Of a stretch of 64,000 nt of DNA, positions 1 to 64,000 are shown in pieces. Positions within the stretch are counted from its first letter, which is position 1; the number at the start of each line of letters is the position of its first letter. A program made the position numbers and the translations under genes. The notes below the pieces were generated by a model. It saw nothing but the letters and a program-made list of their open reading frames with translations, did no database searches and had not been told where the DNA came from. Source of the stretch: an uncultured Opitutaceae bacterium (lineage in GTDB: Bacteria; Verrucomicrobiota; Verrucomicrobiia; Opitutales; Opitutaceae); the NCBI GenBank assembly GCA_903890485.1, contig CAITBM010000021.1:1-64000 (forward strand). Direction: 5' to 3'.

Positions 1-1
1 A

Positions 2-685
2 CGCCTTTACCGGATCGACATGACCATCCAGACCACCGACATCATCTGGGATCCGGACGTCCAGCAGTCCACGATAGAGGCAGTCACCAAGGACAACCTG
101 ACGATTTCCCTCACCGGTCAAATCCGCTGGAAGCCCTGCGAGCGCAATCTTTACGGGTATCTCTTTGGCGTCGCCCGGCCGAGGGCGCACGTCATGGGGT
201 ACTTCATCTCGGTGCTGCGTGACAGGATCGCCACCTTCCACAGCCAGGCTGGCGACATCTCAGTTGACGGGATTTCGATAAACGACCTCAGGAAGAACCT
301 TTCGAGCATCAACCAGTTCATGGAGGTCGCCTGCAAAAAGACAGCGGCCCGCTATGGGATCGAGCTTGAGGCTGCGCTGATCACGACCATCGACCCACCG
401 GCCGATGTGGATGATGCGCTCGCCTCGATCAACACCACCCAAAATCAGGTCGCCGCCGCAATTAGCCAGGCCCGCGCCGACGCCGACCAGAAGCTCACGA
501 TGGCTGAGCAGGCGGTCCAGATTGCTCGCAACATGGCCGATGCGGACGCCGCTCCCATTCTCGAGCTTGGCCGCACCCTTGCTGCCATCCATGCCCAGGG
601 CGGCCAGGCCGCCCTCGATTCCTACCTGCGCAACGCGCTGCTTCCTCTCAGGGAAAAGGCCTCCCAGACCGTCATCACCACCTAA
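2..685 (+). CDS. SPFH/band-7 domain protein, 5' end outside the window
   Basis: The frame is open from the first base and encodes residues before the first in-window ATG at 20, so the gene begins upstream; at least 227 residues are visible. The visible part is the second half of an SPFH (stomatin/prohibitin/flotillin) domain followed by an Ala/Gln/Arg-rich helical stretch (around LTMAEQAVQIARNMADADA) typical of the coiled-coil region of these proteins. Members scaffold membrane microdomains or regulate membrane proteases. It ends 4 bases before a second SPFH-like gene, so the two are probably cotranscribed and may form a hetero-oligomer, as HflK and HflC do. The membrane anchor would lie in the missing part. 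The family call is fairly secure; the specific role is not. Confidence 0.7.
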   Translation, partial: RLYRIDMTIQTTDIIWDPDVQQSTIEAVTKDNLTISLTGQIRWKPCERNLYGYLFGVARPRAHVMGYFISVLRDRIATFHSQAGDISVDGISINDLRKNLSSINQFMEVACKKTAARYGIELEAALITTIDPPADVDDALASINTTQNQVAAAISQARADADQKLTMAEQAVQIARNMADADAAPILELGRTLAAIHAQGGQAALDSYLRNALLPLREKASQTVITT

Positions 686-689
686 CAAC

Positions 690-1568
690 ATGATCCCATT
701 CCTTGCCTCTGTCGCTTTTGGATTCATAGGGACATTCGTTGCCGTGGGGCTGTTTGTCGCCATGGGTCGGATGTTCCTCCTGTGGAGGACCCTTCCCGAG
801 CGTACCGTCATCGTCTACACGTACTTTGGAAAAGTGATTGGCGAGGTGAACGAACCCGGCATGTTCTTCCCCATCTTTCATTTCGGCCTAAAGGCGCTCC
901 TGCTTCCCTTTTTCGGTCGGGCCTACACGGTCAATACGGCGCTCGCCCAGTCTTACCTCCGGAACCAGCTCGTAAACTCAGAGGAGGGGGCGCCCATGGG
1001 CGTTGGCGTTTGGTACGAAATGTACGTCCAAAACTGCACAGCATTTCTCTTTCAGAATTCCGATCCCGTGGGTTCGCTTCGAGCCAACGTGGCAACGGCA
1101 GTCTCCCGCCAACTTTCAAACCTGAAATTGGAGACCCTACTCGAGGATCGCGACGCGCTGTCATCGAAGGTGCGTGAAGAGGTGTCGCCGACGTCCCTTA
1201 AGTGGGGATTCCAACTGGGCTCTACTTACATCAGGAAAGTGGCTTTTCGCGACCGAGGGATGACCGCGCAGATCGAGTTGAAGGTCGTTAACCGCCTCAG
1301 GCAGGTTACGGCGGCGATGCGCCAGAATGGTGACAACCAGGTCGCACTTATCCACTCCGACGCCGACAAGCGGGCCTCTGAGAAGCTGGGGCAGGCCCAA
1401 GCTGTTCGGCCGCAGGTTGTCGGAGCCGCCCTCGCTGAAGTACAGAAGGACCAAGCGGTTGCAGACGCCCTATTCCGGCTTCTGGATATCAAGGCGACAC
1501 TCAAAAGCCCGGGCAAAGTGCTTATCGCTCCTCAGGGTGCCGTCGGCCTCCTGCTTCAATCGTCGTAA
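690..1568 (+). CDS. SPFH/band-7 domain membrane protein
   Basis: 292 residues. I chose ATG 690, 4 bases after the previous stop, although the frame is open further upstream, because the protein then starts with one clean membrane helix (residues about 3-31). A band-7-type domain follows (PERTVIVYTYFGKVIGEVNEPG), then the SPFH core and a short Gln/Ala-rich helical tail. There is no NfeD or protease domain. As the second of a tandem SPFH pair it probably assembles with its neighbour into a membrane-bound ring or scaffold. Substrate and partner cannot be told from sequence. An inverted repeat lies about 85 bases downstream and probably ends the transcript. Confidence 0.7.
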   Translation: MIPFLASVAFGFIGTFVAVGLFVAMGRMFLLWRTLPERTVIVYTYFGKVIGEVNEPGMFFPIFHFGLKALLLPFFGRAYTVNTALAQSYLRNQLVNSEEGAPMGVGVWYEMYVQNCTAFLFQNSDPVGSLRANVATAVSRQLSNLKLETLLEDRDALSSKVREEVSPTSLKWGFQLGSTYIRKVAFRDRGMTAQIELKVVNRLRQVTAAMRQNGDNQVALIHSDADKRASEKLGQAQAVRPQVVGAALAEVQKDQAVADALFRLLDIKATLKSPGKVLIAPQGAVGLLLQSS

Positions 1569-1653
1569 GCCGCACGGCCTGATACGGAGCTCGCTCCGAT
1601 GCGGCTGCTGTGCCGAACGCATAAGCGCGTCGGTGACGTACCCCTAAAAAGTC

Positions 1654-1681
1654 AAAGGAGCCGCAATGCTGCGGCTCCTTT
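1654..1681. terminator. Perfect 12-bp hairpin, probably bidirectional terminator
   Basis: Bases 1654-1665 and 1670-1681 are perfectly complementary around a 4-base loop. On the + strand the hairpin ends in T residues that are part of the stem. On the - strand it is followed after three bases by a run of five T (A run at 1646-1650 on +). It lies between the end of the SPFH pair (+) and the end of the lysine-rich mini-gene (-), so it can serve both. Confidence 0.6.
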
Positions 1682-1812
1682 GGAAATACCGGGCGAGGGC
1701 GCTTGTTCCGGTACTGTTTCGAATCGTTTTACCGACTCGTCAGCCCGGGGCGCATTAAGGTTATCACCTGTCGCCTGACTGACCTTCCTCGCCCTATTGG
1801 CGACTTGAGCAG

Positions 1813-1887
1813 TTACTTCTTCTTCTTTGCCTTAGCCTTGGACTGCTTCTTCTTCGCAACTTTCTTAACAGCTTTTTTCTTAGCCAT
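1813..1887 (-). CDS. 24-residue lysine-rich protein
   Basis: Too short for most gene callers. ATG at 1887 is preceded by a purine-rich Shine-Dalgarno-like GAAGGAAA about 7 bases upstream, and the reading frame is MAKKKAVKKVAKKKQSKAKAKKKK and stop, written here as its motif MAKKKAVKKVAKKK plus a Lys/Ala tail. It contains 16 lysines and no acidic residue. Such peptides resemble the lysine-rich tails of histone H1-like bacterial proteins and may bind DNA or RNA. A good ribosome site, a clean start, its own upstream space and a downstream hairpin support a real gene. Function is inference only. Confidence 0.55.
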   Translation of the reverse strand: MAKKKAVKKVAKKKQSKAKAKKKK

Positions 1888-2093
1888 GGTGGATTTTCCT
1901 TCGCTTAGGGTTGTTGATATTCGGGATGTAATTTTCCCGAAAGTGTTACTTATTGTCGAACAGGTTACGGAGTTTGTAAACAACTGTCGTATAGCGTTGG
2001 TGAGAATTCTTCTTGCTCGGTTTTTACGCTTTTAAGGAAAATCGCGCGTTTTGCCGCCACTTTTCGTGTTTGGTATCCGGATAATGGATGCTC

Positions 2094-2585
2094 CTACTTC
2101 TTCGACGGGGCAGCAGGAAGTGGTTCGCCCGGGATCGGCCTTTGGCGGTAGTCCGAATAATCCGGGACAATCCGCAGGTAGTTTTTATCCATGAGAGGCG
2201 ACGAGATGATGAAGTCGGCGGACGCCCTATCGCAGGCGATCGGGATGTTCCAAACAACAGCCATCCGCAGGAGCGCCTTCACGTCCGGATCGTGTGGCTG
2301 AGGCTCGAGTGGGTCCCAGAAGAAAATGAGAAAGTCGATTTCCCCCTCGACGATCTTGGCTCCAATCTGCTGGTCCCCACCGAGGGGCCCGCTCTCCAGG
2401 CGTTTGATGGGGAACTTTAGTTCCTTCTCAAGCACGCCGCCGGTCGTGCCGGTAGCGTACACCTTGTGGTGCGCCAGGAGGTCCCTATTAAATTTAGCCC
2501 ATTCGATCAGATCGCGCTTCTTGTTGTCGTGCGCGACCAGTGCGATCTTCTTGTTGAGGCCCATTTCGATAGTCTTGTAGTTCAT
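2094..2585 (-). CDS. mgsA: Methylglyoxal synthase
   Basis: Converts dihydroxyacetone phosphate to methylglyoxal and phosphate, a cytosolic bypass of lower glycolysis that relieves sugar-phosphate stress. The 163-residue protein carries the hallmark stretches [30 protein letters not shown] (with the catalytic Asp), [19 protein letters not shown] (with the catalytic His) and the WNIP segment. Length matches the family (about 150) plus a short Pro-rich tail. I chose ATG 2585; a GTG at 2597 is also in frame but would lengthen the N-terminus beyond the usual. It is divergent from the OsmC gene, with 129 bases between the two starts. High confidence. Confidence 0.93.
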
Positions 2586-2714
2586 AATGTCTCGCACGAA
2601 CGGTTGTTTGCCGGCCTAGCCTCTATTCAGCCCGACCCGTGTGGTCAGGTCAAGGAACGCCGAACTCGAGGGCCCACTTGCGAAGCGACCTATTCTCGAT
2701 TTGTTTGCTTTTCC

Positions 2715-3140
2715 ATGAAACGCAACGCATCCGCCGTCTGGCACGGCAACCTCAAATCCGGCAAGGGAACTCTCACCACCGACAGCACGGTGCTAAAGGA
2801 AACGCAGTACTCATTCGCCACCCGTTTTGCCGATGGCGTAGGGACCAACCCAGAGGAACTGATCGCGGCGGCCCATGCTGGCTGCTTCACGATGGCGCTC
2901 TCCGCTGCTCTCGAGCAGGCTGGCTTCGTGGCTGACACGCTCTCGACGAGTGCGGGCCTCACCCTTGAGAACAATCCCAAGACGAGCTGGACGATTTCCG
3001 CGATTCATCTCACCACTACGGCCAAAGTCCCGGGTATTTCTCCGGAGAAATTCGCGGAGGTCGCAGCCGGCGCCAAGGCGAATTGCCCCGTCTCGCGAGT
3101 GCTAAAGGCCGAAATTACGATGGACGCTAAACTGGTCTAG
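2715..3140 (+). CDS. osmC: OsmC/Ohr-family thiol peroxidase
   Basis: 141 residues, the usual length of OsmC, which reduces organic hydroperoxides with two cysteines in the cytosol. The start is ATG 2715; the frame is open upstream but without homology. Key features are the N-terminal [14 protein letters not shown] strand, the [16 protein letters not shown] segment holding the peroxidatic Cys57, and ANCPVSRVL with the resolving Cys124. The spacing and surrounding residues fit OsmC better than Ohr. It is divergent from mgsA and convergent with the ABC transporter gene 12 bases away, so it is probably monocistronic. Confidence 0.9.
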
Positions 3141-3152
3141 TGGACCTTTAGC

Positions 3153-4904
3153 TTAGGCCGGCTCCTTGAATTGCAGTGCATGGAGCCGGGCATAGAGACC
3201 GGAGTTCCGGAGCAGGCCCTCATGGGATCCCTGCTCAACGAGCGTTCCGCGATCCATTACCAGAATCTTATTTGCCTTCTGGATGGTTGAGAGTCGATGG
3301 GCGATGATGAACGTTGTCCGGTCTTTCATCACGCGCTCCATGGCCTCCTGGATCAGTCGCTCCGAAGCTACGTCCAGGGCGCTTGTCGCCTCATCGAAGA
3401 TCAATATGCGAGGGTTCTTGAGGATAGCGCGGGCTATCGCGATGCGTTGGCGTTGTCCGCCGGACATCTGGGCACCCCTTTCCCCAACAACCGTGCTGTA
3501 GCCGTCGGGCAGGGCCACGATAAAGTCGTGCGCATTGGCGGTCTTGGCTGCTGCGATGATCTCTTCGCGGGTCGCCTCCGGCTTCCCGTACTTAAGGTTG
3601 TCCTCCAGGGTTCCCGAGAAAAGGATGTTCTCTTGGAGCACAATCCCGATTTGCCTGCGGAACGAATCAGCTGCGGCCGCCCGTAGGTCGTATCCGTCAA
3701 CAAGAACGGAGCCGCTTGCCGGGTCGTAGAACCGCGCCAATAGGTTGATTATCGTGCTCTTGCCGGAGCCACTTGGTCCCACGATTGCCGCGACCTGTCC
3801 GGCATTGATCGTGAAACTTACATCCTTAAGAGCTTTGGGGGCTCCCGGCCTGCTGCTATCAACGTTGTAGTCGAAATTCACGCCCCTGAATTCGACGTCG
3901 CCCCTGAGGACGGGAAGCGACACAGCATCGGCAGAATCCGCCACCTCGGGCTTAGTGTCCAAGAGCTTAAAAACGTTCTCAAGGCCCGTGATGGCCCGCT
4001 GGAATATCGTCGCCAGGTCAACAAACCGAACGATTGGGGGAAACACATAGGCGATGTAGGCGTTGAAAGCGACCAGGGTACCAACCCCCATCTCGCCCTT
4101 CACGACAAGCCAGCCGCCGTAGCCGAGCACGATAAGGGCTCCTATCGAGCCCAGGAGGTCGGCAATCACGGCAAGCTTCGTGTTGCGCATGACTATCCTG
4201 GAGTAATTGAAAAAATCCTCATTTATGCCGCTAGCGAAGGTGTTGATCTCCCCTTGCTCCCGGACGAAGGACTTGATTACCCGTGCACTCGACACTTTCT
4301 CGTGGAGGAATCCCATGACCCTGTCCCAATTCTGCCGGTGGGTACGGCTCTCCTCGCGCATCCGGCGGCGGTTATAGAGGTAATTGAGGACAAACAGCGG
4401 CATCACGGCACAGGTGGCTGCCGCGAGACGCCAGTCCACATAGAAGAGAAAGGCCACGACCACCACGACGGTCACCGAGTCGGCAATCAGGTTGATCAGG
4501 AACCCGTTGGTGAGCGTGTAGACCTCGCCCGTATCCTGGCTTACACGCGACACGGTCTCGCCGGTGTGGTTGTCATCAAAATAGCGGAGCGAGAGGGTTT
4601 GGAGGTGGGCAAAGAGCCGGATTCTCAGGTCGCACACGAGGCGCATGGCTGCGTGCTGCAAGACACGGTTGCGCACCATTGTGAGCCAAGCCCTAAGCAG
4701 AAAAAGGCCGGTAAAAACCCCCAGCAGTTGCGTCAAGAGCCTCAGATCCTTCTGCGGTAGGGCCTTGTCTATGATCAGTTTAAGGATCCAAGGCGCAGGG
4801 AGGGTCAGGAAGGTCGCAATTAGGATCAGTGCAACGCCGAGCGCGATCTTGGCAGCATGGGGCCGGCAGAGTCCAAGAAATCTGAAGAAAGGCGATCGCT
4901 GCAT
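3153..4904 (-). CDS. MsbA-like ABC exporter (fused permease and ATPase)
   Basis: 583 residues, the standard length of a half-size type IV ABC exporter that works as a homodimer. Residues 1-320 hold six membrane helices. The nucleotide-binding domain follows with Walker A GPSGSGKSTI (about residue 375), the signature MSGGQRQRIAIARA, Walker B RILIFDEATSALD and the H-loop IIAHRLSTI, all intact. Members move lipid A precursors, other lipids, peptides or drugs out of the cytosolic leaflet. Nothing nearby fixes the substrate, so the msbA name is not assigned. It is convergent with osmC and followed upstream on the same strand by a PocR/AraC regulator. Confidence 0.88.
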   Translation of the reverse strand: MQRSPFFRFLGLCRPHAAKIALGVALILIATFLTLPAPWILKLIIDKALPQKDLRLLTQLLGVFTGLFLLRAWLTMVRNRVLQHAAMRLVCDLRIRLFAHLQTLSLRYFDDNHTGETVSRVSQDTGEVYTLTNGFLINLIADSVTVVVVVAFLFYVDWRLAAATCAVMPLFVLNYLYNRRRMREESRTHRQNWDRVMGFLHEKVSSARVIKSFVREQGEINTFASGINEDFFNYSRIVMRNTKLAVIADLLGSIGALIVLGYGGWLVVKGEMGVGTLVAFNAYIAYVFPPIVRFVDLATIFQRAITGLENVFKLLDTKPEVADSADAVSLPVLRGDVEFRGVNFDYNVDSSRPGAPKALKDVSFTINAGQVAAIVGPSGSGKSTIINLLARFYDPASGSVLVDGYDLRAAAADSFRRQIGIVLQENILFSGTLEDNLKYGKPEATREEIIAAAKTANAHDFIVALPDGYSTVVGERGAQMSGGQRQRIAIARAILKNPRILIFDEATSALDVASERLIQEAMERVMKDRTTFIIAHRLSTIQKANKILVMDRGTLVEQGSHEGLLRNSGLYARLHALQFKEPA

Positions 4905-4983
4905 CAGACCACATTAACAAACCCCGGCAAAGGGCCAACCAAATGGTGGCAACCCGTCGGGTGGTCCCGCCGAGGGGGACAGC

Positions 4984-5889
4984 TTATGCGGAAGTCCCGC
5001 CAAGCCTATCCCTGTAGGCCGACGGAGATTCGCCGGCGACGCGCAGAAAAACCCTGTTGAATTGCGAGAGAGACTGGAATCCGGCCTCAAAGGCAGCCTC
5101 GCTCACACGCTTGCCCGGATTGATCAGCAGCTGCTTTACCTTCTCGACCCGCAGTCGCGCAAGGTATTCGGTAAACGTCATCCCGATCGACTTTCTAAAG
5201 ACACGGCTGAAGTAATACGCGCTAATGTTAACCTCCTTGGCCACGTCTTCAAGGGAGAGGGATTCGGCATGGCGGTCCTCGATAAAGACCTTGGCCCGCC
5301 CGATGACCGGAGATTCGGCCGAGTCCTTCTTCATCATCACCTGCTTGCTTAGGAGCGCCAGATGCTGCGCAAAAATCTGTAGCAGGTTTACGATGGACTC
5401 ATACTGCTTCTCATTGACTACGCGGCTCTGGAAATAGGCCTCCTCGACACGCTTGAGGTCCACGTCAACACCGAACCTTAGGAGGGCCTGGGCTGTGTCT
5501 GAGAACTGCTTTGCCGTGGGCTCGCTGGTCAAAATTTGCCCCGTTTGGAGGAACGCTATCACGTTGTCGCCAACGCGAACCGGGACCGCCGAGTCACAGA
5601 ATCCCGCGAAACAGCGGAGGGTTTTTGCCTCGAGGTTCGACTCCTCCTCGAGCTTTTGCTGCAGCTGGATGCAGGCCGAGCAGCTGTGGTTTGACTGTGC
5701 CATGATCGCACAGAACGGATTCTCCTTGGGGTCTCCGTGGTGGGGAAGATTGAAGGATTCCACGGGCCTAAGCGTTATCGGCATGCCTGTCGTGTCGCGA
5801 AAGGCCCGTTCGTAATGACGGTAGATTTGGGATCGGCGCAGGTGCTCAACCACGTCGCGGGAACGATGCTTGCGGGAGTCCACGGTCAT
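4984..5889 (-). CDS. PocR-domain AraC-family transcriptional regulator
   Basis: 301 residues from ATG 5889, with a GGGAG ribosome site 11 bases upstream. An in-frame TTG at 5952 would add 21 residues but has no ribosome site. Residues about 20-180 form a PocR-type sensory domain with the characteristic cysteines (SCSACIQ and LRCFAGFCDSAVPV, then GQIL). PocR domains in other regulators bind small diols or similar metabolites. The C-terminal 100 residues are a double helix-turn-helix AraC domain (LSLEDVAKEVNISAYYFSRV and VSEAAFEAGFQSLSQFNRV). It sits 79 bases upstream of the ABC exporter gene and may control it, but no operator is evident. Confidence 0.85.
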   Translation of the reverse strand: MTVDSRKHRSRDVVEHLRRSQIYRHYERAFRDTTGMPITLRPVESFNLPHHGDPKENPFCAIMAQSNHSCSACIQLQQKLEEESNLEAKTLRCFAGFCDSAVPVRVGDNVIAFLQTGQILTSEPTAKQFSDTAQALLRFGVDVDLKRVEEAYFQSRVVNEKQYESIVNLLQIFAQHLALLSKQVMMKKDSAESPVIGRAKVFIEDRHAESLSLEDVAKEVNISAYYFSRVFRKSIGMTFTEYLARLRVEKVKQLLINPGKRVSEAAFEAGFQSLSQFNRVFLRVAGESPSAYRDRLGGTSA

Positions 5890-6124
5890 GCAGATTTTGT
5901 ACTCCCAGGCGAGCCTCCGGGCCAGCGCAAAGCACCCCAGGGATGTATCCAATTAGGAGGGTTCAATGGTTATGTTGTTTTACTACTGGGATGCGCATTC
6001 TCTGTCGGGATTGGACAGAATCTTGGCGCCTGAGAATCCCGAGCGACGACGCCCGCCACAGGCGCAGGGCCAGCCGCTCCGATCGGCGCCAGATGGAGCT
6101 CAAGGTCAGTAGGACCCGGGCAGG

Positions 6125-6400
6125 TCAGTCCGCAGCGTGGGGTCCGCGCCCTTCGCCAATGTCCTTCTTGCTCTCGTAGACCCCGATGGATCGGGCGCTG
6201 TCGCTCCACGCGGGGAGGTCGCCGTCCTTTTCCCGAATGGCCTGTCCCACCCGGCCAATGCAGTAAGACTCTGTGCCGTGACTCATCATGCAATTTAAGG
6301 CCCCGTAAACTAGGTCCGGAACCTTGACCCCATGCGCATCGGCACGTCTCTGGATAGCCGCAAGCTCCTCATGATCGACGTGTATTTTGATAGTAGGCAT
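6125..6400 (-). CDS. Small hypothetical protein, possible ribbon-helix-helix fold
   Basis: 91 residues from ATG 6400, which has a near-perfect Shine-Dalgarno AAAGGAGG 6 bases upstream; this decides against the longer frame starting at 6442. The N-terminus MPTIKIHVDHEELAAIQRRA followed by a second helix (VKVPDLVYGALN) looks like a ribbon-helix-helix DNA-binding unit, as in many antitoxins and small repressors. Residues 45-91 are polar with a GTESYCIGRVGQAI segment and no recognisable domain. No toxin partner is adjacent. It precedes the AraC regulator on the same strand by 235 bases. Function unknown. Confidence 0.6.
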   Translation of the reverse strand: MPTIKIHVDHEELAAIQRRADAHGVKVPDLVYGALNCMMSHGTESYCIGRVGQAIREKDGDLPAWSDSARSIGVYESKKDIGEGRGPHAAD

Positions 6401-6520
6401 TTCTGCCCTCCTTTCTGTGTGGAAGGTACTGCCACTGTGCATTTTTCGCTGCGCATCGCTTGCGCTTTCCCCCGCATTCCTTGCGGGATCGTACGCCGAA
6501 GGCCGGTCCCCGCGAAATCC

Positions 6521-8305
6521 TCAGGAAATACCTGGAAGGGGAGACCGCCACTTTTGCCGGGGCAAGAGTACTAGCCCGACGAGCAGGAGCTGACTGAGAA
6601 CGAACGTGATCAGCCCATAAAACGCGGCGTTGGTGAACCCGTAGCTGTGGAGGCCAATGCCAAGCATGTTGGTACCAAACCAGCTCCAGGAGGTGACAAC
6701 ATTGCCAAAGACGGCCATGGCCATGAGCCCGCGCTGGCGGATCAATCCGGCCCAGCGGCAGTGCAGGATGACAGCATTCCAGAGCACGATGATGAGCGCT
6801 CCATTCTCCTTTGGGTCCCATCCCCAGAAGCGGCCCCAGGATTGGTCCGCCCAAATGCCACCAAGCACCGTGCCGATGAAGCTAAAGAACGTAGCAAAGC
6901 AGACGATCCCGTAGACCATCCTGGCGAGGGATTCGGCCGTGCGGGCATCAAGCGAGCGCGTGAGGACCCCCCGCAGGACGTAGATGATCGCAAGGAACCC
7001 GGCAAGGAAAGTGGCCGCATAGCCCGTGGTCACCGTAACGACGTGGGTCGAGAGCCAGAAGTTGGAGTCCAGGACGGCGCGCATCATCTCCATCGTGTCG
7101 CCGCTCAATGATAGGTGGTGGGCGATGATCAGTGTGCTGAACCCGATCATGCCCCCAGCCGCGCTCGCCACGGCATTGCGGTTCATGCGCTCGAGGATGA
7201 GGCACAGCCCTACTGAACCCCATCCGATGAACAGGGCCGACGAATACAGGTTGGTTACCGGTGGCCGGTCCTCCAGCCACATGCGGAAAAGGATGCCCGC
7301 GGTCGCGAGGACGAAGCCAATGTCCATCGCGTAAAGCGCCGCCCGACCCAGTTTTTCCGGCCATTTCAGCCACGAGGTGGCAGCCAGGAGGAAGGCCAGC
7401 ACGTAGAGCGCCATGCTCGTGTTGAACGGGTCGACCTTGTTGAAATAGGCCTCAAGCGCGGACCTTCGGCACTCCCTGTCAAAATGAGTGGCTAGGTCCT
7501 CACGGTATCCCGTGACAAGGCCGTTAAACGCCTGCGGGTCCTGGGCGCGCCACGCTCCGCCGAGTTGGGCGAAGAACCGCACGCGGGCGAGTGAAAGCGC
7601 TTGTTCGGTCGGAGAGCCAGCCGGCGCGAGGAGGAATTGACCGACGTTGCGCCACTCGTCAGGTCGACCCCCAGCCCGGGCGGGCGGGATAACCCTCAGT
7701 AGGCTGAAATCCCTCATAGCCTCGATCTCCGTCTGGTCGGCCGCTATCTTCTTGGGATCGGCGATCTCCGAGGCGAAGTCCTCCGACAAGGGGGACTCGG
7801 CAGAATACTTTAGGCGCACATAGTAGGCCACGTGCTCTCTGAGTTCGGTGACAGCGCGCTGGAACGGCGTCCGCACAGAGGCGTCAACTGCCGCGGCTAG
7901 GTCCGCCTGCTTGTCGAGCTCAGCTAGCTTGGGCTGCAACTGAACAAAGGTAAAACGGACGGCGGTGGTGCCGTCCCCACTCCCCAAGCCGAAGATCGAG
8001 AGGACGTCGGGATGATCGATGCGGAAGATGGGGTAGGTGTCCGCAAGGGCCGGCCGATAGACTACGTCAAGGAGCCACGCCACCGGCTGCGGCGAGCCAA
8101 GGGCCTCGACTCGCTGCCGACCCTGCACCATCAGCAGGCTTGTTCGCGCAATCGTGTCCAAGGGCTTTAGGCGACCGTCCGCAAGGACCGGTATGCTGCC
8201 CACTGCCGGAAGGTCAAAGCCCCCAGATCCACCCGAGGGCAGCAGCGTTGCGCCAACCCAAACGATAAGGAGCACCGCGACAATTGTGGGTAGGTCCCTT
8301 TTCAT
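6521..8305 (-). CDS. ccsA: System II cytochrome c biogenesis protein CcsA/ResC, with long N-terminal extension
   Basis: 594 residues, about twice the size of a minimal CcsA. Residues 1-300 start with one membrane helix and a large extracytoplasmic region that begins IPVLADGRLKPLDTIARTS. Residues 300-594 form the multi-helix heme-handling core with the WWD motif WADQSWGRFWGWDPKE (about 480-500) and conserved histidines (HHLSLSGDT, HSYGF). CcsA presents heme outside the membrane for attachment to CxxCH apocytochromes together with ResB. The start overlaps the resB stop by 4 bases. A fused paralogue of the pair lies at 24477-27575. The role is well supported by the many c-type cytochromes nearby. 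Confidence 0.9.
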   Translation of the reverse strand: MKRDLPTIVAVLLIVWVGATLLPSGGSGGFDLPAVGSIPVLADGRLKPLDTIARTSLLMVQGRQRVEALGSPQPVAWLLDVVYRPALADTYPIFRIDHPDVLSIFGLGSGDGTTAVRFTFVQLQPKLAELDKQADLAAAVDASVRTPFQRAVTELREHVAYYVRLKYSAESPLSEDFASEIADPKKIAADQTEIEAMRDFSLLRVIPPARAGGRPDEWRNVGQFLLAPAGSPTEQALSLARVRFFAQLGGAWRAQDPQAFNGLVTGYREDLATHFDRECRRSALEAYFNKVDPFNTSMALYVLAFLLAATSWLKWPEKLGRAALYAMDIGFVLATAGILFRMWLEDRPPVTNLYSSALFIGWGSVGLCLILERMNRNAVASAAGGMIGFSTLIIAHHLSLSGDTMEMMRAVLDSNFWLSTHVVTVTTGYAATFLAGFLAIIYVLRGVLTRSLDARTAESLARMVYGIVCFATFFSFIGTVLGGIWADQSWGRFWGWDPKENGALIIVLWNAVILHCRWAGLIRQRGLMAMAVFGNVVTSWSWFGTNMLGIGLHSYGFTNAAFYGLITFVLSQLLLVGLVLLPRQKWRSPLPGIS

Positions 8306-9480
8306 GGATTAGGGATCTTTGAGGGTTTGGGGGAGCGCCGCCGGAAGAACCCTATGAGGTGGACCCCGAACTCGATCGCCAGTCCCAATGCAATCAGCGC
8401 GCAGGAAATGTAGGGGACAAGCCAGCTCGGGTTGCTCACCACCTGGAGGACCGAGGTGCGATCGTTGTTCGAATAACCAGCCTGGTAGAAAGCCCGGCCT
8501 CCATACCGGAGCGGGTTGTTCATGAATATCCTAACCTCCCGGTCGTCCCTCCCGTCATCGCTCTTCAATTGGATCGTGCTGGCAAAATCCTTCGGGATGT
8601 CGGTGCCTGGGTAGATGTCATGAGTGAATTTCTTCAGCGTGAGGCTGAAGGGGAAGTAGTCGCGCTCGGCGCGGAGCACGATGTGCCATGTCTTTCCCTG
8701 GTAGGTGATTGCCTGGGGTTCCACCATCATCGTCGAGACGAGATAGGTTCCCAAGCTCGCCTCGGGAGCGACGAGCTCGACATAGGCCGCGGGGAAATTG
8801 GCCTCGTCCGTCTTGTAGGTGACCGGCGCCGGTTCGACGGCTACCTCGGGCCCGACACCCGCGGTTGCCAGGCTCGGGAGCGGGGAGGGCATCTGGCTCC
8901 TAGCCCTCATCTGTGCATTGGGATAATAGGCCACGGGCCGAATGCTAAACGGCAACTTGGGGTGTTGTATTTGTCCCTTGCCCTGGAGGAGTGCCACAGG
9001 AATCGCCACCACGTCGTCGTAGTCGGGGTTACTCACGTCGATTACCGCGAGCTCCGTCTCCCTGAAGCTCTCGCTGTAGCGGCGCGAACTCCCGACATCG
9101 ATGCGGACCTGGTTGTCCTTCTGGAGCATCCCGGATAACCCCTGCCCAACCAGAAGAAGGATCAACCCGAGGTGGGTGAGCCATATGCCGCTTTTTTTGA
9201 TGGACCACCTGAATCGAAGAAAGTGGGCGACCACCAGGTTTGGAAGCAGCAGGACAGCCAGGAGATAGCCTCCCGGAAAGATGGGAATGGACAGCCCGGT
9301 CCCCCGGAAAGGGGCATAAATGAGGAACGATCGGAAGTACTTCTCCTGGACCCCCCAAATTCCCAGGTGAACCTGGTCCAGGGTCGCCGCGAAGATGAGG
9401 AGGATTGAAAGGATCAACAGCACCACGGTTAACCGCAGCGAGTTGAAAAAGCCGAGGAGATGTTTTCCCAAGTCCTTCAT
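8302..9480 (-). CDS. resB: System II cytochrome c biogenesis protein ResB/Ccs1
   Basis: 392 residues with three N-terminal membrane helices (SLRLTVVLLILSILLIFAAT, the region near 80, and THLGLILLLVGQGL), a large extracytoplasmic domain and a final helix near residue 360, the layout of ResB. Typical ResB phrases are TLDQVHLGIWGVQEKYF near the start and PLRYGGRAFYQAGYS near the end. ResB keeps apocytochrome cysteines available and helps CcsA join heme. It overlaps ccsA by 4 bases and begins 5 bases after the lipoprotein gene upstream, so the three form one transcription unit. Confidence 0.88.
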   Translation of the reverse strand: MKDLGKHLLGFFNSLRLTVVLLILSILLIFAATLDQVHLGIWGVQEKYFRSFLIYAPFRGTGLSIPIFPGGYLLAVLLLPNLVVAHFLRFRWSIKKSGIWLTHLGLILLLVGQGLSGMLQKDNQVRIDVGSSRRYSESFRETELAVIDVSNPDYDDVVAIPVALLQGKGQIQHPKLPFSIRPVAYYPNAQMRARSQMPSPLPSLATAGVGPEVAVEPAPVTYKTDEANFPAAYVELVAPEASLGTYLVSTMMVEPQAITYQGKTWHIVLRAERDYFPFSLTLKKFTHDIYPGTDIPKDFASTIQLKSDDGRDDREVRIFMNNPLRYGGRAFYQAGYSNNDRTSVLQVVSNPSWLVPYISCALIALGLAIEFGVHLIGFFRRRSPKPSKIPNP

Positions 9481-9484
9481 GGTG

Positions 9485-10642
9485 TCAGGGCGCCTTCACG
9501 GACCTCAGAAACTCAAGGAATGCGGGCTTCGCGCCTGCGACGAGCTCGGTTGGCCCAGTCATCTTGAAGAACCATGAATTACCCTGCCAAAAGACTACTG
9601 CAGCCATGATTCTCTGAGGGTGGAGCGCATCCTTTGAGCCCGTGTCGGCCAGGAAGAACTCGAGGCCGTTTGCTTCCATATGGCTTGTGTACTGGGAAAG
9701 GTCGCCTTCCTCGATCGACGAAAGCCCCACTTGGCCAAGCCAGCGGTTGACGTTGGCCAGGGGACCGCCCACGTCCCCCGGGAATGCCGTGATCGACACG
9801 TCGCCGACCCCGCCTGGACCGAACGAATAGCTCCCCTTGCGCATGCTTCCGGCCGCCTTGATCGTCCAATCACCCGGCGCCGTCCAACGCAGGGACGACC
9901 CGCTCGCCGCCTTCAGTTCCGCCCCACCGGGAAGCGTCGAGCCGGTCGGGAGGCTGGAAAGGTCGGGACCCGCGGAATTTGCCTTTGGGAGGTCGTTGGT
10001 GTTGGCTCCCGCCGTTCCGCGAGACTCGTGGGCTGCGGCTTCAGCGAACCGGACAGATTTGAGAAATGTCAGGAATGCGTCCTTCTGCGAACCCACGACG
10101 TCCTTGGGACCCATTGCCTTGAAGAACCATACCTTGCCACCCCGGCGAAGCCAGGCCCCGAGGATACGGGAAAGCGGCTTTCCCTGTTCGGCCTTCTCGG
10201 CGACCAGGTCCGTCACTGAAAAATCGCCAGCCTGTGCCGAGAGGGCCTCCACCTGCGTCGGCAGGTCCCCCGCGCCAATAGGGGCGAGACTGAGCTGCCC
10301 CCTCCATCGGTTAATGTTTGCCAGCTCGTCCCCACCGGATCCGCCAAAGGTAATCACCGAAATGTCGGCGACAGCACCCGTCGGATCGGTAAAGGCAAAG
10401 CTTGCCAGACGCATCCCCGTGGCCTTCTGGGGGCTCCAATTGGCCGGGACCTGCCATTCGGCAGCAGCCGGTGCAACAGCTTGAACATCAGCGGGCTTTG
10501 CTGCCCGAGGAACGATGAAAAGGTCGCTGGGTTCCTTCGCGGTGCGGTAGGTGCGAACCTCCCCTTGCCGGCATCCCACCAGGAGCAGAGTGGCGGCCAG
10601 CACCGCGGTGCCATATCGGAAACTGGACTCGGGGAGTGTCAT
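9485..10642 (-). CDS. Lipoprotein with two tandem copies of an unnamed domain
   Basis: 385 residues from ATG 10642. The N-terminus is a lipoprotein signal with lipobox LLVGC (Cys24). Two copies of one domain of roughly 140 residues follow (about 65-205 and 245-385). Shared landmarks are a Trp-containing start (PANW, PGDW), a block with ISVITFGGSGG or VSITAFPGDVGG, then NINRWRGQ or NVNRWLGQ, and an ending with VWFFKAMGP or SWFFKMTGP before FLKSVRF or FLRSVKA. No catalytic motif is visible. It starts just after the terminator of the barrel gene and ends 5 bases before resB, linking it to cytochrome maturation. The longer frame from 10693 runs into that terminator and was rejected. Confidence 0.7.
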   Translation of the reverse strand: MTLPESSFRYGTAVLAATLLLVGCRQGEVRTYRTAKEPSDLFIVPRAAKPADVQAVAPAAAEWQVPANWSPQKATGMRLASFAFTDPTGAVADISVITFGGSGGDELANINRWRGQLSLAPIGAGDLPTQVEALSAQAGDFSVTDLVAEKAEQGKPLSRILGAWLRRGGKVWFFKAMGPKDVVGSQKDAFLTFLKSVRFAEAAAHESRGTAGANTNDLPKANSAGPDLSSLPTGSTLPGGAELKAASGSSLRWTAPGDWTIKAAGSMRKGSYSFGPGGVGDVSITAFPGDVGGPLANVNRWLGQVGLSSIEEGDLSQYTSHMEANGLEFFLADTGSKDALHPQRIMAAVVFWQGNSWFFKMTGPTELVAGAKPAFLEFLRSVKAP

Positions 10643-10649
10643 GCGTGGC

Positions 10650-10685
10650 GAAAAAAGAGACCGACCCCATAATGGGGCCGGTCTC
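10650..10685 (-). terminator. Rho-independent terminator after the outer-membrane barrel gene
   Basis: On the - strand a 12-bp stem (bases 10685-10674 with 10668-10657, one G-U pair) and a 5-base loop are followed directly by six T residues (A run 10651-10656 on +). It lies 25 bases past the barrel stop and ends 8 bases before the next ATG, so it separates the conduit genes from the lipoprotein-resB-ccsA unit. Confidence 0.88.
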
Positions 10686-10710
10686 GATTGCACTGCAATG
10701 TTTTGCGCTA

Positions 10711-12921
10711 TTAAAGCGCGTAGGTAAGCGACAGGTAGGCGAGGGGCCCGTTGTAGTTGGTGAATCCCCCGGTCGTGGTGTTTGTGTTCTTCATGTAACC
10801 CACCTTGGCGTCACCAATGATCCGGTCCGTGAACTTGTGCTTCAAGCCGACTGTGTAGCTTGATAGCTCAAAGCTCGCGCCGTAGGGGATGCCACCTAAG
10901 GCCACCTGCGGATTGTAGTTGTTCGCACGCTGCCAGAATCCCTGCAGCTGGATATCCGTGTTCTTGTCCGCCGCAAAGCCGCACAGGGCGCTGCCCGTGA
11001 TGTAGTTGTTGTCCGCATTCACGATCGGCGACTGCACGAACGGGGCCGTGGCCTTGACGACAACCGCCGGGTAGGCCGTTTGGATCGAGTTGTAGACAAC
11101 ATTGATGTTGGCCTGGACGTAGACCTGCTTGTACGGCGTCCAGTCGACGGTCTCGCTCAGCATCTTTATCGTGGCCTTGCCCGAGGGACTCTCGTTGCCC
11201 GAACCACCGGTCGGCGTATTAGCCGTTACCGACATGTTGCCGCCTTGGTCCTGGTAGCGGGTGTTGAACGAGAGCTGGGCCACGGGCCTGTAGATCACGT
11301 CAAGGGTCACACCTGTGAAGGTGTATCCGGTGGCATACAGGGATCCATAGCTTGCGGTCCCAACGTAGTCGTTCGCGCCAATGAAGCGGTTCTGGTGATC
11401 CTTGCGAAACACCTCGGCACGGATTGTTAACTGCTGGGTCGGGTTCCAGTTGGCGCCGAGCTTGGCGTTCTGGTTGTCCTGGTTCGCACCCTGGAAGAAC
11501 ACGCTGCCGAGCGGGGTCAGAGTGGTCGTGACCACGCCTGCGCCGTTCGTGCTGGTGGCCGCGAAGGGGTTGATCCAATGTTGGTTGCCCTTGTTGATGC
11601 GGTCATTGTACTCACCGTAGATGCACAGGTGGCTGATCCCGGTGTACTGGACGCTGAAGTCAGGGGTCTGCACTTGGTCGACCTCGTGGGAGTAGGTGAC
11701 GTCCTGGTTCGTGGTCTGGTAGGTGCTAGACGTGTTCTTGGCGGTGCTCGCCAGGGTCACGTTCGTGAACCCGCCGGAATCGGAGATCGAGTTATACTCG
11801 TCGCGGAAGCCGATGTCGGCCCTCCAGTCCTTGCCCGGGGTGAACTTCAGGAAGATGTTGCCCACATAGTCATCGACGGAGGGGTTCGCGAAGACGTTGC
11901 CCGCCGTGACCGTCGTGAATACGGCCTTGGCTCCGGCGTTGTAGGAGGGCGTGATCCAGTTTCCGCCGTCCACTCCGGTCATGTGGTAGTAGCTGAGTCC
12001 GGTTTCAAGGGCGAGTGTGCTGTTGAAAACCGTCTCCGTCTGGTTGATGACCCTGAAGCTCTTGGAATTCGTGGTCTCACGATCGTCGAGCACGGTGACC
12101 GTCGGATCGACAATCACGATCGAACCGGGATACCGAACGTAGACACGACCATCGTCGTTCCTGACCCAATCGAGCGTCGCCTTCAGCGTCTCGGTCGTCT
12201 TGCCGAAGGTGTCCGTCGCCGTTCCCTCGAAGATCTCGTGGTGCTCGTTCAGGTTCTGAACGTTGGGAGCGATGAAGGGCGTGTTTGCGGGATAGGCGTT
12301 GCCCACAAGGGCGCCCTTGGTGACCGTTGCATCGGGGGCTATGATCGCACCCCATTCCGAAGAGTCCTTTCGGCCCGTGCGAATCTCATTGTGGTAGCTC
12401 AGCGTGAACGAGGGGCCGTCCGCCTTCGCAATCTTGGCCTCGAACCAAAGGGCCGAGCGGTCGACGTGCAGGTTCTCCTGGCTCATCCTCTGGAAGGTGT
12501 TGGTGAGCGGGAAGAAACCGCCGACGCCGTCGTAAAAGATCCGATAGCGCTTGTAGCCCATTTCCACCGATCCCAGGTCATCCTTGGATATGACGACTGA
12601 GCCGAGATAGTCCTCGCTGCCGTCCATGGCGTGGCCATTCATCTTCAGGTTGATGTCCTTGGCGAGGTCCTTCGTGACAAACAGGTCCTCAATGCCGTAG
12701 GTGCCCGTCTTGCTCGGGACACCGGAGCGCGCCGCAAAGGCTGCGCCGTCGCCCGTGATGAACGGCGACTCGCCCGATATCTTGATGTAGCTCTCGTAGG
12801 ACGGAAAGGCGTCGGCCTCGGCGGGTGCCGCCGCGGCGGCTAGCCGCGTTACCGGAACGGTAAGGGCAGCGCTTGCACAGAGTAGGCTAGCGATGCGGAG
12901 TAGGGAGGAGGTCGTATGCAT
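10711..12921 (-). CDS. Large outer-membrane beta-barrel, MtrB/PioB-like candidate
   Basis: 736 residues with a Sec signal peptide (residues 1-30, ending near RLAAAAA) and no other hydrophobic helix. The rest is dominated by alternating, Thr/Asn/Tyr/Gly-rich strands and ends in a classical barrel signal (LAYLSLTYAL, aromatic near the C-terminus), as expected for a 20-plus-strand barrel. A MGYKRYRIFYDGVGGFFP segment near residue 120 recalls barrels paired with multiheme cytochromes. It begins 20 bases after an octaheme lipoprotein gene and has an AGGAG ribosome site. The pair resembles porin-cytochrome conduits such as MtrAB, in which the cytochrome sits inside the barrel. The Cys pair of Shewanella MtrB is not seen near the N-terminus. 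Confidence 0.65.
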   Translation of the reverse strand: MHTTSSLLRIASLLCASAALTVPVTRLAAAAAPAEADAFPSYESYIKISGESPFITGDGAAFAARSGVPSKTGTYGIEDLFVTKDLAKDINLKMNGHAMDGSEDYLGSVVISKDDLGSVEMGYKRYRIFYDGVGGFFPLTNTFQRMSQENLHVDRSALWFEAKIAKADGPSFTLSYHNEIRTGRKDSSEWGAIIAPDATVTKGALVGNAYPANTPFIAPNVQNLNEHHEIFEGTATDTFGKTTETLKATLDWVRNDDGRVYVRYPGSIVIVDPTVTVLDDRETTNSKSFRVINQTETVFNSTLALETGLSYYHMTGVDGGNWITPSYNAGAKAVFTTVTAGNVFANPSVDDYVGNIFLKFTPGKDWRADIGFRDEYNSISDSGGFTNVTLASTAKNTSSTYQTTNQDVTYSHEVDQVQTPDFSVQYTGISHLCIYGEYNDRINKGNQHWINPFAATSTNGAGVVTTTLTPLGSVFFQGANQDNQNAKLGANWNPTQQLTIRAEVFRKDHQNRFIGANDYVGTASYGSLYATGYTFTGVTLDVIYRPVAQLSFNTRYQDQGGNMSVTANTPTGGSGNESPSGKATIKMLSETVDWTPYKQVYVQANINVVYNSIQTAYPAVVVKATAPFVQSPIVNADNNYITGSALCGFAADKNTDIQLQGFWQRANNYNPQVALGGIPYGASFELSSYTVGLKHKFTDRIIGDAKVGYMKNTNTTTGGFTNYNGPLAYLSLTYAL

Positions 12922-12941
12922 GGGTTGGTCTCCTGTTAAGG

Positions 12942-13748
12942 TTAGGGCCTGAGCGAGGCATTCACGTTTGAGCCGTGTACATCCTCATGGCAGTTGGCGG
13001 ACCAGCAGGTGCCCTCAGAGAGGCGTGAGCCTACGGCGTTGGCGTGGGCGCCACCGCTTGCATAGCCTCCTATGTTGAATCCGGGGTTGAGAGTAGCCAG
13101 GTGGCAGCGCAGGCAGAGGTTGGCGTCGCGAGCGACGAGCATCTTGTCATTCACGGAACCGTGGGGGCTGTGGCATGCGACGCAGCCTTCCTCCCTGATT
13201 GCCCCGTGCTGGTAGACAAACGGGCCTGCCTGCTGGGTGTGGCAGCGGATGCAGGTTTCCGTCGAGGCTGCAAGGGAGGCACCGCCCCCGCGAACCGAGT
13301 CGCCCTTGTGGACATCGTGGCAATCGACGCAGCTGATCTTGCCGGCCAGGACCGGGTGCGTGTGCGGAAGGCTCATCTCGCCCCGCTTCTCCAAGTGACA
13401 CTGGAAGCAGGTCTCGGGCGACTTCCTGGGATTGATGATCGTCCCGGCACCGCCGCCGGCAGCAATGTGCATGCTGCCCGGGCCGTGACAGCTCTCACAG
13501 CCCGTGTCGCCGACCTTCGGGTCAGCGCCCGTAAGGGCCAAACGGCTGTGGGTTGAGCCACCGAAGTGGTCGGTCTGGTCGGTGTGGCATTGCGCACACG
13601 CTTTTGAGCCGACGTACTTGGCTCCTGCAATATGGGGGGGGACCACAACGGTGCGGTCCACCGAAATGCAAGAGACAAGGAGAAGGCCCCATACAGCGAG
13701 TCCGCTGAAGATTAGGGTGGTCTTGGACCAGTGTAGTTTCGGGCTCAT
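12942..13748 (-). CDS. Octaheme c-type cytochrome lipoprotein (MtrA/DmsE-like)
   Basis: 268 residues from ATG 13748. The N-terminus is a lipoprotein signal (WGLLLVSC, Cys27). There are seven CxxCH motifs (CAQCH, CESCH, CFQCH, CVDCH, CIRCH, CVACH, CLRCH) and one C-x4-CH (CWSANCH) near the end, so eight hemes. The start of the heme domain, YVGSKACAQCHTDQ followed by HSRLAL, is typical of the DmsE/MtrA group. MtrA itself has ten hemes, so this is a shorter relative. Its gene is 20 bases upstream of the barrel gene on the same strand, which suggests the protein forms the electron wire across the outer membrane. Lipid anchoring could place it on either membrane. Confidence 0.82.
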   Translation of the reverse strand: MSPKLHWSKTTLIFSGLAVWGLLLVSCISVDRTVVVPPHIAGAKYVGSKACAQCHTDQTDHFGGSTHSRLALTGADPKVGDTGCESCHGPGSMHIAAGGGAGTIINPRKSPETCFQCHLEKRGEMSLPHTHPVLAGKISCVDCHDVHKGDSVRGGGASLAASTETCIRCHTQQAGPFVYQHGAIREEGCVACHSPHGSVNDKMLVARDANLCLRCHLATLNPGFNIGGYASGGAHANAVGSRLSEGTCWSANCHEDVHGSNVNASLRP

Positions 13749-14353
13749 GTTTGTAGTATCGACAGTTTTTGGACTATTGACTCCGCAGATTCTGTTCATT
13801 CCTGCGCAATTCCTGAGAGTTCGGGGTGGGGGCAAGTCATGGCCCACATTCTCAGCGAGTGCACAATTGCCGGCTCTAGGATGGGAGTCATGGGATAAGT
13901 ATCTTTAGCGATTCTCGCAGAAATATCCGGGCGTCGCTCCGCACATCTTGCTTAACCCTGTGCGTGTCTTGGCAAAATACGTAAATTATTCATAGTTATG
14001 CTTCTCAGGCATATTATGGATTCTAATCATGCACCCTTCGACACCACTCCGTGGGTCCCGTTTCACGATACCTGCGCAATCACCGTCCGATGAATACAAG
14101 GTCATGTTGCGGTCTAGTAAGGCGATCAACGAGCACTCCAGCTGGACCCGGGGTGCACCCGGGCCCATCGCAGCCTGAAAAGCGTCATGCAGTGCAAGAT
14201 CTGCGGAGCAGTGGACAAACAATGAAGCGACCCCCCTCACGCATTCAGCTAGACTCGCATGAGAAGAACGGTTTTCCAATTCTGCGGTCTGTCGGTGGAG
14301 GCTTGCGCTTCCACTGGGCGCGCCGAAAAACATACTCAAACTCCCGAATCCCA
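13749..14353. other. 605-base divergent intergenic region of the cytochrome island
   Basis: No credible gene: the open frames here lack homology-like composition and ribosome sites. The stretch separates the octaheme/barrel operon (-) from a monoheme cytochrome gene (+) and must hold both promoters. The identical 10-mer CCTGCGCAAT occurs at 13801 and 14071 in the same orientation, and an AT-rich patch lies at about 13975-14030. The 10-mer may be an operator; I cannot assign promoters with confidence. Confidence 0.4.
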
Positions 14354-14692
14354 ATGAAAATCCCGACCAAACTCGCCCTAGCGGCCGCCGCCCTTGCACT
14401 CATCTCAGGGGGCGCCTATGCAGCCTCTGCTTCCGACAACTGGGATAATTCGTGCGCCTCCTGCCACGGCTCGGACGGCAAGGCGCAGACCAAGACGGGG
14501 AAGAAGCTCAAAATCAAGGACTACACCGATGCCGCGGTTCAGGCCCAGCTCAAGGACGACGAAATGATCAAGTCGATCACGGAGGGAATCAAGGGCGACA
14601 ACGGCAAGGAGAAGATGAAGTCCTTCAAGGACGAGCTCTCCGCTGACGAGATCAAGGACCTCGTGGGCTTCATCCGCAAATTCAAGGCCTGA
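14354..14692 (+). CDS. Small monoheme cytochrome c (class I)
   Basis: 112 residues: Sec signal peptide (residues 1-24, MKIPTKLALAAAALALISGG), then a single CASCH heme site near residue 34 in a HGSDGKAQTKTGKK context, and a C-terminal helix LSADEIKDLVGFIRKF. A Met near KEKMKSF is the likely axial ligand. The mature protein of about 88 residues would be a soluble periplasmic electron shuttle. ATG 14354 was chosen because the signal peptide starts there, although the frame is open for 100 codons upstream. A close paralogue lies at 21614-21943. A strong terminator follows. Confidence 0.88.
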   Translation: MKIPTKLALAAAALALISGGAYAASASDNWDNSCASCHGSDGKAQTKTGKKLKIKDYTDAAVQAQLKDDEMIKSITEGIKGDNGKEKMKSFKDELSADEIKDLVGFIRKFKA

Positions 14693-14718
14693 AACGCCAA
14701 CAGGCCATAACAAGCACG

Positions 14719-14753
14719 GCCGACGAGAGCGTTCCTGTTCACGTCGGCTTTTT
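14719..14753 (+). terminator. Rho-independent terminator after the monoheme cytochrome gene
   Basis: A 7-bp GC-rich stem (GCCGACG at 14719-14725 with CGTCGGC at 14742-14748) with a 16-base loop is followed at once by TTTTT. It lies 27 bases after the stop and 30 bases before the NapC-type gene, so the small cytochrome can be transcribed alone. Confidence 0.8.
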
Positions 14754-14782
14754 AGTTTTCAAATTCTCGACCACCTTCCGCC

Positions 14783-16282
14783 ATGCCTGACCAAGCACCC
14801 GCGTCCGAACCGCGTAATCCCGCTCGGAAATCGCACTTCAACAACTGGATAAGCGCGATCGGCGCTGTCGTTGCCCTGGGCGCCTTGTTCTCCTTCGCCC
14901 TCTTGGTCTGGATGGATTTCACCGAAGGGGATAGAAATCCCTACCTCGGCATCTTCACATATATAGTCGCGCCAATATTCCTCATTACGGGAATCGTCCT
15001 CACCTTCTTCGGAGCCTGGGCGCAGCGCAGATGGGCGATCAAGCACGCCGCCACCGTTCCCGACAAGTGGCGCCTGGATTTTAGCAGCAGCTCCCAAAGA
15101 CGGTACCTCATCGTATTTGGGATTGGGGCGCTTGGTTTCATCATGCTTTCGGCATTCGGCAGCTACCAGACCTACCAGTACGCCGAATCGACGCAGTTCT
15201 GCGGCGCCGTCTGCCACAGCGCCATGAGCCCGGAATTCACGACCTACCAGCACGGGGCCCACGCACGCGTGGCCTGCGTTGAATGCCATGTTGGCGCGGG
15301 CATTTCCGCAGCGGTGAAGGCCAAGTTGAACGGCACCCATCAACTCATCGCATTCACCCTCAATAACTACCACCGCCCCATCGACACTCCGGTCAAGAAC
15401 CTGCGCCCCGCGCGCGACACGTGCGAAAAGTGCCATTGGCCCCAGAAATTCCACGGCAACGTGGACATATCCTTCGACCACTACCTTTCAGACAAGAAGA
15501 ATACCCCCTACACCGTACGCCTCCTCCTCCATGTGAATTCGGGCCACCCGGGAAGTCCCGACGGCGGCATCCATTGGCACGTGAGTCCCGACAGTATGGT
15601 CGAGTACTACGCCGCTGACGAAAAACGTCAGGACATTGTTTGGATGCGGGTCACCAACAAGAAGGATGGGACAACCCGCGTGTACCGGAACCAGGAATTC
15701 AAGGGCGAGCCGCCGGTAGCGGCGATTCGCGAGATGGACTGTATCGACTGCCACAATCGGCCCGCCCACGTGTACCCCACGGCTAACGATGCCGTCGAGA
15801 ACTCGATGACGAGCGGCGCCCTGAGCACCAAGCTCCCCAACATCAAACGCGCCGCCGTTCAGGCGATGCTACAGAAGGAGATCACCGACACGGCATCCGC
15901 GCCCCAGAAGATAGCGGATTTCCTGACGGCAAAATACAAGGATAGCCCCGAGTTGCCGGGTGCGATCGCCGAGGTTCAACACATCTATTCCCAAAGCATC
16001 TTCAAGGAGCGCAAGGCGGACTGGCGTATCTACCCGACAAACATCGGCCACAAGGATTGGCCGGGTTGCTTTAGGTGCCACGACGACAAGCACAAGACCG
16101 CGGCGGGCGAGACAATCCGTGCGAGCGACTGCACCTCGTGCCATTCCATCATCGCCCAGGGCAAGGGCGTTGAATTGGCGTCGATGAGCCCAACCGGCCT
16201 GGAATTCAAGCACCCCGGTGGCGATTACGACAGCGACCTGACCTGTACGGACTGCCACAATGGTGGCATTCAGGGCAAGTAA
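14783..16282 (+). CDS. Heptaheme membrane-anchored NapC/NirT-family cytochrome
   Basis: 499 residues, much longer than a plain NapC (about 200). Two membrane helices occur near 22-46 and 57-78, and a third near 110-130 precedes the NapC/NirT core. Heme sites are one C-x3-CH (CGAVCH, about residue 140, usual for this subfamily) and six CxxCH (CVECH, CEKCH, CIDCH, CFRCH, CTSCH, CTDCH), so seven. The core phrase HSAMSPEFTTYQHGAHARVACVECH, split here as HSAMSPEFTTYQHG then ARVACVECH, marks quinol-oxidising NapC/NrfH-type proteins. It probably takes electrons from menaquinol and passes them to periplasmic carriers. There is no reductase gene beside it. Confidence 0.85.
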   Translation: MPDQAPASEPRNPARKSHFNNWISAIGAVVALGALFSFALLVWMDFTEGDRNPYLGIFTYIVAPIFLITGIVLTFFGAWAQRRWAIKHAATVPDKWRLDFSSSSQRRYLIVFGIGALGFIMLSAFGSYQTYQYAESTQFCGAVCHSAMSPEFTTYQHGAHARVACVECHVGAGISAAVKAKLNGTHQLIAFTLNNYHRPIDTPVKNLRPARDTCEKCHWPQKFHGNVDISFDHYLSDKKNTPYTVRLLLHVNSGHPGSPDGGIHWHVSPDSMVEYYAADEKRQDIVWMRVTNKKDGTTRVYRNQEFKGEPPVAAIREMDCIDCHNRPAHVYPTANDAVENSMTSGALSTKLPNIKRAAVQAMLQKEITDTASAPQKIADFLTAKYKDSPELPGAIAEVQHIYSQSIFKERKADWRIYPTNIGHKDWPGCFRCHDDKHKTAAGETIRASDCTSCHSIIAQGKGVELASMSPTGLEFKHPGGDYDSDLTCTDCHNGGIQGK

Positions 16283-16446
16283 CCCGGCCCGCATAGCTGT
16301 TCCGGCGGTATGCGCCGCAGGAGCAGTACTCCGTCGCACGGGCAGGCGCCCGGGAGGACATCGCCGCTTGCCACAATCCGCACAAGATTGAGCAAAAGCT
16401 GCGCAGCGTAAGAGTTCCGAATAGTGATAATAAGGGGAAGGGCAAA

Positions 16447-18189
16447 ATGAACGCGGAAGAACCCCCTCCGTCCTCGTCGGTTAGCTCCACGGGAGCGACC
16501 CCAACCGGCGCCGATCCTAAGGAAGGATCGCCGCTAGGCTCACCTGCGGCCGACCGAGAAAGGCGGATGATAGAGGCCCGGCTGCTGCGCATGGAGACAT
16601 ACCTAGGATTCCGGCTGCTCACCGATAGCGAGGCCAGCGCCATTCTTGATGGAGAGACTGTGCCGAAGGCGAAAGCTGGCCCGATCCCGGCGGGCGACGG
16701 CGAGCTCGAGATGGAAATCGGAGAATATTGGCTCGCCCGGGTTGGCGTTCTTGCCCTTTGCGTCGGCATGGCATTCCTAGTGGCCTTCCCATTCCCCGGG
16801 CTACCGTCGTTTATCTCGTGTCTCATCGGATACACCGCGTCCGCGGCCTTTTTCGCGGTGGCGGGGCGGTGGCGACACTCCAAGCCGGATGCCTCGAGCA
16901 TTCTCTACGCAGGAGCCCTTTTCCTGCTGTTTTTTGCAACCGTCCGCCTTCATTTCTTCTCGGCACACCCCGTGGTCGAGGACTCAGGTGCAGGGCTTGG
17001 CCTACTAGCGTTGGTCGTGGGTCTTGGGATTATTTTGGCCGTTCGGACCAGGGGGGAGCTGACAACGAGCCTCGCGTTCGCCATTGGGATGGCGGCCGTT
17101 GCGATATCTGACACGCCTTGGTTTCAGTTTTCCCTTTTGGTCGCGCTCGCTTGCGCCGCGTATACGGTCGTTCAAATCAGGAATTGGCCCCGACTCGGAC
17201 TTGCCGTAACGGCACTCACGTATCTCCTCCACGTCGATTGGCTCCTGAATAATCCCCTTGTGGGACACGCCCTGCAAGGCGTCGCCGCGCCCCACGGGAA
17301 TTTGTTCGCCCTAGCCGCGTATTCGCTCCCCTTGGTGGCGGTTGGCTTCAGGAAAGGCGCTATCGAGGACCACATGGCCATACGAATCGGTCGCGCCGTA
17401 CTGACAAGCGCGGGAGCGATGCTCATTGCCCTCATCAATGTCCAGCTCTTCTCCGGAGGAACTCGGCCCTGGGTTGAGACGGTAGTTGCCATAAGCATGT
17501 TAGCGGCTGCGTTCGCCTACTGGAGGCACCACCAAAGCGTCTACGCCACATCCATTTATGCATGCGTTGGGTACATGCTGCTCAGCATCGCGATCGTTCG
17601 GTATTTCCCCGCGCCCGGGTTCTACGGCTGGCTCGCCTGGCAAAGCCTGCTCGTCGCGGTGACCGCCGTTGGCTACCGGTCCAAGATCATCATCGTCGCC
17701 AATCTCTTCATCTTCGGGGGGATATACTTCACCTACCTTGTCCTGGGCGAGGCCACCGGCCCGGTGGACCTGAGCTTTGCGGTCGTGGCCCTTTTGACAG
17801 CGCGGGTTTTGAACTGGAAGAAGGCCAATCTGGATCTACGAACTGAGCTCATGCGGAATCTTTACTTGGGGGCCGCGACAATAGTGATCCCCTACGGCCT
17901 GTTTCACACGGTGCCCAAGGGATGGGTAAGCACGTCCTGGCTCGGCGTGGCCATATGCTACCTTTTGGTCAGCGCGATCCTAAGGAATCGGAAATACCGC
18001 GTAATGGGCATCGGCACAATCCTGGCCACGGTGATTTACGTGTTCGTGGTCGACCTGTCTCGCCTCGAGCCAGCCTACAGGATCATCTCGTTCCTCATGC
18101 TTGGACTCGTTCTCCTCGGGGTCTCTTTGGCGTACTCCAAGCAGCGCCGCCGAGAGCGTGATGCCAGAACAAAGCCGAGCGCGCTCTAG
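16447..18189 (+). CDS. Polytopic membrane protein, DUF2339-like
   Basis: 580 residues. Residues 1-90 are a Pro/Ser-rich then charged cytosolic region. From EIGEYWLARVGVLALCVGMA (about residue 93) onward there are roughly 14 to 16 hydrophobic helices in quick succession, as in the DUF2339 family of predicted membrane proteins, whose function is unknown. The very basic C-terminus ends the protein. ATG 16447 has a purine-rich AAGGGGAAGGG ribosome site. The 164 bases before it hold no gene. It follows the heptaheme gene on the same strand and tail-overlaps nothing, ending 5 bases before a convergent gene. A link to electron transfer is only positional. Confidence 0.65.
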   Translation: MNAEEPPPSSSVSSTGATPTGADPKEGSPLGSPAADRERRMIEARLLRMETYLGFRLLTDSEASAILDGETVPKAKAGPIPAGDGELEMEIGEYWLARVGVLALCVGMAFLVAFPFPGLPSFISCLIGYTASAAFFAVAGRWRHSKPDASSILYAGALFLLFFATVRLHFFSAHPVVEDSGAGLGLLALVVGLGIILAVRTRGELTTSLAFAIGMAAVAISDTPWFQFSLLVALACAAYTVVQIRNWPRLGLAVTALTYLLHVDWLLNNPLVGHALQGVAAPHGNLFALAAYSLPLVAVGFRKGAIEDHMAIRIGRAVLTSAGAMLIALINVQLFSGGTRPWVETVVAISMLAAAFAYWRHHQSVYATSIYACVGYMLLSIAIVRYFPAPGFYGWLAWQSLLVAVTAVGYRSKIIIVANLFIFGGIYFTYLVLGEATGPVDLSFAVVALLTARVLNWKKANLDLRTELMRNLYLGAATIVIPYGLFHTVPKGWVSTSWLGVAICYLLVSAILRNRKYRVMGIGTILATVIYVFVVDLSRLEPAYRIISFLMLGLVLLGVSLAYSKQRRRERDARTKPSAL

Positions 18190-18193
18190 CTCC

Positions 18194-18679
18194 TCAGCCT
18201 CCGCACGTGCACCCGGGGTGGTGTCCCTCAGGCTCTGTCCCCTGATCCGGAAGTTCGTCGGCAAGGTCGCACAGCGTTCGGTAATAGAGCTCGCGGTCGA
18301 GGCCAAGGGCGGATGAGGCAAATACCTCCGCATCGTCTGGGGAAGCAAACTCACCGTAATTAACCGTCACCAGGTGATAGAGTGCCAGGTGGGGAATCAC
18401 TCCCGGACGGGCGCAATAGGCGGGATGAATGTGGAGCGTGAACCCATCCTCCGGCTGCTCACCCTTCGGTTCGGCGAACGCGAACTCCCCGGGCTGCAGG
18501 CGCGATTCGTCGAAATCCAATGTACAGGGATACCGGACGCACGAGCGGTCCTTCAAGAGCGCGTCGAGCTCGTCCATACCGAGATTTGGACCATATTTGG
18601 AGAATACCTCGGCCCCCTTGCTCTGGACGTGCGCAGTCAACGACTGTTTAGCGCTCTCCGCGGTGAGTTGCGTGGACAC
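18194..18679 (-). CDS. Conserved-looking hypothetical protein
   Basis: 161 residues, soluble, acidic, with no signal peptide or membrane helix. It begins MSTQLTAESAKQSLTAHVQS, has a mid-region rich in aromatic and His residues (DGFTLHIHPAYCAR, LALYHLVTVNYGEF) and ends in HHPGCTCGG, a possible metal-binding tail. I do not recognise the family. It is the last gene of the tetraheme/FeS/NrfD unit, starting 14 bases after the NrfD stop, so it could be an assembly or maturation factor for that complex. This is a guess from position. Confidence 0.5.
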   Translation of the reverse strand: MSTQLTAESAKQSLTAHVQSKGAEVFSKYGPNLGMDELDALLKDRSCVRYPCTLDFDESRLQPGEFAFAEPKGEQPEDGFTLHIHPAYCARPGVIPHLALYHLVTVNYGEFASPDDAEVFASSALGLDRELYYRTLCDLADELPDQGTEPEGHHPGCTCGG

Positions 18680-18692
18680 GGGGAGGCGGGGG

Positions 18693-19967
18693 TCAGTGCG
18701 GCGCCGGGACCGGTGAATGCTCCACGCCCGCCTCGGGCTCCGGAAGGTGTTCGTTCGCCTTGCTCAGGGTGCCCTGGAGAATCGGAACCGACATGCGCAG
18801 GAAGATGGTGTAGCAGAGCAGCCCAAATGCCCAGATCCCCAGGCAGACCAAAGTTTCATTCATGCTCGGCGTGTACTCAATAAGGGCTCCGAGTGGGGTC
18901 GGAATGAACCCGGGTATCACCAGCCCCATGCCCTTTTCGATCCAAATTCCCACGATGCAAAGCACACACGCGACATCGAGCCACCTCAGGCTTCGGCTGA
19001 GCGGCAGGATCAGCAGGAACATGCTGATCAAATTGAACACGATGGCCGTCCAAATCCAGGGCACGAGCGCATGGTGCCCGTCCAACCCCAGGAATAGGTA
19101 TTTGGATGAGGCGACATGCAGGTTGCCGCTGTAGAATTCCTTGAAGATTTCATTAATTAAGAGGAACACATTTATGATCATCGAGACCTGGACTATGCTC
19201 CGGAGGGTAAGGAGCGCCTTGTCGGTGATGTGGTAGCGGGTGACACGCCGGATCACCTGGAGCGCCAGGATGATGATGGCTGGCCCGGCCGAGAATGCGG
19301 ATGCAAGAAACCGGGGACCAACGATGGACGAGTTCCAGAAGGGTCGTCCGCCGAGCCCCACGTACAGGAACGCGGTCACCGTATGAATCGACACCGCCCA
19401 GACTATCGCGATGAACACGAAGGGTATATAGAACCATTTCGACGGCTTGCGACCCTGATAGCGGCAATAAAGGAGATAACCGCAGATGTGGATATTCAGG
19501 AGAAGGTACCCGTTGAGGACGATCACATCCCAGCTGAGCATCGAGCGGGGGAAATTCAGCTGCCCTATACCCGGAATCAAGTGCCAGAACCGGTCCGGCC
19601 TTCCTAGGTCAACCGTGACAAACGCCAGGCACATGATGATCGCCGCGACAGCGAGGAGTTCGCCAAAGATCACAAGATCGTGGAGTTCCTCATTGTCGTA
19701 GATGTAGACAGGAATGACCATCATCACTGCGGCGGCAGCAACCCCGACCAGGAATGTGAAGTTGGCGATGTAAACGCCCCACGACACCTCGTCGCTCATC
19801 CCGGTGACAATCAGTCCATGGACAAACTGATTGCAGTAGGCGTGCAGCCCCAGCAGGGAGAATACCGTAAGCCCCCCCATCCAAGTGTAATAGCGCCAAT
19901 CTCCAACGAAGGCGATGCGAGCGCAGCGCCAGAGAAAAGTCAGATAATCTCGTGTGGCGTGGATCAT
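18693..19967 (-). CDS. NrfD/PsrC-type membrane quinol-binding subunit
   Basis: 424 residues from ATG 19967, which overlaps the stop of the FeS gene by 4 bases; the longer frame to 20108 is rejected. About ten membrane helices are visible, with the NrfD-family features GLHAYCNQF and SWGVYIANFTFLVGVAAAA near the start and AVSIHTVTAFLYVGLGGRPF in the middle. The length fits the ten-helix HybB/DsrP/ActC branch better than the shorter E. coli NrfD. These subunits bind menaquinol and pass electrons to the partner FeS protein, without heme of their own. Here the partners are the FeS and tetraheme proteins just upstream. Confidence 0.87.
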   Translation of the reverse strand: MIHATRDYLTFLWRCARIAFVGDWRYYTWMGGLTVFSLLGLHAYCNQFVHGLIVTGMSDEVSWGVYIANFTFLVGVAAAAVMMVIPVYIYDNEELHDLVIFGELLAVAAIIMCLAFVTVDLGRPDRFWHLIPGIGQLNFPRSMLSWDVIVLNGYLLLNIHICGYLLYCRYQGRKPSKWFYIPFVFIAIVWAVSIHTVTAFLYVGLGGRPFWNSSIVGPRFLASAFSAGPAIIILALQVIRRVTRYHITDKALLTLRSIVQVSMIINVFLLINEIFKEFYSGNLHVASSKYLFLGLDGHHALVPWIWTAIVFNLISMFLLILPLSRSLRWLDVACVLCIVGIWIEKGMGLVIPGFIPTPLGALIEYTPSMNETLVCLGIWAFGLLCYTIFLRMSVPILQGTLSKANEHLPEPEAGVEHSPVPAPH

Positions 19968-20917
19968 TTCTCGAAGTAGTAGAAGAACCGTGGATTCGTG
20001 CCCATCTCCTCCTTTAGCTGGATGAAGATGCGCTTCTCGCGAAGGATGTAGGACACCTCGCTGTCCGGATCCAGGATGTTGCCGAATTTCCTCGCTCCCA
20101 CAGGGCACACCTCAAGGCATGCGGGATATCGACCCACCCGCGTGCGCTGTATGCAAAAGTGGCATTTCTCCATGACACCCTGCTTGCGCGGCCGGTTCCC
20201 GAGGTAAGCCATGTTGGGATTCAGTCGCTCCTTGGGAATTTCCGGCTTTGTGAAGTTAAACCTTCGGGCCCAGTAAGGACAGGCCGCCTCGCAGTAGCGG
20301 CATCCGATGCACCAGTCGTAGTCAATCACGGTGATCCCGTCCTTCTCCTGCCATGTTGCGTGCACGGGACAGACCTTCACGCATGGGGGATTATGGCACT
20401 GCTGGCACTGCACCGGCATGTAGAAAAACCCCTTTTGCGGCACAGCCTCGGGATTGTACAGGTGATCTGCCTTCTCGATGTCCATCGAGCCGTGCGGCAG
20501 TTTGAGAACCCTGATGTACTGGATCTCGGGATTGCGCGATTGGTTGTTCTCGGCGACGCAGGCGTGCACGCATTTGCGACATCCTATGCAGCGTGTCAGG
20601 TTCAGGCAGTATACGAACTCTACGCCGTCCATCGGCTTTAGGTCGCGCACATGCGGGCGGATGCCATATTGTCGCTGAACCTCGTTCTCGATCCGCTTGA
20701 TGACCTTAGACATGTCATCCGGCGTCATCTCCTTGTAATATTTCTGCATGAACTCGTCGACCGACGAGTAATCTCCTATCTCCCTGAGGGGCGATAGGCT
20801 TGCAGCCAGGGCTCCAAGGCCGGCGAACGCGGCCGACGACCGAAGAAAATTGCGCCGCCCCATGAGGCGGTCTGTTTCGTCGGGGACTGCTGCGGGTGTT
20901 GGCTCAGTCGGAGACAT
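19964..20917 (-). CDS. Tat-exported four-cluster [4Fe-4S] ferredoxin-type subunit
   Basis: 317 residues. The N-terminus has a twin-arginine signal (GRRNFLRSSAAFAGLG). Four cysteine groups follow: CIGCRKCVHAC (about 110), CQQCHNPPCVKVC (about 171), CIGCRYCEAAC (about 202) and CHFC with a later CLEVC (about 251), the layout of NrfC, DsrO and TtrB subunits. It would sit on the periplasmic side and carry electrons between the NrfD-type subunit and the tetraheme protein. Neither a molybdopterin subunit nor a reductase is encoded nearby, so the final acceptor is probably a cytochrome. It overlaps NrfD by 4 bases and follows the tetraheme gene by 2. Confidence 0.9.
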   Translation of the reverse strand: MSPTEPTPAAVPDETDRLMGRRNFLRSSAAFAGLGALAASLSPLREIGDYSSVDEFMQKYYKEMTPDDMSKVIKRIENEVQRQYGIRPHVRDLKPMDGVEFVYCLNLTRCIGCRKCVHACVAENNQSRNPEIQYIRVLKLPHGSMDIEKADHLYNPEAVPQKGFFYMPVQCQQCHNPPCVKVCPVHATWQEKDGITVIDYDWCIGCRYCEAACPYWARRFNFTKPEIPKERLNPNMAYLGNRPRKQGVMEKCHFCIQRTRVGRYPACLEVCPVGARKFGNILDPDSEVSYILREKRIFIQLKEEMGTNPRFFYYFEK

Positions 20918-20919
20918 GT

Positions 20920-21594
20920 TCAGGGTGTCGTTGCTTGCGGCGCCTGCGGCTCAAGCAATACAGGTTGGCGTAGGGGGTGGGGAGGGGGCGCGGGCTTGCG
21001 CGTCGGGATCCTTGGGGCGTGCGGGTTGTGGCAATTGACGCAATCGAGGCGCTTGAATTCCCCGAGCTGGTGATTCCAGTAGCCGTTCATGCGCCCGTGG
21101 ACCCCGGCCTCCCAATCCCTGAAATTGGGGCCATGGCAGCTACCGCAAAGGCGCGAGCTCTCAGCGAACTGGAGCTCGTTTCCGTCACGGGTGGAGAACG
21201 TCAGCAGGTTGCCCTCATTGTGGCAGTTATAACACAGATTATTCCTGTTGTGGGTTCCGTGCCCCATTTTGATGTCCGAGTGCTCGTCGGGCACGATTAG
21301 CACATGCTGGTCGTCGTAGCGAAGGGGCGGCGGGTTCTTCTTTTCGTGGCAGACGTAACACTGGAAGTCCGACAAATCGGCCTTTTCCCTGGCAAGGTCC
21401 GCATAGGACTTTCGCCACGCTGTCTGCTCAAGAAAAGACGGATCAACGAGGGGTATCTTGGCCTGGGTGGCCGGCTTCCAGGGAGTTGCCAACAAAACCG
21501 CCGCTAGGGCAAGAAAGCCACAGGTTATGCCGGCGAGAACCCAATTGGTCCTGCGCAGGGAGCTTTCGCTCGGCCTCTTCGGGGTAGGGCTCAT
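20920..21594 (-). CDS. Membrane-anchored tetraheme cytochrome c
   Basis: 224 residues with one N-terminal membrane anchor (about 18-37) and four CxxCH sites (CYVCH, CYNCH, CGSCH, CVNCH). The last is in the common CVNCHNPH context, and a Pro-rich tail follows. Spare histidines between motifs (DQHVLIVPDEHSDIKMGHGTH) are probable axial ligands. It is the first subunit of a compact unit (tetraheme, FeS, NrfD) and is preceded by a monoheme cytochrome gene. The set resembles the cytochrome, FeS and NrfD parts of alternative complex III or Nrf/Dsr-type complexes, lacking their catalytic members. Confidence 0.87.
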   Translation of the reverse strand: MSPTPKRPSESSLRRTNWVLAGITCGFLALAAVLLATPWKPATQAKIPLVDPSFLEQTAWRKSYADLAREKADLSDFQCYVCHEKKNPPPLRYDDQHVLIVPDEHSDIKMGHGTHNRNNLCYNCHNEGNLLTFSTRDGNELQFAESSRLCGSCHGPNFRDWEAGVHGRMNGYWNHQLGEFKRLDCVNCHNPHAPRIPTRKPAPPPHPLRQPVLLEPQAPQATTP

Positions 21595-21613
21595 TACGAC
21601 GGCCGAACCTAAC

Positions 21614-21943
21614 TTACTTTTTCAGGGACCGGACGCGCTTAACGAGGGCGGTGATCTCATCGTCAGCAAGGCCTTCGATCGGCTTCATCTTAACCTTACC
21701 CGACGGGTCCTTGATGCCCTCCTTGATCGCCTTGATAGCCTGTTCGTCTGTGAACGATCCCTGGAATTCGGCATCGGTCATGCTCCTGATCTTGAGCTTC
21801 TTTCCCATTTTCGTGTCGCCCTGGCCGTCTTGGCCATGGCAGCTCGCGCACTTGTCCGTCCAGTTTGAGTCGACGTCCGCGGCATAGGATAGGGAACATG
21901 CGGCGAGTCCGGCAGCTGCAAGTGAGATACGTAGGTAGTTCAT
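21614..21943 (-). CDS. Small monoheme cytochrome c, paralogue of the one at 14354
   Basis: 109 residues with a Sec signal peptide (MNYLRISLAAAGLAACSLSYA), a single CASCH site near residue 34 in the phrase DKCASCHGQDGQGDTKMGKK, and a C-terminal LADDEITALVKRVRSL helix. A Met in KVKMKPIEG is a likely sixth ligand. It matches the 112-residue cytochrome at 14354 along its whole length, so the island holds two related periplasmic shuttles. The gene leads the operon with the tetraheme, FeS and NrfD genes, which suggests it is the electron acceptor of that complex. Confidence 0.88.
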   Translation of the reverse strand: MNYLRISLAAAGLAACSLSYAADVDSNWTDKCASCHGQDGQGDTKMGKKLKIRSMTDAEFQGSFTDEQAIKAIKEGIKDPSGKVKMKPIEGLADDEITALVKRVRSLKK

Positions 21944-22148
21944 TGGGGTTGTTTTGTTTTACGGTCCCAATATCGGGCTTTTCGCTCAGTGCAGCTACCG
22001 AGCGTTTGTTCAAGACTATGCATATTTTGCGGTCCTAATCTGAGTTGAAGCCCGTCTAATCGTTTCCCAACCCGCAAGAGATGCCCACCTCTGCGCAAGC
22101 ACTGCGTAGTGGTTCCCGCCGGGCAGGAGCATACTGCCCCCACGTCCC

Positions 22149-24464
22149 ATGAAGCCGCACCCCTGGCATGTTTTTACGGTGGCCTTCAGCATTATGGCAC
22201 TGGCTGGGACGCCGCTGGGTTGGTCCGCAGCAGCTCAGGGCGCGGAAAAGGTAAGGGATTCAGCGCAATCGATTCCAACATCCCCAGAGAAGGCGACTGC
22301 CGCCCCCGCGGTCGCCAACAGCGAGTGCATGGACTGCCACGAGGCCGAATTCAAGCCCCGCAGGAAGGGCTTGGCTCCGGAATGGATCGGCGTGAAGCCC
22401 GAAGTCTTTGCCCACTCCTCACATGGCAAGCTGAACTGTGTCGACTGCCATGCATCCATAACGGAAACCCCTCATCCGAGCAAACTGCCGGCGGTCGATT
22501 GCACGGCGTGCCACGCAAAGGCGCTGCCAAAACACCAGTTCCATCCCAGATTGGCGCAGAGCCCTATTCCGGTGGGAAAGGATACGACGTGCACCGAATG
22601 CCACGGAGGTCACGATACCGCTCCCGTAAAATCAAAGGATTTCAGTTTTGTCGATGGGCGCCAGATCGAATCCTGCGGGAAATGCCATGATGCCGAGCAT
22701 AACGACTATGTGGCATCGGCCCACGGGGTCCGATCGAGCGAAGGCAAGCGGATCACGCCCGACTGCCTTGCCTGCCATGAGAAGCGAATTACGGCTATCG
22801 GGAAACAGGAGCATACAGTCGAGCTAAAGCTAGCCCAGGCCAGCCTTTGCGAGTCCTGCCACGTCGAGAAGTCCGAGGTCGCCGACAAGTCGATTCGCGG
22901 GGCCAAGTTTGTGGCTTCCTTCAACCAGTCCGTGCACGGGTCCGCGCTCGCGGAGGGGCATGTCAAATCCGCCACCTGCGTCGATTGCCACGGGGCGCAC
23001 GCGATGAACAAGTCCGCGGTTGCAGGGGCTCGCATCAACCGCCTCCGGATCCCTGAGACTTGTTCAGCATGCCACGAGAAACAGGCTATCGAGTTCGCGA
23101 AGAGCGTTCACGCTGAGGCGCTTAGCAGGGGCAATGTCGACTCACCCGTGTGCACGGACTGCCATGGTGAGCATGATATCAAGAGACACACCGACCCGTC
23201 CTCCCCGGTCCACAACACGAACCTGGCCCAGCAGGTCTGCGCCGAGTGCCATGCATCGGTGCGCCTCACCAGCAAGTATGGGATGCGGAGCGACTCCTTT
23301 AAGACTTTCACCGACAGCTACCACGGACTCGCGGTGAGGGGTGGGGCGGTCGAGGTGGTCAATTGCGCGAGCTGTCATGGTGTGCACGCAATCAAGTCAC
23401 AGACAGATCCCACCTCGAGCGTCTACAAGGGCAACCTCGTGAAGACCTGCGGCGAGTGCCACCGCGGCGCGAATACTCGATTTGCAATCGGCGCGGTGCA
23501 CGCAAGCGCGTCGCGTCGCGATACCTCGTCGCTTCTGTATTGGATATCTACCCTGTACGTGGGGTTGATCATCGTCGTGGTAGGCGGAATGGCCCTCCAC
23601 AACCTGCTGGATTTCCTCAAAAAGACCCGGCGGAAGCTTGCTATACAAAAGGGTGAAATCCAGGAGCATCCGGTTGCCCACAGGCTCTATCTCAGGATGT
23701 CGCTCCACGAGCGCCTGCAGCACAGCGTGCTCGTGGTCAGCTTCGTCTTGCTTGTCGTCACCGGATTCATGCTGCGCTATCCCGAGGCATGGTGGGTCGT
23801 TGGGATCCGGCAGTTCAGCAGCCGGGCCTTTGACCTGCGTGGCCTAATCCACAGGATTTCGGGCGTCGTTATGATCGCAGGAGGGGTATGGCACATCGGC
23901 TACCTTGCATTCACGAAGCCCGGGCGGAAATTGTTCGTCGACCTGCTGCCGCGCTGGCGCGACGTGACCGACCCCTGGCAGGTGCTCAAGTACAACGTCG
24001 GACTAGTCCCCGACAAACCCGCGTTCGGCCGGTTCTGCTATATCGAAAAGGCGGAATATTGGGCCCTCGTTTGGGGCACGATGTTGATGGGCGCCACGGG
24101 CGCCATTCTTTGGTTTGAGAACACCTCGATGGGATGGTTCACCAAGCTTGGGTTCGACGCCGCGAGGACGGTGCATTTTTACGAGGCCGTTTTGGCAACC
24201 CTCGCCATCATAGTCTGGCACCTGTATTTCGTGATATTTAACCCGGACGTCTACCCGATGAATCTCGCCTGGCTGACCGGACGCATGTCCGAGCGCGAAA
24301 TGATCGAGGAACATCCCCTGCAACTTGAGGAGATGAAAGCTGAGGAGAGGGCCGCCGGGAACGCCCCGGAAGCTTCCGACCCTGGTGTACCTCCCGCGAA
24401 CCCGTCGGCCGGCGTAAACGACGGCCCAATAGAGGACCTGCCGGACGGTCCGGACGACTCCTAA
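22149..24464 (+). CDS. 13-heme cytochrome c fused to a b-type cytochrome membrane domain
   Basis: 771 residues. A signal peptide (1-31) is followed by thirteen CxxCH sites between about 60 and 450 (CMDCH, CVDCH, CTACH, CTECH, CGKCH, CLACH, CESCH, CVDCH, CSACH, CTDCH, CAECH, CASCH, CGECH). After one membrane helix near 465-485 comes a four-helix b-type module (about 520-700) with paired histidines in LQHSVLVVS, LIHRISGVVM, VWHIGYLAF, VHFYEAV and IVWHLYFVIF, as in hydrogenase/formate dehydrogenase cytochrome b subunits. The tail is acidic and Pro-rich. One chain could therefore oxidise quinol with b hemes and export electrons along a c-heme wire. It is divergent from the monoheme-NrfD unit. Confidence 0.85.
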   Translation: MKPHPWHVFTVAFSIMALAGTPLGWSAAAQGAEKVRDSAQSIPTSPEKATAAPAVANSECMDCHEAEFKPRRKGLAPEWIGVKPEVFAHSSHGKLNCVDCHASITETPHPSKLPAVDCTACHAKALPKHQFHPRLAQSPIPVGKDTTCTECHGGHDTAPVKSKDFSFVDGRQIESCGKCHDAEHNDYVASAHGVRSSEGKRITPDCLACHEKRITAIGKQEHTVELKLAQASLCESCHVEKSEVADKSIRGAKFVASFNQSVHGSALAEGHVKSATCVDCHGAHAMNKSAVAGARINRLRIPETCSACHEKQAIEFAKSVHAEALSRGNVDSPVCTDCHGEHDIKRHTDPSSPVHNTNLAQQVCAECHASVRLTSKYGMRSDSFKTFTDSYHGLAVRGGAVEVVNCASCHGVHAIKSQTDPTSSVYKGNLVKTCGECHRGANTRFAIGAVHASASRRDTSSLLYWISTLYVGLIIVVVGGMALHNLLDFLKKTRRKLAIQKGEIQEHPVAHRLYLRMSLHERLQHSVLVVSFVLLVVTGFMLRYPEAWWVVGIRQFSSRAFDLRGLIHRISGVVMIAGGVWHIGYLAFTKPGRKLFVDLLPRWRDVTDPWQVLKYNVGLVPDKPAFGRFCYIEKAEYWALVWGTMLMGATGAILWFENTSMGWFTKLGFDAARTVHFYEAVLATLAIIVWHLYFVIFNPDVYPMNLAWLTGRMSEREMIEEHPLQLEEMKAEERAAGNAPEASDPGVPPANPSAGVNDGPIEDLPDGPDDS

Positions 24465-24476
24465 CAGGCACCGCGG

Positions 24477-27400
24477 TCAGGGTTTTGTCCGGGCGCTAAA
24501 GCTCCTCCACCTTTCCAGGGGCTGGAGCGCCAAGCAGGCGATCGCCAGCTGACTAAGGCCAAACGCGATCAGCCAGTAGAAGGCTGCCTCCATAAAACCA
24601 TAGCTGTGTAGCCCGATGCCCAGCATGTTGACGCCGAACCAGCTCCAGCCGGTCACGATGTTTCCGAGCACGGCCATGACCATGAGCCCTCTCGATTCGA
24701 TGAGTCCCGCCGATCGGGCATGGAGAATCACCGTATTCCAAAGTACGATGAGCAGGGCGCCATTTTCCTTTGGATCCCAGCCCCAGAAGCGACCCCACGA
24801 TTGGTCGGCCCAGATCCCCCCGAGCACCGTGCCGACAAGGCTGAAGAGCGTGGAAAAGCAGATGACCCCGTAGACCATCCTGCTGAGTTCATCGGCTGTC
24901 TTCGCATCTAGGGAGCGACTTAGAAGCCCGCGGCCGATATAGATCAAAGCAAGGAAGCCCGCCAGGAACGTAGCCGCGTAACCCAAGGTCACGACGACCA
25001 CATGCGTTGCCAGCCAAAAGTTGGAGTCGAGCACGGCGCGCATCATTTCCATGGTGTCCCCGGAGAGGGAAAGGTGATGGGCGATCAGGAGGGTCGCAAA
25101 GCCGATCATCGAGGCGGCAACGGAACCCACTGCGTTCTTGAATCTCGCCTCGAGAACGAGGCAGAGGCTCACTGCGCCCCAGCCCACAAAGAGTGCGGAA
25201 GAGTAGAGGTTTGTGACCGGCGGCCTTCCCTCGATCCACATGCGGGCCGCAATCCCCAAGGTCGTTACCACCCAAGCTAGCGTCAGAACCCAAAACGAGG
25301 ACTTTCCCAGGGCCTTTGGGGACCGAAGCCACGATAACACGCCCAGCAAGAATGCAGAGCTGTAGAGCAACATACCCGCGTAGAAGGGCTCGGCATGGTT
25401 GAACCATGACTCAAATCGAACTTTTTCGGTGAGCCCGCGACTGCGTTCCCTTTGTCGTCTTCCAAATGCTTCGACTGACAAATCGAAAGCCCCAGTGTCC
25501 CGTGCGCGCCAAGCATGCCCAATCCGTGCAAATTCGAGAGCATCGGCATCGACCCTGTGATTGGTCAGACCCTCGGCGAGAGCCGCGCCCACAGATCGCC
25601 AACCAGACGGCACGCCTGCCGACGGGGCGATCAGCCTCAGATTTCCCATCTGCTCCATATACGAGAACCTATCTGACATCGCCTTAAGGGAAGCTACGGC
25701 TCCTGCCGGCACTTCGGCTTCCCGCGGATGACTGGACACTTCCATTCCGGACGCGAATTCGAGGAGCGATGAATAGAAATCAGGCAAGTCCGGAGGTTGC
25801 GCGCTGCTTCTTAGACGAAGGTAGATCTCTATGGCATTGCGCATCTCAACGAGCTTGCGTTGGTAGGGTGAACGCGAGTCGGGTGAGACCGCATCGGCAT
25901 TTCGAGCCTGGCGCTCCAGCTCTCCTAGCCGGGGCTTGAGCTGCGCAAACGAAAACCGAGACCGCCTCGAGGGACCGAACCCGACTACCGCGAAGGCACG
26001 CTTTAGCCCATCGGGGTAGCTGATGCGGGTTTCGGCATCGCCCATTCCTAGAACCTCGCGAAGCTCCTTGGAGTCGACAATGAAGGTCGGGTACGTGTCA
26101 GCCCGGTCGGGATCAAAGAGGACATCCGCTATCCAGGCGTCTGGATCCGCAACTAAGTACTCGCCCGTCTCAGGAAGTCGGACGTCCTGGCGTCCCTGGA
26201 TCTTCAGTAGCGTGGACCGAGCGACCGAGTCGAGTGGCTTGACTCGCCCTCCATCAAGCACGGCCAGCCGACCCAACGCGCCTACGTCCGCTCCGGGATG
26301 AACACTTCTGGGCCATAGCGAAAAGGCAACAAAGCCTCCCGCTAGACACACCGCGATGCACGGCGCGAGAAGCTCGCGCCTAGTCGATGTCCTCAGACTC
26401 CCATTAGGAGCGGTCCTGCCACTACCCGCGGGCCGAGGTGCAGAGAAGAGAAGGCAGAGAAAAAAGTGAGCGGTCATGCCAACGCCCATCATCAGGCAGG
26501 CGAAGTACGGCACGCTCCAACCCGGGTTTTTAACGACCTCGAACACGGACGATTTTCCGGCAAGATTCATCTGATACTGATAGAACGTGAATTGCCCGAT
26601 CCTAAGTGGCTCATTCATCGCAATTGCGACATCTCTGTATTCCTTTGCCTTGGGGCCACTTACCCTAACCCGGCTCACGAAGTTCCTGGGGATGTCGGTA
26701 CCCGGGTAGAGGTCGTTCTTGATTCCTTGCAGGGTAAGCGTAACGGGCAGGTATGTCCTTTCGGGTCTGAGCAGAATCTTCCATTCACGACCGGCAACCG
26801 AGAAGGTTTGGGAATCAGGAAGGAAGGGTGAAACTAGCCACGTGCCCAGGTATTTGCCTGCCGCGGAGATTCTGACGTAGGCGCCCGGAAAGTCAGATTC
26901 CTCCCCACCCGAACTCGGGGCCATGGGCACTAGGCGCATCCGGGCGCCCAACCCGCGGTCGGCGAGACCCGGGCTCCCGCTCGCCTCGATCGCCGCATTG
27001 GAGTGGTATTCGACCACGGAAACTGCGAACGGCAGTTCGGGGGCCGAAATTGCACCTTTTTGGGAGAATCGGGCGCCATTCAACACGACCTCCCGATCAC
27101 CGGGCCGGTCGCTCAAGCCAATTATCGCCAACTCAAAACTCCGAACGCTTTCCGAGTATCCTCGCGTCTCGCCGACTTCTAGTCGGAGCGTGCTCTCTCT
27201 TCTCAGGATGCCTGTAAAGAGTTCACCCAGAAGGAGCACTACCACGCCAGCGTGCACCAGGTTCAGGCCCAACCTACGCCATGATGTGTCCCAGCGAATG
27301 ACATAAGAGCATGCTAGGTTCGCCAAGAGCAGCCCGCCGATAAAATAGCCGCCGGGAAAGACTGGCACCGAGACCCCAGTTCCCGGAATGCCCCACTGGA

Positions 27401-27575
27401 CCACAATGCTGCGGAAATACTTTTCCTGAATTTCCCAGATCCCAAGGTGGGTTTGGTCAAGCGTCGCGGCAAATACCAGCACCATGGAAACGACGAGCAG
27501 GCCAACGGTCGTCCGCAGGGAAGCGAGCCCCCCGAAGAGAACCCGCATGAGGTTTTTTGTGTCCGTAATTGTCAA
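24477..27575 (-). CDS. Fused ResB-CcsA cytochrome c synthetase
   Basis: 1032 residues. Residues 1-385 are ResB-like, with TLDQTHLGIWEIQEKYF, an extracytoplasmic domain and PLRIGQFTFYQYQMN. Residues about 400-1032 are CcsA-like: an extracytoplasmic part starting LAVLDGGRVKPLDSVARSTL, then the helix-rich core with WADQSWGRFWGWDPKE (about 925) and HSYGF. It parallels the split pair at 6521-9480 segment by segment, sharing exact stretches such as SLSGDTMEMMRAVLDSNFWL. Natural ResB-CcsA fusions are known in epsilonproteobacteria and Bacteroidetes. It is convergent with the 13-heme gene 12 bases away. Two versions in one island suggest different client cytochromes. Confidence 0.88.
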   Translation of the reverse strand: MTITDTKNLMRVLFGGLASLRTTVGLLVVSMVLVFAATLDQTHLGIWEIQEKYFRSIVVQWGIPGTGVSVPVFPGGYFIGGLLLANLACSYVIRWDTSWRRLGLNLVHAGVVVLLLGELFTGILRRESTLRLEVGETRGYSESVRSFELAIIGLSDRPGDREVVLNGARFSQKGAISAPELPFAVSVVEYHSNAAIEASGSPGLADRGLGARMRLVPMAPSSGGEESDFPGAYVRISAAGKYLGTWLVSPFLPDSQTFSVAGREWKILLRPERTYLPVTLTLQGIKNDLYPGTDIPRNFVSRVRVSGPKAKEYRDVAIAMNEPLRIGQFTFYQYQMNLAGKSSVFEVVKNPGWSVPYFACLMMGVGMTAHFFLCLLFSAPRPAGSGRTAPNGSLRTSTRRELLAPCIAVCLAGGFVAFSLWPRSVHPGADVGALGRLAVLDGGRVKPLDSVARSTLLKIQGRQDVRLPETGEYLVADPDAWIADVLFDPDRADTYPTFIVDSKELREVLGMGDAETRISYPDGLKRAFAVVGFGPSRRSRFSFAQLKPRLGELERQARNADAVSPDSRSPYQRKLVEMRNAIEIYLRLRSSAQPPDLPDFYSSLLEFASGMEVSSHPREAEVPAGAVASLKAMSDRFSYMEQMGNLRLIAPSAGVPSGWRSVGAALAEGLTNHRVDADALEFARIGHAWRARDTGAFDLSVEAFGRRQRERSRGLTEKVRFESWFNHAEPFYAGMLLYSSAFLLGVLSWLRSPKALGKSSFWVLTLAWVVTTLGIAARMWIEGRPPVTNLYSSALFVGWGAVSLCLVLEARFKNAVGSVAASMIGFATLLIAHHLSLSGDTMEMMRAVLDSNFWLATHVVVVTLGYAATFLAGFLALIYIGRGLLSRSLDAKTADELSRMVYGVICFSTLFSLVGTVLGGIWADQSWGRFWGWDPKENGALLIVLWNTVILHARSAGLIESRGLMVMAVLGNIVTGWSWFGVNMLGIGLHSYGFMEAAFYWLIAFGLSQLAIACLALQPLERWRSFSARTKP

Positions 27576-27959
27576 AACGCGGGTTGCAGCCTCAGACGGT
27601 TAAGGCCGCCGCATCCCCTAGTCGAGAGACCACTTTGAGGCCGAAAAAGGCACTCTGGGTGTCGTTTCGCCCCAAACTGCCTGTTGAGGGGCGGCGATAT
27701 TGACGGGAACGCCTATTTGGCCTGCGGATTTGATGGATTAAACGCCACCTTAAGGGCTCCAGAAGCCAGCGAAATGCGGCGGCGCCTTCGCTCTAGAAAT
27801 AAGGAGAATGGCGCCTCGCGAAGGCCTTTCCCGCGTTCTAAAAACTCGCGTTTGGACGCTCGGGTAATCTGCGCATCTAAAATGACAAGATCTGCGCAGC
27901 AGCAGTGATTAGCACATGGCACAATGGCCGTCGGTTCACCCATTCCCGCCCATATCTCC
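27576..27959. other. 384-base region upstream of nifJ, with paired TGCGCA motifs
   Basis: No convincing gene; short frames here have neither start signals nor protein-like composition. It is the divergent promoter region of the ResB-CcsA fusion (-) and nifJ (+). The clearest signal is a repeated TCTGCGCA at 27868 and 27891 (separate entry). Confidence 0.4.
27866..27899. promoter_or_regulatory. Paired TGCGCA palindromes upstream of nifJ
   Basis: AATCTGCGCAT (27866-27876) and GATCTGCGCAG (27889-27899) repeat the core TCTGCGCA in the same direction with 23-base spacing, about two helical turns. The reverse complement of the first copy, ATGCGCAGATT, recurs exactly at 45077-45087 upstream of the ferredoxin gene. 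An operator for a regulator of ferredoxin metabolism is a reasonable guess; the protein is unknown. Confidence 0.35.
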
Positions 27960-30900
27960 ATGTCCAACAGCGGCCTCACAACGAAACCACGCTTCGTAAC
28001 CTACGATGCAAACGAGGCAGTTTCCTCGGTTGCCTACCGCCTTAACGAGCTGATCGCTATCTACCCGATCACGCCCTCGTCCACGATGGCGGAGACCTGC
28101 GACGAGTGGGCCGCCGCGGGCAAGCTCAACCTCTGGGGCCAGGTGCCCCGCATCGTAGAGATGCAGTCAGAGGGTGGGGTGGCGGGAGCTGTGCACGGGG
28201 GCCTTCTCGGGGGCGCCCTAACGACTACGTTCACGGCGTCGCAGGGACTCCTCCTAATGATTCCCAATCTCTACAAGATCGCCGGCGAGCTATTGCCCTT
28301 CACAATGCACGTGAGCGCACGCGCGCTCGCCGCCCAGGGCCTTTCGATCTTCGGCGACCACCAGGATGTGATGGCATGTCGAGCCACCGGCTGCGCCCTC
28401 CTGTGCAGCAATTCCGGGCAAGAGGCGCATGATTTTGCGCTCATCTCGCACGCGGCAAGCTACAAGTCGCGGATCCCGTTCATCCACTTTTTTGACGGCT
28501 TCCGCACCTCTCACGAGGTTTCCAAGCTCTCAGTCCTTTCGGACGACGACCTGCGCGCGGTCATCGACGAGGGCGACCTTGCGGCATTCAGGTCGAGGGC
28601 AATGACGCCCGACAAACCTACACTGCGCGGTACGGCACAGAATCCCGACGTCTATTTTCAAGGGCGCGAGGCGGTGAACGGCTTCTACGACGCACTTCCG
28701 AAGATCGTCCAGGCAACCATGGACAAATTCGCTGCAGTGACGGGCCGCAGCTACCACCTTTTCGACTACCACGGGCACCCCCAGGCCGAGCGGGTCATTG
28801 TCGCCATGGGATCAAGCATCGAGACGATTGTTCAGACGGTCGACGGGATGGTGGCCAAAGGGGAAAAGGTGGGAGTAATCGCCGTCAGGTTGTTTCTCCC
28901 TTTTGACGTTGATTCCTTCCTCGCTGCTCTTCCGAAGTCCGTTAAGGCAATTGCGGTCCTCGACCGCACCAAGGAGCCGGGCTCCATCGGCGAACCCCTC
29001 TACCTGAGCACCATCGCTGCCCTAGCCAAGGGACGCCTCCCGCTTGCCAGCTCATCCTCCGTGGTCGGCGGGCGTTACGGCCTTGGATCAAAGGAGTTCA
29101 CCCCGGGTATGGTGAAGGCTGTCTTTGAGCACATCGCTACGAAGGACCCACGCAATCACTTCACGGTCGGGATCACAGACGACGTAACCGGCACTTCGCT
29201 TCCCTTCGACGCGGACTTCGACGTGGATATGACGGGTGTCAGGCAATGCGTGTTCGTAGGCCTCGGTGCTGACGGCACCGTGGGTGCGAACAAGAATTCG
29301 ATCAAGATCATCGGAGAACAGACCAGCAACTTCGCCCAGGGGTATTTCGTCTACGACTCCAAGAAGTCGGGATCGATGACAACCTCTCACCTGCGCTTCG
29401 GACCCAAACCGATTCGAGCGCCCTATTTGGTGCGAAAGGCCGATTTTGTCGCCTGCAGCCAATTTAGCTTCGTCGGGCGCACTGACGTCCTGCGCTACGC
29501 AGCCCCGGGCGCCACGGTACTGCTCAATTCACCCCTTGGGCCGGAGGAAACCTGGAAGAAGCTGCCGAGGGAGTGGCAGACCGCACTCATTGAGAAGAAG
29601 CTGCACCTCTACGTGATCGATGCCACTCATGTAGCCCAGGCAAGCGGCATGGGCCGTCGCACCAACACGGTCCTGCAGACCTGCTTCTTTGCGCTGTCGG
29701 GCGTCCTCTCCCAAGACGAGGCCATAAAGCATATCAAAAAGGCCATCGACAAGACCTACGGGAAGAAGGGCGAGCAGATCGTTAAGATGAACTATGCCGC
29801 TGTCGACGCGGCCCTTGCCGGCATGCACGAGGTCAAGATCCCGGCTACCGCGGAGTCCGACGCCCTCGCGACCGTGCCGCCAGCATACATCGACGCGCCC
29901 ACTTTCGTCCGCGAGGTAACGGCCCGCCTCCTGGCCGAGGAGGGCGATCTAATGCCCGTGAGCGCGATACCCCTTGACGGCTGCTGGCCCACAGGCACGG
30001 CACGGTTCGAGAAACGCAATATCGCCCTAGAGATCCCCTCCTGGGATTCGTCGATCTGCATCCAATGCAACAAGTGCGTCATGGTCTGCCCTCACGCCGC
30101 CATCCGCGCCAAGTTCTTCGCCCCGGATGCTCTTCGCGACGCTCCTGCCGAATTCCTGTCCGTTCCCTTCCGATCCACGGAATTTCCGGGCCAGCGCTAT
30201 ACGATCCAGGTGGCACCCGAAGATTGCACCGGATGCTCGCTCTGCGTCCAAGTTTGCCCGGCAAAGGACAAGACAAACCCCAGGCACAAGGCGATCGACA
30301 TGGTCCCCCAGCCGCCACTCCTTGCAAAGGAACGCACAAATTGGGACTTCTTCTTGAAGCTACCCGACCCGGATCGCGCCAAGCTGGATTTTACAACCGT
30401 TAAGGGATCCCAGTTCGGCGTGCCGCTCTTTGAGTTTTCGGGCGCCTGCGCAGGATGCGGCGAGACACCGTACGTGAAGCTCCTCAGCCAGATGGTAGGG
30501 GATCGGCTCCTGATCGCCAACGCGACCGGCTGCTCCTCCATCTACGGTGGCAACCTCCCGACAACCCCCTATTGTTCGGACAAGCAGGGACGCGGCCCAA
30601 CCTGGGCCAACTCGCTATTTGAAGACAACGCGGAGTTCGGCCTTGGGATGCACCTAGCCGTCGAGCAGCGGGCCAAGAGCGCCCGCGAGATGCTGGCCCG
30701 CCTGGCAGAGAGGGTGGGCCCCGAGTTGGCCGGCGCACTCGCTTCGGCGGATCAAAGCACCGAGGCCGGAATCGCAGCCCAGCGCGAGAGGGTCCTGGCG
30801 CTCAAGCGCGCCCTAAGCGGTTTCAGGGATCCCGATGCCTTGCGGCTCGCGGCTCTCGCCGACGAACTCGTTAAGAAATCGGTCTGGATCCTTGGAGGTG

Positions 30901-31601
30901 ACGGCTGGGCCTATGACATCGGATACGGAGGCCTTGACCACGTCCTCGCCTCCGGAGCGAATGTGAAGATCCTTGTCCTCGACACAGAGGTCTACTCCAA
31001 CACCGGTGGGCAGGCTTCGAAGTCGACGCCCATGGGGGCAGTCGCCAAGTTTGCCGCTGGGGGCAAAGCGATCGCAAAGAAGGACTTAGCTCTGATCTCC
31101 ATGCAATACGGGCACGTCTACGTAGCCCGAGTCGCATTTGGCGCCAAGGATAGCCAGACGATAGCGGCGTTCCGTGAGGCCGAAAGCTACAACGGCCCCT
31201 CCCTCATCATAGCCTACTCGCACTGCATTGCTCACGGGTTCCCTCTGCACCTGGGCTTGGAGCAGCAAAAGCTTGCTGTTGAGACGGGCTATTGGCCGCT
31301 GTTCCGTTACGATCCGCGGCTTGCCGAGAAGGGCGAGGTCGCCCTGCGGCTGGACTCCGGGCCCCCGAAGTCGGAACTCTCAAAGTTCACAGCAAACGAG
31401 ACCCGGTTTGGCATCCTCAAGAACATCAACCCGGAACGGGCCACCGAGCTCGGCGCGCTCGCACAGACGCAGGTCCGCCAGCACTACGCGCTCTACCAGC
31501 AACTCGCCGCCCCGGTATCGCCCAGCAGCAACGGCCATACGCCACCTAGCCCAGCGCCCACGGTTGCCTCAGTCCCCCAAACCCCTTCCTCACGGTCATG
31601 A
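27960..31601 (+). CDS. nifJ: Pyruvate:ferredoxin (flavodoxin) oxidoreductase
   Basis: 1213 residues from ATG 27960, with the family opening VTYDANEAVSSVAYRLNELI right after; an in-frame ATG at 27924 is possible. All domains of the single-chain enzyme are in order: the alpha-type N-terminal domain (AIYPITPSSTMAE), the gamma domain, two [4Fe-4S] clusters (CIQCNKCVMVCP near 700 and CTGCSLCVQVCP near 755), and the thiamine diphosphate domain with CAGCGETPYVK (about 828), GDGWAYDIGYGG (about 980) and VYSNTGGQASKSTP. It oxidises pyruvate to acetyl-CoA and reduces ferredoxin or flavodoxin in the cytosol. It overlaps the next gene by 4 bases. The tail is Pro/Ser-rich. Confidence 0.95.
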   Translation: MSNSGLTTKPRFVTYDANEAVSSVAYRLNELIAIYPITPSSTMAETCDEWAAAGKLNLWGQVPRIVEMQSEGGVAGAVHGGLLGGALTTTFTASQGLLLMIPNLYKIAGELLPFTMHVSARALAAQGLSIFGDHQDVMACRATGCALLCSNSGQEAHDFALISHAASYKSRIPFIHFFDGFRTSHEVSKLSVLSDDDLRAVIDEGDLAAFRSRAMTPDKPTLRGTAQNPDVYFQGREAVNGFYDALPKIVQATMDKFAAVTGRSYHLFDYHGHPQAERVIVAMGSSIETIVQTVDGMVAKGEKVGVIAVRLFLPFDVDSFLAALPKSVKAIAVLDRTKEPGSIGEPLYLSTIAALAKGRLPLASSSSVVGGRYGLGSKEFTPGMVKAVFEHIATKDPRNHFTVGITDDVTGTSLPFDADFDVDMTGVRQCVFVGLGADGTVGANKNSIKIIGEQTSNFAQGYFVYDSKKSGSMTTSHLRFGPKPIRAPYLVRKADFVACSQFSFVGRTDVLRYAAPGATVLLNSPLGPEETWKKLPREWQTALIEKKLHLYVIDATHVAQASGMGRRTNTVLQTCFFALSGVLSQDEAIKHIKKAIDKTYGKKGEQIVKMNYAAVDAALAGMHEVKIPATAESDALATVPPAYIDAPTFVREVTARLLAEEGDLMPVSAIPLDGCWPTGTARFEKRNIALEIPSWDSSICIQCNKCVMVCPHAAIRAKFFAPDALRDAPAEFLSVPFRSTEFPGQRYTIQVAPEDCTGCSLCVQVCPAKDKTNPRHKAIDMVPQPPLLAKERTNWDFFLKLPDPDRAKLDFTTVKGSQFGVPLFEFSGACAGCGETPYVKLLSQMVGDRLLIANATGCSSIYGGNLPTTPYCSDKQGRGPTWANSLFEDNAEFGLGMHLAVEQRAKSAREMLARLAERVGPELAGALASADQSTEAGIAAQRERVLALKRALSGFRDPDALRLAALADELVKKSVWILGGDGWAYDIGYGGLDHVLASGANVKILVLDTEVYSNTGGQASKSTPMGAVAKFAAGGKAIAKKDLALISMQYGHVYVARVAFGAKDSQTIAAFREAESYNGPSLIIAYSHCIAHGFPLHLGLEQQKLAVETGYWPLFRYDPRLAEKGEVALRLDSGPPKSELSKFTANETRFGILKNINPERATELGALAQTQVRQHYALYQQLAAPVSPSSNGHTPPSPAPTVASVPQTPSSRS

Positions 31602-32590
31602 ATCTCGAAACCACATACCTTGGCCTCAAGCTCAGCAACCCCCTGATCGTGGGGGCCTCCCCGTTCTCGGAGGAGGTCCATGTCGCCTGCCAACTTCAGG
31701 ACGCGGGTGCGTCCGCATTCGTCATGCGCTCCCTCTTTGAGGAGCAGATAGACGCGGAACAACGCGCCTTGATCCACCTGATCGAGACCCCGGCGGAAAG
31801 CAACGCCGAGGCGACGTCGTATTTCCCGGCTTTTGCGGAATATCAGCTGACCCCCGACCGCTATCTCAAGCAGATTGAGAACCTGAGGGCTGCCCTGAGC
31901 ATACCGGTCATCGCTTCCCTAAACGGGTGTCGGCCTGGAGGCTGGACCGACTACGCGGCAAAGATGGAGTCTGCTGGCGCGAGTGCCATTGAGCTCAATC
32001 TCTACCAGCTTGCGACTGACCCGGCACTAGATGCCGAGCAGGTGGAAAACGAAATGCTGGAGACCGTGAGCCTGGTCACCGCCGCGGTGAACATCCCGGT
32101 ATCAGTGAAACTCTCCCCGTTTCACACATCACCGGTGAATTTTGCCGTTGCGCTCGAGCGGGTGGGGGCCACCGGGATCGTGCTTTTCAACCGTTTCTAC
32201 CAGCCCGACTTCGACATCGAGCAGCTTGAGGCAAAATCGCAGCTCAAGCTTTCGGATCCCAGCGAACTCCTGCTTCGGCTGAGGTGGCTCTCCATCATCT
32301 CGCCGCACCTTCGCGGCTCGCTCTCGGCCACTGGCGGGATCCACAGCTCCGATGATATCGTGAAGGCAATCCTCGCGGGCGCGAACACCGTTCAACTCGT
32401 CTCAGTCCTCCTCAAACACGGGCCCCGAGTGCTCTTTAGCCTCCTCGACGGCCTCGAGGGCTGGATGAAGGAGCACGAGTACGACAGCATCAATGAGTTT
32501 AGGGGCGCAATGAACCTGAAGCGGTGCGCTGACCCGGCAGCCTTCGAGAGGGCCAACTACGTGCGCATCCTGCAGAGCTGGCGGGTTTAA
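31598..32590 (+). CDS. Dihydroorotate-dehydrogenase-like (PyrD-like) protein
   Basis: 330 residues, a TIM-barrel FMN protein of the COG0167 type: TTYLGLKLSNPLIVGASP at the start, PVIASLNG, GASAIELNLYQLATDP, ISVKLSPF-like IPVSVKLSPF, SATGGIHSSDDIVKAILAGA and VQLVSVLLKHGP near the FMN phosphate site. True PyrD uses a Ser or Cys as active base; here the segment around residue 130 (NLYQL) differs, so pyrimidine synthesis is doubtful. Such proteins are often encoded next to pyruvate:ferredoxin oxidoreductase, and here the start overlaps the nifJ stop (ATGA). That implies tight coexpression and a role linked to ferredoxin or flavin redox chemistry. Confidence 0.82.
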   Translation: MNLETTYLGLKLSNPLIVGASPFSEEVHVACQLQDAGASAFVMRSLFEEQIDAEQRALIHLIETPAESNAEATSYFPAFAEYQLTPDRYLKQIENLRAALSIPVIASLNGCRPGGWTDYAAKMESAGASAIELNLYQLATDPALDAEQVENEMLETVSLVTAAVNIPVSVKLSPFHTSPVNFAVALERVGATGIVLFNRFYQPDFDIEQLEAKSQLKLSDPSELLLRLRWLSIISPHLRGSLSATGGIHSSDDIVKAILAGANTVQLVSVLLKHGPRVLFSLLDGLEGWMKEHEYDSINEFRGAMNLKRCADPAAFERANYVRILQSWRV

Positions 32591-32711
32591 AGACCTCAGA
32601 TTTGCCGTACTGTAGGTGCTAGGTCCCTGAAGTCCCGGGCCCGCGTTGCGACCAGGCTGCGCTTTGCCCGCTTCTAGCGTCGTCGCACCCCTTCGGTCGC
32701 TCAGCCTAGTC

Positions 32712-34175
32712 CTAGAACAGGCTGAGGATCAGTGAGGGTCTTAGGCCAAGCAGGACGATAAGGACCGCCGCCAAGGCCAGCGTCGTAGCTGCCACAGGCG
32801 CCACAACAATCCGTGTGGCTCCCTGGGCCGCCGGGGTCACGAGCGCCTGCTTCAGCACGATAAGGTAGTAATAGAGCGCCACGGCGCTGAGGGCGATCGC
32901 TAGTACCACGAGCCATCCAACTGGCCCGCCCAAGCCCCCTAGGCGAAGAACCGACGCAAAGACCGAGAACTTGCCGAAGAATCCAGCCAAAGGAGGTATC
33001 CCTGCCAGCGAAAGCGTGAAGATGGCCAGGCAACCCGTAAGGAACGGCGCCCGCTGAAAGAGCCCCCCAAGGTCCGTAATCTTCTGGCAGGGCCCGCTCT
33101 TCTCGACCACGGAAATGACCGTGAAAGCCCCGGCTACCGCGATCCCGTAAGTGAAGGCATAGTAGAACAAGGGTCCGACTCCGAAGTCTCCAACGGCAAT
33201 CACGCCCAGAAGAAGCGCTCCCGAATGCGAGATAGCCGAATAGGCGAGTAGACGGCGAATGTTGGTCTGCGCTAGGGCCCCAAAGTTTCCGACGAGCATC
33301 GAAAAACCCGCGACAGCGGCGAGAGCCGGAACCCATCCCGGCGCGAGCGGTAAAGAGGACGCGTCGCCGGAAACTGGGTAAAAGCCGGTCCACAGTATCC
33401 GGGTAAAGAACGTGATTCCTGCCAGCTTAGAGGCGGATGCTATGAACGAAGCGGATCCTGTAGCGGCACCCTCGTAGACGTCAGGCGCCCAAAGATGGAA
33501 GGGCGCAGCCGCGGCCTTAAAGCCGAAGGCAACGAGGACCATGATCAATGCCACCATGAGGAGGGGCCCCGGGGCATGTGCCGCAAGTCGGGCCGCGATT
33601 TCGGGTAGATCGACTGAGCCCGTGAGCCCGTAGATCAGGCTGAAGCCAAAGAGGAGGAACGCGGCCGCCATTCCCCCAAACAGAAAGTATTTGAGGCCAG
33701 CCTCGGCCGCTTCCGGCCGCGCCTTGTCAAAACCCGCCAGAATGTAGAGGGACAGGCTCGCAAGTTCGAGGGCGAGGAAAGCCACAAGGAGCTGCTGTGT
33801 CGCGGCCATCAGCGTGAGTCCAGATGCCGCAAAGAGCATGATGGCCACGTATTCGGCACTATGGCGGAGCTTTTGGCCCGACGCCACGGTGCCCAGAGCG
33901 ATCAGGGTCAGAGACAATACTCCGATGCGCGTCGCGACCGCGAGACGATCGAGGATAAGCACGCCGCCGAATACGGGACCATAGGGCCCGCAGCACGCCA
34001 GACAGCCCGCTACGACCACGGCAGCCGCGCCCACCGCGAGAGAAGCCCGGTACCTTAGGGATTCGGACAATCGCCGAAGAATCGAAAGGTCGAAGCCCAG
34101 CACGGCCAGCGCGCCGATGATCAATGCTCCCTCCGGCCTTAGCGCCTCAAAAAGCGTCCTATAGTCCAGGCTCAC
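32712..34175 (-). CDS. nuoN: NADH-quinone oxidoreductase subunit N
   Basis: 487 residues, about 14 membrane helices, one of the antiporter-like proton-pumping subunits in the membrane arm of complex I. The start is GTG 34175, which overlaps the preceding stop as GTGA; the frame upstream of it is the other strand of no gene and was rejected. Markers include LELASLSLYILAGFDK, AGLKYFLFGGMAAAFLLFG, FKAAAAPFHLWAPDVYEGA with the pump-channel Lys, and NIRRLLAYSAISHSG. Last gene of the nuo operon; 121 bases without a gene separate it from the convergent PyrD-like gene. Confidence 0.93.
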   Translation of the reverse strand: MSLDYRTLFEALRPEGALIIGALAVLGFDLSILRRLSESLRYRASLAVGAAAVVVAGCLACCGPYGPVFGGVLILDRLAVATRIGVLSLTLIALGTVASGQKLRHSAEYVAIMLFAASGLTLMAATQQLLVAFLALELASLSLYILAGFDKARPEAAEAGLKYFLFGGMAAAFLLFGFSLIYGLTGSVDLPEIAARLAAHAPGPLLMVALIMVLVAFGFKAAAAPFHLWAPDVYEGAATGSASFIASASKLAGITFFTRILWTGFYPVSGDASSLPLAPGWVPALAAVAGFSMLVGNFGALAQTNIRRLLAYSAISHSGALLLGVIAVGDFGVGPLFYYAFTYGIAVAGAFTVISVVEKSGPCQKITDLGGLFQRAPFLTGCLAIFTLSLAGIPPLAGFFGKFSVFASVLRLGGLGGPVGWLVVLAIALSAVALYYYLIVLKQALVTPAAQGATRIVVAPVAATTLALAAVLIVLLGLRPSLILSLF

Positions 34176-35668
34176 AGGGCACCCCCCTTTAGCACGGCCT
34201 GGAAGAACGGCGCCTGCAGCGCCGGCCTGATCAATTCGAGGAGGAGGTCCGGCTTCAGTCCCACCAGGATCGTCGCGCCGAGAAGCAGGGCCGCACCGCA
34301 TTTCTCGGGAAGCGTAATCGGGGGAAGCGGGGGAAGGGGCGCCGAGCCGGCGGCGGCCTGGCCGAAAAAGGACACCTGGATAACCCGGAGCGTGAACGCC
34401 GCCGCAATCAAGACGCCCACTGCGGCCAATGCCGCCGCCCACGGGGCTGCCTGCCAGGTGCCTATCAGGATCGTGAGTTCGGCTGGAAAGCCGCTGAAGC
34501 CAGGCATGCCCATCGATGCCAGGCCGGCCAAGACAAACACCGTGGCCGCAAAAGGGAGCCTTTGGTAAAGTGCCATTCCACGGAGTTCAGCCAGCTTCCG
34601 AGTGTGCGTCCTTTCGTAGACCATGCGCCCCACCACGGCAAAGAGCAGGCCGGCGATGACACCGTGAGAGAACATCTGGAGCACCGCGCCGCTCACAGCC
34701 CGGGCATTCGCAGCTGCGAGTCCCAGGAGGACAAACCCCATATGGCTTACGCTCGAGTACCCGATAACGAACTTGAAATCCTCCTGGACCAAGGCGACCA
34801 GGCCCGCGTAGATGATCCCTATAACCGCAAGCCACGCGATCATCGGCTGCCAGAACACGAATCCCAGCGGAAAGAGCGGCATCGCAACTCGCAGGCACCC
34901 GTAGGCGCCGAGCTTCATTACCACTCCGGCGAGCAGCATGGAGGCTGCCGTTGGTGCTGCAACGTGGCCAGTCGGTGCCCACGTATGAAAGGGGAACATT
35001 CCGGCCAGGACCGCAAATCCCAGAAACACCAGTGCAAACATCCCAACCTGCTGCCCATGCGAGAAGCCTACGGCGACCCTCGCCAATTCGGCGACGCCGA
35101 AGCTGTGCGCGCCGCCGGCAGCATAGGCCCAGAGCAGCCCTGCAAGGACTAATGCGCTTCCTGCAAAGGAATAGAGAACCAGCTTCATTGCCCCGTATTC
35201 GCGGTTTGTGGAGCCCCAGATGGCGATCAGGAAGTATTTCGGCACGATCGCTATCTCGTAGAAGACGAAGAAGAGGAATGCGTCTGCGCTCAAGAAAACG
35301 CCATAGACACCACCGATGAGCGCGAGGAAGAAGGCGAAGAATTCGCCTGTCCGTTCAGTGATATTCCACGAAAACAAGATTCCCGCCGTTGCCGCCAGTC
35401 CCGTGAGGACGACAAGCGTCAGGCTGATGCCGTCGGCTGCAAGGTGGTAGCGGATCCCCATCTGCGGTATCCAGGGGGCATCGACCAATGTCACGGGGCC
35501 AGCCGCGTCTGGAACAAAATGAATGGCGGAAAAAAGGGCTATTCCCCAGGCGGTAAGGGCGCTGGCGAGGGCAACGATGCGAGCGAGCGTCGGCGACCGG
35601 CCGCCCACGGCGAGCGCGAGGAGTGCCCCGGTAAAGGAGACATAGATCGTGCAGGGCAGGGCGTTCAT
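34172..35668 (-). CDS. nuoM: NADH-quinone oxidoreductase subunit M, second copy
   Basis: 498 residues from ATG 35668 (ATGA overlap with the previous gene); a longer frame is rejected. It is a complete NuoM-type antiporter-like subunit: YHLAADGISLTLVVLTGL, FFVFYEIAIVPKYFLIAIWG with the conserved Glu in TM5, GMFPFHTWAPTGHVAAPTAAS and VIGYSSVSHMGFVLLG. It is clearly diverged from the first NuoM (EIAIVPKYFLIAIWG versus ELSLVPAYFLIRLWG), so the pair is an old duplication and not a recent copy. Complex I with two NuoM subunits is known and has been proposed to pump extra protons. Confidence 0.9.
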   Translation of the reverse strand: MNALPCTIYVSFTGALLALAVGGRSPTLARIVALASALTAWGIALFSAIHFVPDAAGPVTLVDAPWIPQMGIRYHLAADGISLTLVVLTGLAATAGILFSWNITERTGEFFAFFLALIGGVYGVFLSADAFLFFVFYEIAIVPKYFLIAIWGSTNREYGAMKLVLYSFAGSALVLAGLLWAYAAGGAHSFGVAELARVAVGFSHGQQVGMFALVFLGFAVLAGMFPFHTWAPTGHVAAPTAASMLLAGVVMKLGAYGCLRVAMPLFPLGFVFWQPMIAWLAVIGIIYAGLVALVQEDFKFVIGYSSVSHMGFVLLGLAAANARAVSGAVLQMFSHGVIAGLLFAVVGRMVYERTHTRKLAELRGMALYQRLPFAATVFVLAGLASMGMPGFSGFPAELTILIGTWQAAPWAAALAAVGVLIAAAFTLRVIQVSFFGQAAAGSAPLPPLPPITLPEKCGAALLLGATILVGLKPDLLLELIRPALQAPFFQAVLKGGAL

Positions 35669-37194
35669 GGCATCGCGAGATGGGAGACCCAGGTGTTCAC
35701 CAGGGGATTGATGAGCACCGTGAGAAGCTGGGGAAACAGTCCAAACAAGAACATGAGCCCGACGAGTGGCAACAGGGTCGCGACCTCGATGGCCGAGAGG
35801 TCGGCAAACGGACCTTTTCCGGCTCCGATTCTCGGGCCGTGGAACACACGCTGCCAGAAGGTCAAAAGGAAGAATGCCGTGGCGAACAGGCCCAGGGTCG
35901 AAATTGCCGCCGCCCACGGCACGAGTCCGAACACGCCGCGGAAGACCAGGAACTCACCCACGAACCCGTTCAGCCCGGGCAGTCCCAGCGACGAAAACAT
36001 GGAGATTCCGCACAGTCCCGCAAAAAGCGGTGCAACAGTCCTGACACCCCCGAAATCCCCAATTCCGCGCAGCCCACCTGAACGGACCTCCAGGACGCCG
36101 ACACAGAAGAACAGCGCAGCCGCGGATATCCCGTGGTTGAACATCTGCAGGATCGCGCCCGTGAGCGCGGCCGCGGCCGCATCCGGGCCCGGCCGCGAAA
36201 TGGCGCATATGGCAAAGAGCGCGAGGAGACAGTAGCTCAGGTGGTTAACCGAGGAGTACGCCACCATGCGCTTCAGGTCGGTCTGTCGCATCGCGGCAAA
36301 GGCGCCGAAAATCACCCCGCCGACCGCCAACCAAAGCAGGGCCGGCGCAAATGTGTGCAGGGCAGACGGGAATAGCGGCCATAGGATCCGCAGGAAACCG
36401 TAAACGCCCATCTTTGACATCACGCCCGTGAGGAACATGGACACCCCTGTCGGCGCCTCCGCGTAGGCCGCCGGCAGCCACGTATGGAACGGGAAGAGCG
36501 GCACCTTCACGGCGAGCCCAAGGAGCACGCCAAGAAAGATCGCCGTGGGCCATATCCCGCCTAGGGCCGTCAGCTTAACCGCGAGCGTCCCATTCGCCGC
36601 CAGCGCGGTGAGCTCACCGAAATCGAATGTGCCCACAGCTAAAGAGATCCCTGCAAATCCAAGGAGCATGAAGGCACTGCCACCGATCGTGTAGATCACG
36701 AACTGGTAAGCGGATCGCGTGGCACCGGCGCCCCCCCACAGGCGTATCAGGAAATAGGCTGGAACGAGGCTGAGTTCCCAAAAGAGGAACCAGGGCACAA
36801 AGTCCAAGGCAAGAAAGACGCCCAAGGCCGCACCCTGCAGGAGGAGGAAGAGGATGCAGAGCAGCCTCGGATTGTTGGCCTGGCTCCAGGACGCGAGGAG
36901 CGAGAGCGGCGCCACGACGCCCGTAAGAAGGACTAAGATCAGGCTTAGTCCATCCAAGCCGAGGCGGAACCGGACACTCAGGGAGGTAATCCAGTCGTGG
37001 GACTCTGGGAACTGGTACCCGGCAGCGGAGGGATCGAAGCCGCAGAGAGCAACGCCGGCGAGAAGGAGCGTGGAAAGGCTGAAGGTAAGCGCGAGTAGGC
37101 GCGCCGCGCGGGGCCCAAGGCCGGGCGAAACCAGGAGGACGAATGCGCCCACCCAAGGCATGAAAATGAGGAGGGAGAGCACGGGAAAGCTCAT
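35665..37194 (-). CDS. nuoM: NADH-quinone oxidoreductase subunit M, first copy
   Basis: 509 residues, about 14 membrane helices. NuoM features are FRLGLDGLSLILVLLTGV, FLFWELSLVPAYFLIRLWGG with the key Glu, VKVPLFPFHTWLPAAYAEAPT with the channel Lys, and RMVAYSSVNHLSYCLLA. It is a proton-pumping subunit of the complex I membrane arm. It overlaps nuoL upstream and the second nuoM downstream by 4 bases each, so the three are translationally coupled. No frameshift or missing key residue is apparent. Confidence 0.93.
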   Translation of the reverse strand: MSFPVLSLLIFMPWVGAFVLLVSPGLGPRAARLLALTFSLSTLLLAGVALCGFDPSAAGYQFPESHDWITSLSVRFRLGLDGLSLILVLLTGVVAPLSLLASWSQANNPRLLCILFLLLQGAALGVFLALDFVPWFLFWELSLVPAYFLIRLWGGAGATRSAYQFVIYTIGGSAFMLLGFAGISLAVGTFDFGELTALAANGTLAVKLTALGGIWPTAIFLGVLLGLAVKVPLFPFHTWLPAAYAEAPTGVSMFLTGVMSKMGVYGFLRILWPLFPSALHTFAPALLWLAVGGVIFGAFAAMRQTDLKRMVAYSSVNHLSYCLLALFAICAISRPGPDAAAAALTGAILQMFNHGISAAALFFCVGVLEVRSGGLRGIGDFGGVRTVAPLFAGLCGISMFSSLGLPGLNGFVGEFLVFRGVFGLVPWAAAISTLGLFATAFFLLTFWQRVFHGPRIGAGKGPFADLSAIEVATLLPLVGLMFLFGLFPQLLTVLINPLVNTWVSHLAMP

Positions 37195-39215
37195 CGGGCC
37201 CCTCCCATCATCGCCAGAATCGCCAGCACAACAAAACCGAGCGCCACGATTCTAAGGTAGCCGTGGGTCTCGCCGGTTTGGGCCCGGGAATAGAGCTTGC
37301 CGACCGAGCGGATCTCCTCGCTCGCAGCGTTAAACCCGGTGTTCAAGACCTCATCGTCCGTCTCTTTGTTGAAATGCCCCGCAGTTTCCCCAAAGCGTGC
37401 CAAAAGGTTGATCAACCCGCCCCATACGTTGCTGTCCATCCAGTCGGAGAGCGCAGCAAAAGAGAGGTTTAAGCGACCGACGGTCGCTGCATACAGCTCG
37501 TCGAATTTGAAGCGCGCACCCGCGAAGGCGAAGGCACGCGGCCAGGTTGACTCAAGCGGATCCTCTGCTGCCGCTGACTGCCGCAGGCGCCGCGCATAGA
37601 GGGCCCATCCCGCACCCAGGCCCGAGCAAACCAACAGGACCGAGAGGACGATGAGACTGGCACCCTCTAGGAGCGAATGCTTCTCCATCGGAAGGCCGGT
37701 GAGCGTCGACTGGAGCCACGGCCAGACCGGGGTGCCAAGAAATCCGAGAATCACCGAGCAGGCAGCCAACAGCACAAGCGGCACCGTCATCACGGCTGAA
37801 TTCTCGTGCGCGTGATCCGCTTCCTTGGAACGGGCCTTCCCCAGGAATACCTCTGCCACGAGGCGGGTCATGTAGAATGCCGTGAGGACCACAGCAGCCA
37901 GAGCGATGACAAGCGGGATCGACGAGACATCCCATTCATATGCGGCATGCAGGATAGCCTCCTTGCTCCAAAACCCGGAAAAAAGGAACGGCACGCCAGC
38001 GAGCGCCATCATCCCGATGGCAAACGTCAGGAAGGTGACCCGCATCTTGGGCCCGAGGCCCCCCAACTTGCGCATGTCCTGCTCGTGGTGCGCCGCGTGG
38101 ATCACCGAACCGGCGCCCAGGAATAGCAGGGCCTTGAAGAAGGCGTGCGTAAGGAGGTGGAAGATTGCCGCCACCCAGGATCCCACGCCAAGAGCGATCA
38201 TCATGTAGCCGAGCTGGGACACCGTCGAGAATGCGAGGACGCGCTTGATGTCGTTTTGGGCCACCGCGATGCACGCCCCGAGGAGAGCCGTGATGGCACC
38301 GATGAACGCGACGGCCGTGAGCGCGTGGAGCGGCACGTGGGCGAGGGCCTGGTCCGCCGACATGAGCGGATAGACCCGGGCGATCAGGAACACGCCGGCT
38401 GCCACCATCGTGGCGGCATGGATGAGGGCGGAGACGGGCGTGGGTCCCTCCATCGCGTCCGGCAGCCACACATGCAGGGGAAACTGGCCCGACTTTCCGA
38501 TAGCCCCGCAGAAGATCAGTAGGCCGATCGCCGTGGACACGGCTAGACCGCCAAAAGTCACCTGGGACGATAGGGTCCCCAGCGCGGCTGACTCGAGCAC
38601 CCCTCGCCCCCCGTCAAAGAAAAGGAGGGAGCCGGACGCATTGTTAAGCCAGAGCATGCCCACGAAGAAGCCTAGGTCGCCTATGCGGGTCGTGATGAAG
38701 GCCTTCTTTGCCGCCGCCGCTGCCGAGGGGCGCGTGAACCAGAAGCCAATCAACAGGTACGAAGCGAGCCCGACTAGTTCCCAGGAGATGAAGACGAGCA
38801 GCAGACTGTTCGAGATGATGATCCCCAGCATCGCCGCGGCAAACAGGCTCAGGAAGCAGAAGAACTGCTTGAAGTTCTCGTCCTCCTTCATGTAGCCGAG
38901 GCTAAAGACAAAGATGAGCGTGCTGACAAAGGTCACCATGACGCACATGAGCGCCGTCAGCGGGTCGAGAAGCCATCCCAGGCGGACCGAACCGCCGCCG
39001 AGCTGGAACCATTCGAAATTGGAAACCTGGTGCACGCCGGTGCTCCCGAGGGCGGAGGACAACGCCATGCACGAGAGGAGAAAGGAGGCAATGATCGTCA
39101 CCAGAGCGGCCGAGGATGCCACGCCCCTTGCACGCCTTGGCACGAGCGCTCCCAGCGCCGCGGCCAGGAGCGGCAGCGCGGGGATAAGCCAAAGGAGGTG
39201 GACGGGGAGTTTCAT
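37191..39215 (-). CDS. nuoL: NADH-quinone oxidoreductase subunit L
   Basis: 674 residues, longer than E. coli NuoL (613). It is the distal proton pump with the long lateral helix that spans the membrane arm. Markers are WLLDPLTALMCVMVTFVSTL, SWELVGLASYLLIGFWF, GKSGQFPLHVWLPDAMEGPTP, ALIHAATMVAAGVFL, NDIKRVLAFSTVSQLGYMM and LTHAFFKALLFLGAGSVIHA. The C-terminal 150 residues contain the amphipathic lateral-helix region (KFDELYAATVGRLNLSFAAL) and a last anchor helix. The extra length would fit a longer lateral helix needed to reach over an additional NuoM, but this needs alignment. Confidence 0.94.
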   Translation of the reverse strand: MKLPVHLLWLIPALPLLAAALGALVPRRARGVASSAALVTIIASFLLSCMALSSALGSTGVHQVSNFEWFQLGGGSVRLGWLLDPLTALMCVMVTFVSTLIFVFSLGYMKEDENFKQFFCFLSLFAAAMLGIIISNSLLLVFISWELVGLASYLLIGFWFTRPSAAAAAKKAFITTRIGDLGFFVGMLWLNNASGSLLFFDGGRGVLESAALGTLSSQVTFGGLAVSTAIGLLIFCGAIGKSGQFPLHVWLPDAMEGPTPVSALIHAATMVAAGVFLIARVYPLMSADQALAHVPLHALTAVAFIGAITALLGACIAVAQNDIKRVLAFSTVSQLGYMMIALGVGSWVAAIFHLLTHAFFKALLFLGAGSVIHAAHHEQDMRKLGGLGPKMRVTFLTFAIGMMALAGVPFLFSGFWSKEAILHAAYEWDVSSIPLVIALAAVVLTAFYMTRLVAEVFLGKARSKEADHAHENSAVMTVPLVLLAACSVILGFLGTPVWPWLQSTLTGLPMEKHSLLEGASLIVLSVLLVCSGLGAGWALYARRLRQSAAAEDPLESTWPRAFAFAGARFKFDELYAATVGRLNLSFAALSDWMDSNVWGGLINLLARFGETAGHFNKETDDEVLNTGFNAASEEIRSVGKLYSRAQTGETHGYLRIVALGFVVLAILAMMGGAR

Positions 39216-39228
39216 GGTGGATTGCCGT

Positions 39229-39546
39229 CTAGCCCTTCAGTCGGACTGCCTCCTGCAGCCGGATACTCCTCTGCCTGCGGTAAATGGAGATGACCAGGGC
39301 AAGGCCGACTGCGGCCTCCGCGGCAGCGACGGCGACCGAGAAGGCCACGAACACGATGCCGGTCGCGGGGGCTGGCGAGGGTCCATAGCGCCAGAAGGCG
39401 ACAAAGTTAAGGTTTGCCGCGTTGAGCATGAGCTCGATGCCGAGCAGCACGAGGATGCTGTTGCTGCGGGAGAGTGCGCCCGCAAGACCAATGCAGAAGA
39501 GGAGGCTCGAAAATACCAGGCAGAGCTCGAGGGGATGGTGGATCAC
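39229..39546 (-). CDS. nuoK: NADH-quinone oxidoreductase subunit K
   Basis: 105 residues with three membrane helices, the standard size. The family signature [18 protein letters not shown] carries the conserved membrane Glu, and a second Glu lies in [18 protein letters not shown]. NuoK forms part of the proton path next to NuoJ and NuoN. The start overlaps the nuoJ stop by 4 bases, and nuoL begins 13 bases downstream. Confidence 0.93.
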
Positions 39547-40061
39547 TTGGGTCCCTCCTTCTTGCTCGCGCCATCGGTGGAAGCGATCACGACGCCACCG
39601 AGAGTGGCGACCGTGAGGATCATCCCAATCACGAGAAGTGCCGCGGCGTGGGTTCCCATGAGCTCCGTGCCGATCTGCCGGACGTTTGCCGAGGGTCCCT
39701 GGGAAATGCCGCTCGGAAGTGGCGTGAGCAAGACGGCGTAGAGGAGTACCGCGAGCACCGCGCCAGCCGCGAGCACCGCGGACACGGCCCGGCTCTGGGT
39801 GTCTGGGGATACCGCCATGTCGGCCCGCGACCTCCGGGTCAGCAGTACCGCAAAAAGGACCACCATCGAAACGGCGCCGACATAGACAAGGACCTGGGCG
39901 AAGGCGACAAACTCCGCACCTGCAAACAGGTAAAAGACCGAGACCCCAATCCAGCTGCCGATCAGCAGGAGGACGCTGTGAATCAGGTTGCGAAGCAGCA
40001 TCGCGGTCGCCGCGGAGCAGAGGGTCACTAGCGCGATCAGGATGAGGAGGGCCGTGGTCAT
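39543..40061 (-). CDS. nuoJ: NADH-quinone oxidoreductase subunit J
   Basis: 172 residues, five predicted membrane helices. The conserved central helix with [22 protein letters not shown] (given here in parts: [13 protein letters not shown] and VSMVVLF) identifies NuoJ, whose third helix couples quinone chemistry to proton transfer. The overlap with nuoH upstream and nuoK downstream is 4 bases each. Confidence 0.93.
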
Positions 40062-41266
40062 GGCGCGTAGCTGTAGGTTCGGGGCGTCAGTCCTGAGCTC
40101 AGCCTCCGGCCCAGGAGGACGAAGGGGACGACAACGAGGATCACCGCCACCGTGCAGCGGGCGGCAAGGAGCGGGCCCGTCCAGCCGAAGCTGAGGGACC
40201 AGAAGGCGGTGGTCCCGAGGTTGACGAGCGCAAGAGGTACCAGGAATTTCCAGGCGAAACGTGTGAGTTGATCAATCCTAAGCCTTGGGAACGTGGCCCT
40301 GATCCAGATGAAGCCCATGAGGAGCGTGATCAGCTTCGCGCCGAACCAAACGTAGGAGGGGATGAACTCGAGCGAGGGAAGAGGCGCGTGCCATCCCCCC
40401 AGGAAGAGCGTCACCGCCATGCCGCTGAGTGCGGTCATGCCGAAGTACTCCGCCATGAAAAAGAAGACGTACTTGCATCCGCTGTATTCGGTCAGGTGGC
40501 CGGCGATCAGCTCGCTCTCGGCCTCCGGCAGGTCGAAGGGCGAGCGGTTCGACTCGGCTAGCGCTGCGACCATGAAGATCACGAATCCGGCAAGGCCCCA
40601 GGGCGTGAACACGTGCCAAGTGGGCATCCAACCCCAGCGCCAGGCCGACTGTGCCGCGACAATGCCCGTGGTGGAGAGTGTGCCCGAGATCATCACCACC
40701 GGAAGCCACGAGAGCAGCAGCGGCAGCTCGTAGCTGATCAGCTGGGCCAAGGCCCGCATCGCCGCCAGGAGCGAATACTTGTTGTGGCTCGACCAGCCGG
40801 CCATAAACACGGCCAACTCGGTGGTTGCCCCGACGCAGAAGAAGTAAAGGACTGCAGCGTCCAGCTCCACTGGGATCAGGTGCCGGCCGTAGGGAATGAC
40901 CGCGAAGGCCAGGATGGATGAGGCCAGCAGCGTAACCGGAGCCAGGAAGTGCAGGAGATGGTCGGCGTCGCGCGGGACGATGTCCTCCTTGGAAAGCATC
41001 TTGATCCCGTCAGCAATGGGCTGGAGCAGGCCAAAGGGGCCCGTCCGGTTGGGGCCCGGGCGGTTCTGCACCCTGCCCAGTATCTTTCGCTCGGCGAGGG
41101 TGAGGGCCGCGAAAAGGAGGCCAAACACCGCCAAGATGGCGACGATCGCAATCAGGCTGTTTGCAAACCACCGCCAGGGCTCCGGAAGGTGGGAGGTCAG
41201 CAGGTCGCGAAGGGCCTGAGGCGCCCGTTCAAGTAGAGTTTCCCCCGTGTCCTGTGCGGCGTTCAT
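40058..41266 (-). CDS. nuoH: NADH-quinone oxidoreductase subunit H
   Basis: 402 residues, somewhat longer than usual (about 325-350) because of an N-terminal stretch of about 50 residues before the first helices. Clear NuoH signatures are [35 protein letters not shown] and [18 protein letters not shown], with the acidic loop that contacts quinone. It forms the quinone chamber with NuoB and NuoD. Here nuoH follows nuoI, the reverse of the common H-I order, and overlaps it by 4 bases. Confidence 0.93.
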
Positions 41267-41892
41267 GCTTGCTCCGGGGGTTTGGGAGGGGCTGCCGGGG
41301 CAGGCGCGGCGGGCTTCGCGGCCAGGGCCGCCTTTGCAAGCGCAGCCGCCTTCGCCTTCTCCTCGGCAGCCTTGCGCTCCGCCGTCAGGCGGCCATCGAC
41401 TTCCGCAGCCTCTAGGGGACGGATCTGATGAAAATAGCTGTTGGGCTTGGCCAGGTCATGCCGGTCCAGGAGCAGGGTCTCGAAGCGCTCGCTCGTGGCG
41501 ATCTCATAGACATGGTCCATCTTGATCGCATCAAAGGGGCAGACCTCGACGCAAATCTGGCAATTCATGCAGACCGAGCTGTCGATGCGGAAGACCGCGG
41601 GGTAGATCTGCATCTTGCCGGAGGCGTCGGGCTTCTTGTCCTTGCTCTTCTCGATGTAGATGCACTGCGGCGGGCACTCCTTCTCGCAGATCTGGCAGGC
41701 GACGCAGCGAAGGGTGCCCATCGGATCCTCCGCATTTTCGGAGACCAGGAACGGGAAATTGCGGAACGCCTCCGGGATCACCGATTTCTTCTCGGGATAC
41801 TCGACAGTCGTCAGGCGCTTGGGGTCGTGGAAGGATCCCGCGAAATTCTTCGCGGTTACGGCGAGCCCTTGGAGTAGTCCGGTTCCGAGCAT
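41263..41892 (-). CDS. nuoI: NADH-quinone oxidoreductase subunit I, two [4Fe-4S] ferredoxin subunit
   Basis: 209 residues from ATG 41892; an in-frame GTG at 41922 would add ten. Two cluster motifs are intact, CVACQICEKECPPQC and CMNCQICVEVCP (clusters N6a and N6b), which carry electrons from the peripheral arm to N2 in NuoB. In a complex without NuoEFG this subunit would be the electron entry point, probably from ferredoxin. The last 50 residues are an unusual Ala/Lys/Pro-rich tail (KAAEEKAKAAALAKAALAAK then a Pro-rich end). It precedes nuoH and overlaps it by 4 bases; 64 bases separate it from nuoD. Confidence 0.92.
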   Translation of the reverse strand: MLGTGLLQGLAVTAKNFAGSFHDPKRLTTVEYPEKKSVIPEAFRNFPFLVSENAEDPMGTLRCVACQICEKECPPQCIYIEKSKDKKPDASGKMQIYPAVFRIDSSVCMNCQICVEVCPFDAIKMDHVYEIATSERFETLLLDRHDLAKPNSYFHQIRPLEAAEVDGRLTAERKAAEEKAKAAALAKAALAAKPAAPAPAAPPKPPEQA

Positions 41893-41956
41893 GGCTAGGG
41901 GCTGGGGGTTTCGACGGCCCACGCGGGCCTAGACTCTGGGCAAGGGCGGGGGGCCT

Positions 41957-43129
41957 TCATCGGTCGACCTCCCCGAGAACGATGTCGATACTGCCCAGGA
42001 TGACGACCGAGTCGGCGATCGTGTGCCCGAGGCAAAGGTCCTCGAGCAGGGTCAGGTTGACAAACGACGGCGGGCGAACCCGGTAGCGGTAGGGATTGGC
42101 GCTTCCGTCGCTGATCAGGTAGAAACCGATCTCTCCCTTGGGGCCCTCGATCCGCCCGTAGGACTCGCCGGGCTTCGGCCTGAAGCCGCGTAGCTTGGCC
42201 TTGGGGTCCATGATGGGGCCCGCCGGGATGTCGCGAAGGGCCTGCTGGAGGATCCCGATCGACTCGCGCATCTCCAGGATGCGAATCATGTAGCGGTCGT
42301 AGGTGTCGCCGTGCGACCCGATCGGCACGCGGAATGTGAAGCGCGGGTAGATGCCATAGGCATCCACCTTGCGGATGTCGTAGCCCACGCCGCAGGCGCG
42401 GAGCATCGGCCCGGTGATCCCGGCCGAAACCGCAGCCGGGCCCTTCATGACCCCGACGCCCTGGGTGCGCGCCATGAGGATCTCGTTGCCGGTGATGAGC
42501 TCCTCAAACTCGTCGAGGAATGCCCCAAAGCCGTTCACGAGCGAGGAGACCTGCCCGAGCCATTCGGACGACGCATCGGTTCGGCAGCCGCCGAACCGCT
42601 GGAAGTTGCACATCATGCGCGAGCCGCTCAGGGACTCGAAGAGCTCAAGGATCTTTTCGCGTTCGCGGAACGCGTACATGAGCGGAGTTCCGCTCGCCCC
42701 GGTGTCCTGGAGGAGGAAACCCGCAAGGCAGACGTGGTTCTGGAGGCGTGAAAGCTCGGCGAGGATGACGCGCAGGTACTCGGCGCGCTCGGGAACCGCC
42801 AGGCCGCCCAACCGCTCGACCGCGAGCGCGTAGGCCCAGTTGTTGGTCATCGCGTTCAGGTAGTCCAGCCGGTCCGTGTAGGGCATCGACCCGAGGTAGC
42901 TCGTGCTCTCGCCGATCTTCTCGTGGTTGCGGTGGAGGTATCCGAGGACGGGCTTGAGCTTGACGATCCTCTCGCCGTCCAGCGTCACGATCATCCGGAA
43001 GACGCCGTGGGTGGAGGGGTGGTGGGGTCCCATCGAGACCTCAAGGAGATCCCCGTGGAACTCGTCGACTACCGAGCGCACATGCGCACCCCCGGATGGG
43101 GAGAGGGGAGAGGCGTCAAAGGGGCTCAT
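41957..43129 (-). CDS. nuoD: NADH-quinone oxidoreductase subunit D
   Basis: 390 residues from ATG 43129, which overlaps the nuoC stop (ATGA); the longer frame to 43360 is the shadow of nuoC. The 49 kDa-type subunit lines the quinone site: SMGPHHPSTHGVFR with the quinone-contacting His, GYLHRNHEKIGES, YLGSMPYTDRLDYL, and the C-terminal VVILGSIDIVLGEVDR ending. It is related to the large subunit of NiFe hydrogenase but lacks its metal-binding cysteines. Separate C and D genes (not fused) are present. Confidence 0.94.
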   Translation of the reverse strand: MSPFDASPLSPSGGAHVRSVVDEFHGDLLEVSMGPHHPSTHGVFRMIVTLDGERIVKLKPVLGYLHRNHEKIGESTSYLGSMPYTDRLDYLNAMTNNWAYALAVERLGGLAVPERAEYLRVILAELSRLQNHVCLAGFLLQDTGASGTPLMYAFREREKILELFESLSGSRMMCNFQRFGGCRTDASSEWLGQVSSLVNGFGAFLDEFEELITGNEILMARTQGVGVMKGPAAVSAGITGPMLRACGVGYDIRKVDAYGIYPRFTFRVPIGSHGDTYDRYMIRILEMRESIGILQQALRDIPAGPIMDPKAKLRGFRPKPGESYGRIEGPKGEIGFYLISDGSANPYRYRVRPPSFVNLTLLEDLCLGHTIADSVVILGSIDIVLGEVDR

Positions 43130-43779
43130 GCGACTGGCTCCCCCCCTTTGACCGGCGGGCGGGCTCTCTTCGCCTTCTCCACCAGGTCGCCGTGCGGGGT
43201 CGGCTCCCATTCGTAGTCCTCGGGCTCCACGTAGTCCCGGCGCATCGGGTGGTCCTTGAAACCGTCCCACATAAGGATCCTCCTCAGGTCGGGATGGCCC
43301 TCGAACACAACCCCGAAAAGGTCGAATATCTCCCTCTCCTGGAACTCGGCCGAGCGCCACACCGGCGTCAGTGAGGGAACCGAGGCCTGATCCGTGCGGT
43401 TCACGGTGCGGGTCCTAAGCACCACAGGGCCGTGCCGCAGCTCCATCGAGTACAGGTGGTAGACGACCTCAAGGTACCCCGGCTGCAGGCGCTCGGTCTT
43501 CACCTCGGAAACCTTGGGCGGCCCGCCGGCCGGGTCGGGTGTCGTCACCTTGGTGACGTCGACGATCACCTTCTCGGGCCAATCCACACCGGTCGCATTC
43601 GAGCAGTAATCAAGTCTTAGAAGTGGATCATCCCTGAGAAACTCTGCGATTTCGCGAACCGACGCGCGGCCAACCAGGAGCGAATGCTGCGCGGCCGGCC
43701 CCGGGTTCGGGAGGACGGAGACCTCCGCCCCGGGAAACCGGGCGAGGAGCCGACTGCAGATCTGTTCTAGGGGTTCCAT
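43126..43779 (-). CDS. nuoC: NADH-quinone oxidoreductase subunit C
   Basis: 217 residues. The conserved 30 kDa-subunit signature is SAEFQEREIFDLFGVVFEGH, given here in parts as EREIFDLFGVVFEG and HPDLRRILMWDGF, followed by HPMRRDY. NuoC helps hold NuoD and NuoI in the connecting arm. The C-terminal basic tail (VEKAKRARPPVKGG) is short. Starts 20 bases after nuoB and overlaps nuoD by 4. Confidence 0.93.
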   Translation of the reverse strand: MEPLEQICSRLLARFPGAEVSVLPNPGPAAQHSLLVGRASVREIAEFLRDDPLLRLDYCSNATGVDWPEKVIVDVTKVTTPDPAGGPPKVSEVKTERLQPGYLEVVYHLYSMELRHGPVVLRTRTVNRTDQASVPSLTPVWRSAEFQEREIFDLFGVVFEGHPDLRRILMWDGFKDHPMRRDYVEPEDYEWEPTPHGDLVEKAKRARPPVKGGEPVA

Positions 43780-43799
43780 GGTGTCGTGCCTCGGCGGGG

Positions 43800-44432
43800 T
43801 CAGTCCTTGGGGGGCGACTCCGGAACTTTCCAGACCTCGGGGTTCTTTGGGGGAACAAGGTCGTGGTCCCCGAACTCGGGAACGGGATACTCACAGCTGG
43901 TGTCGTGCCTCAGGTGCCGCGGGGCCTCCGGCCCGGAGATCGACTGCCCGCTGATCTTCTTCTGAAGCTCCATAAGCCCGTGGAGGAGGGCCTCGGGTCT
44001 TGGCGGGCATCCCGGGATGTAGATATCCACGGGGACGAAGCGGTCGATGCCCTTGAGGACATTGTAGCCCCGCTTGAACGGGCCCCCGGAGATCGCGCAC
44101 GCCCCCATCGCAATGCAGTATTTGGGTTCGGCCATCTGGTTCCAGAGACGGACGACCTGCGGGGCCATCTTCTTGGTCACCGTTCCGGAAACGATGAGGA
44201 GGTCGGCCTGCCTCGGCGAGGGCCGGAACACCTCGGATCCGAAACGGGCAATGTCGAAGCGCGCCATGGAAGCGGCGATCATCTCGATCGCGCAGCAGGC
44301 CAGGCCGAATTGGAGCGGCCAAACCGAGTGGCTGCGGCCCCAGTTGTAGAGCTCCTCGACGCTTGTGAGGAGGATCCCGTGCCGGCGCAGTTCGGAGCGT
44401 TCTTCGTCCGTGATAGTGGGCATGGGGTTCAT
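43800..44432 (-). CDS. nuoB: NADH-quinone oxidoreductase subunit B
   Basis: 210 residues from ATG 44432 (overlapping the nuoA stop); a longer GTG-started frame is rejected. It carries cluster N2, which reduces quinone: the ligands are the tandem Cys in [10 protein letters not shown], Cys in [15 protein letters not shown] and Cys in [13 protein letters not shown], all present. The C-terminal 45 residues after KKISGQ form a tail with [16 protein letters not shown] of no known role. Part of the nuoABCD block. Confidence 0.94.
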
Positions 44433-44800
44433 GTCCACTCGAGGTGGCCCCTCTGCCAGGCCCAAACCAGGCCCTCGGCAAGAAGGAGGATGAAGACAAG
44501 GACTGCCACGAGGGCCGCCGGCGGCACGGAGGTGAAGGCGACGGCGCACGGCAGGAGGAAGAGAACCTCAACGTCGAAGATCAAAAAGAGGATACCGTAG
44601 AGGTAGTAGTGTGCCTTGAACTGGATCCAGGAGTCCCCCGCAGGCACGACGCCGCACTCGTAGGTCCTGTTCTTCTCCAAGCCTGGCTTAAGAGGTTGGA
44701 AAAAGAGGAACCAGAGCCGGACGCCGGCAACCATCACCAGGGGCATCGCAACGGCGACTGCTGCCAAGAGACCTAAAAATGCATAGGGGTGGGTGTGCAT
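44429..44800 (-). CDS. nuoA: NADH-quinone oxidoreductase subunit A
   Basis: 123 residues from ATG 44800; a TTG five codons upstream (44815) is also in frame. Three membrane helices are visible, with the signature [21 protein letters not shown], shortened here to [12 protein letters not shown], followed by [17 protein letters not shown]. First gene of the operon A-B-C-D-I-H-J-K-L-M-M-N. The operon promoter should lie in the 300 bases shared with the divergent ferredoxin gene. Confidence 0.93.
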
Positions 44801-45055
44801 AGCCAGCAGGCCCAAGCATTACCGAAACCGGGGGTTCCCGCTTATTGCTTTTTGCCAGATGCTAATCATTAATTGTCATAGAAGACGCGCAGCAGTGGTC
44901 GACTCAAAATGTTGCGTGGGCACCGGCAGCCCTCCTCGCTTAACCGGTCACACTAAGGGCCTTCCGGCCGATTTGCGCTCGGGGCGAGGCGCCTAAAACC
45001 GGGACTTTGCGCCCTTTTTTTGCGGCGGCAATCGATGGCCGCCGAAAGCCAAAAA

Positions 45056-45087
45056 ATGCGCAACGAAATACATCGTATGCGCAGATT
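45056..45087. promoter_or_regulatory. Paired TGCGCA palindromes between nuoA and the ferredoxin gene
   Basis: ATGCGCA occurs at 45056-45062 and 45077-45083, 21 bases apart (two helical turns), starting 62 bases before the ferredoxin ATG. The second copy extends to ATGCGCAGATT, identical to the reverse complement of the site upstream of nifJ. The rest of the 300-base divergent region (44801-45117) shows no gene. A shared operator is inferred, not shown. Confidence 0.35.
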
Positions 45088-45117
45088 GGTGTGGCTCAAC
45101 GGGCTAAGCTATTTGGC

Positions 45118-45351
45118 ATGGCAACCCTAACCGAACGCCTCCCTGAAAATGCACCCGGCACCTACTATGTCGACGCCACCTGCATCGACTGTGACCAGTG
45201 CCGCGTCACAGCACCCGATTTCTTCGGACGAAACCAGGATACCTGCTTGTCCTACGTGCTCAAGCAGCCCGCCACACCCGAGGAAATTGCCCTCGTTGAG
45301 GAGGCCATTGGCTCCTGCGCCACCGATTCCATCGGCAGGGACGGGGCTTAG
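45118..45351 (+). CDS. Small single-cluster ferredoxin
   Basis: 77 residues from ATG 45118. Cysteines 22, 25 and 28 (TCIDCDQC) plus Cys67 (GSCATDSIG) form a C-x2-C-x2-C-n-C motif for one [4Fe-4S] cluster; Cys43 (DTCLSYV) is extra. An Asp between the first cysteines is common in this group. It would be a cytosolic low-potential carrier. It lies 3 bases upstream of a 2-oxoacid oxidoreductase gene and divergent from nuoA, so it is well placed to accept electrons from 2-oxoacid oxidation and hand them to the complex without NuoEFG. Confidence 0.85.
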   Translation: MATLTERLPENAPGTYYVDATCIDCDQCRVTAPDFFGRNQDTCLSYVLKQPATPEEIALVEEAIGSCATDSIGRDGA

Positions 45352-45354
45352 CCT

Positions 45355-47199
45355 ATGAAGAGCGCGGTCATTGGCCTTGCCGGCTCGGCCTCCGACGGAA
45401 TCGCCGCGGCCGGCGAGGCCTTGATCAGCGCTTTCGCCCAGGAGGGATATTTTGGGACCCTCAGCACAAACCCGGGCACCCGGATCCGGGGCGGTGATGT
45501 CTTCTGCAGGGTCCGGGTCTCGCCCGAGCCCGTCCTCAATTCAGGGGGCTTGCTTGATTTGGCCCTCGTCCTCAATTGGGAGGACTTCGCCCTCCTGAGC
45601 GGCGAGCTGAGCATGGGGCCCGAAACCGTGCTCATCTTCGACCGGAAGGCGGGCGGCCCGCCCGCGGACCAGCACTTTGCCGGGGGGAAGCCCTCCACGG
45701 CCATCTCGGCTCCGCTCACGGAGATCGCGGTCCACGCGGGGGCTCCCGGGCAGGGGCTCGAGGGCGTCATCCTCGGTCTCCTGTCGGTTTGGCTGCGCTT
45801 GCCCCAAAAGCGAATACTGGAGGCCGTCGGCGCCCGCCATCGCTCGAAGAACGATCCGGTGCTCAAGGATCTCCAGAGGGCGTTTGCCGAGGCGACCGAG
45901 TATGCCAAGGCCCATCCGCTCGGCCGGGCCCTGGCCCTCGACCCGGCGAAGCCCTCCGGCGGGCGCAGGAGAGTGGCCGATGGCAACGAGCAATGCGCTC
46001 GGGCGGCCCTTTTCTCGGGTTGCAAGTTTTTCGCGGGTTATCCGATCGCGCCGGCCAGCGAGATCCTGCAGTACCTCCAGAGGGAGATCTGGAAATTCGG
46101 GGGCTCGTGTCTCCAGGCCGAGGACGAGATCGCAGCCGCTGCGGCAGCCGTCGGCGCCAGCTACGCGGGAACCAAGGCGATGACGGCCACTTCGGGGCCC
46201 GGCTTCTCCCTGCAGACGGAGGTGCTGGGTCTGGCGAGCGCCGCCGAGCTCCCCCTGGTCTGTGTCGACGTCCAGAGGGGCGGCCCGTCCACCGGCATGC
46301 CGACAACCCAGGAGCAGGCGGATCTTTTTGCGGCAACCTTCTCCTGCCACGGCGACTCGGTTCGCCCTGTGCTAGCACCCACGAGCGTCGCCGACACGTT
46401 CGATGTGACCGTCGAGGCCTTCAACATAGCCGAGCATTACCAGACGCCCGTGGTCGTCCTGACGGACCGCGACCTGGCGCAGGGCAAGGCCGTCCTGGAA
46501 CCGATCGACCCCTCGCAGTTTAGGGTCGAGAGCCGGCTTGAGCCGAGCAAGTCCGAGCTCAGGCACTATGCGCGCTTCCAAATCACCGACGAGGGCATCA
46601 GCCCCATCAGCCATCCCGGAATGCGGGCCCCGCCTGCTCCGCTCCTCGGTCCTGCTCGCCTCCGAGATCGGCGAGGCGGGCATCGTGGTGTTCACGCGAA
46701 ACGGCTCGCTCCCGCAGACCCTTTCGGCGCTGAGGGCTTGGCGGTGCCCCATCTACGCATTCACGGACGATCCCAAGGTTTTCAGGCGTATGCTCTTGGT
46801 GTGGGGCATCGAGCCCTTCCTGATGGATTTCTCAGCCGAGCCCGAACAGTCCATTCGGGACGCATTCTCCTACCTGCTAAGGCGCGCCTGGGTCGTGCCA
46901 GGGGACTGGCTTGTGGTCGTCACCAACGTCCTGGCAGGCGACCAGGTTGTGGACACGATCCAGATGCGCCCCGTCGAATAGCCGACGAGAGGGCGCCCTG
47001 GGTTCGATGCCCAGGGCGACCCGTTCGAGTCAACCGATCCGGACCTCTGCCTCAGGAACCGAGGACGACCTCGACGGAAACCTCGGTCCGCCCATCCGTG
47101 GGAGCAGGAACGAGGTTGCCGGGGATCTTCTTGCCGTCGATCACCAGTGACTTGACGCCCTTAGACTTACCCTTGGGATTGGAGACCTTCACCGTGTAG
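45355..47199 (+). CDS. 2-oxoacid:acceptor oxidoreductase, fused gamma-alpha subunit, truncated and out of frame after residue 423
   Basis: Residues 1-423 are a KorA-type protein with the gamma domain first (AVIGLAGSASDGIAAAGEAL, NPGTRIRGGD) and the alpha domain next (FFAGYPIAPASEILQYL, AEDEIAAAAAAVGASYAG, GGPSTGMPTTQEQADL). The sequence runs correctly to ISPISHPGM at 46621 and then stops resembling the family: the last 190 residues are Arg/Pro-rich out-of-frame translation of a pyruvate kinase fragment and of the antisense of the next gene. The remaining third of alpha and the thiamine-binding beta subunit gene are missing. As it stands the product cannot work as a complete enzyme. A deletion or an assembly join explains this better than one frameshift, since no frame continues KorA. 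Confidence 0.75.
   Translation: MKSAVIGLAGSASDGIAAAGEALISAFAQEGYFGTLSTNPGTRIRGGDVFCRVRVSPEPVLNSGGLLDLALVLNWEDFALLSGELSMGPETVLIFDRKAGGPPADQHFAGGKPSTAISAPLTEIAVHAGAPGQGLEGVILGLLSVWLRLPQKRILEAVGARHRSKNDPVLKDLQRAFAEATEYAKAHPLGRALALDPAKPSGGRRRVADGNEQCARAALFSGCKFFAGYPIAPASEILQYLQREIWKFGGSCLQAEDEIAAAAAAVGASYAGTKAMTATSGPGFSLQTEVLGLASAAELPLVCVDVQRGGPSTGMPTTQEQADLFAATFSCHGDSVRPVLAPTSVADTFDVTVEAFNIAEHYQTPVVVLTDRDLAQGKAVLEPIDPSQFRVESRLEPSKSELRHYARFQITDEGISPISHPGMRAPPAPLLGPARLRDRRGGHRGVHAKRLAPADPFGAEGLAVPHLRIHGRSQGFQAYALGVGHRALPDGFLSRARTVHSGRILLPAKARLGRARGLACGRHQRPGRRPGCGHDPDAPRRIADERAPWVRCPGRPVRVNRSGPLPQEPRTTSTETSVRPSVGAGTRLPGIFLPSITSDLTPLDLPLGLETFTV
46625..46981 (+). pseudogene. C-terminal fragment of pyruvate kinase
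   Basis: In the +1 frame relative to the KorA-type gene, about 118 codons encode the allosteric C-terminal domain of pyruvate kinase: RLLRSSVLLASEIGEAGIVV (46631 on), FTRNGSLPQTLSALR, PIYAFTDDPKVFRR, GIEPFLMDF and the typical ending GDWLVVVTNVLAGDQVVDTI. Pyruvate kinase needs about 350 more N-terminal residues with the catalytic barrel, and none are present. It begins exactly where the KorA-type homology stops. The ending and stop are intact, so only the front is lost. Confidence 0.8.
46994..47018. terminator. 9-bp GC-rich hairpin between convergent genes
   Basis: CGCCCTGGG (46994-47002) pairs with CCCAGGGCG (47010-47018) around a 7-base loop. There is no T run on either side, so termination would be of the T-less kind. 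It lies 13 bases after the pyruvate kinase stop and 33 bases from the end of the convergent phosphorylase gene. Confidence 0.45.
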
Positions 47200-49499
47200 G
47201 TTACCCCGCGGAACTTGCGCTGCACGGTGTAGCCCTTCCATTTCTTCGGGATGCACGGGTCGACCAGGAGACCGCTGTAGTCGGGCCGAACCCCGAGGAT
47301 GTACTGCTGGGCGGTCACGAGCGACCACGCCCCGGTCCCGGTCAGCCAAGAGTTCTTAGCCTCGCCCGGTGTGGGCGAAAACTGGGAGGCAGTCATCTGG
47401 GCGTACACGTAGGGCTCCGAGCGGTAGACGTCGTGGTCCTTCTTGGCCGACGGACAGACGCTCAGGTAGTACTCGAGGGCCTTCTCGCCTTCCCCAAACA
47501 GGGTCCAGCCAATGTGGATCCAGGTGTTGTTGTGCGAGAAGACGCCCGCATTCTCCTTGTAGCCGGGCGGATAACTCGAGACTTCGCCCAGCTCGAGGTG
47601 GTAGGTGGAGTAGGGGGGATACTGCAGGGCGCAGCCGAACTGTGGCGTGTAGAGGTACTTGTCGACCGCCTGCAGCGCCTTCTTGGCCCGCCCGTTGCCC
47701 TTGCCGGCACCTCCCAGAACGCACCAAGCCTGGCTCTCGATAAAGACCTTTCCCTCCTTGCAGGCCTTCGAGCCCACCGGATTGCCGGCGGCATCAAAGG
47801 CGCGCGTGTACCAGGCCCCGTCCCATGCCTGGGACTCGACGGTGCCCAGCATGTCGGCGTAGTAGCCGTCGACCCGCTCGGCATCGCTGTTCTTGCCCAT
47901 CGAGCGGTAGAGAGCCGACAAATCGCGCGTGGCGTAGAGGAAGAGCCCGGCGATCATGACCGACTCGGCGTTGGAGCCAGCGATGTCACCGGTCACCTGG
48001 AACGACTCATTGGGCTCCTTGGAGAAGCAGTTCAGGTTCAGGCAGTCGTTCCAGTCGGCGTGGCCGATGAGCGGGAGGCGGTGGGGGCCCCGGTTCTTCA
48101 GCGTGTAGGCGATTGAAATCTCGAGGTGGTGGTGCAGGGACTCCTTTGAGCCCGGCTTGTCTGCATAGCCGCAGGGCTCATCAAGAATCGTCAGGTCCCC
48201 GGTCTCTCGGACGTAGGCGCAGGTCGCCAGGATCAGCCAGAGCGGGTCGTCGTTGAAGCCGCCGCCAATGTCCGCGTTGCCCTTCTTGGTGAGGGGCTGG
48301 TACTGGTGGTAGCAGGTGCCGTCGGAGAGCTGGGTCGAGGCGATGTCCAGGATGCGCTGCCGGGCCCTGTCGGGGAGCATGTGCACAAAGCCCAGGAGAT
48401 CCTGGGTCGAGTCCCGGTAGCCCATCCCGCGCCCGATGCCGGTCTCGTATCCCGAGGTCGAGCGCGAGAGGTTGAACGTCGCCATGCACTGCACCTGGTT
48501 CCACGTGTTGACCATGCGACGCAGGTGCTCGTTCGGTGCGTCGGGGGTGCGGTAGACCGATAGCAGCTGCTCCCAGCGGCCCTTGAGGGCCGCAAACGCC
48601 GCATCCACGGCGGCCATGTTGGAGTACTTGGCCAGGATCTCCCGGCCCTTCGTCTTGTTCATGACGAACGGCGCGTCAAACTTGGGCAGGTTGCCCTGGT
48701 CGACGTAGGCCAGGATGAAGGCAAAGGTCTCTTCCTGGCCGGGCTTCAGTGTCAGGTTCACCTGGTGAGCCCCAACGGGGTTCCAGCCATGGGCATGGCT
48801 GTTGGTGCACTTGCCGGCAAGGACCGCTTTCGGGTCGTGGAGGCCGTTGTGAACGCCGACAAAAGCGTCGCGAGAAGTGTCGAAGCCGTCGATCTTACGG
48901 GTGCAGCCGAAAAGGGTGTAATGGTTGCGGCGCTCACGGTACTCTGTCTTGTGGTAGATCGCGCTGCCCTCGACCTCGACCTCGCCGATCGAGTAAGTCC
49001 GCTGGTAGTTGGTCATGTCATTGAGCGCCTCGAAGAAGCAGAACTCGACGAATGAGAAAAGGGTCAGCTTTTTCGTGGCCTTCGTCTTGTTGCGGACGCT
49101 GACCTTCCAGACCTCGAGGTTCTCGTTGGGCGGAACAAACATCAGCTGCTCGACCTCAACGCCGTCCTTGCGTCCCGTGATGCTGGTGTAGCCCAGACCG
49201 TGGCGGCAGGAGTAGGCATCCAGCTTGGTCCGGACAGGCTTCCAGCCCGGGTTCCAGACGGTCTTGCCTTCCTTCACATAGAGGAAGCGCCCGTCGTTAT
49301 CCATCGGGTTGTTGTTGTACCGGTAACGGGTGAGGCGCCGAAGGCGGGCGTCCTTCCAGAAGGAATACCCACCGGCTGTCTGGGTACACAGGCCGTAGAA
49401 TTCGTCCTGCCCTAGCATGTTGAGCCAGGGAAGCGGCGTATCCGGGCGGGTGATCACATACTCTTGGTTGGCGTCGTCGAAGTAACCGTATTGGGCCAT
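47052..49499 (-). CDS. Cellobiose phosphorylase-type GH94 enzyme
   Basis: 815 residues from ATG 49499 (an upstream in-frame extension is rejected because the family start YGYFDDANQEYVITRPDTPL follows directly). GH94 enzymes split cellobiose and related beta-glucosides with phosphate to give glucose 1-phosphate and sugar, saving ATP. Features are the N-terminal beta-sandwich, the (alpha/alpha)6 barrel with GRGMGYRDSTQDLLGFVHM, the catalytic Asp in PLIGHADWNDCLNLN, and the C-terminal LTGTGAWSLVTAQQYILGV. Length and these segments fit cellobiose phosphorylase (about 810-820) better than the larger cyclic glucan enzymes. There is no signal peptide, so it acts inside the cell. Confidence 0.88.
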   Translation of the reverse strand: MAQYGYFDDANQEYVITRPDTPLPWLNMLGQDEFYGLCTQTAGGYSFWKDARLRRLTRYRYNNNPMDNDGRFLYVKEGKTVWNPGWKPVRTKLDAYSCRHGLGYTSITGRKDGVEVEQLMFVPPNENLEVWKVSVRNKTKATKKLTLFSFVEFCFFEALNDMTNYQRTYSIGEVEVEGSAIYHKTEYRERRNHYTLFGCTRKIDGFDTSRDAFVGVHNGLHDPKAVLAGKCTNSHAHGWNPVGAHQVNLTLKPGQEETFAFILAYVDQGNLPKFDAPFVMNKTKGREILAKYSNMAAVDAAFAALKGRWEQLLSVYRTPDAPNEHLRRMVNTWNQVQCMATFNLSRSTSGYETGIGRGMGYRDSTQDLLGFVHMLPDRARQRILDIASTQLSDGTCYHQYQPLTKKGNADIGGGFNDDPLWLILATCAYVRETGDLTILDEPCGYADKPGSKESLHHHLEISIAYTLKNRGPHRLPLIGHADWNDCLNLNCFSKEPNESFQVTGDIAGSNAESVMIAGLFLYATRDLSALYRSMGKNSDAERVDGYYADMLGTVESQAWDGAWYTRAFDAAGNPVGSKACKEGKVFIESQAWCVLGGAGKGNGRAKKALQAVDKYLYTPQFGCALQYPPYSTYHLELGEVSSYPPGYKENAGVFSHNNTWIHIGWTLFGEGEKALEYYLSVCPSAKKDHDVYRSEPYVYAQMTASQFSPTPGEAKNSWLTGTGAWSLVTAQQYILGVRPDYSGLLVDPCIPKKWKGYTVQRKFRGVTYTVKVSNPKGKSKGVKSLVIDGKKIPGNLVPAPTDGRTEVSVEVVLGS

Positions 49500-49668
49500 G
49501 GAATAGGAGGGGGTTGGAAGGACGCTAAACGGATCAGGCCCCGGCGCGAAAGGCAATGGCCTCTTTGCGGTCGAGCGCGGTAGGAGAAACGCAACGGTCC
49601 CGAGAAGGCCCCGTGATGGATAGTCGAGGGTCCGGTAGGCCCAAAAAAGCCCAGGGTTCTTCCTAAAC

Positions 49669-50811
49669 CTATGTCATCTTCACGCTCAGTCCGCTCCTCG
49701 CCGAGCGATAGGCCGCTTCCATGACAGCCACCCGTGCGGCCGCCTCGTGGACGGGCACCAGGGGCATACCCGTCTGGCCGGCAACGGCATTCAGGAACTG
49801 CTGAAGGGGGGCCGGCTGTTCCTGCGGAAGGTCGGTCCAAGGGTGAAGCCCATCCGCTCCTTCAATCTTCGGGCATTTGAAGAAAAGGTTCCCCCGGATC
49901 AGCGCGGCATTGCCCTGGGTGCCGCTGATCTGAAGGGAAACCGGATCGGCAATGTCGACCCAGCTGGCGGCCAGGGTGCCGATGATCCCGCTCTTAAAGG
50001 ACAGGAGCGCCTCACCGGCCTCGTCGCACTCCCCGTAACGGCCCGTGACGACTCGGGTCTCTGCGGTCACCTTCACCACGTCGCCGCACATCCACATCAT
50101 GATATCGAGCATGTGGGTTCCCAGGTCGCCAAAACCGCCGATACCCGAAACGGCCGGGTCGGCCATCCACCGCCAGTTCTCCCAGGGGGTACCCGGTTTC
50201 GCGTCAAACCAGCCCCCGAGGGATCCGTTGTGGCAGTTGGATCCGGAGATGCGGGTGATCGTCCCAAAGGCGCCGCGGTCCACCTGGTCCTTCAGGAAGC
50301 GCATGGCGGGGATCGTCCGCATGAAATAGCCCGTCGTGAAGAGCACCTTCGCCTTGGAGATCGCGTCGGCCATCTCGGCGCTTTCGGCCGCAGTTATCCC
50401 GAGGGGCTTCTCAGCGTAGATGTGCTTTCCCGCAGCCGCTGCGCCCAGCACCAGGTCGCGGTGGCGGTTGGTCTCGCTGCAGATCACGACCGCAACCACC
50501 TCGGGATCGGCCCAGATCTTCGAAAGATCTGGTTCAACGGCCGCCGAGAGCTCCTCGGCCCGCTTCTGCGCCCGCGCCAGGTCGTGGTCCCAGACGCTCT
50601 TCACCCGCACGTTGGGGCGGTCGGCGTTGATCAGCTTGATGAACCCAGGGGTGTGAATGTGCGCACAGCCCACGAAAGCCAGGACGACCGGTTTCTCGTC
50701 GCTCGCGGCGGAGAGGGCGCCCGGCAGGGCGGCGAGCACCGCAACCCCTCCGGCAGTCTTAATGAAAGTTCGGCGGTCCAGTGAGTGGGAAGCGGCGGGG
50801 GTGGCGTTCAT
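49669..50811 (-). CDS. Gfo/Idh/MocA-family oxidoreductase with Tat signal
   Basis: 380 residues from ATG 50811. A twin-arginine signal (DRRTFIKTAGGVAVLAALPG) precedes an NAD(P)-binding Rossmann fold (VVLAFVGCAHIHTPG) and the family core AGKHIYAEKPLGITAAE, with the conserved EKP lysine. The C-terminal alpha/beta domain has DLGTHMLDIMMWMCG and ends LSVKM. Tat-exported members of this family are common in Verrucomicrobia and Planctomycetes and act on sugars or inositols, mostly uncharacterised. The odd GCAHIH in place of GxGxxG weakens the cofactor site. No sugar specificity can be told. It lies 169 bases upstream of the phosphorylase on the same strand. Confidence 0.82.
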   Translation of the reverse strand: MNATPAASHSLDRRTFIKTAGGVAVLAALPGALSAASDEKPVVLAFVGCAHIHTPGFIKLINADRPNVRVKSVWDHDLARAQKRAEELSAAVEPDLSKIWADPEVVAVVICSETNRHRDLVLGAAAAGKHIYAEKPLGITAAESAEMADAISKAKVLFTTGYFMRTIPAMRFLKDQVDRGAFGTITRISGSNCHNGSLGGWFDAKPGTPWENWRWMADPAVSGIGGFGDLGTHMLDIMMWMCGDVVKVTAETRVVTGRYGECDEAGEALLSFKSGIIGTLAASWVDIADPVSLQISGTQGNAALIRGNLFFKCPKIEGADGLHPWTDLPQEQPAPLQQFLNAVAGQTGMPLVPVHEAAARVAVMEAAYRSARSGLSVKMT

Positions 50812-50936
50812 ATGGGGTCGTCTCGTTGAACTCCTCATTGAAGCTCGTGTCAACGACCCCTCAGGTTCTTTTGCCGCGCAGCGGAACAAACCCCGGGGTT
50901 TCAACGGGGAGGTTGTCGCCGATACAACGCCGCGGG

Positions 50937-51653
50937 CTAGCGGATCGAGTGCCGCTGCTTCAGACCCTCGTGCACGAGCACGGCTACGGCCGCGGGCGAA
51001 AGGCGGTCAGTGTTGATCACCAAGTCGTAGGTGTGGGGGTCGTCGATGTCGGTGCCGAAATTGGTCTTAACAAACCTGCGGCGAGCCGTATCGCTTAGAC
51101 CGATCATTTCCTCAGCGGCAGCCCAGTCGCACTTCCTTAGGTCCATCATCCTGCGTATCCGCGTTTCCTTGCTGGCCACGAGCCTCACGTGGAATCCCCC
51201 AGGGAGGGACCAGGTAAGCAGGTGTGCGGCCCTCCCGGCAAAGATGACCCGTCCCGAGCGGGCCAGCTGTAGAATGGTCTCCCCAATCTGTTGCTCGAGT
51301 TGCCAGAGTGGGGGATGGAGACCCACCAGTTCGCCGATGATGCCCTTGATTTCCGAGATGCGGTCCTCGGGAAGCATGTCCGCCAGCCTCTCCGGGAGCT
51401 GACGGGAGGAGAGGGCGAAGTTGAGGAGGTTCTTGTCGAGGAACATCCAACTCTTGCTCTCGAGGCCGAAATCCCGATCGAGTAGTGGGAGGAGAAGTTG
51501 GCCCAGGGTGGTTGCCCCGGCGCAGGCTTCTCGTGACAGGGTGATAAACGGCGGGGCCTCGCCTGCCGAGCGGGGGGATGAGGAGGCGCCCGGCTCTTGC
51601 ATCCGCGTGTTGAGGATGGTCAGGCCGTGATCCAGATACGTATGTGAGGGCAT
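50937..51653 (-). CDS. Cytidylate kinase-like family protein
   Basis: 238 residues; ATG 51653 has an AAAGGAGG ribosome site 6 bases upstream, a strong match. The P-loop region reads SREACAGATTLGQLL in place of a standard GxxGxGKS. A distal GRAAHLLTWSLPGGFHVRLV segment (IFAGRAAH) and basic LRKCDWAAAEE-lid residues mark the cytidylate-kinase-like (PF13189-type) proteins, whose substrates are unknown. Because the Lys of the P-loop is not obvious, kinase activity is uncertain. It precedes the Gfo/Idh/MocA gene by 125 bases on the same strand. Confidence 0.72.
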   Translation of the reverse strand: MPSHTYLDHGLTILNTRMQEPGASSSPRSAGEAPPFITLSREACAGATTLGQLLLPLLDRDFGLESKSWMFLDKNLLNFALSSRQLPERLADMLPEDRISEIKGIIGELVGLHPPLWQLEQQIGETILQLARSGRVIFAGRAAHLLTWSLPGGFHVRLVASKETRIRRMMDLRKCDWAAAEEMIGLSDTARRRFVKTNFGTDIDDPHTYDLVINTDRLSPAAVAVLVHEGLKQRHSIR

Positions 51654-51862
51654 TTGCCCCTCCTTTCATTTCGTGCGTTTCGATCGGTGGATCGGCTGGG
51701 GTATGGGGTAGGCGGGTGGGGCTTCCAGCACGCTCCCCCCGCATGGGTTTTATAAGACGAAAGTGCCGGAGTCTCCAGAAGAAACGGGAAGCGACGCAGG
51801 CACCGAGTGCGCCGAATCTCTACGCTTAGGGCGGATCCGGGCCTGACCCATCCTGCCTACGG

Positions 51863-52132
51863 CTACTCCTTCCAGAACAGGAACACGAAGGTCGCGAGGG
51901 CGGCAAACGTCACCGTTGGGCCAATGACCCACATCGGGTTAAAGGGAAGGTGATAGTGCCCGACTACCCAAACGACGGTTACGCTCTTCACAAGAATCAC
52001 GGCCCAACAGGCAAGGATCACGTTTCGGACACGCCGCCTTCGCCGCAGGTCAATCCCCTGGTCCGCTATTCCTTCATGATCAAACTTAGGGAGCCTGTGG
52101 AAGAATCTGTCATGTGACTTGATCGCTGACAT
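51863..52132 (-). CDS. Small two-helix membrane protein
   Basis: 89 residues. ATG 52132 has an ideal AAGGAGG ribosome site 6 bases upstream, which strongly supports expression. Residues 1-35 are basic and soluble (RRRRRVRN just before the membrane, so the N-terminus should be inside), followed by helices near 38-58 and 66-87 joined by a short HYHLPFNPM loop. No family is recognised. It stands between the cytidylate-kinase-like gene and the reductase gene on the same strand, separated by 209 and 138 bases that hold no further gene. Confidence 0.65.
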   Translation of the reverse strand: MSAIKSHDRFFHRLPKFDHEGIADQGIDLRRRRRVRNVILACWAVILVKSVTVVWVVGHYHLPFNPMWVIGPTVTFAALATFVFLFWKE

Positions 52133-52270
52133 ATTTCACCTCCTTGGGGGTTGCAGACGCCTGAATTGCTCTAGCCGCACCCTAGTCCCGGCAACCGACC
52201 AAAGCTCCGCATCCTATGACAATTCGCCCGCGTAATTTGCCCTTGGGGCAGTCCGGAGTAGGACCCGGGA

Positions 52271-53080
52271 CTAGCGCTTTTTGGCCCCTGCCGCCAAACG
52301 GTCGAATCTCCAGCGTAGCAGGGGGGCAATCAGGCTGTGCAACCAGGACAAGGCCCAAAGTTGGAACCCCGGCGCCACTTCAAATCGCCGGGCCCGAACT
52401 CCATCGAGGGTAGCCTTCGCCACATCGTCGGCCGTCCACAGGCCCCCTTCAGCTGTGATCGCCTTCGTCTCCAAGGGCTTGGTGAGGTTCTCGTCGGCCA
52501 GTTGGGGCGTGTCGGTATCCGGGGGATAAACGAGCGTTACCGCCACGCCCGTCCCCGCGAGTTCGCCCCGAAGCGATTCCGCTAGCCCCCGGACTGCAAA
52601 CTTGGAAGGAGAATAGGCGGTATAGCCAAACAGGCCTACCAGGCCCGCGCCCGAACTGATCATCACGATCGAGCCGCGTCCGCGCCCCACCATTCCGGGA
52701 GTAACCGCCTTGACGCAATAAAGCGTGCCGAAGTAATTCACGGCCATCGTCCGCTCGTGCACTTCGATGGGCAGTTCGCCGAAGTACCCCGGTCTCGCGA
52801 TACCCGCCGACGTGATCAATATATCGATTGGACCGTTCGCCTTCTCCGCCGCCCCAAATGAATCCCCCACGTCCGCCTGCTTCGTCACGTCGCACGGGAT
52901 CAAAGCCACGTTGGCCCCGGGCACCTTTTCCAGAAGCACATTCTTGGCCGCTTCCAGTTTCCTCGGGTCCCTAGCCAAGAGGCTTAGCTTCGCACCCTCG
53001 CTCGCCAACTGGAGGGCGAGCGCCAGCCCAATGCCACTCGAACCGCCGGTGATGAGCACGTGCTGGCCACGGAAGCTCAT
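52271..53080 (-). CDS. Short-chain dehydrogenase resembling 3-ketodihydrosphingosine reductase
   Basis: 269 residues. The Rossmann motif TGGSSGIGLALALQLASEGA and ARDPRKLEAAK open the protein, the catalytic set is SSGAG and AYSPSKFA (Tyr and Lys), and the segment YPPDTDTPQLADENLTKPLE closely follows the KDSR signature of eukaryotic 3-ketosphinganine reductases. This suggests reduction of a 3-keto sphingoid base or a similar beta-keto lipid with NADPH. A hydrophobic patch near residue 235 (LWALSWLHSLIAPLL) could sit on the membrane. No serine palmitoyltransferase is nearby in this window, so sphingolipid synthesis stays an inference. Confidence 0.75.
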   Translation of the reverse strand: MSFRGQHVLITGGSSGIGLALALQLASEGAKLSLLARDPRKLEAAKNVLLEKVPGANVALIPCDVTKQADVGDSFGAAEKANGPIDILITSAGIARPGYFGELPIEVHERTMAVNYFGTLYCVKAVTPGMVGRGRGSIVMISSGAGLVGLFGYTAYSPSKFAVRGLAESLRGELAGTGVAVTLVYPPDTDTPQLADENLTKPLETKAITAEGGLWTADDVAKATLDGVRARRFEVAPGFQLWALSWLHSLIAPLLRWRFDRLAAGAKKR

Positions 53081-53197
53081 TCAAGATTGGAGTTGGCGCC
53101 TGGCGGGTGCATCTGGGGTCAATCCCTAGGGGAAACAAATTTGGGAGGGGCGTCAAATTCGCTTACCGGACCCTCGAATCCCGCCTGCAGAATCAGC

Positions 53198-54262
53198 TTA
53201 TGGGGCGGCCAATGATCCGGCCTGCAGTTGTCCCAGCTTTTCCAGCAACCGGATGTAGACGGCCTGCCCACGCTCATAGTCCGCCAGTCTAAAAAATTCG
53301 TTGGGACTGTGCGCCCTTTCGTCGGATTGGCCGAATCCGACCATGAATGTGTACGCCTTTAGCTCCTGAAGGAACATGTCCGTAATCGGCAGGCTTCCGC
53401 CGACGCGGGCGAGGTAGGGCGCCCGAGCGTACGATTCTTCCAGGACCTCCGCGAGCACCTTGACGCCGGGATGACCCGGCGGGATCTGGTAGGGCCTTGC
53501 CTTGAGACCGGTGCGGACCACGGCAACGCGGGCCCCGGCCGGGCTGTGGCTCTTGAAATGGGCTTCCAGCCGATCGACCACCTCCTCCGGGTCTTGATCG
53601 GCGACAAGTCGGCACGTGATTTTGGCGTGCGCCTTGGCAGGGATGACCGTCTTCACGCCGTCTCCCTGGTAGCCTCCCCAGATTCCATTGATCTCCAGGG
53701 TGGGGCGCGCCCACGCACGCTCATGGGTGGAGTAGCCCGGCTCGCCAACGAGGGCGTCGATCCCGATCTCCGCCTTATACGCATCCGCGTCGAAGGGGAC
53801 CGCATTGATAGCGCGCCTTGCGTCGGCGGAAAGCGGGGCGACCGTATCAAAGAACCCTTTGACCAAGATGCGCCCATCGCGGTCCCTCAGCGTGGAAAGC
53901 AACTCCACCAGGGCATGAACGGCGTTTGGCACCGCACCGCCGAAGAGCCCGGAATGCAGGTCCATCGCCGCAGTCTCCAGATCGACCTGGATGGCGCAGG
54001 CACCCTTGACCGCCATCCAGATGGCAGGCTGGTCAACAGCCCATTGAAAGGCGTCAGGGGTAATTTCAGGGAAGTCGGGACAGCTCCCTGCAAGAGCTTT
54101 GAAAGCTTTCAGATGACGAGCAGAAGATTTCACTTCGGATACGACGAATCCGGAAGCAGTCTTCGAAAGCCTCACCGTACTCGATTTCACCCAGAAGTCC
54201 TTCGGTAACCGAATTGCCTGGAACCCTCCCGAATTGATGACCTTGGCGGTGGCGGCTCTCAC
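53198..54262 (-). CDS. Chimera: VapB-type antitoxin N-terminus joined to a truncated M20 peptidase
   Basis: 354 residues from GTG 54262. Residues 1-70 look like a VapB/AbrB antitoxin (AKVINSGGFQAIRLPKDFWV, then a DFPEITPD tail). From about residue 75 the sequence is the second half of an M20 dipeptidase: KGACAIQVDLETAAMDLHSG and FGGAVPNAVHALVELLS of the dimerisation domain, RVGGSLPITDMFLQEL, and DERAHSPNEFF with the last metal-binding His. The first 190 or so residues of M20, with the other metal ligands and catalytic Glu, are missing, so peptidase activity is unlikely. It follows the toxin gene on the same strand by 27 bases. The junction is near 54,050. Confidence 0.7.
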   Translation of the reverse strand: MRAATAKVINSGGFQAIRLPKDFWVKSSTVRLSKTASGFVVSEVKSSARHLKAFKALAGSCPDFPEITPDAFQWAVDQPAIWMAVKGACAIQVDLETAAMDLHSGLFGGAVPNAVHALVELLSTLRDRDGRILVKGFFDTVAPLSADARRAINAVPFDADAYKAEIGIDALVGEPGYSTHERAWARPTLEINGIWGGYQGDGVKTVIPAKAHAKITCRLVADQDPEEVVDRLEAHFKSHSPAGARVAVVRTGLKARPYQIPPGHPGVKVLAEVLEESYARAPYLARVGGSLPITDMFLQELKAYTFMVGFGQSDERAHSPNEFFRLADYERGQAVYIRLLEKLGQLQAGSLAAP

Positions 54263-54289
54263 TGCATTGCGTCTTAAGATGCGAGAACG

Positions 54290-54628
54290 CTAACCCAAGC
54301 CGAGATATCCACGAACGGTACGCTGGATTAGCTGGCGCCTATTTATCGTCACGGAACCCGTTGAACGGAGAACCGAAACCTTCTTAGCGACGTATACGAG
54401 TGAACAGTCGATCAGGGTCGGGAACTCTAGCCCATCTGCACCATCAAGGATCACCTGGTGGTTTCGTGCGCTTTCGCCCGGCTGCTTCTTGGTCCCCGTC
54501 ACAACATTGAACCGATGCTGCCTGCCATCAGCCATTGTGTCATCGGACGATAGGACTACCGCAGGGTGTCCGACGGGATCCTTTTCATCGGTGCGGAGGA
54601 ACACGATGTCCCAACGATGGTGGTTCAT
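54290..54628 (-). CDS. MazF/PemK-type endoribonuclease toxin
   Basis: 112 residues, standard MazF size. WDIVFLRTDEKDPVGHPAVV is the family opening (G-D-I-V with a PxVV turn), followed by strand-rich sequence and NVVTGTKKQPG and LIDCSLVYVAKKVSVL, matching the region that holds the active-site residues in this SH3-like barrel. It probably cleaves mRNA when freed from its antitoxin. The start overlaps the antitoxin stop by 4 bases. The identity of the cleavage site and activity cannot be read from sequence. Confidence 0.75.
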   Translation of the reverse strand: MNHHRWDIVFLRTDEKDPVGHPAVVLSSDDTMADGRQHRFNVVTGTKKQPGESARNHQVILDGADGLEFPTLIDCSLVYVAKKVSVLRSTGSVTINRRQLIQRTVRGYLGLG

Positions 54629-54843
54629 AGGGACTCGCCGAACGTGTTATGCAGCTCGAGTTCGCGCGGGAGGAGGTCCAGACTTCCGGCAGGAAATGCA
54701 GCCACCTCTTCGGGAAGCTCATAAGGTGCGATCTGAATGAAGCCGTTCGGAACACGAACGATGACAGGCTTTTTGGAGCGGACAACATTGCGTGCAATCC
54801 CACTGAACGTAGCCTTGGCCTTAGACACGGTGAGCATCTTCAT
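54625..54843 (-). CDS. Phd/YefM-like antitoxin of the MazF-type toxin
   Basis: 72 residues. The N-terminus MKMLTVSKAKATFSGIARNV is the usual Phd/YefM start (T-V-S-x-A-x-x-x-F), followed by KKPVIVRVPNGFIQIAPYEL. The C-terminal half is Leu/Glu/Pro-rich and would wrap around the toxin. It is the upstream member, overlapping the toxin gene by ATGA, which gives the antitoxin-first order typical of such pairs. The palindromic operator directly upstream supports autoregulation. Pairing a Phd-like antitoxin with a MazF-like toxin is not the most common combination. Confidence 0.72.
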   Translation of the reverse strand: MKMLTVSKAKATFSGIARNVVRSKKPVIVRVPNGFIQIAPYELPEEVAAFPAGSLDLLPRELELHNTFGESL

Positions 54844-54859
54844 GAAAGTAGTTCAAAGC

Positions 54860-54892
54860 ATGACCTGAAATAGGTCAAGTGAATGACCTGAA
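54860..54892. promoter_or_regulatory. Operator of the toxin-antitoxin operon
   Basis: TGACCT-5-AGGTCA (54861-54877) is a perfect inverted repeat, and ATGACCTGAA recurs as a direct repeat at 54860 and 54883 (23-base step), giving three half-sites 17 bases upstream of the antitoxin ATG. On the - strand a TTGACC lies inside it and may be the -35 element, so a bound complex would block the promoter. This is the layout of antitoxin-autoregulated operons. Confidence 0.7.
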
Positions 54893-55245
54893 GTGGTTGG
54901 CACCACGCCGAAGCCTTTTGCAGATCAAAACGACACGGTTCGGTTGCCCGATCGGGGTGAATTCTGTTTCGCGTTTGTTTCGTATCACGGCTCAAATATT
55001 GACCGCCAGATCCCAAATACCCCAGGAGAGGCAAGGCGGCTAATCGCTTATTTGGTAGGAGGATAGAACACTCTAAGGTCTATCGAGCAAACAAACTTAT
55101 CCAACGACGGGCCTATGGCTTCCGTTCGTTTAACAATTACCGCCTGCGTGTCATCGCTCAGTGCGGCTAACCCAACATCAACCATCAACCCATCCCATCC
55201 GCGCACGTGTCCCCAATCTTTGAACTAGACCCGATGCTTGCAAAA
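54893..55245. other. Intergenic, nothing seen
   Basis: About 350 bases between the toxin-antitoxin operator and the tRNA gene. No gene, hairpin with T run, or repeat was recognised. Confidence 0.4.
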
Positions 55246-55321
55246 TGGTGGACCCGATCAGGTTCGAACTGACGACCTCCTCAATGCCATTGAGGCGCTC
55301 TTCCAACTGAGCTACGAGCCC
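55246..55321 (-). tRNA. tRNA-Ala (anticodon GGC)
   Basis: A 76-base cloverleaf on the - strand, 5' end at 55321: acceptor GGGCTCG, D arm GCTCAGTTGGAAGAGC, anticodon stem CCTCA/TGAGG with loop ATGGCAT (anticodon GGC), T arm with GTTCGAA and an encoded CCA at the 3' end (55246-55248). All four stems pair. GGC reads GCC and GCT alanine codons, as expected for a GC-rich genome. Confidence 0.95.
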
Positions 55322-55409
55322 ATTCGCGTATGCGAGAAGGGAAAAAATTGGTTTTTCTAGGCGGAACGCAAGGAGTTTTTGCTGGAGACCCTCGGCGAAG
55401 GCATAGGAG

Positions 55410-56177
55410 TCAGCCATTTAGGACCGGCGGCTCGCCAGCCGGGGGTGGCGGCGGTGGCTCGGTCATCACTTGCTTCCAGTATGCTTCCTCGGCTTCGCGG
55501 CGCTTCACCGAGCGGTATTCAGCCTCCCCGGCCATGAAGATGAACACGAATATCGCCGCAACAAAGTACTGGCCCAGGTAGAGGGCGATCAGGACGCCGG
55601 GCACCGTGACGACCTTGGCGATGGTGGCCGCCCAATAGGTCGCCTTGAGGTAAGGGAGGCGAAGCGCCAGGAGTGCCCTGAGTATCCGGCCCCCGTCCAT
55701 GGGGAAAGCGGGGATCAGGTTAAAGAAACCCATCGCGAGGTTCCACCTTAGGACCGTGCGGCCGAGATCCGCCAGGGAAACCGAAGCCGAGTCCAGGTCC
55801 CAGCCCGAGGGAAAGTCCACAACGAACCAAAGGATCCCGGCAATCACGAAGTTCACGGCCGGGCCGGCGACCGTGATCAGGAGCTCCTGGCTGGGCTTCC
55901 TGGGGATCTGGTCGAATTCTGCCATGCCCCCGATCGGCATGAGGAGGATACGCCGCACATGGACGCCGAACTGCATGGCGGTGAGGGAATGGCCGAGCTC
56001 GTGGAGCACCACGCAGGTGAAGAAGGCCAGGAAGGTCCCCGCGCTCCAGAGGAGCCCGGGCATCCCGTCGGCCAGCCACCCCTCGTTGCAGACATAGGCA
56101 AGCAGCAGCAGGAAGCTGAAATGCAGGGAAATTCTGATCCCCCGAATGCGGAACAAGTTGATTGACCATCCAAGCAT
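55410..56177 (-). CDS. Site-2 protease family (M50) intramembrane metalloprotease
   Basis: 255 residues from ATG 56177, a short M50 protease without CBS or PDZ domains. The zinc site is VVLHELGHSLT (His59, Glu60, His63) with a third ligand in FFNLIPAFPMDGGRILRAL near residue 180. Six hydrophobic segments fit the family core. Such proteins cut membrane-bound regulators inside the membrane. The tail is Pro-rich (EPPPPPPAGEPP). It is divergent from the NtrC-type gene, 43 bases apart; the longer frame upstream overlaps that gene and was rejected. Confidence 0.87.
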   Translation of the reverse strand: MLGWSINLFRIRGIRISLHFSFLLLLAYVCNEGWLADGMPGLLWSAGTFLAFFTCVVLHELGHSLTAMQFGVHVRRILLMPIGGMAEFDQIPRKPSQELLITVAGPAVNFVIAGILWFVVDFPSGWDLDSASVSLADLGRTVLRWNLAMGFFNLIPAFPMDGGRILRALLALRLPYLKATYWAATIAKVVTVPGVLIALYLGQYFVAAIFVFIFMAGEAEYRSVKRREAEEAYWKQVMTEPPPPPPAGEPPVLNG

Positions 56178-56220
56178 GCTATCTAATGAACCCCGAATGC
56201 CCGGAATCGCGAGCTGAACC

Positions 56221-57614
<1,394 letters not shown>

Positions 57615-57642
<28 letters not shown>

Positions 57643-58607
57643 GACTTGTGCCACGCCCAGGCCGTGGCGACGATCGAGTCGATGTCCGGGAACTTGACTT
57701 GCCATCCGAGCTCGCGCTTGGCCTTTGACGAGTCGGCATAGAGGGCCGGGGGGTCGCCCGGCCGGCGGGGTTTCTCGACCACCTTGACGGCCTTGCCTGT
57801 TGCCTTCTCAACCGCGCGAATCACCTCGCGGTTGGAGGACGGGGTTCCGGTTCCCAAGTTGTAGAAGTGGGCGGCTCCAGGTTCGGAGAGCTTGTCGAAC
57901 ACGGCGATGTGGGCGCGGCTCAGGTCGTCGACGTGGACATAGTCCCTGAGGCACGTGCCGTCGGGGGTGGGGTAGTCGGTGCCGTAAAGCTCGAGCACCG
58001 GGCGTTTTCCGATGGCCACGTCGATGGCGACCGGGATCAGGTGCGTCTCGGGGTCGTGGTCCTCGCCGATCGAGGCGTCCTCGGAGGCGCCCGCGGCGTT
58101 GAAGTAGCGGAAGACGGCGAAGGAGATCTTTCCGACGCGGGCCAGGGCCCGGAGCGCGAGCTCGATGTCGAGCTTCGTCTGGCCGTAGGGGTTTATGGGC
58201 GCCTGGGGAAGGGTCTCGTCCATTGGGAGGCGCTCGGGTATCCCAAACGTGGCGCACGTCGAGGAGAAGACAAACTTGGTGACCTTGGCGCCAAGCATCG
58301 CGTGGAGCAGATGGATCGTGGCCGCGGAGTTGTTCAGGTAGTACTTCAGGGGATCGGTGACCGATTCTCCGACATAGCAGAACGCCGCGAAATGCATCAC
58401 GACCTCGATCTTCTCCTTTATCAGGATGTCGGTGACGAAGGCCTCATCCCCCAGGTCACCCACGTAGGTGGCCGTACCTGGGGCGACGCTCGTGCGGTGA
58501 CCGTAGACCAGGCTGTCGAGGACGACCGGCCTGTGACCGGCAGCCGAAAGCTGCCTGACGCAATGACTTCCGATATAACCGGCGCCGCCGACGACAAGAA
58601 CGTTCAT
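57615..58607 (-). CDS. galE: UDP-glucose 4-epimerase
   Basis: 330 residues from ATG 58607, the start that puts [20 protein letters not shown] at the N-terminus; a longer upstream frame is antisense to the ketosynthase gene and is rejected. The NAD-binding GGAGYIGSH motif, the catalytic SSTCATFG Ser/Thr and PYGQTK Tyr-Lys, and the later [12 protein letters not shown] and [20 protein letters not shown] mark GalE. It interconverts UDP-glucose and UDP-galactose in the cytosol. The ending KSHPAGF matches other GalE proteins. Confidence 0.93.
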
Positions 58608-58670
58608 GGAGAGGAACCTTTTATTGCGTTCCCGCGGTTGTTGGCTAGCGATTTCCATCTTACAGAGCCC

Positions 58671-59909
58671 ATGAATCTTCCGCGAATCGTCATCACAGGC
58701 GTCGGCCTGACGGCCCCAAACGGCAACTCCCTCGCGGAATTCCGTAAAAACCTGCTCTCGGGCGTGGCCGGGATCGAGTGGATGGAGGTTCGGTACATGG
58801 GGCGCCTCCTGGCAGGTGTCTGCCACTACGATCCCCTGAAATACCAGACGAAGAAGGAGGTCCGGGTGGGGACGCGTGCGGGAAGCATCAGCATCTGGTG
58901 CGCACGGGAGGCGGTCGCGGACAGTGGATTGGTGTTGGAGAACCTGCCTAAGGACCGGATAGGCATCTACATCGGCTGCACCGAGCACGGGAACGTGGAG
59001 ACCGAGAACGAGATCTTCGCTATTTCCAAGTTCGGGTACGACACGAAGTATTGGTCGCACTATCACAACCCCCGCACGGTCGCGAACAACCCGGCGGGCG
59101 AGGCCTCGCTTAACCTAGGCGTAACCGGTCCGGCTTACACGATCGGGGCAGCCTGCGCCGCGGGCAACCTGGGCCTGATCCACGCGACGCAGATGCTCAG
59201 GCTGGGCGAAGTGGACCAGGCTATCTGCGGGGGCATCAGCGAGAGCATCCGCACCTTCGGGATCTTTGCCGGCTTCAAGTCCCAGGGAGCCCTGGCGACC
59301 CACGAGGACCCCTCGAAGGCCTCTCGGCCGTTCGACAAGGCCCGCAACGGCATCGTGGTATCGGAGGGCGGCTGCCTGTACACGCTGGAGCGCCTTGAGG
59401 ACGCCCTGGCACGGGGGGCGAAAATCTATGCCGAGATCGCCGGCTACGGGGTCAACAGCGACGCGAGCGACTACGTGCTCCCGAACCCGGTGAGGCAGGC
59501 CGAATGCGTGCGGAAGTCGATTGCCAACGCCGGTCTCACCCCAAAGGACATCCACATCGTGAACACCCACGCGACGGCAACCCCGCTCGGGGATATCCAG
59601 GAGTGCGAGGCCATAAGGGCCGTCTTCGGGGAAGGGTGCCCCGACACGCACATCAACAACACGAAGAGCTTCATCGGGCACTGCATGGGCGCCGCAGGAG
59701 CCCTCGAATTGGCGGGCAACCTCCCTTCATTTGACGACCTGGTCGTCCACCCGACGATCAACGTCGACGACCTGGACCCGGCGTGCGCCCTGCCGGGCCT
59801 GGTCCTCAACAAGCCCGTCAGGGCCTCCAAGGTGGACACCATCCTCAATAACTCGTTTGGCATGCTGGGGATAAATTCCACGTTGATTGTGAAGCGATTC
59901 GTGGCATAA
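58671..59909 (+). CDS. Beta-ketoacyl-ACP synthase (FabF-like)
   Basis: 412 residues from ATG 58671; upstream in-frame sequence is antisense to galE. The thiolase fold has the catalytic triad Cys162 (IGAACAAGN), His300 (NTHATATPLGD) and His337 (SFIGHCMGAAG). The nucleophile context differs from housekeeping FabF (TACAT/SACAT) and hints at a specialised substrate. The last three residues before the stop (RFVA) are normal. It heads a run of six tightly spaced genes: ACP, two FAD oxidoreductases, a dehydratase and FabI. Confidence 0.88.
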   Translation: MNLPRIVITGVGLTAPNGNSLAEFRKNLLSGVAGIEWMEVRYMGRLLAGVCHYDPLKYQTKKEVRVGTRAGSISIWCAREAVADSGLVLENLPKDRIGIYIGCTEHGNVETENEIFAISKFGYDTKYWSHYHNPRTVANNPAGEASLNLGVTGPAYTIGAACAAGNLGLIHATQMLRLGEVDQAICGGISESIRTFGIFAGFKSQGALATHEDPSKASRPFDKARNGIVVSEGGCLYTLERLEDALARGAKIYAEIAGYGVNSDASDYVLPNPVRQAECVRKSIANAGLTPKDIHIVNTHATATPLGDIQECEAIRAVFGEGCPDTHINNTKSFIGHCMGAAGALELAGNLPSFDDLVVHPTINVDDLDPACALPGLVLNKPVRASKVDTILNNSFGMLGINSTLIVKRFVA

Positions 59910-59929
59910 GGTGTCCCGCTGACCTACAC

Positions 59930-60193
59930 ATGACCAACGACGAATGTAAAAAGGTGGTTCTCGACATCATTTCCGACATCGCGCCTGACGAGGACCTCTC
60001 CAACGTGAAGCCGGACGTGCGCCTGCGCGACCAGCTCCAGCTCGATAGCATGGACTTCCTCGATATCGTAATGGAGCTGCGCAAGCGCCACGGCATCGAG
60101 GTTCCCGAGGCCGATTACATTCAGTTGGCGTCCCTGGACAGCTGCGCCCTCTACCTGGTGCCCAAGTTCAACGCGCTCGCCGCGAAGAGTTGA
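59930..60193 (+). CDS. Acyl carrier protein
   Basis: 87 residues. The phosphopantetheine attachment motif is LDSMDFLD with Ser40. The acidic helix 2 region and Ile/Leu heptads are typical of an ACP, and it is 20 bases after the ketosynthase and overlaps the next gene as TTGA. It is longer than AcpP by about ten residues and its N-terminus is more acidic. It probably serves the neighbouring ketosynthase and not the whole-cell fatty acid synthesis. Confidence 0.9.
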   Translation: MTNDECKKVVLDIISDIAPDEDLSNVKPDVRLRDQLQLDSMDFLDIVMELRKRHGIEVPEADYIQLASLDSCALYLVPKFNALAAKS

Positions 60194-61617
60194 ATTCGGG
60201 TTCGCACTACGACGTAGCCATCATCGGTGCCGGACTCTCCGGCCTCGCAGCCGGAATAAGGCTGGCTCACTTTGGCAAGCGTGTCTGCATTTTCGAGCGG
60301 CACAACGCAGTTGGGGGCCTGAACAGCTTCTATAGCATCGGGGGCCGGAAATTCGACGTGGGGCTCCACGCGGTGACCAATTTTGTGCCTGAGGGCATAA
60401 AAGGCACGCCCCTCGGCAAGATCCTCCGCCAGTTGCGGATTGAGCGCAGCGAGTTCGCGCTCTGCCCCCAGGTCGGATCCCGGGTGGCCTTTGGCCCCAA
60501 CGGCGAGCATGAGCTCAAGTTCTCCAACGACTTTGCGCTCCTCGAGTCCGAGGTGGCGGCGCGCTTCCCCAGGCAGATCGACGGGTTCCGGTGGATAGCG
60601 GCCCATATCCGCACAATGCCCCTGTCGGGCGGCGAGGCCGGCTCCTCCGCACGCGCCTTCATTCGCCGCGTTATCGATGATCCGCTCCTGGAGGACATGA
60701 TCCTTTGCCCGCTCATGTTCTACGGAAGCGCGCGGGAGGACGACATGGACTTCGGCCAGTTCTCCATCATGTTCCGTGCCCTCTACCTGGAGGGGTTTGC
60801 GAGGCCGTTTGAGGGCGTCAGGGTCATGATGCGGGTCCTCCTGGACAAGTACCGGGAGGCCGGCGGAGAGCGCCGGATGAAGTGCGGGGTGAGGAGCATC
60901 GTTGCCCGCGAGGGACGGGCCACGGCGCTCATCCTCGATTCCGGCGAGGAGATCCAGGCCACCCACGTCCTGTCCTCCATCGGCTCCGCCGAGACGCTCT
61001 CCCTGATGGGGGGACCCCCGAAGGCCGGGCGGACCCTGGGCTACGTGGAGACCATTTCCGTCCTCTCCGAGCCTCCGTCCGCACTGGGCTGGGGGAATGA
61101 CACCATCGTCTTTTTCAATGACTCGGAGCGATTCACCTACCGTGATCCCCTTTCCCCGGCCGACCTGAGGAGCGGGATCATCTGCTTTCCCAACAATTTC
61201 AGGTATGGGGAGGGCAGGGAGCTTTCGGAGGGATTCTTCAGGGTCACTTGCCTGGCCAACTACGAGGAGTGGGCGAACCTGTCGCCGGAAGCCTACCGGG
61301 AGCAAAAGGAGAGCCTCTTCCCCCGGATCCAGCTGGCGGCGATGCGGTTTTTGCCCAGGCTCGCCTCACCCGACCTTTTGGCGCGCTCCACGGTGGCGAC
61401 CGACATGTTCACGCCGACCACGGTCGAGAAGTTCACGGGGCACTTCAGGGGCGCGATCTACGGGGCCGCCGACAAGCGGCCCGACGGGAGGACCCCCCTT
61501 TCAAACGTCTTTATCTGCGGCACGGACCAGGGAATGCTCGGCATCGTGGGAGCGATGTTGAGCGGGATCTCGATGGCCAACCAGCATGTGCTAAAGGCCC
61601 CCGCAGGAGCATCCTAG
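60190..61617 (+). CDS. FAD-dependent oxidoreductase, CrtI/phytoene-desaturase-like (first)
   Basis: 475 residues from TTG 60190 (overlap with the ACP stop). The FAD-binding dinucleotide fold is [21 protein letters not shown] followed by [12 protein letters not shown]. The C-terminal FAD-contact segment with [21 protein letters not shown] ends the protein, as in CrtI/CrtISO desaturases and isomerases. The middle is a large substrate domain with few Cys residues. Because it is encoded between an ACP and FabZ-like genes, the substrate is probably an acyl chain bound to ACP. A role in isomerisation or desaturation is inferred. Confidence 0.83.
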
Positions 61618-61673
61618 GCGCCCCCCGAAACCAGTTGCCCAACGCCCGGGCCCTCCTTCAGCATCCCACCTCC

Positions 61674-63119
61674 ATGGCTTATGACTGGCTCAAGGGAGTG
61701 GCCGACGAGTATGACGTGATCGTCATAGGAAGCGGCCTGGGCGGCCTCACGGGCGCCAACGTCCTCGCGAAGGCGGGCCACCGCGTCCTCTTGCTTGAGC
61801 ACCACTACCAGTACGGGGGCCTGGCGACCTGGTTCACGCGCAAGGGCGGCCACATCTTCGACATCTCGCTCCACGGCTTTCCCGTTGGGATGATCAAGTC
61901 GTGCCGCAAGTACTGGACCAAGGAGATCGCAGAATCGATCGTCCAGCTTAAGGACATCCGCTTCGTGAACCCGGAAATGGACGTCTGGACGACCTTCACC
62001 CGGGAGGACTACACCCGCGTCCTCGTGGAGCAGCTCGGGCTCGACCGCGGGCTCGTGGAGCGCTTCTACGATTACCTGCGGAGCATGAACTTCTACGACA
62101 ACAATCCCGAGACGACGGGCGAGATGCTCGAGCGGTTCTTCCCGGGGAGAAGTGACGTGAAGCGCCTCTTGATGGAGCCGATCGCCTACGCCAACGGTTC
62201 CACGCTCGACGACCCCGCGATCACCTACGGGATCGTCTTCTCGAACTTCATGGGCTCGGGTGTCTTCACCTTCCGCGGGGGATCCGACCTCCTGATCGAG
62301 AAGATGACCGACGAGCTCAGGAAGAACGGGGTTGAGCTCAGGAAGCGGGTCCTGGTGGAAAAGGTCCTCGTCGAGGACCGGGGGGGAAGCAAGGTTGCGT
62401 GCGGGATCGTCGCCAACGACGGCAGGGTGATCCGCGCCAAGGCCGTTCTCTCGAACGCCAACATAAAGAACACGATCTTCAGGATGGCGGGAGCCGAGAA
62501 CTTCTCCCCGGAATACGCCGCCGCGGCCCAGGCCGTGCGCATCAACTCAAGCTCGTGCCAGGTCTACCTCGGCATCCGAAAGGGAGAGAAGATCCCGCAC
62601 ATCGGCGACCTCGTGTTCACCTCGGCGAGCCCGACCTTCAGCAGCTCTGAGCTCACGGACCTGCACACGACCAGCCGCACGTTCTCGGTTTACTACCCCG
62701 ACACGCGGCCGGGATCGGACCGCTACACCGTGGTCGCTTCGATCAACGGGCTTTACTCGGACTGGAGGGCTCTCACGGAGGAGCAGTACGAGAGGGAGAA
62801 GGAGCGCCTTGTGGAGGAGGCCATTGTGGCGCTTGAGAAATTTGTGCCCGGAGTGCGAGGCCTGATCGACTGGAAGGAGGCGGCGACCCCCCGCACCATC
62901 GAGCGCTACACGACGCACTTTGGCGGCACCTCGTTCGGCACCAAGTTCGAGGGCCTAAAGGTGTCGATGGACCTTCCGGACCAATTGCCCGGCCTCTACC
63001 ACGCCGGCTCGGTGGGCATCATCATGTCCGGGTGGCTTGGGACCATAAACTACGGGGTGATCGTCGCCAACAAGGTCGACCGCTACGTCTGCGCCCAAAG
63101 GCAGGGGAGGGCCGCATGA
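61674..63119 (+). CDS. FAD-dependent oxidoreductase, CrtI/phytoene-desaturase-like (second)
   Basis: 481 residues from ATG 61674, with the dinucleotide fold [20 protein letters not shown] and [13 protein letters not shown] near residue 12, and the C-terminal [19 protein letters not shown] segment. It is paralogous in fold to the preceding gene but not a simple duplicate; both N-terminal fold motifs differ. Charged middle sections ([20 protein letters not shown]) are typical of the family. It overlaps the next gene by 4 bases. The 56 bases before it hold no gene. Two different CrtI-like enzymes in one unit suggest two desaturation or isomerisation steps. Confidence 0.84.
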
Positions 63120-63565
63120 GCGAGGTGTCCCCCGAGGTCTTGAGGCGGATACCCCACAGGCCGCCCTTCCTCTTCATCGACGAGATCCTCTCCGAGACCG
63201 CCGACGGCCTGGTGGCCAGGCGCACGTGGCGGGCGGCCGAGGACTTCTATTCGGGCCATTATCCGAACGCCCCCATCACCCCCGGGGTCCTTCTCTGCGA
63301 AGCCGTATTCCAGGCGGGGGCCCTCTACCTTTCGGGGAGCAAGTCCGGAGCCTCCTCTTCGGCCGGCGTCCCGCTCCTGGTGAAGATTTCCGACGTCCGG
63401 TTCCGCAACCCCGTCTACCCCGGGGACGTGGTCACGATCGAGGTGAAGAAGAAGGACGTTTTGGGCGGGTTCTTCATCATGTCGGGCTCGATGAAGCGCG
63501 GGGACACCCGCATCCTCGGGGTCGAGTTCTCCGTTGCGTGGAAGGTTCCGGAGGCAGCGCCATGA
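63116..63565 (+). CDS. FabZ-like beta-hydroxyacyl-ACP dehydratase
   Basis: 149 residues from ATG 63116, a hotdog-fold protein. Catalytic His14 is in [14 protein letters not shown] and Glu62 in [14 protein letters not shown], both as in FabZ. The C-terminal [20 protein letters not shown] strand follows. The presumed reaction is dehydration of 3-hydroxyacyl-ACP to trans-2-enoyl-ACP. It overlaps the second FAD enzyme and fabI by 4 bases on each side, so it is clearly part of the same operon. Confidence 0.88.
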
Positions 63566-64000
63566 GTTTCCTGGGCCTTGAAGGAAAGAAGTTCCTCGTC
63601 TTTGGCGTCGCCAACAAGCGGAGCGTCGCCTGGGCGATCGGGCGCACCCTCGAGGAGGAGGGGGCCAGCGTCGTCTACAGCGTTCGGTCCAATGAGCGCC
63701 GGAAGTCCCTGGACGGACTGCTCGGCAAGAGGCCCGTCTACGTCTGCGACGTCGAAAAGGAAGGCGCCGTTGACTCCCTGGCGGCGGCCGTGGCCGCGGA
63801 GGGCCACACGCCCCTTGACGGCATCGTCCACTCCATCGCGTTCGCCAACTACTCGGAGGGGCTGCAGCCGTTCCACGCCACCAAGCGGAAGGACTTCCTG
63901 CAGGCGGCGGCCGTGAGCTCCTTTTCCTTGGTTGAGATCGCCCGCGCCTTTAGGCCCCATCTGGCGCGCGACGCCTCCGTTGTCACGATCGGGATCTCCT
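63562..64000 (+). CDS. fabI: Enoyl-ACP reductase FabI, 3' end outside the window
   Basis: At least 146 residues, open to the last base. The NADH-binding pattern FLVFGVANKRSVAWAIGRTL and HSIAFANYSEGL are FabI signatures; its catalytic Tyr and Lys lie beyond the window. It reduces trans-2-enoyl-ACP to acyl-ACP. It is coupled to the FabZ-like gene by an ATGA overlap. It could be the genome's main FabI or a cluster-specific copy; this window cannot tell. Confidence 0.9.
   Translation, partial: MSFLGLEGKKFLVFGVANKRSVAWAIGRTLEEEGASVVYSVRSNERRKSLDGLLGKRPVYVCDVEKEGAVDSLAAAVAAEGHTPLDGIVHSIAFANYSEGLQPFHATKRKDFLQAAAVSSFSLVEIARAFRPHLARDASVVTIGIS

Follow-up and report, generated by a model that had tools for sequence, protein, structure and literature searches.

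A probable extracellular respiration locus with a divergent MtrAB-type conduit in an Opitutae genome

The window analysed here, a stretch of 64,000 nucleotides, comes from an Opitutae genome (Verrucomicrobiota; completeness 97%) and carries a cytochrome island whose genes quite probably make up a complete wire for extracellular respiration, leading from quinol oxidation at the inner membrane across the outer membrane to an external acceptor. Along this wire, one of three inner-membrane modules (an ImcH-type protein, a CbcL-type protein or a tetraheme-DsrO-DsrP complex resembling Cbc4) would oxidise quinol, probably menaquinol. Electrons would then pass through monoheme cytochromes to an octaheme MtrA homologue, probably lipid-anchored and running inside an MtrB-like barrel of ~26 strands, and would leave by its last (CX4CH) heme towards an outside acceptor, probably humic quinones or Fe(III). 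Heme attachment would be carried out by the neighbouring ResBC proteins. Electron export had been proposed in the initial annotation; the MtrAB-type pair and the ImcH- and CbcL-type oxidases support it, and the direction of flow and the acceptor are what we infer.

The same annotation had counted 34 c-type heme motifs in six proteins (8, 1, 7, 4, 1 and 13), and our recount of CX2CH, CX3CH and CX4CH motifs agrees, as do the coordinates. Residue shuffles of the same six proteins gave a mean of 0.48 motifs and a maximum of 4 (1000 shuffles). All but two of the motifs (32/34) are CX2CH, the exceptions being the first motif of the heptaheme protein, CX3CH, and the last of the octaheme, CX4CH. In a scan of stop-to-stop ORFs (60 aa or longer) over the whole window, all CX2CH motifs fell within 12.9-24.5 kb. 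Two one-motif ORFs were excluded from the 34, an Fe-S protein (19964-20917), whose motif sits among Fe-S cysteines, and an antisense ORF (16206-16904). The core of the island is a compact operon of octaheme cytochrome, beta-barrel, lipoprotein and ResBC.

The octaheme cytochrome (12942..13847, minus strand, likely ATG near 13748) has seven CX2CH motifs, a C-terminal CX4CH and an N-terminal lipobox (LVSC). Its best PDB match was chain 6r2q_A (E 1.4e-27, 100 bits), far ahead of NrfB (23 bits); the 13-heme protein from this window had a single PDB match at E 0.01, NrfB (17 bits). The match table labels 6r2q_A cystathionine beta-synthase, an evident mislabel. We read the chain as MtrA, because 6r2q is the Mtr complex entry and the aligned sequence is multiheme. 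In the alignment with MtrA, the heme 3-4 stretch is absent from the octaheme. The homology was also found in a tree with decahemes (78 rows; quick method, SH-aLRT support only, midpoint root only), from which L111 (22 motifs), L097 (truncated) and L139 (short) had been left out beforehand. The octaheme scores under the TIGR03508 and NF041028 cut-offs; its structure model was poor (pLDDT 52) and was not used. Loci with names belong to the best 80 among at least 310 relatives, and any count on them applies to the nearest relatives only. By one rule of our own, and with L096, L097 and L139 excluded, a lipobox was present in 31/34 octahemes among these best 80 of at least 310; it is not exclusive to them, being also found in 10/43 proteins of the same set with at least nine CX2CH motifs. 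A lipid probably anchors the octaheme to the outer membrane, on the membrane's inner face.

Next to it lies an outer-membrane beta-barrel (10711..12921, minus strand), the two making up the octaheme/barrel pair of the initial annotation. Its sequence matched nothing in NCBIfam or among PDB sequences, MtrB included. The predicted model (pLDDT 77) has ~26 strands by our own count and an MtrB-like fold, the closest solved structure being MtrB itself (6r2q_B; VIA Z 23.8, rmsd 3.9, 564/649 residues), followed by one with Z 20.0 and rmsd 5.0 over 464 residues. Foldseek E-values put a TonB receptor marginally over MtrB, whereas its TM-scores are clearly higher for MtrB (0.58/0.65 against 0.41/0.46). 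Large barrels look alike, a caveat for all such fold matches. The model also has a helix (59-66) behind strand 1 and short first strands; the same early helix and short first strands are reported for MtrB in the available text of PMC7198977. We conclude that barrel and octaheme are a divergent MtrAB-type conduit, the octaheme by homology and the barrel by predicted fold, a firmer basis than counting hemes, and that the pair is predicted to conduct across the outer membrane as MtrAB does. Beyond the barrel lies a lipoprotein with a duplicated domain (9485..10693, minus strand; no family at cut-off), which adjoins resBC in relatives L034, L036, L037, L041, L077 and L102.

On the inner-membrane side, the initial annotation had rightly listed quinol modules and two monoheme cytochromes. 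The first module, a heptaheme protein of 499 aa (14783..16282, plus strand; PF03264), has three N-terminal TM helices, a CX3CH and then six CX2CH motifs; its helices, motif order and length fit the ImcH hallmark given in the available text of PMC6295460 (three N-terminal TM helices, CX3CH plus six CX2CH, 495-519 aa), so that by architecture alone it is a putative ImcH-type quinol oxidase. ImcH and CbcL are tied there to Geobacter extracellular respiration, and 4 CbcL and 1 ImcH homologues are tallied for Verrucomicrobia (PMC6295460). Full-length ImcH occurs in 14/15 sampled barrel-bearing genomes and 0/12 genomes of the same family lacking the barrel (Fisher 7e-7, uncorrected for kinship of the genomes); inside the family alone, the figures are 13/13 and 0/12. 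One genome (G166) has the conduit and no ImcH. The octaheme itself is present in 15/15 barrel-bearing and 0/12 barrel-free genomes. Among the best 80 of at least 310 relatives, ImcH was found in the fetched flank, often short, of 10/34 octaheme loci. Proximity of ImcH to an MtrA-type cytochrome was considered as an octaheme-only trait and rejected, since 6/46 other loci of the same best 80 of at least 310 also have it (five decaheme-type, and L096 with eight CX2CH). Both monoheme proteins are class I cytochromes c (PF00034), one at 14336..14692 (plus strand, E 1.1e-9, within listed ORF 14051-14692), a probable periplasmic shuttle, the other at 21614..21943 (minus strand, E 8.6e-8).

The CbcL-type protein (22149..24464, plus strand) has 13 CX2CH motifs followed by a cytochrome b561-type membrane domain (PF01292 at 516-699), that is, the CbcL/MtrH/MtoC layout of an N-terminal multiheme part and a C-terminal b-type cytochrome; by hydropathy, three segments of its C-terminal half pass the threshold, where six TM helices define CbcL/MtrH/MtoC. 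Matches above 300 bits were found in 9/15 barrel-bearing and 0/12 barrel-free genomes. The third module, all on the minus strand, combines an NrfD/DsrP-type integral membrane protein (18693..19964; NF045798 DsrP, 425 bits for a cut-off of 350; PF03916), a DsrO/CbcT-like Fe-S protein (19964..20917; NF045797, 171.8 bits, under the cut-off of 200; 4Fe-4S domains, Tat-like signal by eye) and, in the CbcS/DsrJ position, a membrane-anchored tetraheme cytochrome (20920..21594; 4 CX2CH, one TM). DsrP probably starts ~48 codons into its listed ORF (listed to 20108), near 19964, because the alignments with relatives begin at residue 48, or the relative's own frame has 426 aa; L032, aligned from residue 1, is the exception. 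The tetraheme occurs in 6/15 barrel-bearing and 0/12 barrel-free genomes. Neither module is universal with the barrel, the CbcL-type protein being absent from 6/15 genomes and the tetraheme module from 9/15. Between the modules lie a DUF2339 membrane protein (16447..18189, plus strand; PF10101, E 3.7e-23), a recurrent neighbour at 7 loci, and a 161-aa protein of no family ending in HPGCTCGG (18194..18679, minus strand), conserved in L026, L032 and L096.

Two cytochrome maturation systems do bracket the island, as first described, and both are System II: ResC/CcsA (6521..8305; PF01578, E 1.3e-23) with its partner ResB (8302..9480; PF05140, E 3.1e-18), and a fused ResB-ResC (24477..27575; PF05140 and PF01578), all on the minus strand. 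They are the only loci of the genome with strong PF01578 matches, a third, weaker one being a 313-aa frame elsewhere. The domains are those of System II ResB/ResC (CcsBA), with one split and one fused copy here, both inside the island, whereas 11/12 members of the family that lack the conduit have a single strong copy (70 bits being taken as strong). By row reading, with no statistic, an extra strong ResC is commoner with the conduit (10/15 against 1/12). A requirement of the second system for the CX3CH and CX4CH hemes was considered and rejected: 5/15 barrel-bearing genomes (G143, G169, G181, G274 and G283) have a single strong ResC, and the second system is therefore not needed.

Electrons might instead enter through the same conduit, as in PioAB/MtoAB, from Fe(II) or reduced humics to the quinone pool or oxidases. 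A search of the rest of this genome for extracellular cytochromes, suggested by the initial annotation, found none with three families (one sub-cut-off match on contig C109); the other multiheme loci seen are an ActA-like one (C52) and a membrane-anchored 353-aa protein (C6). PioAB and MtoAB also lack the extracellular component (available text of PMC6344600), CbcL-type proteins are also found in Fe(II) oxidisers (PMC6295460), and heme-copper oxidases are present in 15/15 barrel-bearing genomes. ImcH, however, the most constant partner here, is tied to reducers only in the available text of PMC6295460, and we consider inward flow unlikely.

Less likely still is a reading in which the partners of the inner-membrane modules are periplasmic (nitrite, sulfite, peroxide or, through cytochrome c, oxygen) and the barrel and octaheme form a separate, minor system. 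DsrP does score above its cut-off, near full-length NrfA is found in 6/15 barrel-bearing genomes, one oxidase (G166) lies ~8 kb from the barrel and ~4 kb from resC, those of G155 and G013 lie 28-29 kb from the barrel, and cytochrome b and Rieske proteins were near the island in 6/54 and 5/54 stretches examined. But ImcH tracks the barrel, and full NrfA is never near an island, always lying on another contig or megabases away; in this genome, NrfA gave only a 19-bit sub-cut-off match, on the ActA-like cytochrome gene. A DsrA-like protein was convincing in 1/15 genomes, on another contig, and DsrA had no match in this 97% complete genome, for which reason sulfite respiration via DsrOP was rejected. 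None of the nearby oxidases, cytochromes b or Rieske proteins is a regular partner, and the regular reductase or oxidase neighbour that the initial annotation had named as counter-evidence did not appear when NrfA, DsrA and heme-copper oxidases were located in the 15 barrel-bearing genomes. A large porin or transporter of other origin, by chance beside a periplasmic cytochrome, would suit the barrel's lack of sequence similarity to MtrB and the close Foldseek scores of TonB receptors, but is very improbable, as the octaheme adjoins the barrel in 14/14 fetched relatives (G122 judged from barrel coordinates), a barrel match above 50 bits is found at 30/34 octaheme loci among the best 80 of at least 310 relatives, and the second structural alignment has a full-length MtrB match in front.

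If outward respiration is correct, a full inner-to-outer membrane route is present in one locus, in a phylum for which anaerobic respiration, in humic lakes and soils, is a hypothesis only. A wider reading is plausible, and we hold it tentatively: Verrucomicrobiota and Omnitrophota would share a separate MtrAB-type subclass, with a wire that is shorter because one internal pair of hemes was lost, a CX4CH exit heme and, in Verrucomicrobiota, a lipid anchor; it would have co-evolved with ImcH in the Opitutae family, giving an oxidase-bearing lineage outward respiration, the exit heme acting on humics itself, with no MtrC-like cytochrome in between. If the main reading is right, the Verrucomicrobia porin-cytochrome clusters described in 2017, in a paper whose first author is reportedly He, would be joined to the MtrAB kind, and a natural shortened wire (eight hemes against ten) would be at hand for asking what minimum length a conduit can have.

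Compared with MtrAB, PioAB and MtoAB, the pair is alike in having an MtrA-type multiheme homologue beside a predicted MtrB-like barrel. It differs by its eight hemes instead of ten, the missing heme 3-4 stretch, the CX4CH last heme and the lipobox, by a barrel unrecognisable by sequence, and in that no MtrC was found. We regard it as homologous and MtrAB-like and do not file it as a member, because it lacks the ten CX2CH motifs and scores below both family cut-offs. The heptaheme resembles Geobacter ImcH (three TM, CX3CH then six CX2CH, ~500 aa), and the CbcL-type protein resembles Geobacter CbcL (hemes N-terminal, b-type cytochrome C-terminal), though it has 13 hemes where that of G. sulfurreducens has 9; here both share one locus with the conduit. 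The third module is like Cbc4 (CbcSTU) and DsrJOP by composition, with c-type cytochrome, DsrO/CbcT Fe-S protein and NrfD-type membrane protein (available text of PMC11434368), the tetraheme replacing the DsrJ triheme.

For Verrucomicrobia, our literature search for porin-cytochrome conduits turned up only PMC5615132 and PMC6344600, both available in part. The former, from 2017, describes clusters of a porin and an eight-heme cytochrome, proposed for electron transfer to humics, so that the type of the barrel/octaheme pair was already published, which the initial annotation had overlooked. The island fits that description, since its barrel of ~26 strands by our count, for at least 20 transmembrane strands in the published porin, adjoins an eight-heme cytochrome. 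In its available text, PMC5615132 calls systems homologous to those of Shewanella and Geobacter absent from its genomes, whereas MtrA homology and a predicted MtrB-like fold are found here, and several of its clusters include an extracellular cytochrome, with none in this island. It names a cultured carrier, Opitutus terrae PB90-1, which makes tests possible. Because similar clusters were described in 2017, we consider the island a good new example and not a new kind of system; what is added over PMC5615132 is the MtrAB homology, the lost internal pair of hemes and the link with ImcH at the level of genomes.

The six heme proteins of the island (6521-27575) carry 8, 1, 7, 4, 1 and 13 c-type heme motifs. 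The total of 34 reported in the initial annotation was found again, against a mean of 0.48 and a maximum of 4 after shuffling of residues (1000 trials). Among all ORFs of at least 60 aa in the window, CX2CH motifs are confined to 12.9-24.5 kb; two more ORFs of this interval, of which one encodes an Fe-S protein and the other is antisense, have one motif each and were left out of the 34. Two of the 34 deviate from CX2CH: the motif series of the heptaheme begins with CX3CH, and that of the octaheme ends with CX4CH. The genome, of the Opitutae (Verrucomicrobiota), is 3.1 Mb long and 97% complete, and the window lies on one of its contigs, of 70.8 kb.

The genes for the octaheme (12942-13847, minus strand), the barrel (10711-12921, minus), a lipoprotein (9485-10693), ResB and ResC are consecutive on the minus strand, with gaps of at most 20 bases. 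Divergent from this run are a monoheme cytochrome, the ImcH-type heptaheme (14783-16282, plus) and a DUF2339 membrane protein. The next group, on the minus strand, encodes a second monoheme, the tetraheme, DsrO-like and DsrP-like proteins (Cbc4-like module) and a 161-aa protein; the 13-heme CbcL-type protein (22149-24464, plus) follows, with a fused ResBC beside it. DsrP scored 425 bits, above the NCBIfam cut-off of 350, and DsrO 171.8, below its cut-off of 200. The lipoprotein, which has a duplicated domain but no family and adjoins resBC in several relatives, is possibly a maturation accessory. The 161-aa protein (18194-18679), also without family, ends in HPGCTCGG and is kept in some relatives. 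Close to the island lies a PocR-domain regulator of the AraC family (4984-5952); similar AraC-type genes adjoin the octaheme in relatives of another family of the class (L036, L041) and at locus L077.

When the octaheme was compared with the PDB, the top match was chain 6r2q_A (E 1.4e-27, 100 bits), followed by NrfB at 23 bits. The chain is labelled cystathionine beta-synthase in the match table; we took it as MtrA, since 6r2q is the entry of the Mtr complex and the sequence aligned is that of a multiheme protein. In an alignment with homologues from other phyla, a single internal stretch, with hemes 3 and 4, is absent from the octaheme; hemes 1-2 and 5-10 are retained. A profile search of named genomes gave at least 310 relatives, of which the best 80 were used. 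Seven CX2CH plus one CX4CH were present in 34 of these 80 (by record title 30 Verrucomicrobiota, 3 Omnitrophota and one plain "bacterium") and ten CX2CH in 40, the remaining six having 5, 7, 8, 9, 11 or 22. A tree built by a quick method from 78 rows separates the CX4CH octahemes from all other rows at one branch (SH-aLRT 98); a Luteolibacter octaheme with CX2CH motifs throughout stands next to them (support 95). By a single rule applied to the same best 80, three rows (L096, L097, L139) excluded, an N-terminal lipobox was found in 31 of the 34 octahemes, missing only in those of Omnitrophota. Of 43 proteins with at least nine CX2CH, 10 have it. The decaheme of L104, a record titled Bordetella parapertussis, fell inside an Acidobacteriota group, closest to a Bryobacterales record; this title is probably wrong.

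The barrel sequence had no match in Pfam, NCBIfam or the PDB, nor did its profile against the PDB. Its AlphaFold2 model (mean pLDDT 77, with good strands) resembles MtrB: of the Foldseek matches listed, MtrB had the highest TM-score and the second-best E-value, and with VIA-align it came first (Z 23.8, rmsd 3.9, 564 residues; runner-up Z 20.0, rmsd 5.0, 464 residues). In the MtrB structure, according to an excerpt on it, a small helix separates strands 1 and 2, and the first four strands are short (PMC7198977); the model likewise places a helix at 59-66 behind the first strand, then short strands. Models of PioB and MtoB are also reported, in a section of another paper, to match MtrB (PMC10654088). 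At other Verrucomicrobiota loci (L079, L081, L086, L092, L093, L095, and L080, which is split), the barrel adjacent to the octaheme carries an N-terminal CX2CH; in the three scanned (L081, L092, L093) it belongs to the planctomycete cytochrome domain PSCyt1 (PF07635), a cytochrome-porin fusion besides the separate octaheme.

By protein search, the barrel was detected in 15 of 288 sampled genomes of the phylum, the window's own included; 13 belong to its family and 2 to a different family of the class. The octaheme lies beside it in all 14 others, as judged on fetched stretches, the barrel of G122 being placed by genome search. These 15 genomes were compared with 12 sampled genomes of the same family devoid of the barrel. 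The octaheme was present in 15/15 versus 0/12, and the ImcH-type protein, weak short matches aside, in 14/15 versus 0/12 (13/13 versus 0/12 inside the family). A CbcL-type protein above 300 bits was found in 9/15 versus 0/12, three more of the 15 having weaker or paralogous matches, and the tetraheme in 6/15 versus 0/12. Fisher values for the co-occurrence of the partners were 7e-7, 0.001 and 0.02, relatedness being ignored. For 10 of the 14 relatives, the stretch fetched includes the ImcH-type gene; a 2018 survey, in the extract cited, reports no case of mtrAB next to imcH (PMC6295460). Five loci (L024, L026, L038, L039, L040) have near the conduit a second, 11-heme CbcL-type paralogue, of which the window has none.

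According to the initial annotation, the island holds no terminal reductase or oxidase. NrfA family matches of any kind occur in 13 of the 15 barrel genomes, above cut-off in 8, and near full-length with more than 400 bits in 6, none of them near the island. DsrA matched in 3 of the 15, one convincing though below cut-off, and gave no match in the window's genome. A heme-copper oxidase is encoded in all 15; its distance from the barrel is about 8 kb in G166 and 28-29 kb in G155 and G013; cytochrome b was found in 6 and a Rieske protein in 5 of 54 stretches (BLAST clusters, Pfam on representatives). We conclude from these counts that none of the terminal reductases regularly accompanies the island. 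The organism can probably use oxygen too, since its genome holds three heme-copper oxidase matches and, by our own reading of the DNA, ActA/ActB-like genes. Searches of this genome for other multiheme proteins gave the ActA-like one, a membrane-anchored 353-aa protein on contig C6 and, on C109, a match below cut-off; the extracellular decaheme that the initial annotation had proposed to look for elsewhere in the genome was not found by these searches. The C6 frame (G000:C6:152721-155861, L001) has nine CX2CH by our count, an N-terminal TM-like stretch and a NapC-like start. At some other Verrucomicrobiota loci, 7- or 9-heme proteins are encoded upstream of the octaheme, and the two tested (L083, L089) match MtrC/MtrF domains.

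Most likely, quinol would be oxidised by the ImcH-type, CbcL-type or Cbc4-like module, and electrons would pass through the monoheme cytochromes to the octaheme inside the barrel, then to an acceptor outside the cell. The outward direction is proposed because ImcH, according to the same extract, is known from reducers only (PMC6295460). Heme 1 of MtrA is described, in the excerpt cited for MtrB, as lying some 20 angstrom out in the periplasm (PMC7198977); a shortened, lipid-tied wire may have its entry heme nearer the membrane, an arrangement that would favour small mobile cytochromes as donors. Beside the island, at 27924-47199, a complex I gene set, with NuoEFG absent among the window ORFs scanned, is accompanied by genes for a single-chain pyruvate:ferredoxin oxidoreductase and a 2-oxoacid:ferredoxin oxidoreductase. 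These genes suggest that a ferredoxin-fed complex I supplies quinol.

A 2017 paper described clusters of a porin and an eight-heme cytochrome in Verrucomicrobia from Trout Bog, named Opitutus terrae among other carriers of homologues, and proposed that the clusters transfer electrons to humics (PMC5615132); a 2019 paper takes them up (PMC6344600). According to the 2017 paper, the genomes concerned contain no homologues of the Shewanella or Geobacter systems (PMC5615132). In contrast, the present alignments and model argue for homology of the octaheme with MtrA and for a predicted MtrB-like fold of the barrel. Because such clusters were already described in 2017, the island is not a new system: it is a further case of a known, putative porin-cytochrome conduit, to which some structural and genomic detail is added here.
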